The translations under genes were made by a program, and so were the position numbers. A stretch of 42,249 nt of DNA from assembly GCA_031258415.1 (NCBI GenBank), contig JAIRMW010000064.1, forward strand, positions 1 to 42,249, given 5' to 3'. The DNA is from Prevotellaceae bacterium. GTDB taxonomy: Bacteria > Bacteroidota > Bacteroidia > Bacteroidales > UBA932. Below, one piece after another: positions 1 through 42,249 of the stretch (positions are counted from its first letter, which is position 1; the number at the start of each line of letters is the position of its first letter). Under the pieces are notes generated by a model. It made no database searches. It saw nothing but the letters and a program-made list of their open reading frames with translations, and was not told where the DNA came from.

Positions 1-102
1 ATCGCCCAAGCCCTCACCGAAAAGATGCCCCTCATCAGTAGCGACGGAAAATTTAAAGACTATGAACGGCAGGGACTCAAACTGATTTTCAATAAACGAT
101 AA
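1..102 (+). CDS. C-terminal part of a PIN-domain (VapC-like) toxin, truncated by the window start
   Basis: Reads ...IAQALTEKMPLISSDGKFKDYERQGLKLIFNKR*, closely matching the C-terminus of the PIN ORF at 5744-6157 (IAQSLTERMPLISSDQKMKYYKRQGLTFIANA). Confidence 0.6.
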   Translation: MAQALTEKMPLISSDGKFKDYERQGLKLIFNKR

Positions 103-106
103 TACG

Positions 107-114
107 TACCTTTG
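107..114 (+). promoter_or_regulatory. Bacteroidota-type -7 box TACCTTTG upstream of the 134-364 ORF
   Basis: TAnnTTTG consensus 20 bp before the ATG; near-identical promoter/leader repeated at 988-995. Confidence 0.6.
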
Positions 115-133
115 CAAAAAAAACAATAGCATT

Positions 134-364
134 ATGGCAACCACAAAAAAAACCACAAAAAAAACGACCGCAAAGATAAAAAAAACGGCGCAACCAACAC
201 GGCAACAGGTCGAAGCGGAACTGTTAGAGTTGTTATTAAAAAAAACGAAGTTGCCCAAAATGGAAATCATCGACAGCGCCGAACGCTGGTTTGTAGCAAG
301 CCATCTCAAACTTCTTACCGAAAAGGAGCTACAATACTATAAAAAGAAAGGAATTTTATTATAA
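134..364 (+). CDS. Small protein with Lys/Thr-rich N-terminal tail, putative antitoxin
   Basis: MATTKKTTKKTTAKIKK...; upstream of a PIN-like ORF; C-terminus LLTEKELQYYKKKGILL shared with the next ORF. Confidence 0.55.
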   Translation: MATTKKTTKKTTAKIKKTAQPTRQQVEAELLELLLKKTKLPKMEIIDSAERWFVASHLKLLTEKELQYYKKKGILL

Positions 365-369
365 CGGAT

Positions 370-555
370 ATGATTGCAAAAGGCGATATACGAAAGCAGC
401 ATCTGGAACTGATAGGCCTGCTACTGGAACGGGCAGGTCTTACCTATGAAGAAATCGTCAGGAAAGAAGAAAGGCGCTTTATCCGCGATAAGGCAAAACT
501 GCTTACCGAAAAAGAACGGGAATACTTTAAAAATAAAGGACTGCAATACCTATGA
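370..555 (+). CDS. Small protein paralogous to the C-terminus of the preceding ORF, putative antitoxin
   Basis: Shares the LLTEKExxYxxxKGxxxL motif; stop overlaps the next start. Confidence 0.5.
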   Translation: MIAKGDIRKQHLELIGLLLERAGLTYEEIVRKEERRFIRDKAKLLTEKEREYFKNKGLQYL

Positions 556-968
556 ATAAAAACCGAATCTTTGTAGACAGCAATATATTGATAGGTGCAT
601 ACGTGTCTAAAAATCAGATGGATAAAAATTGTTTACAATATCTTTTTACGTTACAGGGCAAAAAACTGTATACATCTTCTCTTAGTATCATACATTTAAT
701 ATCGTTTTTGAAAAACAGAGAGAAAAGTGAAAAAACAAAAAAAATAGTGCGCTACCTGCTAACTAAATTTTATGTGATTTCCGTACAGGAACAGGATATT
801 ATAAACTCATTGAATATTGAATATCCTGATATGGAAGATAATATTCAATACGTCGTATGCAATAAGCTAAGTTGTTATTTTTTTATAACCAATAACTTAC
901 GGGACTATTCTGGATTTTTAAATATAAAAGCAATTACTCCATCGCGTGTTAGCCTGTTTAAAGATTAA
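552..968 (+). CDS. PIN-domain-like putative toxin
   Basis: N-terminus RIFVDSNILIGAYV and late acidic/NN motif (FFITNNLRDYSGF) typical of PIN domains; overlaps upstream ORF. Confidence 0.6.
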   Translation: MNKNRIFVDSNILIGAYVSKNQMDKNCLQYLFTLQGKKLYTSSLSIIHLISFLKNREKSEKTKKIVRYLLTKFYVISVQEQDIINSLNIEYPDMEDNIQYVVCNKLSCYFFITNNLRDYSGFLNIKAITPSRVSLFKD

Positions 969-1062
969 TTGCATTACCCCTTTTTTGTACCTTTGCAAAA
1001 AAACGATAGCATTATGACAAAAAAAAAGCGGCGTCTACACACCGCTCCCGATCAGGAGGCAT

Positions 1063-1329
1063 TCAGCGCGGGGCGCGGCCTCGATACAATTCGTATTCGT
1101 CGAAAATCAAGTCCCAGTTTCTACCCCAGACGATGTTGCCGTATTCTATTTTGAATTTCTTGAATTTCTTAATATCCCGATACTTGTCGTATTGAGGGTG
1201 CGGGTTTCCAAGCAGGAACGGGCCGAAATCAATGTCCCGTACTACGCCGTCGGAGAATGTCAGACGCACTGCATAGCCGTCTAAATAGGTGGCCTCTACA
1301 ATACTTAAACAAGGACTATTTTTTTTCAT
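1063..1329 (-). CDS. DUF2442-like protein
   Basis: VRLTFSDGVVRDIDFGPFL... pattern; paired with DUF4160-like ORF. Confidence 0.7.
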   Translation of the reverse strand: MKKNSPCLSIVEATYLDGYAVRLTFSDGVVRDIDFGPFLLGNPHPQYDKYRDIKKFKKFKIEYGNIVWGRNWDLIFDEYELYRGRAPR

Positions 1330-1636
1330 TGTGCCGGATTTTTTTAGTAATGGTGATTTTCCGTATCTCTTTTTTTAACACAAATACATCCACCCATTTT
1401 TGAAGGATGTCCTTGTAATAATGCTGAATAAAGGCCATCGCTTTTTGAGCGTCAGTAGTCGATAACAATTCAACCTTTCGACGTTTCCTTTGCCTGACCT
1501 CTGTCAATACGCCATTATACACTATAAGTTCAAAAATAGTTTCCTTATCTCCTTTTTTTACATGCACATGAATAGGATCATGCTCATTCATGTAAAAATA
1601 GAAAACCAATCCAAAATATTCAAAAATAGTAGGCAT
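1316..1636 (-). CDS. DUF4160-like protein
   Basis: MPTIFEYFGLVFYFYMNEHDPIHVHVKKG... pattern; overlaps the DUF2442-like ORF. Confidence 0.7.
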   Translation of the reverse strand: MPTIFEYFGLVFYFYMNEHDPIHVHVKKGDKETIFELIVYNGVLTEVRQRKRRKVELLSTTDAQKAMAFIQHYYKDILQKWVDVFVLKKEIRKITITKKIRHNEKK

Positions 1637-1654
1637 TGCTTTACGTAATGGTTA

Positions 1655-1780
1655 TTAATCATTAATACCCGTATCCCTTCCGGGCCGGCCCTCCTCCATG
1701 TTCCTGTCGCCGACAGTTTCTTTGAAGGCTTTCTTTTTTGCTGCGACTTCTTTAGCCGCTATTTTTATAATTGTTGCCAT
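1655..1780 (-). CDS. 41-aa Lys/Ala-rich leader/antitoxin-like peptide (not in supplied ORF list)
   Basis: MATIIKIAAKEVAAKKKAFKETVGDRNMEEGRPGRDTGIND*; preceded by - strand TATCTTTGC at 1798-1806. Confidence 0.45.
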   Translation of the reverse strand: MATIIKIAAKEVAAKKKAFKETVGDRNMEEGRPGRDTGIND

Positions 1781-1797
1781 ATTCCTGTATTTTTTCT

Positions 1798-1806
1798 GCA
1801 AAGATA
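1798..1806 (-). promoter_or_regulatory. Bacteroidota-type -7 box (TATCTTTGC on - strand)
   Basis: GCAAAGATA on + strand, upstream of the 1780 start. Confidence 0.55.
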
Positions 1807-1913
1807 CAAAATAATCATTCATCCCCCCCCGTATTTGTTAAATTAACATTAAGGAAGTTATCGTTTGTTATCGTTTGTTCCGCTGCCATCTACAGAGGGT
1901 ACCTAAATTTGCC

Positions 1914-2195
1914 GACGTAAACCGGACACGAATAAAAAAGCGCCGGAAAAGACAGAAACAATTACAAGGTAAACCATTGTAGACCAAAAAGGTAAACCGA
2001 AAAAACCAAAAGGAAGCCGAAAGTAAACATCCGTAAACCGACGTAAACCGGACACGAATAAAAAAGCGCCGGAAAAGACGGAAAAAATTACAAGGTAAAC
2101 CATTGTAGAATAAAAAGGTAAACCAAAAAACAAAAAGGAAGCCGAAAGTAAACATCCGTAAACCGTCGTAAACCGTCGTAAAACGGATACGAATA
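1914..2195. repeat. 126-bp tandem duplication plus partial third copy, rich in GTAAACC heptamers
   Basis: GACGTAAACCGGACACGAATAAAAAAGCGCCGGAAAAGAC... at 1914 and again at 2040; partial copy near 2167. Confidence 0.85.
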
Positions 2196-2214
2196 AAAAA
2201 AGGGACTGTAAAAA

Positions 2215-2532
2215 ATGGAAAATAGGAAAAGCAAACCATCGTCAAATCACAATAAACCAGACGCAAACCGCGAGGCGATCATCACCCGACGCCCCGACGG
2301 AATGCACTTTGCCGAATACCGGCTACTGCGAAAAGAACAGCAGCAGCGCATCCGCGACTACCTCGCCGGACGCCCGACGACCGCCTGCTATCCCTCCGAC
2401 CGCCGGGAACGTCGCGAACGCGAGCGCCTGCAAGCCTCGTTCGACAACGCCCAACGGCCCTATCAATTCCACAAGCACCGCTATAAACGCCTCAAACGCG
2501 CCGGACTGATTATCAGTAATGCAATACCCTAA
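2215..2532 (+). CDS. Small basic protein, unknown function
   Basis: 105-aa Arg/Lys-rich ORF directly downstream of the iteron-like repeats. Confidence 0.45.
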   Translation: MENRKSKPSSNHNKPDANREAIITRRPDGMHFAEYRLLRKEQQQRIRDYLAGRPTTACYPSDRRERRERERLQASFDNAQRPYQFHKHRYKRLKRAGLIISNAIP

Positions 2533-2546
2533 ACAACGTATATACA

Positions 2547-2930
2547 ATGAAAACAACACCGGACAATTACACGGAAGTAGGACGACTCACAGCGCCTATA
2601 GCCAAAGAAATACATCGAAAAGCCGCGTATATTTACATTAACCGAAACTATTTGCGGCATATCGAAAATGACCACCCCAAAGAATTGAACGCATTGGGTA
2701 TTGATGCTATTACGCTGGTTCGATTAGTTGTAAACCAGTATAACCGTATCTATAAGGGTTCCGGCGACTCGTTGTTGCTGGTTGTCTACAACGGCAGGCC
2801 AAAAGCGGCTGCCATTGAATTGAATTGGGCATTAAAAGACGAATTTTATGAAGTAAAAACCGCTACGATTATGAAAAAGGACTTTTTAGAAAGAAAAACA
2901 TTACTGTGGCCATTAGAAGATAAAAAGTAG
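2547..2930 (+). CDS. Putative BECR/PBECR-fold nuclease, paralogue 1 of 3
   Basis: YIYINRNYLRHIENDHPKEL...YNRIYKGSGDSLLLVVYNG...FYEVKTATIMKKDFL; strongly conserved in the ORFs at 19577 and 20697; fold call by motif only. Confidence 0.5.
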   Translation: MKTTPDNYTEVGRLTAPIAKEIHRKAAYIYINRNYLRHIENDHPKELNALGIDAITLVRLVVNQYNRIYKGSGDSLLLVVYNGRPKAAAIELNWALKDEFYEVKTATIMKKDFLERKTLLWPLEDKK

Positions 2931-2954
2931 ATATAATGAAATAAATACTAAAAA

Positions 2955-3106
2955 ATTACTGTGGCCAAAGTAGACCCACTGACTACTAACGTGCAGCTTC
3001 TGCGCTCTGCATCCCCTTATCCCTTATATAGCGATAATCGCAGGCTATATTTCGGAGCGGGACCACCCGGAGCCAATCCCGAGCAGTACGTGGACGCCAC
3101 AGTAAT
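2955..3106 (-). ncRNA. Structured repeat/ncRNA unit A
   Basis: Closing stem ATTACTGTGG/CCACAGTAAT; internal stems AGTAG/CTACT, TGCAG/CTGCA, ATATAGC/GCTATAT; - strand TATCTTTGC just outside its right end, T-tract after the left arm. Confidence 0.65.
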
Positions 3107-3154
3107 TTAGTTGCAAAGATAGTAAAAAAAAGTAGATTAAATGAAAAAAAAAGA

Positions 3155-3308
3155 ATTACTGTGGCCAAAGTAAACCGACCGATTACTAACGTGCAGCTTC
3201 TGCGCTCTGCACTCCCTGTATGCCTAATATAGCGATAATCGCAGGCTATATTTCGGAGTCGGACGAACCCGGAGCCAATCCCGAGCAGTACGTGGACGCC
3301 ACAGTAAT
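3155..3308 (-). ncRNA. Structured repeat/ncRNA unit B
   Basis: Same architecture; stem AGTAG/CTACT replaced by AGTAA/TTACT (compensatory change). Confidence 0.65.
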
Positions 3309-3379
3309 TCGATACAAAGATAGTAAAAAAAGAATAAATAATTAAAAAACAACTAAAAACAACTAAAAACAACTAAATT

Positions 3380-4036
3380 ATGGATGCAAAAGCATACACT
3401 TTAAAATTGACGGACGCAATGGCCTCCGAACTAAACGCCATTATTTACAAATCGGGCGCCGCCCCGGAAACGATCAACATCCGTGAAGCCTTCGAGATAC
3501 TCTTGAAGCGCGCGACAGCCCCGCCACCGCCCCAGCCCCCTGTGGCGGAAACCGACGAATACCGCGACCTGCTGGCCCGGCACGACGCGCTCCTCGTCGA
3601 GCATAACAGGCTTGCCGAACAATACGCCGAAGCATCGGAAGCCGCCGCCGCCGCCAAAACCGCCGCCGCCGAAGCCGCCGCCCAAGCCGAAACCCAGCGC
3701 CTGCGGGCCGACGCCGCCGCTGCCGACTGCCGGCAGGCGCAAGACGCCATCGCAGAACTGCGCGCGCTGATCGACGCGCAGCAGTTGCCCGAAAACGCAT
3801 TTATCGTACAGACCGACCCCGGCCGATGGCAACTGCTCTCCGAAACCTGCGAACGCCTCCGCGACGCCGCCACAAAATACCCCAAATTAGCCGTATTCGG
3901 AAACATTACGCCCGCCATGCTGCTCCTCTACATGTTCGAACGATACCTGTTCGAACGACGCCTCGAATGGTTCTTTCCCCTGTCGATCATGCCCCTACAG
4001 CGTATTAAAGAAATCAGCAGTCAATATGTGGAGTAG
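3380..4036 (+). CDS. Ala-rich coiled-coil protein
   Basis: Long Ala/Glu/Gln coiled-coil segment; long ORF in a collinear gene series. Confidence 0.65.
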   Translation: MDAKAYTLKLTDAMASELNAIIYKSGAAPETINIREAFEILLKRATAPPPPQPPVAETDEYRDLLARHDALLVEHNRLAEQYAEASEAAAAAKTAAAEAAAQAETQRLRADAAAADCRQAQDAIAELRALIDAQQLPENAFIVQTDPGRWQLLSETCERLRDAATKYPKLAVFGNITPAMLLLYMFERYLFERRLEWFFPLSIMPLQRIKEISSQYVE

Positions 4037-4286
4037 CCTATTAAAATCCGTATTCCCGATGGTCAAGCAAAATATTCCGACGATGGAAAAAAGCATCGTC
4101 GAATACCTGCAAAAAAAGCCCAAACGACCGGGCGAAAGCGCCATCACAGCCCTGCTCGATACCGACGAAAACGGACACGCACAGATACTCGTCGTCGCCG
4201 TTGCCGACGACCTGCGCATCGTCCGCGAAGTCGAACGATTCCGGCTGACCGAATTTATCGAAACCCTCTTAAAAAAAGCAATGTAG
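4026..4286 (+). CDS. Hypothetical element protein
   Basis: 86-aa ORF overlapping the upstream gene. Confidence 0.55.
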   Translation: MWSSLLKSVFPMVKQNIPTMEKSIVEYLQKKPKRPGESAITALLDTDENGHAQILVVAVADDLRIVREVERFRLTEFIETLLKKAM

Positions 4287-4287
4287 T

Positions 4288-4824
4288 ATGTTGAATATAC
4301 CCCAAACGCCAACCCCGACGCCGGCGAACGCGGCAACCCTGCCCGTCGAACGGGTTACCGCCGCCGACACCGCCGCCATGATGAGCTACAGCCCCGGCAG
4401 CGTCGACGAGCTGGCCGACGAACTGCGGCAGCCCAAACAGCCCTTCGAGGTGCCCGACTTCGAGGCCCTCGAAACGACTGTCGAAACGCCCGAACCCGAA
4501 CCCTCGCCCGCCGAGGCGCGCGCGCAAAACAAAATGGTCGCCCAAACCGTCGCCAGCGTTGGCGACGGCGTGCTGGCATTCCTGCTCTCCGTATTCGCTC
4601 ACGACGAACCCCACGAGTTCCGGCTGCCGAAAGAGTCGATGCGCGACATCATGCCGACCCTCGAGCGATGTATGGCCGGAAAAAACATAGACCTCGCGCC
4701 CGGATGGGCGCTCTTCTTTGCCGTCCTGATCGCCTACCTGCCCCTCGTGATGAAAGCCAATGCCAAACGGAACGAATGGAAAGAAAAACAGAAAGCCGCA
4801 GAGCATGGAACAGCAAGCCCTTAA
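4288..4824 (+). CDS. Hypothetical element protein with C-terminal hydrophobic segment
   Basis: ALFFAVLIAYLPLVM; compact operon with flanking genes. Confidence 0.6.
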   Translation: MLNIPQTPTPTPANAATLPVERVTAADTAAMMSYSPGSVDELADELRQPKQPFEVPDFEALETTVETPEPEPSPAEARAQNKMVAQTVASVGDGVLAFLLSVFAHDEPHEFRLPKESMRDIMPTLERCMAGKNIDLAPGWALFFAVLIAYLPLVMKANAKRNEWKEKQKAAEHGTASP

Positions 4825-5380
4825 ACCGCCCCCCGAAAGAGCCTGTAAACTGATTGCCGTAATCGGCGTAAACGGTACGGGAAAAACAACGGCAGTCATC
4901 CGACTGTTAAAATCCATGAACGGAAAAGCCCTTATTCTTACCCCACACTGTAACGAATATGAGAAATATCCGCACAATAATCTGGAAAAACCGTCCGACT
5001 TCCGATTCTCGGGAATATGTAAAAACTATTTCCCGTCGCGCGAACTGATGCAATCGGTCGTTAAATACTTCTACGACGGGACACTCGTGCTCGAAGAATC
5101 GCGTATTTACATCGAAAACCAGCCCACGCCGCTCAACTACGCCCTGCTCAACGGAATGCGACAGCGAATGACCGACATCATTTTTGTCGGACACGCTTTT
5201 TCCGACGTCCCGCCCCTATTCCTCAACCGAATGACGCGAATACTGCTGTTCCAGACGCTCGAAAAATTAGAACGCAGAAAAGGAGCCCTGCTCTACTTCG
5301 ACCTCTTTAAGGAAACACAGGAAGAGGTAAACAGAAAAGCCCTCAAAAACCCGCACTTCTGTAAACTGATAAAACTATGA
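4805..5380 (+). CDS. P-loop ATPase, candidate genome-packaging ATPase
   Basis: Walker A GVNGTGKT; Walker B-like GTLVLEE; DIIFVGHAFSD; start at MEQQALKPPPE. Confidence 0.6.
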   Translation: MEQQALKPPPERACKLIAVIGVNGTGKTTAVIRLLKSMNGKALILTPHCNEYEKYPHNNLEKPSDFRFSGICKNYFPSRELMQSVVKYFYDGTLVLEESRIYIENQPTPLNYALLNGMRQRMTDIIFVGHAFSDVPPLFLNRMTRILLFQTLEKLERRKGALLYFDLFKETQEEVNRKALKNPHFCKLIKL

Positions 5381-5404
5381 AAACGATTGATCTGAATCAG
5401 TATG

Positions 5405-5502
5405 AAAAATAAAAAAAACCGTCGGGTTTACAGTCGTAGTTTATAAGCTACTCTCCAACGGTTTTTAAGTTGATACCACATATACAACTTACCGCAAAGA
5501 TA
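5405..5502 (-). ncRNA. Candidate ~80-90-nt small RNA with own promoter and terminator
   Basis: - strand TATCTTTGC (5494-5502), hairpin AAGTTG/CAACTT, hairpin GTAG/CTAC, then AACCGTTGG...CCGACGGTTTTTTTT terminator. Confidence 0.5.
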
Positions 5503-5531
5503 GCGTTTTTTTTATTAATACGGAAAAATCC

Positions 5532-5729
5532 ATGAACCGAACACGATTATATACCAAAAAAGAATTGCGACTGCTGGCGGGAGTATCGGAGAGCACATTC
5601 CGCAGATACCTCAATAAAAAGTATTTCGACGAATTACAGAAAATGGGCTACGAAAAAAAACAGAAAATACTCACCCCCACACAATATAAATACATAGTCG
5701 ATAAGCTCGTTATCGTAAATGATGAATAA
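5532..5729 (+). CDS. Small HTH protein
   Basis: TKKELRLLAGVSESTFRRYLNKK. Confidence 0.55.
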   Translation: MNRTRLYTKKELRLLAGVSESTFRRYLNKKYFDELQKMGYEKKQKILTPTQYKYIVDKLVIVNDE

Positions 5730-5743
5730 AGACGATTCAGGCC

Positions 5744-6157
5744 TCACGCATTCGCAATGAACGTCAGCCCCTGCCGTTTATAGTATTTCATTTTCTGGTC
5801 GCTACTGATGAGCGGCATCCTTTCGGTGAGGGATTGGGCAATGATAAGACGGTCGAACGGATCGCCGTGATCTTTGACCGGCGCAATCTGATAGAAGGTC
5901 GTAAGATGCTCCTTTTTGATATATTTGATCTTAAAATTCAAGGTGTTTTCAATATCTTCAAACACATCTTTCGCGGATTTCCATTTAGGTACAACGATCT
6001 TATTCGTCTGTAGGAGCATGAAAATTTCCTGTATGCTAACGGCGCTTACATAAATAAGATTTTCAGGATTTTCGATAATTTGAAATATGTCTTTTGAGAT
6101 AAGAGATGTCTCTGTACGTAAGCGGATAAGAATAGTAGTATCAATTAAGTATCTCAT
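5744..6157 (-). CDS. PIN-domain (VapC-like) toxin
   Basis: MRYLIDTTILIRLRTE...DPFDRLIIAQSLTERMPLISSD. Confidence 0.85.
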   Translation of the reverse strand: MRYLIDTTILIRLRTETSLISKDIFQIIENPENLIYVSAVSIQEIFMLLQTNKIVVPKWKSAKDVFEDIENTLNFKIKYIKKEHLTTFYQIAPVKDHGDPFDRLIIAQSLTERMPLISSDQKMKYYKRQGLTFIANA

Positions 6158-6178
6158 AAATAGTTGGCCTGTTTTATT

Positions 6179-6397
6179 TTATGACGCCTGATAATTAGCA
6201 TCTTTTAATATCTCAAGAATACTTACGCCTGTAAGCACCCGTGGATCATTAATAATCATATCTCCTTTCGGGTGTGCCCGCATCCATTTGCCTGCTTTCG
6301 ACAGTTTTTCTTTGGGCGCTGCCTTTTTTTTGGCCGTCTTTTTTGCTGTGGCTTTCTTGGCCGTTTTTTTTGTGGTTGTTTTTGTAGTTGTTGCCAT
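6179..6397 (-). CDS. Cognate antitoxin-like protein with histone-H1-like Lys/Ala tail
   Basis: MATTTKTTTKKTAKKATAKKTAKKKAAPKEK...; start chosen after promoter TATCTTTG at 6418-6425. Confidence 0.65.
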   Translation of the reverse strand: MATTTKTTTKKTAKKATAKKTAKKKAAPKEKLSKAGKWMRAHPKGDMIINDPRVLTGVSILEILKDANYQAS

Positions 6398-6477
6398 AAT
6401 AGGGTGTTTTTTTATACAAAGATACAAAATAAACGAATACAATCACCCCTCGCCCCCCCCCGACGGCCCCGAAAAAA

Positions 6478-6537
6478 GCAGTCAAAAGCAGTCAAAAGCG
6501 GTCAAATCCGGTCAAAAGCAGTCAAAACCGCTCACGG
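6478..6537. repeat. 10-bp-period direct repeats (GCAGTCAAAA)x5 plus degenerate sixth, between divergent promoters
   Basis: gcagtcaaaa gcagtcaaaa gcggtcaaat ccggtcaaaa gcagtcaaaa ccgctcacgg. Confidence 0.85.
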
Positions 6538-6722
6538 ACGGTTCGGATGTTCGCAACTTTGCACCGGTAATAAAAACGTTGCAACAATTCGATTGTTGGC
6601 GCTTTTCAGAAACGTGAGACGACCGACGCGGGACAACAGCGCCTATCGACTCGTCGAACCTGTTGGCCCCCCTTGCAAATCTTTCGTTTCTTTTTTAGTA
6701 AATTATTTTAATACAATATAAT

Positions 6723-6866
6723 ATGACAAATTATCTGAACAAAACATCCACCGTCGCATGGCTCGTCATCGCACTGATCGTCATTGTGCTCGTTACGCAC
6801 GTGGCAGACAAAAAGGCGACCGGAACCTCCAATTTTTTTGGTAAACTATTAAAAAAGAAAAAATAA
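6723..6866 (+). CDS. 47-aa single-pass membrane protein (not in supplied ORF list)
   Basis: MTNYLNKTSTVAWLVIALIVIVLVTHVADKKATGTSNFFGKLLKKKK*; stop overlaps next ATG. Confidence 0.65.
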   Translation: MTNYLNKTSTVAWLVIALIVIVLVTHVADKKATGTSNFFGKLLKKKK

Positions 6867-7594
6867 TGAAACAAAATTTTCCTTCACTGGCCGGTAAACA
6901 ACGCTTGTCGGCCCGTATGACCGGCGCCGATTTTACCGACGCCATTGCCCGAGCCCGACGGCAAAACTCCGTCCGGTTCAACGGCGTAACGCCCGAAGAT
7001 GCCGCCGACTTCCTGATCAGCAAGTATACCATCCAGTATACGCTTACCAGCGTCGCCGCCTCCTCCGTCAAACTCGCGTTACTGCCGGGCTATTTTAACT
7101 CGGTTACGGAGATCAACGCCTCCCGCGGACTGGCGCTCGACGCCATTATCAACGAGGGCGACATCAAGGACACCGCCTCCACGCCCGCCAAGATTGCGAC
7201 GGGTAAAGGCGAACCGTATCCGATTAACGAACTGCTGCGCTTTGTGTATCGCAATCCGCAGTGCTTCACGCATTTAAAACTACTGGCCAGCTCTCCCGAC
7301 CAGCTCTACAACAACATTGAAATCGTTCACCTCTCGCCCTATCACGGGCTGGCAAGCGACCGGCTTAACCCGTCGATGTACAAAACCGCCAACCAGACCA
7401 ACGATAAGATGGCCGACATTCCCCTGCCGGATTTTCAGATGGACGACCAGACGCTGCTGTACATCACGCTCAACGCCGGCGCGTCGCTGACGTTCATCTG
7501 GAGCGCCGGCGCCCAGTGGAACGAAGCCAGCGACCTGCACGAACTGGCGAAAGGATACGCAAGCATCCTGGCCAACGCCTCCGCAGGACGCTAA
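6866..7594 (+). CDS. Candidate major capsid protein (jelly-roll type)
   Basis: 242-aa beta-rich ORF with NPQCFTHLKLLASSPDQLYNNIEIVHLSPYHG...DIPLPDFQMDDQTLLYITLNAGASLTFIWSAGAQ; first large non-membrane gene of the structural block and followed by a stable hairpin. Confidence 0.5.
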   Translation: MKQNFPSLAGKQRLSARMTGADFTDAIARARRQNSVRFNGVTPEDAADFLISKYTIQYTLTSVAASSVKLALLPGYFNSVTEINASRGLALDAIINEGDIKDTASTPAKIATGKGEPYPINELLRFVYRNPQCFTHLKLLASSPDQLYNNIEIVHLSPYHGLASDRLNPSMYKTANQTNDKMADIPLPDFQMDDQTLLYITLNAGASLTFIWSAGAQWNEASDLHELAKGYASILANASAGR

Positions 7595-7615
7595 GCGGTA
7601 AACAAACGTAATTAC

Positions 7616-7667
7616 GGGGGCCTCCGTTGGCGAGCTGTATAGTCCTCGCCCGCCAACGGAATCCCCC
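7616..7667 (+). terminator. Long hairpin after the candidate capsid gene (attenuator/partial terminator)
   Basis: GGGGG-CCT-CCGTTGGCGAG...CTCGCCCGCCAACGG-AAT-CCCCC. Confidence 0.65.
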
Positions 7668-7697
7668 TTAATTATTTATTACTAAAGAACAAATACA

Positions 7698-8270
7698 ATG
7701 GATAAGCAGCAAGCTACACAATTTGTACAACAGGCCTTTCAGCTGGCCGGCACCGACCGCGTCCGAGCCCTGTTCGGCAAATACAACATGCGCGGCGTTA
7801 CGCCAAGCGTTACCGCATTCGTCGCCGGCGGAAACCTCTATGGACAAGCCTTCCTTACCGATTTCGGAAACATGGTGGCCGACGCCGAGCGCGCGAAAGC
7901 CAAAGCCGACGGCGACACCGGCGACTACGGTATGATTGGCCCGCCGTATGAGCCGGTCGTTCCGGACGACACCGGCGGCGGAACGAATGACGGATGGACT
8001 GTCGTGAAAAAAATTATGGAGTTGGCTGATACAGCAGTTCATACTACTGTATATGCGTGGCAGGCATTCACCGGCGCCCCGACGCCTTCCACCACCTCCA
8101 CTACCGCCACGCAGCCGAACTACTATATCCTGCCCGGCAACAGCGCCGCCACGACCGCCGCCGCCGCCGCCGGCAACAGCAACACGACGCTCATTATCGT
8201 CATTGTGTCCGTCGTATTAGTCGTACTGATTGCCCTGATAGCCGTAACGATGCTCGGCAAAAAGAAATAA
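7698..8270 (+). CDS. Putative virion membrane protein
   Basis: C-terminal TM LIIVIVSVVLVVLIALIAVTML then KKK. Confidence 0.6.
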   Translation: MDKQQATQFVQQAFQLAGTDRVRALFGKYNMRGVTPSVTAFVAGGNLYGQAFLTDFGNMVADAERAKAKADGDTGDYGMIGPPYEPVVPDDTGGGTNDGWTVVKKIMELADTAVHTTVYAWQAFTGAPTPSTTSTTATQPNYYILPGNSAATTAAAAAGNSNTTLIIVIVSVVLVVLIALIAVTMLGKKK

Positions 8271-8274
8271 AACC

Positions 8275-8844
8275 ATGAAAGTGTTGCGCAAACATATACC
8301 CGGAGAACGGTCGCCGGCGGTAGCCGACTTCTACGAGCAGACAATCACGCTCAACGAGCCGGCGTATTCGCAATTCGACGACTTTACGCAACGCTTCATA
8401 CTCCAACACGAACGGGGACATCTGGCGCTCGATACGCTCGACGAAATGGCCGCCGACCGCTACGCCTTCGACGCCCTCGCCGGCAGCGAACCCTACAGCC
8501 TGCGAAAAAGCGTCGAAGCCCTCGAAAACTCGTTGCCCTATACCAACCCGGAGCACTACGCCCGCCTCCGGCAGCAGCTGCGGCGAGCCCTCGAATGGGA
8601 CGCCAACCACGGCAACCCCGACGCCGCCAAAGCGCTGGCCGAACTCGACCGATACGCCTACTACACCGACTACCAGGGCAGCAACTGGGAGTCCTACCAG
8701 AAACAACAAATAGTCAAGACACGGGCTGACTCCGACAAAATACTGGCCGGCTCCTATACCCTCAACACCTCGTCGATCGTCCTGATGGGCGTCTTTTTCG
8801 TCGTCGTCATTCTCGTCGGGTTTTCATTTCGTAAAAAAGGATAG
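8275..8844 (+). CDS. Membrane-anchored HExxH zincin-like metallopeptidase
   Basis: FILQHERGHLALDTLDEMAADRYAF (HExxH plus downstream ExxxD) and C-terminal TM. Confidence 0.6.
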   Translation: MKVLRKHIPGERSPAVADFYEQTITLNEPAYSQFDDFTQRFILQHERGHLALDTLDEMAADRYAFDALAGSEPYSLRKSVEALENSLPYTNPEHYARLRQQLRRALEWDANHGNPDAAKALAELDRYAYYTDYQGSNWESYQKQQIVKTRADSDKILAGSYTLNTSSIVLMGVFFVVVILVGFSFRKKG

Positions 8845-8847
8845 ACA

Positions 8848-9159
8848 ATGATCTGGAGTGCAGTTATAAACGGAATAGCCCAATTAGGCTCCTCGATCGT
8901 CGGAATGTTTACGGCAAAAAAAGTCGCCGAAACGCAGAAGCAAATTGCCGAAATCAACGCCGCCGCGCAGCTGCGGATGACCGAAATCAACGCCGACGTC
9001 CGGCAATACGAGACCGACGCCGCACAGATCGACACACAGTACAACGGCCAGTTTGCCCTGGAACTGTCGGAGTATAAAAATGCCGGATTCCAGACCGGCA
9101 TCCTCACGCTCGCCATTGCCGTAACCTGCATCCTATACATTTTAAAAAAACGACCGTAA
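8848..9159 (+). CDS. Putative virion membrane protein
   Basis: Coiled coil plus C-terminal TM and KKRP tail. Confidence 0.6.
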   Translation: MIWSAVINGIAQLGSSIVGMFTAKKVAETQKQIAEINAAAQLRMTEINADVRQYETDAAQIDTQYNGQFALELSEYKNAGFQTGILTLAIAVTCILYILKKRP

Positions 9160-9162
9160 ACG

Positions 9163-9465
9163 ATGACCGCGCAGACCTTAAATAAAGAAGTAACGGCCAT
9201 AGCCAGAAGCTACTACAGAAAATACAGGCGCTACGGCGACCTGATACCGGAATACGACGCCCGACAACTGTACAACCTGACGACCCTCGACATGGAACTG
9301 AGCGGCGCCGAATACGAACCGGAAGCCCTCGCCACCGTCATCGAAGGAAATATCATCTCGGGCGCCTACAAGATCGATACCGAAGATAACGTATTGCTAT
9401 ACCTCTTCTTTGCCGCTATCGTCATCTGGGTCTATTACTATTATAAAGCCAAATTGAAAAAGTAA
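9163..9465 (+). CDS. Putative virion membrane protein
   Basis: C-terminal TM LLYLFFAAIVIWVYYYYKAKLKK. Confidence 0.6.
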   Translation: MTAQTLNKEVTAIARSYYRKYRRYGDLIPEYDARQLYNLTTLDMELSGAEYEPEALATVIEGNIISGAYKIDTEDNVLLYLFFAAIVIWVYYYYKAKLKK

Positions 9466-9502
9466 CAGAAATGTTTGCTCAAGCATATAAATTAAATAAA
9501 TA

Positions 9503-10000
9503 ATGGGACCACTTACAAAAGAACTTAAATCCGTCTGGGCCGAATATACGGAATTGCTGGACAAAATTAGCGATATAAAGATTTATCTATACGATATGGA
9601 CGTGCCTGACGCCTCCGCAGAAACCCGAGCGTTTTTAGATCATTTTTACGCGGAATACAACCCAATAAAAGAATGGTACGATGGCGCTTATTCTACTATT
9701 TCTGAATGGCATTTAAATAAATACAATGATGACGTAAAGGAAGAATGGTTAGTGAACTCCACCACCAATCGCGACGCAAAGCATTTTTTAACCCGATTAA
9801 AAAAACTGTACGGCGAAACGAATGCGTTTCTGTCGAACGGTAGTACGGCTTCCTCATCTGCGGTTCCCGGCGTCGCCGGCGTTCCCGCCGCGACGGGCTC
9901 CAATACCTCGCTGTACGTCGGCCTGCTGTTACTGGCCGTCGCCGGCGTCGGCGTCTGGTGGTTTATGCGCCGCAAAAAAGGAAGGAGAATCAAACAATGA
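9503..10000 (+). CDS. Putative virion membrane protein
   Basis: C-terminal TM LYVGLLLLAVAGVGVWWFMRRKKGRR. Confidence 0.6.
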   Translation: MGPLTKELKSVWAEYTELLDKISDIKIYLYDMDVPDASAETRAFLDHFYAEYNPIKEWYDGAYSTISEWHLNKYNDDVKEEWLVNSTTNRDAKHFLTRLKKLYGETNAFLSNGSTASSSAVPGVAGVPAATGSNTSLYVGLLLLAVAGVGVWWFMRRKKGRRIKQ

Positions 10001-10533
10001 GCGCTTTATCGAACGCACAAGCCGCATTAAACCGCTTTGGCGACGCCTTATCAAGATTCGACGTGCTGACCGGGCTCGACGCCATTCCGGCGACGGCCGA
10101 GGCGATTGAGCAGTACCACACCAAACGGATCGACTACTCCGCCCAAATCACCAATCATAAAAACAGGCTCGATCAACTGACCCGATTACTGACTACGCCC
10201 GTCGGCAATACGTCCCTAACGAAATCCGGCATAAACCTCGAGATTAAACAAATAACCCGCAAGCTCGACGCCCTCGCGTCGGCCGTCTCCGCCGACACGC
10301 GCGACGTGAATACGCTGCATAACGACGCGATAGCCGACCTGCGGGAGCTCGAGCGCACGGATTCGGGCGCCGCGCCCGCCGCCGGCGCGTCGGGATTGCC
10401 CGCCGCCGCAACCGCCGCCGCGACCGCCGGCGCGTCGCGCTGGCTCTGGATGGCAATCGTCGCCGCCGCGATCGTCGCCATCGTATATTTTATGCGCCGC
10501 AAAAAACGAGGAATAACGAATAATAAGCAATAG
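9997..10533 (+). CDS. Putative virion membrane protein
   Basis: Start at MSALSNAQ; coiled coil; C-terminal TM WLWMAIVAAAIVAIVYFMRRKKR. Confidence 0.6.
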   Translation: MSALSNAQAALNRFGDALSRFDVLTGLDAIPATAEAIEQYHTKRIDYSAQITNHKNRLDQLTRLLTTPVGNTSLTKSGINLEIKQITRKLDALASAVSADTRDVNTLHNDAIADLRELERTDSGAAPAAGASGLPAAATAAATAGASRWLWMAIVAAAIVAIVYFMRRKKRGITNNKQ

Positions 10534-10535
10534 CG

Positions 10536-11126
10536 ATGAATACTACTACTATATATCCCCGCGGGGTGGTCATCAACGAGCCTGCCAGTATGACGTTAGT
10601 GCGTCCGACGGGCGTCCGCGGACGTCATGTGTTCTGGCTGGCGCAGTCGGGCATTGTCTACCCCCGCCGGTCGGAGGCTATAGCCGACCGCGCCGGCACG
10701 CTTATTGCCTGCACGGCGGCGGCGCGCGAAGCGCTGCAGGCAGGCGAGCGGCTGCTCGTGCGTCCGGCAGCGATGCCTGCCGAAGTACGCATTCCCGGCA
10801 TTTTTGAAGAGCTTTACGGCGAGTCGTTCTACCGCGCCACGTTTATCGAAACGCCCTATATGGTTCCGGCGTCGGTCAAACCCACACAGCATTCGTCGCT
10901 GTGGATTTCAGCGACCGGACGCCTGTACCGGACGTACCGCCACGCCGCCACCGACGACCCGTCGCGGGCCATCGACCTGTCGGCGACGACGGGCGTAGCC
11001 GTCAAACCGTTTCCGTGGCTCTGGGTCGGGCTGGCCGTGGCGGTCGTCGGAATCGTCGTCTGCATCGCAAAAGGGAAAAAACGACCCGGCAAGACGCCGC
11101 CGGTATCGATAACCTATCATCCGTAA
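10536..11126 (+). CDS. Putative virion membrane protein
   Basis: C-terminal TM WLWVGLAVAVVGIVVCIAKGKKR. Confidence 0.6.
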   Translation: MNTTTIYPRGVVINEPASMTLVRPTGVRGRHVFWLAQSGIVYPRRSEAIADRAGTLIACTAAAREALQAGERLLVRPAAMPAEVRIPGIFEELYGESFYRATFIETPYMVPASVKPTQHSSLWISATGRLYRTYRHAATDDPSRAIDLSATTGVAVKPFPWLWVGLAVAVVGIVVCIAKGKKRPGKTPPVSITYHP

Positions 11127-11137
11127 AATCGACAATC

Positions 11138-11608
11138 ATGGACGATATACAGAACCTCAATATACGCCGCCTGCAGACGTTCGACCGCGCCGAAGCGCTT
11201 TACCGCGCCGCGCAGCTCGTACTCCCGCCAACCGACTACAAGTCGCTCGACATAGGCGACGTATATAAACGATTGAATTATAAACCAAATAATACAACTA
11301 TGAGTATAAAATACGAAACTGCCGCCGGTACGCCGGCGCAAATCAGAGCGGCCATCGAACACGCCCGCTTCGCGCGCAGGCGCCCCTGCCCGCGCAGCAT
11401 AGCCGCGGACGACTTCGACCCGCAGGGATACTACCGACAGGCCATCGACCCGCAGTGGAGCGATCAGCCGTCCGACGACGGCGCCGACCAGCTCCTCCCG
11501 TCTTTCTACCGGTTCGACGCGCTCGGCAGGCTGACATTCTGGATACGAGTGGCCCTGCTGACGCTATTGATTATAATTATAATTAAAACGCTGACCGTGA
11601 AGAAATAA
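11138..11608 (+). CDS. Putative virion membrane protein
   Basis: Start at MDDIQNLNIRRLQ; C-terminal TM LTFWIRVALLTLLIIIIIKTLTVKK. Confidence 0.55.
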   Translation: MDDIQNLNIRRLQTFDRAEALYRAAQLVLPPTDYKSLDIGDVYKRLNYKPNNTTMSIKYETAAGTPAQIRAAIEHARFARRRPCPRSIAADDFDPQGYYRQAIDPQWSDQPSDDGADQLLPSFYRFDALGRLTFWIRVALLTLLIIIIIKTLTVKK

Positions 11609-11676
11609 AAAGCGCGTCGCGCGGCGAGTATCGAACATCGAAAAGTCTAAAAGTCAAATTTTAAAATAGAGTAAAA

Positions 11677-11862
11677 ATGAAAAAACAACACAAAAAATGG
11701 ATTATCATCGGCGTAATTGTCGTGATAGCAATTGTCGGGTACAACTATTATAAGAAGCACCCCGAGAAATTCAAATTCGCCGGCCCGTCGGGCAGTTCGA
11801 GTACAACGGACGCGACCACACCGGCTGCGACCGAACCGGCCTCCGGCAGCTATTATGGATAA
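11677..11862 (+). CDS. 61-aa N-terminal TM protein
   Basis: MKKQHKKWIIIGVIVVIAIVGYNYYKK... Confidence 0.55.
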   Translation: MKKQHKKWIIIGVIVVIAIVGYNYYKKHPEKFKFAGPSGSSSTTDATTPAATEPASGSYYG

Positions 11863-11880
11863 TAACAGGCTCGTAACGGA

Positions 11881-12312
11881 TTGCAGGAAATGAACAACGC
11901 GCAAAAAATAACCCTTGGCATCGTCGCGGCGGGCGTGGTTGCCGTGGTCGTCTGGCTGGCGCTGCGGGCTAAGAAAGCCGACGCCGCTACGACGACGACG
12001 ACTACGCCCGGAACGGACGGCGCCACGACAACCGGGCCGGCGCCCGTCGACCCTGCGGTGGCGGCGATCGCTTTTCCCATTAAAGAAGGGTCGCGCGGCG
12101 ACGCCGTCAAAGAGCTGCAGCGGGCCGCCAACCGCTATCTCGCGGCGCACCCCGTCATCACGCAGGCGCACCCCGACATCGTGGCGCTGGCCGTCGACGG
12201 TATCTGGGGCGTGAAAACCGCGAAGGCGCTGTACTATTGCTTCAACGTCGGCGAAATGGGCGTACTCAATATCGCACAATACGACGCCGTAATGGGGCAG
12301 TCGTACAGTTAG
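11881..12312 (+). CDS. Membrane-anchored peptidoglycan-binding (PG_binding_1-like) protein
   Basis: N-terminal TM; EGSRGDAVKELQRAANRYL...AVDGIWGVKTAKALYYCF. Confidence 0.65.
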   Translation: MQEMNNAQKITLGIVAAGVVAVVVWLALRAKKADAATTTTTTPGTDGATTTGPAPVDPAVAAIAFPIKEGSRGDAVKELQRAANRYLAAHPVITQAHPDIVALAVDGIWGVKTAKALYYCFNVGEMGVLNIAQYDAVMGQSYS

Positions 12313-12365
12313 CAAACCGTAAACCGTACGCTGTTTTAACCGTTTAACGTCCAAATTTAACGAAC

Positions 12366-12494
12366 ATGGATATACCTGTAAATGTAAATATGAAGCATGA
12401 AGTCGCCCTTCCGATGAAGGAGCTGTACACGTTAGTGTCGGTCATTTTTGGCGGTTCATTGCTATTGATTATCATTAAGAAAATACTGAAATGA
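12366..12494 (+). CDS. 42-aa membrane protein (not in supplied ORF list)
   Basis: MDIPVNVNMKHEVALPMKELYTLVSVIFGGSLLLIIIKKILK*. Confidence 0.55.
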   Translation: MDIPVNVNMKHEVALPMKELYTLVSVIFGGSLLLIIIKKILK

Positions 12495-12997
12495 TGTTAG
12501 TATACGAGAACAATGTACCGTCGGACGTCCGGGCGTCCTTTACGGCCAAAGTACGGACGATAGCCGGGCAGCTTGGCGTCGAACCCGACTGGCTGATGGG
12601 CGTGATGTGGGTCGAAAGTCGCCTGCGCGCCGCCGCACGCAACGCGACGACCGGCGCCACAGGCCTGATCCAGTTTATGCCCGCCACCGCCGCCGCGCTC
12701 GGCACCACCACCGACGCCCTGCGGACGATGGACGCCGTCGCGCAGTTAGACTATGTGCTGAAGTACTTAAAACCCTACACGGGGCGCATGAAATCGTTCT
12801 ACGACACCTATTTTGCTGTGTTTTTTCCGGCCGCCATCGGTAAACCCGACGACTGGACGCTCTCGGCGGCGGGTCTGTCGGCAGCGAAGATCGCCGCGGC
12901 GAACAGCGGCTTCGACGTCAATCGCGACGGCGCGCTGACCGTGGGCGAAATCAAAGAACGGCTGCCGGTCATCGAAACCGCGCAAAAAAAAAAGTAA
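12491..12997 (+). CDS. Lytic transglycosylase (SLT-like) with C-terminal EF-hand-like loop
   Basis: MGVMWVESRLRAAARNATTGATGLIQFMPATA; DVNRDGALTVGEI. Confidence 0.8.
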   Translation: MMLVYENNVPSDVRASFTAKVRTIAGQLGVEPDWLMGVMWVESRLRAAARNATTGATGLIQFMPATAAALGTTTDALRTMDAVAQLDYVLKYLKPYTGRMKSFYDTYFAVFFPAAIGKPDDWTLSAAGLSAAKIAAANSGFDVNRDGALTVGEIKERLPVIETAQKKK

Positions 12998-13050
12998 CCG
13001 ACGACCTCGCCCAACGACTGTACGGGGCCTTCTTTTATGAATATGACGAT

Positions 13051-13137
13051 ATGGATCGATTTTTAAACTGGACAATAGTGGCCCTGCTGTTTGCGCTGAC
13101 CTGCACGTTAGGGTATAAATTAATTAAAAAGAGTTAG
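13051..13137 (+). CDS. 28-aa membrane peptide (not in supplied ORF list)
   Basis: MDRFLNWTIVALLFALTCTLGYKLIKKS*. Confidence 0.5.
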   Translation: MDRFLNWTIVALLFALTCTLGYKLIKKS

Positions 13138-13142
13138 GTATT

Positions 13143-13697
13143 ATGAACCCAATAGTAGCTATGAGTGGCGCCGATCTCGCCGGACGGGGCGTCGAGCTCG
13201 CCGGACAGGGCGCCAAGGCCGCCGGCAAGGCGGCCGGCTCGCTGTTCAACGAGCCGATTGTCGGACGTTTTACGCTCAAGAAACTGACCGTATGGATGGT
13301 GGCGGCATTCGTACTGTATCTCGTATGGTATTTTTTCTTCCGAAAATCCGCCGCCGAAAAAGCCGCCGACAAGGCCGCCGAAACCGTCAACGGAATCACC
13401 ATTAACAGCAGCAATATTTCGCTTTCTACCAACGATATAAATCTTATTTCGCAGCAGCTGTACAACGCGATGGAGCCGTGGGGCACCGACGAGGAGGCCA
13501 TCGTCTCCACCCTCGACCGCCTTTCGACGAAAGACGACCTGCTGGCCGTGATGAAGCGTTTCGGAACACCCCAATACGGCAGCTGGATAGAAGGATACCG
13601 TTTTTTAGACCTTACCGGATGGCTCAAAGCCGAACTCGGCGGTTCCGTCCTGACACATGTTCGGAATGTGTTCCTCAATTTCGGAATACCGTTTTAA
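13143..13697 (+). CDS. Single-pass membrane protein with annexin-like repeat
   Basis: TM WMVAAFVLYLVWYFFF; LYNAMEPWGTDEEAIVSTLDRL...DLTGWLKAELGG resembles an annexin repeat. Confidence 0.55.
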   Translation: MNPIVAMSGADLAGRGVELAGQGAKAAGKAAGSLFNEPIVGRFTLKKLTVWMVAAFVLYLVWYFFFRKSAAEKAADKAAETVNGITINSSNISLSTNDINLISQQLYNAMEPWGTDEEAIVSTLDRLSTKDDLLAVMKRFGTPQYGSWIEGYRFLDLTGWLKAELGGSVLTHVRNVFLNFGIPF

Positions 13698-13709
13698 TAC
13701 ACAAAGAAT

Positions 13710-13979
13710 ATGATTGACGAAAACACACGTGTACGCAATGAGAGCAGCCTGCTGGAATTTACCCGCGAGCCCGACGCCTTACTGATTGATAGCTCGGCGG
13801 TTTATTTGGGCTATAAATGGTCGGGCAACCACGCCTTTGACGACCCGATGTGGTCGATTAAGCGCATCCGGTGGGACGATACGACCGGCGAAGTGTCGGT
13901 CATGTGGGCCAACGGCAACAAACGCCAGTGCATCTTCCTGTTTTCGGAATGTACGACATACCCTTATGCGTTTGCCTGA
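13710..13979 (+). CDS. Hypothetical small protein upstream of the fibre gene
   Basis: 89-aa ORF; stop/start overlap TGATG with the next gene. Confidence 0.5.
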   Translation: MIDENTRVRNESSLLEFTREPDALLIDSSAVYLGYKWSGNHAFDDPMWSIKRIRWDDTTGEVSVMWANGNKRQCIFLFSECTTYPYAFA

Positions 13980-16900
13980 TGGATAAAGAATTTGTAATCG
14001 ACCTGCTCTCCGGCAAATCCATGCTGCTGCTGAAAAATGGCGGCGGCGAGGGCGACGTGAAAGACGTACAGGTAAACGGCTCGTCGGTCGTTACCGATGG
14101 CGTTGCCGAAATTGACTTAGTGCCCTATGTCGAATACAACGGCGCCGTGAAGAACCTCAACATGGACAGCTTTTCTATCGTCAATGTCGAAACACTGGCG
14201 GTGAACGAAATCAAAAAGAACTCGGCCCTGGCCGTCGCCTACAAAGACGCCCGGACGCCAGAGGACGATACGGACGCCGCCAATAAAAAATATGTCGACG
14301 ACAATACGGGCAATAAAGTAGATAAGGTAGAGGGGAAAGGCCTTTCGACCAACGACTATACCGACGCCGACAAAACGCGGGTGGCCGGGGCGGCGCTAAA
14401 ATTCAAAATCGACGCACACAATGTGTTCGACGTCTTAAACGTGGAAGCCTACGCCTATTCCGACGGCACGACAATCGAATTACGGCATCTCGGCCTGATT
14501 TTCGACTTCGACGACTGGTGCGAATACGCCTCGTACGACGAATCGATTAATACGGTATACCGGACGTTGATCCAGTGGGATTTCAACGCCTCCGACGGCC
14601 TTTATTACCTGAATCTCTACAAGGCGTATACGGCCATACCCATAGCGATAGCCAGCTGGGACGGCGCTAATTATACCTGGTTGGAAGCCGAAGGCGTCAT
14701 TGATCTGGGCTATAAACTCGGCTTTAAAATTGGCGGAAAAATGACCGCCAACTGGTACAGCAGCCTGACGGCGGAAGGATCGGACGACCTGTTCATTGAT
14801 CTGGAATACCTGTACGGCATTCTCAAAGCGACGAACAACTCTATAAACGACTCGATCGACGACCTCTATAAAGCGATCGAAACCGCCAACGGCAAGCTCG
14901 CCGGCATCGCCCCCGGCGCCGAAGTCAACGTGCAGGCCGACTGGTCGCAAACAGACGATACGCAAGACGACTATATTAAAAACAAGCCGTCCGATCTGGT
15001 AGCCGACGCCAACTATACGCATACCGACAACAACTATACGGAGACCGAACGCATCAAGCTCGCGGGCATCGCCGACGGCGCCGAAGTCAACGTACAGGCC
15101 GACTGGAGCCAGCAGACCACCACCGCCGACGACTATATCAAGAACAAGCCGACGATCCCGACGGCGACCTCAGACCTGACCAACGACTCCGACTTTGTGG
15201 CCGACGCCGCCTACACGCATACCGACAACAACTATACGTCGGCCGAACGCACCAAGCTCGCCGGCATCGCCGCCGGCGCCGAAGTCAACGTACAGGCCGA
15301 CTGGGGACAGGAGACCACCACCGCCGACGACTATATCAAGAACAAGCCGGCGATCCCGACGGCGACCTCGCAGCTGACCAACGACGCCGGCTTTGTGGCC
15401 GACGCCGCCTATACGCATACCGACAATAACTATACGTCGGCCGAACGCACCAAGCTCGCGGGCATCGCCGCCGGCGCTGAGGTGAACGTACAGGCCGACT
15501 GGGGACTGGAGACCGCCACCGCCGACGACTATATCAAGAACAAGCCGGCGATCCCGACGGCGACCTCAGACCTGACCAACGACTCCGACTTTGTGGCCGA
15601 CGCCAACTATACGCATACCGACAACAACTATACGTCGGCCGAACGCACCAAGCTCGCCGGCATCGCCGCCGGCGCTGAGGTCAACGTACAGGCCGACTGG
15701 AGCCAGCAGACCACCGCGGCCGACGACTATATCAAGAACAAGCCGGCGATCCCGACCGCGACCTCAGACCTGACTAACGACTCCGACTTTGTGGCCGACG
15801 CCGCCTATACGCATACCGACAACAACTATACGACCGCCGAAAAAAACAAGCTCGCCGGATTGGAACCGTCGACCTATAAAGGCACATTCGGAACGTCGGC
15901 CGAACTGCTCGCCGCGTATCCGAACCCCGTTATCGGATGGTCGGCCGACGTGAATATCGGAGACAGCCAAAACCCCGAATGGCACAAATATATCTGCGAA
16001 ACCAACGGCGTCTGGACGGATGGCGGCACGATGGGCGGCGAAACGCCGGAGTCGATTAAAGTGAAATACGAAAGTAACGACGATACCAATGCGTATACCG
16101 ATAACGAAAAAAACAAGCTCGCCGGCATCGCCGCCGGCGCCGAAGTCAACGTACAGTCCGACTGGAGCCAGGAGACCACCACCGCCGACGACTATATCAA
16201 GAACAAGCCGACGATCCCGACGGCAACCTCGCAGCTGACCAACGACGCCGGCTTCGTGGCCGACGACAAATATACGCATACCGACAACAACTATACGTCG
16301 GCCGAACGCACCAAGCTCGCGGGCATCGCCGCCGGCGCCGAAGTCAACGTACAGGCCGACTGGAGCCAGCAGACCGCCGCGGCCGACGACTACATCAAGA
16401 ACAAGCCGACGATCCCGACCGCGACCTCGCAGCTGACCAACGACGCCGGCTTTGTGGCCGACGCCTCCTATACGCATACCGACAATAACTATACGTCGGC
16501 CGAAAAAACCAAGCTCGCCGGCATCGCCGCCGGCGCCGAAGTGAACGTACAGGCCGACTGGAGCCAGCAGACCACCGCGGCCGACGACTATATCAAGAAC
16601 AAGCCGACGATCCCGACGGCAACCTCGCAGCTGACCAACGACTCACACTTCGTGTCCGACACCTCCTACAATCATACCGACAACAACTATACGACCGCCG
16701 AGAAGAACAAGCTCGCGGGCATCGCCGCCGGCGCTGAGGTGAACGTACAGTCCGACTGGAACCAGCAGACTACCACCGCCGACGACTACATCAAGAACAA
16801 GCCGGGAGCCGTCAGTAAATCGTCCGACGGACTGATGACGGCGGCACTGTATACAAAATTGGGAGGTATACAGGAGTATGCGGAAGTAAATCCCGTACTG

Positions 16901-17110
16901 ATTACCTCGATTGTATTCAACAGCGCCACGGTTTCGCTGGCGACTCAGGTTACCATTTATACGAGCAAAGCGGCAAACGTATCCGTAAAAACCGCCGACG
17001 GAAAAGTAATTAGCGGCACAATGTCCGGGAAAAACCCCTATACATTTACGCCGGCCGATGTATCGATTTTTGCCGGCGATTTTATCATCGAAATAGATCA
17101 AAAAGTATAA
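13979..17110 (+). CDS. Fibre/spike-like protein with tandem 66-aa repeats
   Basis: Nine AG(I)xxGAEVNVQxDWxQ...DDYIKNKP units; start moved to ATG 13979. Confidence 0.8.
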   Translation: MDKEFVIDLLSGKSMLLLKNGGGEGDVKDVQVNGSSVVTDGVAEIDLVPYVEYNGAVKNLNMDSFSIVNVETLAVNEIKKNSALAVAYKDARTPEDDTDAANKKYVDDNTGNKVDKVEGKGLSTNDYTDADKTRVAGAALKFKIDAHNVFDVLNVEAYAYSDGTTIELRHLGLIFDFDDWCEYASYDESINTVYRTLIQWDFNASDGLYYLNLYKAYTAIPIAIASWDGANYTWLEAEGVIDLGYKLGFKIGGKMTANWYSSLTAEGSDDLFIDLEYLYGILKATNNSINDSIDDLYKAIETANGKLAGIAPGAEVNVQADWSQTDDTQDDYIKNKPSDLVADANYTHTDNNYTETERIKLAGIADGAEVNVQADWSQQTTTADDYIKNKPTIPTATSDLTNDSDFVADAAYTHTDNNYTSAERTKLAGIAAGAEVNVQADWGQETTTADDYIKNKPAIPTATSQLTNDAGFVADAAYTHTDNNYTSAERTKLAGIAAGAEVNVQADWGLETATADDYIKNKPAIPTATSDLTNDSDFVADANYTHTDNNYTSAERTKLAGIAAGAEVNVQADWSQQTTAADDYIKNKPAIPTATSDLTNDSDFVADAAYTHTDNNYTTAEKNKLAGLEPSTYKGTFGTSAELLAAYPNPVIGWSADVNIGDSQNPEWHKYICETNGVWTDGGTMGGETPESIKVKYESNDDTNAYTDNEKNKLAGIAAGAEVNVQSDWSQETTTADDYIKNKPTIPTATSQLTNDAGFVADDKYTHTDNNYTSAERTKLAGIAAGAEVNVQADWSQQTAAADDYIKNKPTIPTATSQLTNDAGFVADASYTHTDNNYTSAEKTKLAGIAAGAEVNVQADWSQQTTAADDYIKNKPTIPTATSQLTNDSHFVSDTSYNHTDNNYTTAEKNKLAGIAAGAEVNVQSDWNQQTTTADDYIKNKPGAVSKSSDGLMTAALYTKLGGIQEYAEVNPVLITSIVFNSATVSLATQVTIYTSKAANVSVKTADGKVISGTMSGKNPYTFTPADVSIFAGDFIIEIDQKV

Positions 17111-17112
17111 CG

Positions 17113-18048
17113 ATGAGTTTGATTACCAATTACGGGTCGGTGGCGGTCGTCAGAGGCTCCAAAGGCGGCAAGCCCACGGAGCAGCCTGTCATACTGACTT
17201 TCGTGCTGAAGTCGGCAGGGAGTATTGTCCTTGGCTGCGGCGCAATGGGCACTACTAAAAACAGTTACGGCGTGCCGTATAAATGGGATATAAGCGTCGA
17301 CGGCAGCCCGCTGACGACGTACGAGGGCTCGTCGTCGCCGGTAGCCACCGTCGATCTTGGCACCTTCTCGGCCGGCACGCATACCGTCCGGATATTCAAA
17401 AGCGCCGGCGCGCCCACTAACTGGATACGGGGGCTGAGTTTCTACGCCGCTATCAAACTCGGCTCTTATTTGGAGCTGACGAAAGTAGAAGGCGTCTTTC
17501 CCAATGTGCCGCTCGTGGCGAACTGTTACTATAATATGTTCTACGGGTGCGAGAATCTAACGTCCGTCGGGCGCGATCTTCTGCCGGCCACGACGATGGC
17601 GGACAGTTGCTACATGAATATGTTCTCGAAGTGCACGGCGCTTGTAAAGGTGCCCGAACTGCCGGCCACTGCGCTGGCAACGTCGTGCTACGAATCGATG
17701 TTTTCGGAGTGCGAAAACATCACGAGAGTTCTTTCATTCGTATTATTCCTGCCGGCGACGGTGCTGGCGAACCGGTGCTATTACCGCATGTTCTACAAAT
17801 GTATTGGACTCATCAACGTGCCCGACCTGCCGGCGACGTCGCAGGTAACGAGCTGTTATACGGAGATGTTTAGCGGCTGCACCAGCCTTCAGTCTATTCG
17901 TGTCGGCGCTACGGAATGGAGTATTACGTCCGCGCAGAATTGGGTGAAGGACGTGCCGACGGGCGGGACGTTCACCAAGCCGAATAGAACCACGATCCCG
18001 ACGGGCGTTTCCGGTATTCCTTCCGGCTGGACGGTCGTAAATGTATAA
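17113..18048 (+). CDS. BspA-like/surface-repeat protein, likely receptor binding
   Basis: Repeats LPATTMADSCYMNMFSKCTALVKVPELPATALATSCYESMFSECENI. Confidence 0.7.
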   Translation: MSLITNYGSVAVVRGSKGGKPTEQPVILTFVLKSAGSIVLGCGAMGTTKNSYGVPYKWDISVDGSPLTTYEGSSSPVATVDLGTFSAGTHTVRIFKSAGAPTNWIRGLSFYAAIKLGSYLELTKVEGVFPNVPLVANCYYNMFYGCENLTSVGRDLLPATTMADSCYMNMFSKCTALVKVPELPATALATSCYESMFSECENITRVLSFVLFLPATVLANRCYYRMFYKCIGLINVPDLPATSQVTSCYTEMFSGCTSLQSIRVGATEWSITSAQNWVKDVPTGGTFTKPNRTTIPTGVSGIPSGWTVVNV

Positions 18049-18085
18049 CCATTAACCATTAACCATTACCCATTAATCATTAACA

Positions 18086-18532
18086 ATGCATACAGTATTT
18101 AAATACGCCGTATTTTTAGCGGGCTGCGTGGCGGCTTATTTTGAGCCGATACGGGCGCTGCTGGCGCTGGTGCTGGCGCTGTTTGTCGTCGATTTTATCA
18201 CCGGCATACTCAAGTCGCGCAAGGTTTACGGGCGCTGGACGCTGCACTCCAAACGGCTGCGGTGGTCGTTTGTCAAAATGTTTGTGTATATGGCTGTGAT
18301 GGGTCTGACGTTCTACGTCTGCGAAGCGATGGGCCTCTCCGATGCGACCTCGCTGGCGACGGTCAAGATAGAGGTCTGGGGATTAGTCTACATCGAGGGG
18401 CTTTCGATCGTAGAGAACCTACAGACGCTCTGGCCCGACGACAAATTTTTACAGTTTCTGCATTATCTGCTGAGCGTCGAGTTCCTCAAGTGGATTCCGG
18501 CGCTGAGTCGTTTTTTTAAGGAAAAAGAATAA
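18086..18532 (+). CDS. Phage holin family protein
   Basis: Three hydrophobic segments with DFITGILKSRKVYGRWTLHSKRLRWSFVKM. Confidence 0.75.
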   Translation: MHTVFKYAVFLAGCVAAYFEPIRALLALVLALFVVDFITGILKSRKVYGRWTLHSKRLRWSFVKMFVYMAVMGLTFYVCEAMGLSDATSLATVKIEVWGLVYIEGLSIVENLQTLWPDDKFLQFLHYLLSVEFLKWIPALSRFFKEKE

Positions 18533-18546
18533 GGAATGAACACACA

Positions 18547-19260
18547 ATGAAAACAAAAACAATGTATCGAATCGCCGCCGTCGTCGCCATAGCCGTGGCG
18601 GTCTATTGGGGCTACCGGAGGCGCCGGCGCGGCGCGACGTCCGGCGTGGTAAAAAAGGGGAACGTATATCTCCCGAATATAGGCGTTGACATCGTCCTCG
18701 AGCCGTCCGTCATTACTGACAGGGATGTGGAGATCACCCCGTCGAACGGATCGACGGCCGTCGTGCTCGAGAGGGATATACGTACGGTGGATAGAGAGGT
18801 TGTCGACGATCACTTGCTCATCGACGGTATGCGCTACGACGACGAACAGCCGTTCGGCAGGCGACTCGATCCGGGGGAGCTGACCCTAAGCAGGGAGCCG
18901 GAGGCCCTGGCGCGCTTCTATGAGGCCTCGCCAATACGGGGCGTGCTGGGCGTAACGACCGGCGATACTCAGGCGACTACTGCGGTGCAGGTGGTCGGAC
19001 GCCCGGCGGAGACTACCGGGCCGCTGTTCGACCACGATCAGGGCGAGCTGAATCTGCATAGCGTGTTGCCCGATACGGTTTTCACCGTCATCACGACCGC
19101 CTCGTCGATCGATCGCATCGCGGTCGCCGGCGCCGGCAGGCTGTCGCGCGTCGAATGGCTCTCGAAACCCTACCGGTCGCCCGACGGACTGCTGGCGGTC
19201 GATTTTCGGGTGCGTACGGCCAACCCGTTTGAGACCGTGCATATTGTAACAAATCAATAA
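18547..19260 (+). CDS. Membrane-anchored element protein
   Basis: N-terminal TM then RRRRR; long ORF in operon. Confidence 0.55.
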   Translation: MKTKTMYRIAAVVAIAVAVYWGYRRRRRGATSGVVKKGNVYLPNIGVDIVLEPSVITDRDVEITPSNGSTAVVLERDIRTVDREVVDDHLLIDGMRYDDEQPFGRRLDPGELTLSREPEALARFYEASPIRGVLGVTTGDTQATTAVQVVGRPAETTGPLFDHDQGELNLHSVLPDTVFTVITTASSIDRIAVAGAGRLSRVEWLSKPYRSPDGLLAVDFRVRTANPFETVHIVTNQ

Positions 19261-19281
19261 ACTATTAAAAAATAATTAGAT

Positions 19282-19584
19282 ATGGCAAAACCAGTATTAA
19301 AAAACAAAAAGGAAATCGTCATTCCCGACGGGACGGAGAGTATTGTGGTCAGTTTCCGCACGATCAAACGGAAGGGCGGGATTAAGAATGCGCGCAAGGT
19401 GGTCGTTCCGCGTGCGGCTGCGCAGGCTGTTATCCGGCTGAAAAAGAACCGTCCGGCGACGCAGACTAAGAGCGCGACGAAACGCGCCGTTCTGTCGAAG
19501 GCCGAATTTTTAGCGCGCATGGCGGAAGGCAAACGCAAGGCCGCTGAAAAAAAAGGAGCGCCGGCGCCGGTAGCCCATGAATAA
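19282..19584 (+). CDS. Small highly basic protein (possible nucleoid/DNA-binding protein)
   Basis: Lys/Arg-rich 100-aa ORF overlapping the start of the nuclease-like gene. Confidence 0.5.
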   Translation: MAKPVLKNKKEIVIPDGTESIVVSFRTIKRKGGIKNARKVVVPRAAAQAVIRLKKNRPATQTKSATKRAVLSKAEFLARMAEGKRKAAEKKGAPAPVAHE

Positions 19585-19945
19585 GTTATACGGTTATGAA
19601 AGAGTAGGCCGGCTCAAAATGTCGGTCGCGCGCGCGATCAGGCGCGAGACGGCGGATATTTATGTTACCCGAAACTATCTGCGGCATATCGAAAACGAGC
19701 ATCCCAAAGAGTTGAAAATGTTAGGTCTCGAAGCGATTACGCTGGTGCGAATGGTGGTCAATCAGTATAACCGTATCTATAAGGGTTTAGGCGACTCGTT
19801 GCTGTTGGTGGTTTACAACGGCCGGCCGAAAGCGACGGCGATTGAGTTGAACTGGGCTTTGAAAGAAGGATTTTACGAGGTGAAAACGGCTACGATTATG
19901 CGGAAGGATTTTTTAAAAGAAAAAAAATTACTGTGGTCAAAGTAG
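19577..19945 (+). CDS. Putative BECR/PBECR-fold nuclease, paralogue 2 of 3
   Basis: ADIYVTRNYLRHIENEHPKEL...GFYEVKTATIM; near-identical to 20697-21065. Confidence 0.5.
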   Translation: MNKLYGYERVGRLKMSVARAIRRETADIYVTRNYLRHIENEHPKELKMLGLEAITLVRMVVNQYNRIYKGLGDSLLLVVYNGRPKATAIELNWALKEGFYEVKTATIMRKDFLKEKKLLWSK

Positions 19946-20094
19946 TTCCGCTGCGCTACTAACGTGCAGCTTCTACGCTCTGCACTCCCTCTAATCCGCC
20001 CCGTAGCGATGATCGTAGGCTACAGGGGTAAGCGGCCAGCCCGGAGCCAATCCCGGACGGGGATTCCTTATCGGAATCTGGACGCCACAGTAAT
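19927..20094 (-). ncRNA. Structured repeat/ncRNA unit C, overlapping the 3' end of the nuclease-like gene
   Basis: 10-bp closing stem; GTAGC/GCTAC stem extended by CCCC/GGGG; GATTCC/GGAATC hairpin; promoter and T-tract as in other units. Confidence 0.65.
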
Positions 20095-20139
20095 TTCGCT
20101 GCAAAGATAGTAAAAGGAAAGGAAATGAAAAGAAAAAAA

Positions 20140-20305
20140 ATTACTGTGGTCAAAGTAGTTCCGCTGCGCTACTAACATGCAGCTTCTGCGTTCTGTATCC
20201 CCTTACACCTAATATAGCGATAATCGCAGGCTATATTTCGGAGCGGCCAGCCCGGAGCCAATCCCGGACGGGGATTCCTTGTCGGAATCTGGACGCCACA
20301 GTAAT
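20140..20305 (-). ncRNA. Structured repeat/ncRNA unit D
   Basis: Same architecture; AATATAGC/GCTATATT stem. Confidence 0.65.
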
Positions 20306-20350
20306 TTCGCTGCAAAGATAGTAAAAGGAAAGGAAATGAAAATAAAAAAA

Positions 20351-20471
20351 ATTACTGTGGTCAAAGTGTCCCTCAATTACTAACTACAGATAGAACGCTC
20401 TGTATTCTCTCTACGGTAGGCTTATTTCCGAAAGGGGGGATTTCTTATCGAAACCTGGAAACCACAGTAAT
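20351..20471 (-). ncRNA. Structured repeat/ncRNA unit E (short variant)
   Basis: Closing stem retained; TACAG/CTGTA replaces TGCAG/CTGCA (compensatory). Confidence 0.6.
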
Positions 20472-20513
20472 TTCGCTGCAAAGATAGTAAAAATTTTTTA
20501 AAAACAATATACC

Positions 20514-20690
20514 ATGAAATGGAGTAAGAAACAAAAACAATGGGCGTCAAAAGAGTTGCTGGACTGCGCGAACGCCTACGAAGTAAAGCGACGCAAGGTT
20601 TTACGGAATATTCGCTACCTGAATAATGGCGCCGCCAAATGGAGCGGTCATGCCCACGACTATACCGTATGGCTGCCTGAAATAAAGTAA
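20514..20690 (+). CDS. 58-aa basic protein (not in supplied ORF list)
   Basis: MKWSKKQKQWASKELLDCANAYEVKRRKVLRNIRYLNNGAAKWSGHAHDYTVWLPEIK*. Confidence 0.5.
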   Translation: MKWSKKQKQWASKELLDCANAYEVKRRKVLRNIRYLNNGAAKWSGHAHDYTVWLPEIK

Positions 20691-20696
20691 GCGACG

Positions 20697-21065
20697 ATGA
20701 ATAAGTTATACGGTTATGAAAGAGTAGGCCGGCTCAAAATGTCGGTCGCGCGCGCGATCAGGCGCGAGGCGGCGGATATTTATGTTACCCGGAACTATTT
20801 GCGGCATATCGAAAACGAGCATCCCAAAGAGTTGAATCTATTAGGTCTCGAAGCGATTATGCTGGTGCGAATGGTGGTCAACCAGTATAACCGTATCTAT
20901 AAGGGTTCCGGCGACTCGTTGCTGCTGGTGGTCTACAACGGTCGGCCGAAAGCGACGGCGATTGAGTTGAACTGGGCTTTGAAAGAAGGATTTTACGAGG
21001 TAAAAACGGCTACGATTATGAAAAAGGAGTTTTTAAAAAAAGAAAAATTACTGTGGCTAAAGTAG
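20697..21065 (+). CDS. Putative BECR/PBECR-fold nuclease, paralogue 3 of 3
   Basis: As 19577-19945. Confidence 0.5.
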   Translation: MNKLYGYERVGRLKMSVARAIRREAADIYVTRNYLRHIENEHPKELNLLGLEAIMLVRMVVNQYNRIYKGSGDSLLLVVYNGRPKATAIELNWALKEGFYEVKTATIMKKEFLKKEKLLWLK

Positions 21066-21214
21066 ACCCACTGACTACTAACGTGCAGCCTCTACGCTCT
21101 GCACTCCCTCTAATCCGCCCCGTAGCGATAATCGTAGGCTACAGGGGTAAGCGGGACCGTCCGGAGCCAATCCCAGACGGGGATTCCTTGTCGGAATCTG
21201 GACGCCACAGTAAT
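21047..21214 (-). ncRNA. Structured repeat/ncRNA unit F, overlapping the 3' end of the nuclease-like gene
   Basis: Same architecture as unit C. Confidence 0.65.
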
Positions 21215-21251
21215 TTCGCTGCAAAGATAGAAAAAAGAAAATTAAACCAGT

Positions 21252-21842
21252 ATGAATACAATTAAATACATTATTTTCACGTTGGTATGGATAGCCATAG
21301 GGGTGATGATCTACAAAGCGACTCAGTATCGCGAGGAGGTCGATCGTCTTTCGTCCAATCAGCGTTCGCTCTTGGAGCAGGTCGAGTTCTACCGGACGCG
21401 CGACAGTCTGAGCGCGGCGAGCGTGGAGGCGCTTCGGCTGAAGTCGTCGGAACTGGAGCGCTACCGCTCCGACCTTTCCGCCGAGGTGGAGGCGCTGCAT
21501 ATCAAGGTGCGGCGGCTGCAGTCGGTGGCGCAGACGGCGACGGCGACGGCGGTCGAGATACGGGAGGTGGTGCGCGACAGCCTCGTGTACGTGGCGGGCG
21601 AGGTCGATACGCTGCGGTGTGTCGAGTTTGCCGATCCGTATGTAACGTTTTCCGGGTGCGAGTACGGCGGGCAGTTTACCGGGTCGGTCGAGCTGCGCGA
21701 TACCTTAGTGCAGGCGGTGCATCGGGTGCCGAAGCGGTGGTGGTTCTTCCGGTGGGGGACAAAAGCGATCCGTCAGGAGGTGGTATCGAAGAACCCGCAT
21801 ACGACGATCGTTTACTCGGAGTATGTGGAGCTGAAAAAGTGA
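21252..21842 (+). CDS. N-terminal TM, coiled-coil, spanin-like protein
   Basis: IKYIIFTLVWIAIGVMIYKATQYREEVDRLSSNQ...; downstream of holin in the lysis-type region. Confidence 0.5.
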   Translation: MNTIKYIIFTLVWIAIGVMIYKATQYREEVDRLSSNQRSLLEQVEFYRTRDSLSAASVEALRLKSSELERYRSDLSAEVEALHIKVRRLQSVAQTATATAVEIREVVRDSLVYVAGEVDTLRCVEFADPYVTFSGCEYGGQFTGSVELRDTLVQAVHRVPKRWWFFRWGTKAIRQEVVSKNPHTTIVYSEYVELKK

Positions 21843-22045
21843 GACGGCCGGATGCGCGTCGCGCGGAGCATCCGCACAGCGCCTATACGAATGCGCCCGT
21901 TTTTTTTCGTATTTGTTCTTGGCTTTCCGGCGTTGTCGTGTTGGCATATATAGATGTAATATTCCGTCGCTGGAGGAAATCGTGCGGGCGTATGCCGAGG
22001 ATATGGTGATCGATACGAGCCGTATTTATATAGATAAGGGGTGAA

Positions 22046-23209
22046 TTAACCCCATACGCCATTAAAAAATTGCATGGCATCTTCAACCGACTCGTAGACC
22101 ACATGCGCATAGATGCGTGTTTGTTCAATCTTGCTGTGGCCAAGCAGTTCTTGGAGCGTAGCGATTTTTTCGCCATTGCTGATTAAAAAATTGGTAGCGA
22201 AGGTATGTCTGGCGCAGTGGAATGAGATGCGCTTGTCGATACCGACCTTTTTCATAATATCTTTTAAGAAAAGATTGGTTTTTTGGTCGCTGATGACATG
22301 AAACACCGGCGCGCCCGTGCGTGCGTTTGCATCGCGAATTAATTCTCGAGCACCTTGCGTAATAGGGATTTTAACGGTTTTTCCTGTTTCATTTTTCGTT
22401 TTTATCATTTGCACGACTATTGTATTGCCTACGATGTTTGCCCGTGAAAAAACTTTTATGTCGCTGTACCGAAGTCCTGTAAGGCAACTGAAAAGGAAGT
22501 ATTGCAGGACATTTTGCAAGTGTCCCGGGAGGGTGTTTGCTTTGTACAGCGCGATACATTTTTGCAACTCGACCGGACTAAGGTATTCCCGGACGGCAAT
22601 GTTCGGCTGTAGGCGAACGGGTTCAAATGGATTGCCGGATACAAGGCCCTCCTTTCGTGCGATATAGAAGTATTTTTTCAGCGGCTTCAGTGTTCCTAAT
22701 GTCGAAGAGGCTTTGTTTTTGCATGTAACCCGGCACCATCGTATCAGTTCCATGACCGTTGTTTCTGTGATGTCTCTTAATTGTAACTCCGGCGAAAAAG
22801 TCTTTATTTTTCGCAGCGCCGATAAATGCCGTTTATAGGTTCCGATAGCGTAATCCGCCTTATTTTCATTCAATTTTTTTAGCGCATAATCGAAAAATAG
22901 AAAATTCATCGTGTAATTTTCATACTCTCTCCGTAGTAGTTCCGGCGTGAGCGTCGAGAACCGCAGACGGTAACGTACAAATATTTCGTTGAGTCGTGCC
23001 TTGCAATTATTGATGATAAGGTTCTTATCTTTACTTTCCTTGGATGTCCCCTTGATGAAACCACGCGACAGGTCGATGTTCTCAAAACGTGTCGATACGC
23101 CCGTCTTAAAGCGTACTGGACGCCCGTCTACAACTGTGGACACATACACGGAATAAGTATTATCTGCTTTTTTCTGTCGCGGATTGATGTATAAAGTAAT
23201 TCTATTCAT
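22046..23209 (-). CDS. Tyrosine recombinase/integrase
   Basis: LTGLRYSDI, HCARHTFAT, LGHSKIEQTRIYAHV catalytic motifs. Confidence 0.95.
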   Translation of the reverse strand: MNRITLYINPRQKKADNTYSVYVSTVVDGRPVRFKTGVSTRFENIDLSRGFIKGTSKESKDKNLIINNCKARLNEIFVRYRLRFSTLTPELLRREYENYTMNFLFFDYALKKLNENKADYAIGTYKRHLSALRKIKTFSPELQLRDITETTVMELIRWCRVTCKNKASSTLGTLKPLKKYFYIARKEGLVSGNPFEPVRLQPNIAVREYLSPVELQKCIALYKANTLPGHLQNVLQYFLFSCLTGLRYSDIKVFSRANIVGNTIVVQMIKTKNETGKTVKIPITQGARELIRDANARTGAPVFHVISDQKTNLFLKDIMKKVGIDKRISFHCARHTFATNFLISNGEKIATLQELLGHSKIEQTRIYAHVVYESVEDAMQFFNGVWG

Positions 23210-23282
23210 GTTAGAAGTTTTTATCGATTATTCGCCTGTTTAAAGTTCAATTTTTTTTGATGGGTATGCCCTAAAACACCAC

Positions 23283-23304
23283 AGCCCGCCAATATTGGCG
23301 GGCT
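23283..23304. terminator. Perfect palindrome AGCCCGCCAATATTGGCGGGCT
   Basis: Read directly; between integrase and tRNA. Confidence 0.6.
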
Positions 23305-23334
23305 TAGAAGTAACTTAGAAGCGCGAACTTCTAA
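23303..23334. promoter_or_regulatory. Putative integrase arm-binding sites (two CTTAGAAG direct repeats and inverted CTTCTAA)
   Basis: CTTAGAAGtaaCTTAGAAGcgcgaaCTTCTAA next to the tRNA att site. Confidence 0.45.
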
Positions 23335-23395
23335 ATTTAACCCATTTAAAACACTGTATGCTATGCGATTACTCAAATAATCGCGGGCTTTTTGT

Positions 23396-23465
23396 TGACC
23401 TAACAGGATTCGAACCTATACAAACAGAACCAAAATCTGTTGTGCTACCATTACACCATAGGTCA
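23396..23465 (-). tRNA. tRNA-Gln (anticodon TTG), likely att site
   Basis: Cloverleaf TGACCTA-TG-GTG..CAC-A-ACAGA-TTTTGGT-TCTGT-TTGT-ATAGG-TTCGAAT-CCTGT-TAGGTCA; 3' end faces the integrase. Confidence 0.95.
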
Positions 23466-23678
23466 ATAGTGCGTTTTGCGGATGCAAAGGTACAATTTTT
23501 TTGAAGATCGTCAAAAAGTTTGCACAAAATAAACCGTCCTCTCCCGATGGCAGGCGCCAGACCCTCCTCGGCGATAGACAATGACGAGGCCGCCGCCGCC
23601 ACAGGCCAATTGTTCATTATTTATTGTTCATTGGCTTCGGCCTCGCCTGTAGACGGTTTGACCTCCTTAACGGGCATT

Positions 23679-24119
23679 GCGTTGTCTCCCACGGAAGCTG
23701 CGTTGTCCTCCGCACAAGTCGCGTTGTCCTCCGCTCAAGCCGCGTTGTCCTCCGCGCAAGCCGCGTTGTCCTCCGCGCAAGTCGCGTTGTCCTCCGCGCA
23801 AGTCGCGTTGTCCTCCGCGCAAGTCGCGTTGTCTTCCGCGCAAGCCTCGTTGTCTTCCGCGCGAGTCGATTTATCCTCCGCACAGGCCAATTTATCCCCC
23901 GCGCAAGTCGCGTTGTCCTCCGCGCAAGCTGCGTTGTCCTCCGCGCAAGCTGCGTTGTCTTCCGCGCAAGTCGCGTTGTCTTCCGCGCAAGCCTCGTTGT
24001 CTTCCGCACAAGCCGCGTTGTCCTCCGCACAAGTCGCGTTGTCCTCCGCACAAGCTGCGTTGTCCTCCGCGCAAGCCGCGTTGTCCTCCACGAAAGTCTC
24101 GTTGTCCTCCACGAAAGTT
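23679..24119. repeat. 21-bp tandem array, about 21 units
   Basis: gcgttgtcctccgcgcaagtc units; heptapeptide period in all frames. Confidence 0.9.
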
Positions 24120-24265
24120 CTGCGGTGTATGTATCGGGCAACGACGTTTATGTGGCCGAATACGCAAAGAACCACAGCAACATCGACGTCGCCACCGTAT
24201 GGAAAAACGGGATAGCGGAAACGCTCGACGACGATGGCTGGCTGTTTTCCGTTTTTGTGAAGTAA
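24120..24265 (+). pseudogene. C-terminal remnant of a propeller-like repeat protein
   Basis: VYVSGNDVYVAEYAKNHSNIDVATVWKNGIAETLDDDGWLFSVFVK* in the 23624 frame, directly after the 21-bp array. Confidence 0.45.
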
Positions 24266-24436
24266 TTCATCCTTTATAAATCAAACACCCCCCCGACAGA
24301 CGAATGCGCTATCGGGGGGGTGTCCTCTTAAGAATTATGAGCTAAGAGTTAAGAGTTATGAATTATGAGTTATGAGTCGAGCTACGAGCTACGAGTTACG
24401 AGCAATCGCAGGGGACTAACTCGTCGTTCTTATTTC

Positions 24437-25189
24437 TTATTTCAGCGGTAGCAGGTCTACCGATTTATAAAATATCTCGGCGGCTTCCAGTTGCAATAAG
24501 ATTTTTCCTTCGGCTACGGAAAGCTGGTAGGCTTCATTCACCAGATGCCCGTTTACATAATGCTCCGACCGATTGTCGAGGCAAATGATTTCGATGGTGT
24601 TCCATTCCGGGCGCGGGTTCTCGAAGTTGGCCGTGCGCACTACGCGGTACGGTTGGTTTTCCGGGCTGACGTTGGGCGATTCCAGCGTGCTTCCGCCCAC
24701 TTTGTAATAGTCGCCGCAGTCGTTCTCCTGCACCTGACATTCTACCGAAAGCGGCCACAGGTCGTCGGGCGCCGTATCGGGAAAATGGTAGAGGACGCCG
24801 CTGTCGCGCGGGTCGTTTTCGCGCGGGGGGTATTTTTTCTCGCCCCAGCGAAATACCACACGGAGGTAGTAATCTTTGTACGAGTCGTTGGTGCAGAGAT
24901 AGCCCATGTTTTCCCCGGCGAAATGCAGCACGCCGCTGTCTATCGCAAACGACCGGTCGGGGTCGTTGTTTCGGCCGTGGGCTTTCGTGTAGGTATACCA
25001 GCCTGACAGGTCGTGGCCGTTGAACAACGGGACAAGGCGAGCCGTGCCGTCGTTGACTTTAGTGAAAGCAGCCTTGTCTTTGTGCTCTTGCACGATGGCC
25101 GGGAGGTCGCCGGCCGGCTGCACGCAGGCATTGGCGACGATGCACGCCAGTGCCGCAGTAATGATCCAATGTGTTGATTTCATCATCAT
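24437..25189 (-). CDS. DUF1080 (3-keto-disaccharide hydrolase family) lipoprotein
   Basis: Lipobox-like VANACVQ; LVPLFNGHDLSGWYTY...YVNGHLVNEA. Confidence 0.85.
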   Translation of the reverse strand: MMMKSTHWIITAALACIVANACVQPAGDLPAIVQEHKDKAAFTKVNDGTARLVPLFNGHDLSGWYTYTKAHGRNNDPDRSFAIDSGVLHFAGENMGYLCTNDSYKDYYLRVVFRWGEKKYPPRENDPRDSGVLYHFPDTAPDDLWPLSVECQVQENDCGDYYKVGGSTLESPNVSPENQPYRVVRTANFENPRPEWNTIEIICLDNRSEHYVNGHLVNEAYQLSVAEGKILLQLEAAEIFYKSVDLLPLK

Positions 25190-25231
25190 ATTATTTTTTT
25201 TAAAGGGTGTATATTGTATAAAATATTTTTA

Positions 25232-27199
25232 TTAGTCGAGGCCTGTCTTTCGGTTCTCAATCATCCATTGCGAAGTCTGTAGCCATGAGAAAGCGACCTT
25301 CTTCATCTCGTCTCTCGTATCGGGGCAGGCGTTGCAGTAGTTCGTGGCGTCGGCGTCGCGGTATCGGTGAAGCCTGTCGGGCAGGTCTTTGTTGTAAAGG
25401 AAGAGCAGGCTGTCGGTGAGGCAGGCGAGCGTGTGGTCGGACGAGAAGACGACGTACCGGCGCGTGTCGTTCAACAAATCGATGCCCAACGTATTGTTGA
25501 CGCAATCAATGCCCAGCAGTGACGCCAGCGTGGGCGTTACGTCGGCCTGCACGCCGGGCGTGGCAATTTCTTGCGGCCGGAGGCCGGGCGCATATATCAT
25601 GAAGGGGATGTGGTGGTAAGTGAGGCTAATATCATATAAGCTGTTTCCGATGACGCACCCATGGTCGGCGATAAACGCGAAGACGGTGCGCGCATACCAG
25701 GGCTGTTCGGCGGCATACGCCATGAAGCGGCTCAGCGACCAGTCGGCGTATTCGGTCATCTGTTTGGGCAACTCCCTGTTGCGTGGCGTGAATCCCACAT
25801 CACCGGGCAACACATAGGGCGTGTGGTCGGAGGCGGTCATCATGGCCACGAAGAAAGGCGCCCCGTGCTGCGCCATCCTGTTTATTACCGGAATCGAGAA
25901 GCGGAACATAAACTCGTCGGGGACGCCCATGGAGCTCCGCACTTCCCTTGCCGGGTAATCCTTCTGCGAAATCACGGTCTGCACATCGTTGCTCAACAGG
26001 AAGCCGTTCACATTATCGAACTGGTCGTCGTGCGGGATGAAGAACGCCGTCTGATACCCATTTTGATACAGGATGTTCGGCAGTCCGGCCATTTTCCCGG
26101 TGAAGTACTGCATCAAGGCGTGTTTCGTCATCAGCGCGGGATGGCCGAACAGTACGCTGTATATCCCGTTGTGCGTGTGGATGCCGGCGCTGTACATGTT
26201 GCTGAAGAAATACGACTGCCCGGCGAGCGAATCCAGGAAAGGTGTCAGTTGGTCGCAGTTCCCGAAGCGTGCCATTTTTCCGGCCGCCAGTCCCTCCATG
26301 ATAATCAGCACCAGATTATGCCTTTCGGCGAAGGGGTGCGGCACGAGCCGGCGTGCGATGGGCGAAAGGCTGTCGAGCGCCGGCTCGTGATGCAGCAGTT
26401 CTGCCATGCAGGCAAGGGCTTCCTCGTCGGGGATCCATGTCAATTTCTGATTGGCGGTGTGCCGGGCGTCCATGCAGCTTCGCATGAACGAGAACACGGG
26501 GTTCAGCCCCAGCTGGTTGATGAGCGGGTTGTTGGAAAAGTAGGCCGTGCCCACCCTGATAGGCGATTTCTTCGCAATGCGTCCGCGTATTCCCAGGAAC
26601 ATGACGCCCCAGAGCAGAAGCCCCGCGCCTATCCACAGCAGCACGTTGGGCGTCCATCCCCGCGGACGCGGCAGGCATGCCAAATGACGGCGCCGTATTC
26701 GTTGCATCAGAAACACATACGCACCGGTCAGGAAAACAAAAACGAACAGGAACAGCACAAAACGCGGCTCCGTGAATACTATGCCGAACACCATGGCGGG
26801 CGTATCCATCCACGTAAAAATACTGTTGTTTAGCCGTGTAAAAAAGTGGTTGAAAAACGGAATATCAATGGCGCACAGGAGGAACGAAAGCGAAAAGAGT
26901 AGCGTGATGAGTATATATCCGGCACGTAGCACCAGAGGTGTCAAACGGCCAAGCCACAGCAGCACAGTGGCGATTATCACCGGAAAAAACAGGATGTAGC
27001 ACGAGATGACCGTGTCGAACCTTACGCCCATCCACAGCGCCCGCCCCACAAGCGACCATTTCGCCGCGCCCAAACTATAGAGCCCGTCTACATGAAACGC
27101 GAGGAGCAGCAGGCGGAACAAAGTGAAAACCCCCATCGACAAAAGGTAAATGCGAAGGAGGTTATAAAAATTGCGCCTGAGGATTCCTGGTTTAATCAT
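25232..27199 (-). CDS. LTA-synthase-like membrane sulfatase/phosphotransferase
   Basis: Multiple N-terminal TMs then NLVLIIMEGLAAGK...SAGIHTHNGIYSV...FAFIADHG. Confidence 0.85.
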   Translation of the reverse strand: MIKPGILRRNFYNLLRIYLLSMGVFTLFRLLLLAFHVDGLYSLGAAKWSLVGRALWMGVRFDTVISCYILFFPVIIATVLLWLGRLTPLVLRAGYILITLLFSLSFLLCAIDIPFFNHFFTRLNNSIFTWMDTPAMVFGIVFTEPRFVLFLFVFVFLTGAYVFLMQRIRRRHLACLPRPRGWTPNVLLWIGAGLLLWGVMFLGIRGRIAKKSPIRVGTAYFSNNPLINQLGLNPVFSFMRSCMDARHTANQKLTWIPDEEALACMAELLHHEPALDSLSPIARRLVPHPFAERHNLVLIIMEGLAAGKMARFGNCDQLTPFLDSLAGQSYFFSNMYSAGIHTHNGIYSVLFGHPALMTKHALMQYFTGKMAGLPNILYQNGYQTAFFIPHDDQFDNVNGFLLSNDVQTVISQKDYPAREVRSSMGVPDEFMFRFSIPVINRMAQHGAPFFVAMMTASDHTPYVLPGDVGFTPRNRELPKQMTEYADWSLSRFMAYAAEQPWYARTVFAFIADHGCVIGNSLYDISLTYHHIPFMIYAPGLRPQEIATPGVQADVTPTLASLLGIDCVNNTLGIDLLNDTRRYVVFSSDHTLACLTDSLLFLYNKDLPDRLHRYRDADATNYCNACPDTRDEMKKVAFSWLQTSQWMIENRKTGLD

Positions 27200-27206
27200 G
27201 TCGGTG

Positions 27207-28091
27207 TTATCGCTCGTCGGCGTAGCTCGCCTTCACCAGCGGGCAAGTCAGCAGATAGTCCAAACTGATTTTAACGCTTTCGGCGGGCGTGTGGTTATAG
27301 TGTTCCACTTCCACAATCAGAAATTTTGTTCCGGCGACGTCGGTGTTTTTAAAGATGGCGTCGAAGCCCACCATGCCGCTTTGCCCCAGTTCCTTGTGGT
27401 CTTTGATATGAAGCAGGGTGAAGCGTCCGGGGTATTTTTGAAAGTATTCCACCGGGCTTTTCCGCCCCATCACTGTCCAGTATACGTCCATCTGGAAAAA
27501 GACCAAGTCGGGGTTGGTATGCTCCAGCATATAGTCGTACATCAGCGTCTCTTCGATTTTGGTAAATTCGTGCGCATGGTTGTGGTAGCCGAACGACAGC
27601 CCGCGGTCTTGACACTTTTGGCCGATGGCGTTGTAGTAGTCGCAGTATGTTTGCAGGTCGGCCAGCGTTTTGGGGACTTCCATCCACGGCGCCACGATGT
27701 ATTGCATGCCGGCGGCCAAGTGTGCCTCGATGGCTTCGTCCCACCAGACTAACGAGGCGGAAAAGTCGTGGGTGCGCAACTCGTCTTCCGACAGCAGTTT
27801 TGTCGTATGCGACGAGAGCACGGTCATTCCGGCGGCTTCCACGGCGGCTTTAAAGTCGGCCGGCGTTTTGCCGTAAAATTTTCCATCGCCGTAGCTGGCG
27901 GCTTCTATGGCCGTATAACCGGCCTCTCCCGCTATTTTGATCGTGGCGTCGAAATCGTTTTTGAAATCTTCGCGCAGCGAATACAGTTGCAGGGCGATGT
28001 CTTTCTTCGGCAGCTGTGGCGCGGCCGGCGCGGTTGCACAGGCCATCCATAACGGCAAGGCAACGACAAATAATAAAAAGAATTGTTTCAT
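27207..28091 (-). CDS. Sugar phosphate isomerase/epimerase (TIM barrel) lipoprotein
   Basis: LQLYSLREDFKNDFDATIKIAGEAGYTAIEAASYGDGKFYG...YHNHAHEF. Confidence 0.9.
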   Translation of the reverse strand: MKQFFLLFVVALPLWMACATAPAAPQLPKKDIALQLYSLREDFKNDFDATIKIAGEAGYTAIEAASYGDGKFYGKTPADFKAAVEAAGMTVLSSHTTKLLSEDELRTHDFSASLVWWDEAIEAHLAAGMQYIVAPWMEVPKTLADLQTYCDYYNAIGQKCQDRGLSFGYHNHAHEFTKIEETLMYDYMLEHTNPDLVFFQMDVYWTVMGRKSPVEYFQKYPGRFTLLHIKDHKELGQSGMVGFDAIFKNTDVAGTKFLIVEVEHYNHTPAESVKISLDYLLTCPLVKASYADER

Positions 28092-28094
28092 TTT

Positions 28095-28940
28095 TTATGT
28101 AGTTAAAAATTGTTTTACCACTATTTCAAAAATTTCGGGGTGCGATCTAAAGGCGCCATGAGGAGCAAAAGGAATATTAAAAAAGATAGAATTTTTAATT
28201 TTTTTCGATAATGCTACGCCGCTTTCCAAAGTAAACAGGTCATCATCATTTCCTCTCACTATTAATGTCGGGACTGTTATGGTTTCTATATTTTCGTAGG
28301 GGTATCCCGACGCTGTTTCATCGACCCACATTTCCAATAAAAGCGTTGCGAGTTTGTCGAAATCAGGGGACGGATTGTTTTTTTCGTACCGTGCCTTCTT
28401 TTTCGCAAATCGTACCCGGCATGTTTCCGGCGTTAGTTCCGCAAACAGTTCCTTTGTTAATTCAATATCTTCCAAACTCCAAGTGGCGCCTATGGTAATT
28501 AATTTGCGGATCGAACTAATTCCTGCTTTAGCCAAACGATAACCAATAATTCCCCCATCACTGTACCCGATGATACTGAGTTGTTTTATTTGTAAATGAT
28601 TTAACAGGCCTTCCACATCTAATTGTAATCGTTCATAAGTCAACTTGTCTGTTCCCAACGTTGATTTCCCCTGCCCCCTGCTGTCCATTCCGATTATATG
28701 AAAATCATCACAGAACAGCGATACAATAGGATTGAAGTCTTCTATATCCCCAAATCCGCCATGTAGAAAAAGCAAGACGGGTTTCCCTTCATTTTTTATT
28801 TGTTCATAATAGATAGCAGCCCCGTCCATTTCCAAATAATCGCCTGAACGGTGATTAAATAGTTTACTGTCCCGGGGTTGCGTAGTGCACGCCATCCATA
28901 ACGGCCATGCAACGATCGACAGTAAAAAGATTTTTTTCAT
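28095..28940 (-). CDS. Alpha/beta hydrolase lipoprotein
   Basis: VLLFLHGGFGD...IIGMDSRGQGKS...IIGYSDGG. Confidence 0.9.
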   Translation of the reverse strand: MKKIFLLSIVAWPLWMACTTQPRDSKLFNHRSGDYLEMDGAAIYYEQIKNEGKPVLLFLHGGFGDIEDFNPIVSLFCDDFHIIGMDSRGQGKSTLGTDKLTYERLQLDVEGLLNHLQIKQLSIIGYSDGGIIGYRLAKAGISSIRKLITIGATWSLEDIELTKELFAELTPETCRVRFAKKKARYEKNNPSPDFDKLATLLLEMWVDETASGYPYENIETITVPTLIVRGNDDDLFTLESGVALSKKIKNSIFFNIPFAPHGAFRSHPEIFEIVVKQFLTT

Positions 28941-28980
28941 TTGTGCAGGTATTTAAATGAGCGATGCTGTCGGCAAGGGG

Positions 28981-30072
28981 TCATGAGGGGTTTTTCCCGG
29001 CTCCGTTGATCACTTCCCACAGCGGGAGGCCGTATCCCTGTTTCATTGTTCTGCGGCGGCGGAGGATTTCTTCCATGTCGTCGGGCGAGCCGATGCAGGG
29101 AGCGCCGTTTTTCACCGCGTCGTCAAACATTTTCCATGCCATGTCGGAAGCGATGACGCTGTCTTCCACCGTCGGGTATCCGAGGTTGCGTCCGGCCAGT
29201 ATCGAGCGTGCAAACACGTCGATCATAATATCTACTTTTTTATCTTTAAACCCATCGGTTTTCACGATGGTTTGCGTAACGCCGTGCATTTCGACGGTCG
29301 CTGTTTTGAAATCATGGGTCATGCGGGCGATGCCTTTAGTACCGATAATATCGACGTAGCAGTTGTGGGTTTGTTTTTCCGCCATGTGTCCGTATACGAA
29401 GCCCTGCGTGATGTCGAAGACCACGCCGTTTTTAAACGTGCCGTGCGCCTGTATCCACCACGGGTCGTCGTAGCTCCACATTCGGACGCCCTGCGCGTGG
29501 TAGGTATCAAAATCGCTGCCGGCATACCAGCGGGCGACGTCTACGTAGTGCATCCCGCAGTCGTGAAAACAGGGGCCTTCGGGGCCGTGTCCTTCCTGCG
29601 GCATGTGGCCGGGCGTCATGTGAGCAATGCGGATGATGGCGAGTTCGCCGATTTCGCCCGAACGGATGAAGTCGATAATGGTTTGGTGATACCATGCGTT
29701 GCGGTTAAACATATTGACCGCCACCGTCAGGTTCGACTGTTTCACGGCTTCCGCGAGTTCCCATTCCGTCCGAACGTTGTCGGCCAGCGGTTTTTCGGCC
29801 AGCACATGTTTTCCGGTTTTCAGGGCTTTGTATAATTGAGCCGGACGCGAATCCGCCAGGGCAAACAGCCCTACCGCCTGCACGTCGGGGTCGTCAAACA
29901 GGAGGTCTTCATTATCTGTAAAAACAGCGGCGGGCGCTATGTCCGCCGCTGCTTTTCGTACTTCTGTGCAGGTATCGCATATATAGGCCAATTCCCACAA
30001 TGGATTCTTCACAAATTCTTCGGCATATAGCCGGCCCATTCGTCCGAACCCTATGATTCCGATTTTCAGCAT
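28981..30072 (-). CDS. Gfo/Idh/MocA family oxidoreductase
   Basis: KIGIIGFGRMGRLYAEEFV...GKHVLAEKPLADNV. Confidence 0.92.
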   Translation of the reverse strand: MLKIGIIGFGRMGRLYAEEFVKNPLWELAYICDTCTEVRKAAADIAPAAVFTDNEDLLFDDPDVQAVGLFALADSRPAQLYKALKTGKHVLAEKPLADNVRTEWELAEAVKQSNLTVAVNMFNRNAWYHQTIIDFIRSGEIGELAIIRIAHMTPGHMPQEGHGPEGPCFHDCGMHYVDVARWYAGSDFDTYHAQGVRMWSYDDPWWIQAHGTFKNGVVFDITQGFVYGHMAEKQTHNCYVDIIGTKGIARMTHDFKTATVEMHGVTQTIVKTDGFKDKKVDIMIDVFARSILAGRNLGYPTVEDSVIASDMAWKMFDDAVKNGAPCIGSPDDMEEILRRRRTMKQGYGLPLWEVINGAGKNPS

Positions 30073-30082
30073 TCTTTTCCTT

Positions 30083-30919
30083 CTAATCTAATAGCTTTAT
30101 GCGAATGTTTCGGAACCAGATGTCGTTGCCGTGGTCTTGCAGTCCGAAGAAGCCTTCGCGGTTTTCGCCGCCACAGTTGTTCAACAGTTCAAACGCCAGC
30201 GGCCATGCTTTTTCGCTGAATTTACTGGCTTGTAACAGTTCTGTCCATTGGGGCGTCCACAAATGGTATTCCACTACACTCTTTGCGCCGTTTTGTCCGT
30301 GCACCACGGTGCCTTGATAGACCATTATTCTTGCTTCATTCCATTCGCCGAACGGTTTCGCATTTTGCGGTACCGCAGGGATCATATCGTACAGCGAAGC
30401 GGCTTGCCGGTTGTTGTCTTTGCCCAATGTAGCGTCGGGATGATTTTCGTTGTCCAGCAATTGAAATTCGGGCGCTGAAATGTAAATCGGCTCTATTTGC
30501 AGATTGCCGTCTTTGTCTTTCGTTGCCACCTCCTGCGCAAGATACAGGATACCGGAGTTTCCGCCCTTCGAGATTTTCCATTCCAGCAACAGCTCGAAAT
30601 TTTTGAACTTGTGATTAAAAATAAGGTCGCCGCCGTCGGTGTCCTGTGCTTCGCCGCCGCCGGTGCCGTTAAATTTAATACAGCCGTCTTCAATCGTCCA
30701 TTTGCCCGGCACGTGGTCTTTGCCGTAGCCGCGCCAGCCGTTGAATGTTTCGCCGTCGAAGAGCACGATATAGCCTTGCTCATCTACAGGAAATGTAGAA
30801 ATATCCACCGCCGGTTTATCTAATACGGTATAGGTCGGCGTGGTGTTTGTACTGCCGCCGCAGGCGGCCAATAGAGCTACCATAGCGAGGCAACCCAGTC
30901 CCAAGATTGTTTTTTTCAT
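30083..30919 (-). CDS. DUF1080 (3-keto-disaccharide hydrolase family) lipoprotein
   Basis: Lipobox LAACGGS; IVLFDGETFNGWRGYGKD...GGNSGILYLAQE. Confidence 0.9.
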   Translation of the reverse strand: MKKTILGLGCLAMVALLAACGGSTNTTPTYTVLDKPAVDISTFPVDEQGYIVLFDGETFNGWRGYGKDHVPGKWTIEDGCIKFNGTGGGEAQDTDGGDLIFNHKFKNFELLLEWKISKGGNSGILYLAQEVATKDKDGNLQIEPIYISAPEFQLLDNENHPDATLGKDNNRQAASLYDMIPAVPQNAKPFGEWNEARIMVYQGTVVHGQNGAKSVVEYHLWTPQWTELLQASKFSEKAWPLAFELLNNCGGENREGFFGLQDHGNDIWFRNIRIKLLD

Positions 30920-30958
30920 TTTTTTGATACTATTAATTGATTAATTGAAAGAAGTTGC

Positions 30959-32449
30959 TTATGATACCGGCATGGCAGGCAGTTTCCAGCCTTCGCGGTA
31001 GGTATGTTTGATCATTTCGTTGGCAAAGGCGATGGCGCTTTGCGGCTCGGTTTCGGTGGGTTTCCATGTCGGGTGTCCATCTTTGATACTGAACCCGTCG
31101 CTGATTTTCATTTTTATCGTTTCGTCGGGGCCAATATTGGTGAATTGCATCTTTTCGCCGTCCCAATGCAGTTCCTTGTTCAAGGCTTGCAGGCGAACGC
31201 CTAAGACGCCCATCACGACCATTTCGTTGAACGGGCCGGCTTCCGAGAAGTCGGAGGTGGTTTTCACCCGCGTGTCGGCGCTTTCCTTGCAGGCGCGCAC
31301 CCAGTCCAGCTCATGGCTTTCCGTTACTTCGCGCAGTACTTCCGGCGATTTAGGCGTACGTCCCGACAACAACCACGGGTCGGCGCCGTAGCAGTTGCAG
31401 ATCAGCGTATCTTTCGTGCCATGGAAGATCACCAGACCGCCGCCGTCGCCCATCAGTTGCTTCCCTTCGGGGAAGCCCGCCGGACGGTCGGGCATCATGC
31501 CGCCGTCGTACCAGTGAACCACCACTTCGGGCATCGCCACTTTCGGCAGGTTTTCGCGGGCGGGGAACGTCAGTTTGACATGCTGCGCCTGCGGGGCGCA
31601 GTCTTTCAGCAGTTGGGTCGACGACCCTTCGACTTTCGTCGGATAGCCTAATTTCAAGGCTTTGAACACCGGGTGCAAGATGTGGCACGCCATGTCGCCC
31701 AACGCGCCGGTACCGTACAGCCACCAGCCCCGCCAGTTCCACGGATGGTAGATCGCATTGTAGGGGCGCACCTCGGCCGGACCGGAGAACAAATCCCAAT
31801 TCAGGGTGGCAGGGATTTTATCCGCTTTCGCGGGCGTTTCCAATCCCTGCGGCCAGATAGGGCGGTCGGTAGCGGCTTCGACCTTCACGACGTCGCCGAT
31901 TTCGCCATTCCAAATCCATGCGCACGTTTGGCGCACGCCTGCCGCCGATGCGCCCTGATTCCCCATTTGGGTGGCCACCCGGTGATGCGCGGCCAGCCGC
32001 GTCAGCAGCCGCGATTCGTACACCGTATGCGTCAGCGGTTTTTCCACATACACATGTTTCCCCATCGTCATCGCCTCCGAGGCAATAATCGCGTGGGTAT
32101 GATCGGCGGTAGCGACGACCACCGCGTCGGCCGATTTGCCGAGTTCGTCGAACATTTTCCGATAATCGTAAAAACGTTTCGCGTCGGCGTACCGTTTAAA
32201 GGTACCGTCGGCATATTTCCAGTCCACGTCGCAAAGCCCGATGATTTTCTGGCTGCTGATGGCTTTCAATACGCCGGCTCCCCGTCCGCCGACCCCGACG
32301 CCCAGTATATTCAAGGCGTCGCTTGGTGGGACGTGCCCAAATTGTTTACCCAATATCACGTTGGGTACGATAGTGGGCGCCACAGCTATGCCTAAAGCGG
32401 CTGTAGCGCTTGTTTTTAGAAATTTTCTTCTGGAGATTTTTGATGCCAT
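30959..32449 (-). CDS. Tat-exported Gfo/Idh/MocA family oxidoreductase
   Basis: SRRKFLKTSATAALGIAVAP Tat signal; GKHVYVEKPLTHTVYESRLL. Confidence 0.92.
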   Translation of the reverse strand: MASKISRRKFLKTSATAALGIAVAPTIVPNVILGKQFGHVPPSDALNILGVGVGGRGAGVLKAISSQKIIGLCDVDWKYADGTFKRYADAKRFYDYRKMFDELGKSADAVVVATADHTHAIIASEAMTMGKHVYVEKPLTHTVYESRLLTRLAAHHRVATQMGNQGASAAGVRQTCAWIWNGEIGDVVKVEAATDRPIWPQGLETPAKADKIPATLNWDLFSGPAEVRPYNAIYHPWNWRGWWLYGTGALGDMACHILHPVFKALKLGYPTKVEGSSTQLLKDCAPQAQHVKLTFPARENLPKVAMPEVVVHWYDGGMMPDRPAGFPEGKQLMGDGGGLVIFHGTKDTLICNCYGADPWLLSGRTPKSPEVLREVTESHELDWVRACKESADTRVKTTSDFSEAGPFNEMVVMGVLGVRLQALNKELHWDGEKMQFTNIGPDETIKMKISDGFSIKDGHPTWKPTETEPQSAIAFANEMIKHTYREGWKLPAMPVS

Positions 32450-32486
32450 AAGTATTTATTTTGATTAAAGAATGAATTTTAACGCG

Positions 32487-32495
32487 GCAAATATA
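32487..32495 (-). promoter_or_regulatory. -7 box TATATTTGC for the catabolic operon
   Basis: GCAAATATA on + strand upstream of 32449. Confidence 0.5.
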
Positions 32496-33143
32496 CGCAT
32501 TAATCAGCAGACGTCCATAATTTATTTACAAAAAATATACACAAAGTTATTAACTATGCTAAAAACGATGCTGCACTGCCCGTAGAGGCCTGTAGAGGCC
32601 GATCGCTCCGCCCCATATCCATAAATTCCCCACGATCCTTAGCGAGGCGCGCCGGTGGAGAGCGCGCGGAGTAGGGCCGACGCATCTCATTTTTGATAAG
32701 GTACAGCAAGCGTTGAAAGGGATCCTGCGCTCGGCATGGTTTTATGCAAAAACAGCACGCAGATTTAGCACGATTTACACCGATTTTATTCCGTTCTCCA
32801 TCTTGCGTAAATCATGATTATCCGTGTGATCTGCCTGCTAAAAACAAATCGCAATGGGTACGAATGATACGCATTCCATACAACAATTAGATGCGTCGAC
32901 CCTGCATAACCCATAACCCATAACCCATAACCCATAACTCATAATTCACAACTCATAACTAAATTCGTATCTTTGTACGCCGTTCTGCGAGGCGTTCGTC
33001 GACAGAGGCGAAAGGTCGGCAGACGAAAACGGCAGGCGTCAAAAAAAAGAAACAATGAACGATCAACCCAAATACTCCCGCCACTATACGGCGCCGTCGA
33101 GCCGCTTCCGGCCCGGCGCCGGCGCTCTAATACCCTTTACGAA

Positions 33144-33794
33144 ATGATTCGCGCACAACAACTGACAAAAGCATTCGACCGTCTACAGGTACTCAAAGGG
33201 ATCGATCTGGAGATCCGTAAATCGGAAGTCGTTACCATTGCAGGCGCCAGCGGAGCGGGGAAAACCACGCTACTGCAAATTCTCGGAACCCTCGGCAGGC
33301 CCGACTCCGGACGCCTGTATATCGACCGCACGCCCGTATTTGAGCTCGACGACCGGGCGCTGTCCGATTTTCGCAACCGGCGGATCGGCTTCGTCTTCCA
33401 GTTTCACCATCTGCTGCCGGAGTTTACGGCGCTGGAAAACGTATGTATGCCGGCCCTGATTGCCCGCAAAAGCCGCGAACAGGCGACGGCGAGGGCCAAA
33501 GAGCTGCTCGCCCTGCTGGGGCTCGACAGCCGCCTGCACCACCGCCCCGCCGCCCTCAGCGGTGGCGAACAGCAGCGGGTCGCCGTAGCGCGGGCGCTGA
33601 TGAACGAGCCGGCGGTGCTGCTCGCCGACGAACCTTCGGGAAACCTCGACTCTGCAAACAAACGGGAACTGCACCGTCTCTTCTTTACCCTGCGCGACCG
33701 CCTGAAGCAAACCATCGTGATCGTTACGCACGACCCCGAGCTCGCCGAAATGAGCGACCGGACGGTTATCATGAGCGACGGGATGATTATTTAA
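33144..33794 (+). CDS. lolD: LolD-like ABC transporter ATPase
   Basis: [46 protein letters not shown]; start reassigned to ATG 33144. Confidence 0.75.
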
Positions 33795-33830
33795 TACAAA
33801 AATAATGCGCTTTTTTATAAAAAGATTTAC

Positions 33831-33838
33831 TATCTTTG
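33831..33838 (+). promoter_or_regulatory. -7 box TATCTTTG upstream of the Ig-like lipoprotein
   Basis: TAnnTTTG consensus. Confidence 0.6.
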
Positions 33839-33843
33839 TAACA

Positions 33844-33874
33844 GTTTACGCACAAAAAAACATGGTGCGTAAAC
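33844..33874 (+). promoter_or_regulatory. Perfect 10-bp inverted repeat in the 5' UTR
   Basis: GTTTACGCAC-aaaaaaacatg-GTGCGTAAAC immediately after the -7 box. Confidence 0.7.
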
Positions 33875-33911
33875 AAATAAAACCAATGTTAATATTTAAA
33901 TTTTATTTTGT

Positions 33912-35279
33912 ATGAAAAAAATGCTTGTTTTAGCTGCCTGCTTTGGAATGGCAGCCGGATTTGTCGCCTGCAGCGACAACAACAATGACGACCCCTCGGC
34001 GCCCGGAAAAGCCACGGTCTCCGGCCCTGAACGCAACGTCTGGCCAGAAACGTCCGTTACGCTCACCGCCACCGCCGACGGCGCCGAATCGTTCGTCTGG
34101 TACAACGGCACGGCGCCTGTGTCGGGCGCTACCGCCACCACCTACACCGTTACCGTCAGCGGCTACTACTCCGCGGCCGGCGTAAACGCCGTCGGCGAAG
34201 GCCCGAAAAGCGACCCCAAAGCCGTTGACATCACAACGTTTACAATCGGACTTACAGGCGACAACGCAAATGTCTGTCCTGAAGAATCTGTAACGCTTAC
34301 CGCCAGCTTGTCTGGCGCCGAATCGTTTGCCTGGTATTTGGGTGAAACAAAATTAGCCGCCACGGCGAGTACCTATTCCGCCACCGTCAGCGGAATTTAT
34401 ACGGTGGCCGGTATTATTGACGGAAGAGAAGGCCCGAAAAGCGGCGCAATTATCGTAAACATCACCCCGTGCCCCGCGCCGGCAAAGGCGACGATTTCCG
34501 GCAGTACCTCCAACACTTGTCCGGCTATAACCGTGCTCCTGACTGCCAGCGCGTCTGGCGCCGCCTCATACGAATGGTATAAGAACGGGAGCATAATTCA
34601 AGGCGTTACGACTAATACCTATACCGTTACTGCTTCCGGCAATTATACTGTTGCTGGTGTAAACAATAATGGTACAGGAGAAATAAGCGACGTCAAAACG
34701 GTTACAATTAATGCGGACTGTCCATTGTCTATAGATGATTTAGTCGGTACTTGGAATGGTTCGGAAGAATACTATGGCGAAAATGGATGGACTGCGGATG
34801 CCTATGAGAACGAAATTACAAAAGTAGATAATCAAACAATTAATCTCTCAAATTTTGCAGGATCTGGGTTAGATTTGAAAGCAACAGTTGCAGTTGTAAA
34901 TAACACTTTACAGGTAACGGTGCCTTCACAAGAATTCGGACGAATGAACGACACTACATACATAGGCGTATCAGCCCTTAGCTCTGGTACATTTAGCGCT
35001 GACTTTGGAGTGGGCTTCCCGCCCATGCCTGTTACGAGAACTGTAGACGGCCTCCTTAAAATGAATTTGTTAGCGCCTTATGGAGAGCCTTATTCTTACT
35101 TTCTATGGGCTGCAAATGAAAACCATGAATATAGAGGATACTACTGGTATGCTAGAAATGTAATATGGATAAAGCAAGCCTCATCGCCAGGCGCACCTTT
35201 AAAATCTCCAAAAGCAACGGAATTAAAGAAAAATCTTTTGCTTAATAAAAGTAAGGCTCCCTTTATCGAGGTACAATAG
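33912..35279 (+). CDS. Lipoprotein with three Ig/PKD-like repeats and a distinct C-terminal domain
   Basis: Lipobox GFVACSDN; repeats SVTLTATADGAESFVWYNG / SVTLTASLSGAESFAWYLG / TVLLTASASGAASYEWYKNG. Confidence 0.8.
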   Translation: MKKMLVLAACFGMAAGFVACSDNNNDDPSAPGKATVSGPERNVWPETSVTLTATADGAESFVWYNGTAPVSGATATTYTVTVSGYYSAAGVNAVGEGPKSDPKAVDITTFTIGLTGDNANVCPEESVTLTASLSGAESFAWYLGETKLAATASTYSATVSGIYTVAGIIDGREGPKSGAIIVNITPCPAPAKATISGSTSNTCPAITVLLTASASGAASYEWYKNGSIIQGVTTNTYTVTASGNYTVAGVNNNGTGEISDVKTVTINADCPLSIDDLVGTWNGSEEYYGENGWTADAYENEITKVDNQTINLSNFAGSGLDLKATVAVVNNTLQVTVPSQEFGRMNDTTYIGVSALSSGTFSADFGVGFPPMPVTRTVDGLLKMNLLAPYGEPYSYFLWAANENHEYRGYYWYARNVIWIKQASSPGAPLKSPKATELKKNLLLNKSKAPFIEVQ

Positions 35280-35466
35280 TAAAGACAAACTGATACCTCT
35301 AAGAAATAAAAGATAAACAACTATCTGGTTAGTTAAACATGAAAAAGCGAGAGCCGCCTTCGGGCGGCTCTTTCTTTATTGTCGTCGCACAACCACCCAA
35401 TGTAAGGGCGGTAATGTAGGGGCGGGTTTCAAACCCTCCCCTACGGCGACGACGATGGCCATGCCT

Positions 35467-35634
35467 GAAAAGACTCGAAACAATCGCCGAAAGACTCGAG
35501 ACAATGGTCGAAAGACTCGAGACAATCGCCGAAAGACTCGAGACAATCGTTGAAAGACTCGAGACAATGGTCGAAAGACTCGAGACAATCGTTGAAAGAC
35601 TCGAGACAATCGTCGAAAGACTCGAGACAATCGT
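35467..35634. repeat. 21-bp tandem array, 8 units
   Basis: GAAAGACTCGAGACAATCGTC repeated. Confidence 0.9.
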
Positions 35635-36076
35635 CAATGAATAATGAACAATTGGCCTGCGGCGTGGGGCAGCGCCTCGCCGGTCTCGTCATGGCGAGCG
35701 AAGCGCCGCCCCGCAACCCGGAGGGTTGAACAGGAATAACTCCCAATGAAACGCAGCAACCGGGGGATCATTCAACCCTCCGGGTTGCGTGGGTGTCGCC
35801 GTGTTCGTTACCCCCAATGAAGCGAAGCGATTGGGGGTTATTCATAGTAAGACCTCCGGTCTTTTTGTTGTGGCGTCCCCCATCCCCCAATCGCTACGCT
35901 CGCCATGACGGTCGCGGCACGACTTCCGCAGGCCATTGTTCATTGTTCATTGAAATAAGGTAATAAGGTTCGGGGGAGGGTGAGGCGTCCCGTGCTACTG
36001 AGGTTGTTTTGTTATGAAAATAAGGTGGAAATCAGGTAGACCGCCCTGCGGTGGCCAATGAACAATGAACAATTGG

Positions 36077-36408
36077 CCTACGGCCAACGGCGCCTGTCAT
36101 GATGCGCAATGGAACGTTGGCCGGAGGCCATCCATATCAATAGCATGGGTCGCCCGCGCAGCCCATTCCCCGTAGGGGATTCATGTCCTACGGACAATGG
36201 TTGAAGATGGGGGGTGTTGTGTTCTATTGCTATGGATGACCTACGGCCAACGGCGCCTGTCATGATGCGCAATGGAACGTTGGCCGGAGGCCATTCATAT
36301 CAATAGCATGGGTCGCCCGCGCAGCCCATTCCCCGTCAGGGGATTCATGTCCTACGGCTAATGGGAGGGGATGGGGGGCGTGTTGTTTTCTATTGCTATG
36401 GATGGCCT
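36077..36408. repeat. ~163-bp tandem duplication
   Basis: cctacggccaacggcgcctgtcatgatgcgcaatggaacgttgg at 36077 and 36240. Confidence 0.85.
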
Positions 36409-36556
36409 CCGGCCAACGGTTCGCTAACGGGTCCCTGTGGCTCTCTGTGGTCTCTATGTTCCTTTCTTCTTGCACAGAGGACACGGAGGTTGCACAGAGG
36501 GGCACAGAGGAATGGGCGCTGAGCGCATTTCCGTGCCTCCTTTGCATGCAGGTTAT

Positions 36557-36931
36557 TTACCGTTTGGCGCCAGCTTTTTTTCGTATCGCGATCTTAAACT
36601 TCGTCTCGGCTACTTTTATCATCTCTTCGTAAGCGTCCGCTCGTAGCCGCTCTGTTTTAAGCTCTGTCTGCAACCGCGATACTTCCCGCTCAAGGGTTTT
36701 TAACTCGCTGCCCGCCGGAACTTCCGGGGATGGATGGGTCGCTTTCTTTCGCTTTCGCATGGGTTCCGATTTTACATCGTTTTCTGCCGCAAAGATAGCA
36801 AGCCATCTTGATACCGTCGAATGACCGAGGGGTAAAATCCGTGATATGCGATCCTCTCCATAGCCATACTCATAACGTAACTGGATTACTTCTTTAAAAT
36901 ACAAAAGTTGTTTTCTTGTCTGTAAATGCAT
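36557..36931 (-). CDS. Orphan IS/transposase helper-like HTH protein
   Basis: HTH EDRISRILPLGHSTVSRWLAIFAAE plus C-terminal coiled coil; no partner transposase ORF nearby. Confidence 0.6.
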   Translation of the reverse strand: MHLQTRKQLLYFKEVIQLRYEYGYGEDRISRILPLGHSTVSRWLAIFAAENDVKSEPMRKRKKATHPSPEVPAGSELKTLEREVSRLQTELKTERLRADAYEEMIKVAETKFKIAIRKKAGAKR

Positions 36932-37236
36932 TTCTTGCTCTTTTATGAGTCAACTTTTTTAGCGAAAGACACATGCAATCTTCAACTTTAGGGCAACAAA
37001 AGTAAAACTATTTTTTAATCCCTGCAATTTTTCCGGCCATTTTTTTTCTTATTTTGTTGCATTTACTATTTGAACCTGCCTGTCTCCGTTGCATTTACTA
37101 TTTGAACTTAGCTATCAACTGTTTTTCGGTTCGTGCAGAAGCCGTTGTGCTGGAAGGCCGCATGTGCAGGCATTTAACGATCAGTCGTATGATGATGCCG
37201 CCGGCGCTTTGGCGCAGCCGCATTTGCCGTCTTTGC

Positions 37237-38514
37237 CTACAGATACGCTTCCAGCCGGTCTAATCCAACGCCTCTCGAGCCTTTGATTAGCAGGGTGACG
37301 CCGGTAAGGGGCGCGGCGGCGAGGTGCGCTTTTACCGCATCGGTCGAATCGAAACAACGATACCGGTTTTGCGCCGCCTGCGTAAACAGGCGGCCAACCA
37401 GCCACACGTCTTTTAACGGCGACTGCGTTAGCCGGTCAATCACAGCGGCATGTTCTGCCGCCGAGTTGGCGCCAAGCTCCAGCATGTCGCCAAGGATAAG
37501 CATTTTGTGGTTGGCGGGCAGGCGTATAAAATGGTCAATGGCCACGGCCATGCTCGAAGGATTGGCGTTGTAGGCGTCCATTATAACCGTATTGCGTGCC
37601 GTGCGGATCAATTGCGAACGGGCGTTGTCCGGCGCGTATGCACTGACCGCCGCCACCGCCGCCGCCGCCGGGATGTTAAAGTGTTTTCCGACAGCCAGCG
37701 CCGCCAGCACGTTATCGATATTGTAGGCGCCTGTCAGGTTGGTTTCAATGAGCGGATAGTCCGGCAGGGAAAAGCGCAGGAAGGGGCATGTGGCGTCGGG
37801 CGCCGTAATCCGTACCGCCTGTTCTTTTATGCCGTACCGGACGGTACGCAGCGCCCGTTCGGCTACCATTTCCGACAGGATCGCATGATCGGCATTATAG
37901 AATGTCGTACCTGCATGTATCGTCAGGTAGTCGTATAATTCGCCTTTTGCTTTTCGTACTCCTTCGAGCGAGCCGAAGCCTTCCAGATGCGCTTTGCCAA
38001 TGTTGGTAATCAATCCGAAATCGGGCTCTGCTATCCGGCACAGCTCGGCAATTTCGCCCGGATGACTGGCGCCCATTTCCACGATTCCGATTTGCGTGGT
38101 TGCGTTCATGCGCAACAGGGTCAGGGGCACGCCTATGTGATTATTCAGGTTGCCCTGTGTTACGCCTGTTTGATAGCGGGTAGCCAGTACTCGGGCGAGG
38201 AGTTCTTTGGTCGTCGTTTTTCCATTAGTGCCGGTAACGGCAATCACGGGGATGTTTAACGTCCGGCGATGCCTGTTTGCGAGGGTTTGCAGCGCGGCGA
38301 GTACGTCGTCTACCAGCCACAGTTGAGGGTGCGTCGGCAGCGAGGCGTCGTCTACCACCGCGCGGGCAGCGCCTTTTTCCAGCGCCTGTAGGGCAAACCG
38401 GTTTCCGTCAAACCGGGCTCCCTTTAAGGCAAAAAATAAACATCCCACTGTTATTGTACGACTGTCGGTACAAACAATGGGATGTTGTTGGTAGATTTGA
38501 TATAAACGTTCCAC
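37237..38514 (-). CDS. murF: UDP-N-acetylmuramoyl-tripeptide--D-alanyl-D-alanine ligase
   Basis: DSRTITVGCLFFALKGARFDGNRF; VTGTNGKTTTKELLARVL; MDAYNANPSSM. Confidence 0.93.
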   Translation of the reverse strand: MERLYQIYQQHPIVCTDSRTITVGCLFFALKGARFDGNRFALQALEKGAARAVVDDASLPTHPQLWLVDDVLAALQTLANRHRRTLNIPVIAVTGTNGKTTTKELLARVLATRYQTGVTQGNLNNHIGVPLTLLRMNATTQIGIVEMGASHPGEIAELCRIAEPDFGLITNIGKAHLEGFGSLEGVRKAKGELYDYLTIHAGTTFYNADHAILSEMVAERALRTVRYGIKEQAVRITAPDATCPFLRFSLPDYPLIETNLTGAYNIDNVLAALAVGKHFNIPAAAAVAAVSAYAPDNARSQLIRTARNTVIMDAYNANPSSMAVAIDHFIRLPANHKMLILGDMLELGANSAAEHAAVIDRLTQSPLKDVWLVGRLFTQAAQNRYRCFDSTDAVKAHLAAAPLTGVTLLIKGSRGVGLDRLEAYL

Positions 38515-38539
38515 CCCGGGAAATAGCGTTGGGGGGTGC

Positions 38540-40087
38540 TTATTTGCTTCGCTTGGGCGCGCCGACTTTGTCCATGGCGCAGCGGAACCCGATGTCTATC
38601 GACGAGCGGTCTTCGTCCAGAAAGCGGCGGGTACCGGGGCTTAGCCAGTAGGCGCGATCGAGGAACGAGCCGCCTTTATATACCCGTGATTTATCGCTAA
38701 TCAGGCTCGACATGCCGCGGTGCGACGCGCCTTCGCCCTGGTCATACATGCGGTCGGAGCTTTCATTTTTTGGCGTCAGCTCTCTGTTTTGAGCATAATC
38801 TAACGACGATAAAATATCGCCGTCGGCATAATTACGGTTGTCGCCTACCTGATAATTATAACGGGCGTCTCCCTGAAAGCCGATAGTGTCGCGGCGTAGC
38901 CGGCCTAACGAGTCTTTTTCTAAATAGTTTCCTTCTTCGTCGCGCAACAGTTCGGTAAATACATTCCCCCGGAACGGACGGAAGTCTTCTACCACCGACG
39001 ACGACGAGGGGCGGTACACGTCGGCCACCCATTCGTTGACGTTACCGGCCATGCAGTACAGTCCGTAATCGTTCGGCAGGTAGGAACGTACCGGCGCGGG
39101 CAACGCATGGCCGTCGTTCAGATGGCCTGCGACTCCCATCAGGTCGCCTCTGCCCCGTTGGAAATTCGCTAAAAATCGTCCCCGTGATTTTTTCTCTGCG
39201 CTACGAATTGACGAGCCGCTCCACGGATACATCCGGTGCTCTGTGATCCGCTCATCGGTGGTTGAGCCAATTTGAGCCAGTGCGGCGTATTCCCATTCGG
39301 CTTCTGTCGGGAGGCGGTAGTTGGGTAATAGAATACCGTCGTCGGGCTTGACGCGGCGGGTGGCTTTGGAGTCGAGTTGCGAATAGTCGCGCAAATTTTT
39401 TCCGACGACGCCTTCATACTGGCCTGTTAAGTATGCTTCTGTATTAAAGTTATTCGCATCTTTCTGCTCGGGATCCGGTTTTAAGATGCCATGTTTATAC
39501 AGCAATATTTCGTTGACCCTGTCGGAACGCCACAAGCAATAGTCGTTGGCCTGTCGCCAGCTTACGCCTACCACCGGATAATCATTATAGGACGGGTGCC
39601 GGAAATAGGTCGTAACATAGGGGTCGTTATAGGCTAATTGCCGGCGCCATGCGAGCGAATCGGGCAATGCGTTGCGAAGCACTTCGGGGTATGAGACATA
39701 TACCCTTTGTAGCCAGTGAATGTACTCGCGATAATCGACATTGCGTATTTCCGTTTCGTCGATATAATACGAATCGACCGTTACACGCCGTGGTTGATTA
39801 TTCCATTCATAATTGACGTCTTCTTCTACTTGTCCCATTACAAAAACGCCGCCTTCGATAAATACAAGGCCCGGACCCGTTACCTGTTCCGATGCGGTTT
39901 TTACTTCAAATCCACCGAACTTCGGGTCGTTATAGGCCCATCCTGTAGTGGAAGAACTTCCTGCGCTTGATTTGAAAAGATTACAAGCGGAAAAAAGCCA
40001 AGCAGTTATGGCTAACAAGGCAATGGTAAAAACTTTTTTCATCTTCATATCTATTAATATTTGATTTATTTCGCATTTGTCGGGCAA
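38540..40087 (-). CDS. SUMF1-domain lipoprotein, gliding/T9SS GldJ/GldK-like
   Basis: FIEGGVFVMGQ; NYGLYCMAGNVNEWVADVYRP; SFLDRAYWLSPGTRRFLDEDRSSIDIGFRCAM; ORF likely begins at an internal ATG (MKMKKVFTIALLAI). Confidence 0.75.
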   Translation of the reverse strand: MPDKCEINQILIDMKMKKVFTIALLAITAWLFSACNLFKSSAGSSSTTGWAYNDPKFGGFEVKTASEQVTGPGLVFIEGGVFVMGQVEEDVNYEWNNQPRRVTVDSYYIDETEIRNVDYREYIHWLQRVYVSYPEVLRNALPDSLAWRRQLAYNDPYVTTYFRHPSYNDYPVVGVSWRQANDYCLWRSDRVNEILLYKHGILKPDPEQKDANNFNTEAYLTGQYEGVVGKNLRDYSQLDSKATRRVKPDDGILLPNYRLPTEAEWEYAALAQIGSTTDERITEHRMYPWSGSSIRSAEKKSRGRFLANFQRGRGDLMGVAGHLNDGHALPAPVRSYLPNDYGLYCMAGNVNEWVADVYRPSSSSVVEDFRPFRGNVFTELLRDEEGNYLEKDSLGRLRRDTIGFQGDARYNYQVGDNRNYADGDILSSLDYAQNRELTPKNESSDRMYDQGEGASHRGMSSLISDKSRVYKGGSFLDRAYWLSPGTRRFLDEDRSSIDIGFRCAMDKVGAPKRSK

Positions 40088-40092
40088 AGATA
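40084..40092 (-). promoter_or_regulatory. -7 box TATCTTTGC upstream of the SUMF1 lipoprotein
   Basis: GCAAAGATA on + strand; lies within the 5' end of the supplied ORF, supporting the internal start. Confidence 0.55.
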
Positions 40093-40348
40093 ACGAAGTT
40101 TTTTTAATTGGACAAAATAAATTTTAGTAAACACGTGCAAAGAAACTCGTAAGGATGTTTTTTACGAACGGAAAAATTTATCTAATCGGTTGGCGAAACA
40201 ACGATCAATGGTGCGTCAATAGCGCAAAATCAGTGAAAAATAACGACCGGCATACCAGAAAAATAACGCATTGAACAACGTTTCCTTTCCGCCCGCCGGT
40301 TCTAAAATTTTTCGTATTTTTGTGCGCTTTTTAAAAAAATGCTTTTAT

Positions 40349-41602
40349 ATGAATGCGATCAATCCTCCTACAGGTTCTCCCGAAACACAGATGCTACATG
40401 CGCCCTATCCGTTAAAAGATGCGTATGGCGCTTTAAGTATGCCCGTTTATCAGGCGGTAGCGTATGAATTTGAGACGGCGGCGCAAATGGAAGCGGCCTT
40501 TACGGGAAAATCGCCGGAACATGTCTATTCGCGCGTGTCGAACCCCACGGTACAGTATTTTGAACAGCGCGTAAAGACATTGACCGGCGCGGACGAAGTG
40601 ATTGCTTTCAATTCGGGCATGGCCGCTATTGCCAATACATTCATAGCCGTTGCTCAGGCCGGCGCCAATATCGTTACTTCGCCGCATTTGTTTGGGAATA
40701 CCTACTCGCTGATTGCTTTTACATTGAACGATTTTGGCGTAGAACCCCGCTTCTGCAACCTGTCTGATGTGGCGGAGGTGGAAAAGCAATTAGACCGGAA
40801 CACCTGCGCCGTCTTTCTGGAAACCATTACCAATCCCCAAATGGAAGTGGCCGACTTGCAAGCCCTGTCGGAGATTTGCAAAAAGCATCGCGTACCATTG
40901 ATTGCCGATACAACGATTGTCCCGTTTACGGCTTTTAAAGCGGCGGCGTTTGGGGTAGACGTCGAAGTGGTGTCGTCTACCAAATATATTTCAGGCGGGG
41001 CGACTTCATTGGGCGGACTGGTGCTGGACTATGGCTCGTACGACTGGCGCCAGTCCTCCAAATTGCGCACATTGGCGGGTCAAGACGGCCTGTCGGCGTT
41101 CTCGCTTAAAATACGTCGGGAAATCCATCGGAACTTGGGCGCCTGCATGACGCCGGAGGTGGCCGCAAAACAGCTAACCGGACTGGAAACGGTGGCTATC
41201 CGCTACGAGCGTGCCGCCGCTACTTGCCGCGCGTTAGCCGCTAAGGTACGGCCGTTGGACGGCGTAGCGTCCGTCAACTACCCGGCGTTGGAAGGACATC
41301 CGTTCCGGGACGTTAGTCGCCGGCAATTTGGCGAGTATCCGGGCGCCATGTTTACTTTTGATGTGGTTTCGCGGGAGGCGGCATTCCGGTTTATTGACCG
41401 GCTGAAGCTAATCCGTCGCGCCACCAATCTGTTTGACCATAAAACACTGGCTATCCATCCGGCCAGCACCATTTTCGGAACCTTCTCCGAAGCGCTTCGC
41501 CAACGCATGGACGTCAGTCAAAACACCATTCGCATATCGGTCGGGCTGGAACACATAGACGATCTGTACGGCGATTTTGCGCAAGCATTGCTTCGCGATT
41601 AG
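40349..41602 (+). CDS. Cys/Met metabolism PLP-dependent enzyme (O-acetylhomoserine sulfhydrylase/cystathionine gamma-synthase-like)
   Basis: HVYSRVSNPTVQYFEQRV; SSTKYISGGATSLGG; start after promoter TATTTTTG at 40315-40322. Confidence 0.9.
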   Translation: MNAINPPTGSPETQMLHAPYPLKDAYGALSMPVYQAVAYEFETAAQMEAAFTGKSPEHVYSRVSNPTVQYFEQRVKTLTGADEVIAFNSGMAAIANTFIAVAQAGANIVTSPHLFGNTYSLIAFTLNDFGVEPRFCNLSDVAEVEKQLDRNTCAVFLETITNPQMEVADLQALSEICKKHRVPLIADTTIVPFTAFKAAAFGVDVEVVSSTKYISGGATSLGGLVLDYGSYDWRQSSKLRTLAGQDGLSAFSLKIRREIHRNLGACMTPEVAAKQLTGLETVAIRYERAAATCRALAAKVRPLDGVASVNYPALEGHPFRDVSRRQFGEYPGAMFTFDVVSREAAFRFIDRLKLIRRATNLFDHKTLAIHPASTIFGTFSEALRQRMDVSQNTIRISVGLEHIDDLYGDFAQALLRD

Positions 41603-41949
41603 TGGGGCTTCCCGTGCTACTGAGGTTGTTTTGTTTTTAAAAATAAGGTGACGGGAAATGCGCTCCGCCGCGGCCATTCCTCTGTGTCCCTCTGTGCCCC
41701 TCCGTGTCCTCTGTGCAAGAAAAAAGGAACACAGAGCGCACAGAGGGGCACAGAGAGTCGTTGGCGAACCGTTGGCCGTCAGGGCAACCATATCAATAGA
41801 AAACGCCCCCCATCCTCAACCGTTGGCCGTAGGCCATCCATCCCCTGACGGGGAATGGGCTGCGCGGGCGACGCTCTTGCTATTGACATGAATGGCCTCC
41901 GGCCAACTCTCCATTTTTAACATTCAACGCCGCAGGGCGGCCAACTTTC

Positions 41950-42249
41950 AACGCTTCCGAGCCTGCTCCGGTAAGTAACCGCGACTACGTCAGTAAGGAG
42001 TTACGACTACGTCAACGAGTATCGGCGACTACGTCAGCATATAATCATAATCGCTTCAGTATATAGGTTATAACTATATTAGCGCATGGCTATAATTACG
42101 TCAACGAGTATCGGCGACTACGTCAGCATGTAGCGACGACTACGTCAATAAGTAGCCGCGCCTACTCGAGTAAGTAGCCGCGCCTACTCGAGTATGTAGG
42201 CGCGCCTACTCGAGTAAGTAGGCGCGCCTACTCGAGTAAGTAGGCGCGC
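41950..42249. repeat. 22-bp tandem array continuing beyond the window
   Basis: Units change from CGACTACGTCAACGAGTATCGG to CGCCTACTCGAGTAAGTAGGCG. Confidence 0.85.

Follow-up and report, generated by a model that had tools for sequence, protein, structure and literature searches.

Nuclease genes and RNA units in a prophage

The window analyzed here, a stretch of DNA of 42,249 nt, raises the question of what a family of six folded RNA units does beside three paralogous nuclease-like genes, together with which it is located inside a prophage. The three proteins are 72%–92% identical, and their genes are followed by two, three, and one units, respectively (Table 1). The exact sequence ATTACTGTGG was found 13 times in the window versus 0.01 expected, and 12 of the 13 sites form six perfect 10-bp inverted pairs, which are the closing stems of units A–F, while the 13th copy (2900–2909) is an orphan inside nuclease gene 1, without a unit. 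Hence, the six units noticed in a first-pass annotation of this DNA are real, and their absence elsewhere in the window, which it also reported, extends to all remaining sequence of the 1.84-Mb host assembly. The compensatory changes that it named in internal stems of units B, C, E, and F are all present in the sequence. Unit E is a variant in which an internal deletion removed the kissing loop, and it scored only 14.5 bits against the RNA model. The units indeed lie behind the genes, but they are not fully separate from them, because the left arms of units C and F sit within the 3′ ends of the nuclease ORFs and code there for the conserved residues LLW. Units B and D are extra copies, which overlap no gene.

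Directly outside the right arm of all six units there is a CAAAGATA box, which reads TATCTTTG on the minus strand, and a minus-strand T-tract is present behind the left arm of every unit, laid out as at unit C. Both elements were thus found at each unit as initially described. Neither the nuclease proteins nor the unit DNA had matches in viral contigs, and the proteins also had none in phage and plasmid collections.

Table 1. Positions of the predicted features in the window
Feature	Position	Strand	Remarks
PBECR-type nuclease gene 1	2547..2930	+	127 aa; orphan copy of the left-arm 10-mer at 2900-2909
RNA unit A	2955..3106	-	closing stem, P3, P4/P5 kissing loops, P6 pseudoknot
-7 promoter box TATCTTTG, unit A	3114..3121	-	sequence, predicted
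RNA unit B	3155..3308	-
-7 promoter box TATCTTTG, unit B	3315..3322	-	sequence, predicted
Phage holin	18086..18532	+	prophage lysis region
PBECR-type nuclease gene 2	19577..19945	+	122 aa; final codons form the left arm of unit C
T-tract at unit C end	19915..19926	-	resembles an intrinsic terminator when taken together with the closing stem
RNA unit C	19927..20094	-
-7 promoter box TATCTTTG, unit C	20102..20109	-	sequence, predicted
RNA unit D	20140..20305	-
-7 promoter box TATCTTTG, unit D	20313..20320	-	sequence, predicted
RNA unit E	20351..20471	-	internally deleted variant, kissing loop absent
-7 promoter box TATCTTTG, unit E	20479..20486	-	sequence, predicted
PBECR-type nuclease gene 3	20697..21065	+	122 aa; final codons form the left arm of unit F
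RNA unit F	21047..21214	-
-7 promoter box TATCTTTG, unit F	21222..21229	-	sequence, predicted
DUF6549 phage protein	21252..21842	+	immediately after unit F
Phage-type integrase	22046..23209	-	near tRNA gene at 23395-23465

The proteins are predicted to have the BECR fold

The AlphaFold model of the product of nuclease gene 3 (pLDDT 89.8) matched MuF/minor capsid and polyvalent proteins in BFVD (best E 3.4e-6, TM about 0.7), which supports the BECR fold. In a PDB fold search every match was weak (E > 0.1), and the highest probability among the matches listed, 0.75, was that of the BECR toxin BrnT (3u97). BECR proteins are recognized by a histidine in an N-terminal helix and a serine or threonine in a C-terminal strand (PMC5512222). 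H37 and T104 are invariant across ten nuclease sequences, and in the model they are located in helix 32–41 and strand 99–109, respectively, so that the modeled protein agrees with both the fold and the residue pattern of BECR nucleases. The Pfam profile PF18812 (PBECR3) matched seven of ten members of the family (best E 3e-4) and seven of nine in a second set (best E 1.3e-6), with the window proteins under the curated cut-off. The close homologs are predicted to be soluble BECR-fold proteins of about 122–135 aa. The PBECR3 and fold matches support the first-pass view of a BECR-like nuclease. No match to ToxN was found in Pfam, in PADLOC, in PDB sequences, or among the fold matches listed, and there was no match to Abi_2.

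Unalignable RNA sequences share one fold

Relatives of the nuclease and the RNA were found in other Bacteroidales. Among the RNAs there are at least four sequence types, which cannot be aligned with one another and share one fold, consisting of two adjacent hairpins, P4 and P5, linked by kissing loops (PK1). The complementarity of PK1 is kept in eight sequence forms across types. A second pseudoknot, formed by the P6 loop with a 5′ strand (PK2), can be demonstrated in types 1 and 4 at least, but not in type 2 or at locus L049. The MAFFT alignments A8 and A13 misplace helices, and therefore PK1 and PK2 were checked sequence by sequence. Both covary, and at the level of sequence comparison these two tertiary pairings, which the first-pass annotation missed, are the strongest evidence for a real RNA.

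Among the hand-listed stems and pseudoknots 398 of 399 core cells pair, a percentage that is biased upward because these elements were named by hand from the same sequences; double-change counts and slid controls are less affected by this bias. In the alignment of seven type-1 units 98.6% of cells were paired, and 16 cells were changed on both sides, compared with 4.5 ± 1.8 after shuffling (0/500). With an eighth unit added, there were 14 such cells versus 4.2. Type 3 had six double-changed pairs (0/500 shuffles), and type 2 had four (8/500 shuffles). The covariation noticed within the window was strengthened by additional homologs. The strand was also established by comparison, with 24 G–U versus 1 A–C cells when the units were read as minus strand, and with a lower minimum free energy of the minus strand in 16 of 20 cases (p = 0.004). 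At three further loci (L054, L056, L057) the folds are plausible and unproven.

With E-value limits of 5 or 1, Rfam matched neither the units nor their relatives, with one chance-level exception, COG2908 (E = 2), which lies over the gene end at L044 and far under the gathering cut-off; an abiF RNA match was likewise absent from the Rfam results. Hence, a known RNA family was rejected even at permissive thresholds, and the RNA class appears uncatalogued. A convergent coding frame behind the gene, considered for L060 and L061, was rejected as well, as L077 and L081 show compensatory stems and kissing loops. A MITE-like mobile element with terminal inverted repeats was rejected because the arms covary between relatives, being ATTATTGTGG/CCACAATAAT at L052 and wholly different at L050, and because there are no copies elsewhere in the host genome.

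The RNA and the nuclease gene occur as a pair

In the relatives nuclease and RNA occur as a pair, and at all loci having a unit the RNA is located downstream of the gene on the opposite strand. The minus-strand Bacteroidota promoter box (CAAANNTA) is present 50–160 nt past the stop codon in 20 of 22 homologs, which are mutually related and represent few independent lineages, versus 18 of 207 other ORF ends (9%), a background counted on the retrieved loci only. These boxes, the conserved structure, and the linkage to the gene support the proposal that the units are self-contained minus-strand RNAs directed toward the nuclease. Most relatives have a single RNA of about 100–165 nt per gene, and therefore the array, which was part of the initial proposal, is inessential.

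The boundaries of the module follow from the comparison of three type-3 loci, which have only ~0.7 kb in common, from the upstream region of the gene through the RNA promoter, and which lie at unrelated sites beside housekeeping-like genes. Across 399 family genomes, the type-1 RNA was seen only beside the nuclease gene or its remnant, so that no homologous unit was found apart from them. An intact RNA beside a truncated, deleted, or frameshifted nuclease gene was found in four cases, namely at L052 (G001), L050 (G102), the second G005 locus, and L080/L082 (G1195). L050 is a mixed case, in which the broken gene has a type-1 RNA, yet the protein groups with type-2 proteins. At L076 both gene and RNA are degraded, and no clear unit of the common fold was found at L051, L055, L058, and L078, where the genes are intact. 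Neither the 396 phylum-level nor the 295 class-level genomes yielded a relative outside Bacteroidales. Judging from the loci compared, gut Bacteroidales have this small predicted ribonuclease both in prophages and elsewhere in their genomes.

The RNA is most likely an antidote

Our preferred explanation, which we consider probable, is a toxin–antitoxin-like module, in which a folded convergent RNA expressed from its own promoter neutralizes a BECR ribonuclease. A solo, metal-independent endoribonuclease with the PBECR fold would be the toxin. Its antidote would be a folded RNA of about 100–165 nt, whose convergent transcription would begin at a separate promoter immediately behind the toxin gene and stop at a separate terminator, located at the 3′ end of this gene. 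The P4–P5 kissing loops, to which at least types 1 and 4 add the pseudoknot of the P6 loop with a 5′ strand, would give the RNA a rigid surface, which most likely binds the nuclease, blocks it in the manner of type III RNA antitoxins, and keeps it harmless. If transcription stopped or the element was lost, the RNA would decay first and the presumably toxic nuclease would be freed. As prophage cargo, the module would aid retention or the exclusion of other phages. Among the roles suggested in the first-pass annotation, in which the nuclease was controlled, neutralized, or guided, neutralization fits best, while no evidence points to guiding.

In type III toxin–antitoxin systems the antitoxin RNA is located upstream in the same operon, with a terminator between it and the toxin gene (PMC5086642). 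The module resembles these systems (ToxIN, CptIN, TenpIN) in that a small, here predicted, endoribonuclease lies beside a pseudoknotted noncoding RNA on mobile elements, and that several RNA copies per toxin are possible. On the other hand, its RNA is behind the gene and convergent rather than upstream in one operon, it consists of self-contained units of ~100–165 nt with their own promoter and terminator rather than of short tandem repeats, it folds by way of kissing loops between two hairpins, and the toxin is PBECR-like. By its sequence, the module is thus outside type III, as it has neither a ToxN match, nor the upstream operon RNA, nor the tandem repeats, in agreement with the distinction drawn in the first-pass annotation. 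The prophage AbiF protein of Clostridioides difficile phi027 is neutralized through direct binding by the RNA RCd22, encoded in the lysis module (PMC12373285). This system shares with the present one the site beside a holin, the single toxin gene, and a short folded RNA with its own promoter and terminator, while it differs in that AbiF belongs to the Abi_2/AbiD/F proteins, which have a link to Cas13 ancestors, and that its RNA, with two abiF motifs, is upstream on the same strand instead of downstream on the opposite one. For PBECR domains (Iyer et al. 2017, PMC5512222; PF18812) no noncoding RNA partner was described in the literature searched.

If the proposed neutralization is true, it would provide solo phage PBECR proteins, for whose safe carriage no prior explanation was found, with a partner. 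RNA-neutralized toxins, whose best-known class is defined by ToxN-fold proteins with upstream repeat RNAs, would gain BECR/PBECR as a further toxin fold, and also a gene layout that is new among them. It would also mean that an RNA fold with kissing loops and a second pseudoknot persists while its sequence turns over completely, and the coevolution of RNA and protein could be directly tested by exchanging RNAs among types.

Other explanations

It is possible, though unlikely, that control is of a type I kind, through antisense pairing at the 3′ end of the nuclease mRNA or transcriptional collision, with the fold merely stabilizing the RNA. Some type I systems typically have a convergent layout, in which an antidote RNA from the opposite strand meets the 3′ end of the toxin gene, and in type 1 there is complementarity between the 3′ arm of the RNA and the final codons of the gene. 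However, the overlap with the ORF varies from several codons to none, being present in type 1 and at L054, while types 2 and 3 have none, their RNAs ending beyond the stop codon; the extra copies B and D, which overlap no gene, also argue against this explanation. The overlap is thus unconserved while the tertiary structure is conserved, and an RNA acting as antisense in cis would have no need of a kissing loop and a second pseudoknot that are conserved across several sequence types. Type I toxins are small hydrophobic peptides, in contrast to the soluble predicted nuclease here.

It is doubtful that the RNA serves the nuclease as a cofactor, guide, decoy, or preferred substrate, the pair being an RNA–protein effector instead of a toxin and its antidote; the same doubt applies to the more specific proposal that the kissing-loop RNA gives the BECR ribonuclease its activity or target choice, as a minimal effector carried as prophage cargo. 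The strict linkage and the complex fold would be equally expected in this case, and PBECR domains may bind RNA without cutting it (PMC5512222), but the RNA is without a spacer-like variable segment. The antidote is favored because the RNAs stay intact beside broken genes and because extra copies accumulate.

The position of the units directly behind stop codons, and the similar fold that a plus-strand transcript would have, could suggest a stability or autoregulation element in the 3′ UTR of the nuclease mRNA, which is very improbable given the 24:1 ratio of G–U to A–C cells, the lower energies of the minus strand, and the promoter boxes and T-tracts at fixed places on this strand. The module of the window lies in the prophage lysis region, which could suggest that the RNA serves packaging or replication of the prophage, with the nuclease as a chance neighbor. 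This is just as improbable, since the type-3 pairs at unrelated sites have only gene and RNA in common, and the type-1 RNA keeps to the gene or its remnant across the family genomes. Apart from these explanations, some of the RNAs overlap the 3′ end of the gene, and an antisense component beside the proposed antidote function is possible.

Six RNA units behind three nuclease genes

The first-pass annotation had described six RNA units behind three paralogous nuclease-like genes, and both observations were borne out: ATTACTGTGG has 13 exact sites in the window versus 0.01 expected, 12 of the 13 form six perfect inverted pairs, and the three nuclease ORFs are 72–92% identical. The absence of units elsewhere extends to the host genome (a 68% complete MAG, of which the window is one contig), where neither a BLAST search nor a covariance model found further copies. 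An orphan left-arm 10-mer at 2900–2909, within nuclease gene 1 and 45 nt ahead of unit A, suggests that the RNA originally reached into the end of the gene, like units C and F, and was displaced later.

Positions of RNA units, nuclease ORFs and prophage features
Feature	Position	Remark
Unit A	2955–3106	
Unit B	3155–3308	
Unit C	19927–20094	
Unit D	20140–20305	
Unit E	20351–20471	internally deleted copy
Unit F	21047–21214	
Nuclease ORF 1	2547–2930	
Nuclease ORF 2	19577–19945	
Nuclease ORF 3	20697–21065	
Baseplate-type lysozyme	12491	prophage
Holin	18086	prophage
DUF6549	21252	prophage
Integrase	22046	prophage
tRNA	23395	prophage

The protein is a predicted PBECR-type nuclease

In Foldseek searches the AlphaFold model of the nuclease (pLDDT 89.8) matched MuF/minor-capsid and polyvalent proteins among viral models (E 3e-6); PDB matches were weak throughout, the most probable being the BECR toxin BrnT (3u97; 0.75), with HigB also listed. 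Across the aligned homologues a helical His and a Thr in a late strand are invariant, and Pfam PBECR3 (PF18812) matches 7/9 diverse members (best 1.3e-6), the window proteins doing so under the curated cut-off. PBECR is defined by this His plus Thr/Ser pattern, and solo forms were noted in phages (Iyer et al. 2017, PMC5512222). Because of these fold matches, PBECR3 matches and residues, which uphold the proposed BECR-like nature, the protein is best called a predicted solo PBECR-type, metal-independent endoribonuclease, its fold and site pattern having been tested.

The RNA has a conserved fold on the minus strand

The RNA occurs in at least four sequence types, plus L074: type 1 (window A–D and F, and the homologous loci L045, L052 and L050), type 2 (L044 and two copies in the relative genome G005), type 3 (L047–L049) and type 4 (L075/L060, L077, L079/L061, L081 and L082). 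The common architecture, minus strand 5′ to 3′, comprises an outer stem (types 1–3), a 5′ strand, hairpins P4, P5 and P6, and a T-tract resembling a terminator. P4 and P5 form a kissing-loop contact (PK1: CTGCG/CGCAG, CTACG/CGTAG, TTACG/CGTAA, CCACG/CGTGG, CGACG/CGTCG, CTTGC/GCAAG, CTCGCT/AGCGAG, CCTGC/GCAGG), and a second pseudoknot joins the 5′ strand to the loop of P6 (PK2: e.g., CCCGCT/AGTGGG, CCGACT/GGTCGG, CCAGCT/GGCTGG, GTTGCCC/GGGCAAC, TGCCT/AGGCA). PK2 is weak in L047 and L048 and was looked for but not seen in type 2 and L049; the folds of L054, L056 and L057 are plausible, unproven. No Rfam family matched the RNA.

Hand-listed helices contain 374 Watson–Crick, 24 G-U, one A-C and no other cells. 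In type 1, 98.6% of cells are paired, with 16 double-change cells versus 4.5 ± 1.8 after shuffling; when the partners were slid by 1–3 columns, pairing fell to 22–44%. Types 2 and 3 agree with this, on fewer sequences. Own loops are complementary over 5.1 nt on average, swapped loops over 3.0. The PK1 strands could form an alternative to P4/P5; coexistence is favored, since all three helices covary. The minus strand has the lower folding energy in 16/20 (p = 0.004), which together with the 24:1 G-U:A-C ratio places the functional RNA on the minus strand, in line with the structured RNA originally proposed. Another reading takes the RNA as a 3′ UTR element.

The RNA is linked to the gene

Behind the homologues, the stop codon is followed by an opposite-strand, terminated structured segment and a minus-strand TAnnTTTG box; the promoter box noted beside each unit extends to relatives. 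CAAANNTA lies at +50 to +160 in 20/22 mutually related homologues, which are not independent events (17 of the 20 at +91 to +156), versus 18/207 other ORF ends. The tally covered window ORFs 2547, 19577 and 20697, L044, both G005 copies (the second internally deleted), L045, L047–L049, L051, L054–L058, L060, L061, L074, L077, L078 and L081, and excluded the remotest PBECR proteins (L021, L032, L034–L036, L062–L064). The exceptions are ORF 2547 (+184, box of displaced unit A) and L051 (+21); L055, L058 and L078 have the box, yet no clear unit. The three type-3 loci (two from one MAG) share only ~0.7 kb, which begins ahead of the gene and runs through the RNA promoter; the neighbors at the respective sites look, by eye, like an rfbD-type, a ribosomal L25-type and a cupin gene. 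The unit that transfers is therefore gene plus RNA.

Against the rival reading of a chance neighbor, type-1 RNA in 399 family genomes stands exclusively beside the gene or its remnant. The RNA is intact where the gene is cut to its last 30 codons (L052), frameshifted (L050, L080/L082) or internally deleted (second G005 copy); both are degraded only in L076. In L050 the broken gene clusters with type-2 proteins (L044/L046 comparison), yet the RNA beside it is of type 1, which hints that the RNA was replaced or recombined.

A likely RNA antidote

Antisense control by the RNA, or a cofactor role, would be rival explanations. The one-sided loss is as expected of an antidote, in a small sample. The RNA most probably silences the nuclease by binding it; comparison shows its fold, strand and gene linkage, and we infer transcription, toxicity, binding and role. 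Extra RNA copies, each with its own promoter, would raise the dose, and convergent transcription may additionally damp the gene.

Type III systems carry RNA repeats upstream in a single operon (PMC5086642), a layout not found here, as the annotation had contrasted. The nearest functional precedent is AbiF/RCd22, in which a folded RNA neutralises a toxin encoded in a prophage lysis module (PMC12373285), but AbiF is a different protein and its RNA lies upstream. The literature searched, with few subscription journals and preprints covered, described no PBECR protein paired with an RNA. We rate the proposed RNA-neutralised ribonuclease as a known kind of system and the RNA family as new.

Genomic context

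The units sit within a prophage. Named relatives are Prevotellaceae/Bacteroidales MAGs; judging by the sample names, they probably come from termite and related guts. Just beyond the unit, L019 (2040–2220) and L050 (3560–3760) carry a second conserved leader that looks structured and has a promoter of its own; the two share AAAACATATACGGTTC.GTACCCCCGTGT ... GGGAAAGGCGGAACCGTTTTT, with compensatory outer stems, and have no Rfam match. Nuclease gene 1 is flanked on both sides by PIN-domain (VapC-like) genes (552–968, 5744–6157), and the window start (1–103) falls inside an apparent further copy, giving an inverted repeat (1–77/5766–5842). An iteron-like 126-nt tandem repeat (1912–2175; 2.1 copies, many GTAAACCG motifs) precedes ORF 2215–2532, and a 1079-aa phage tail-like protein (13871–17110) contains repeated 198-nt (66-aa) units. 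Two 21-nt tandem arrays lie beyond the prophage (23679–24117, 35469–35635), and a 22-nt array ends the contig (42130–42249).
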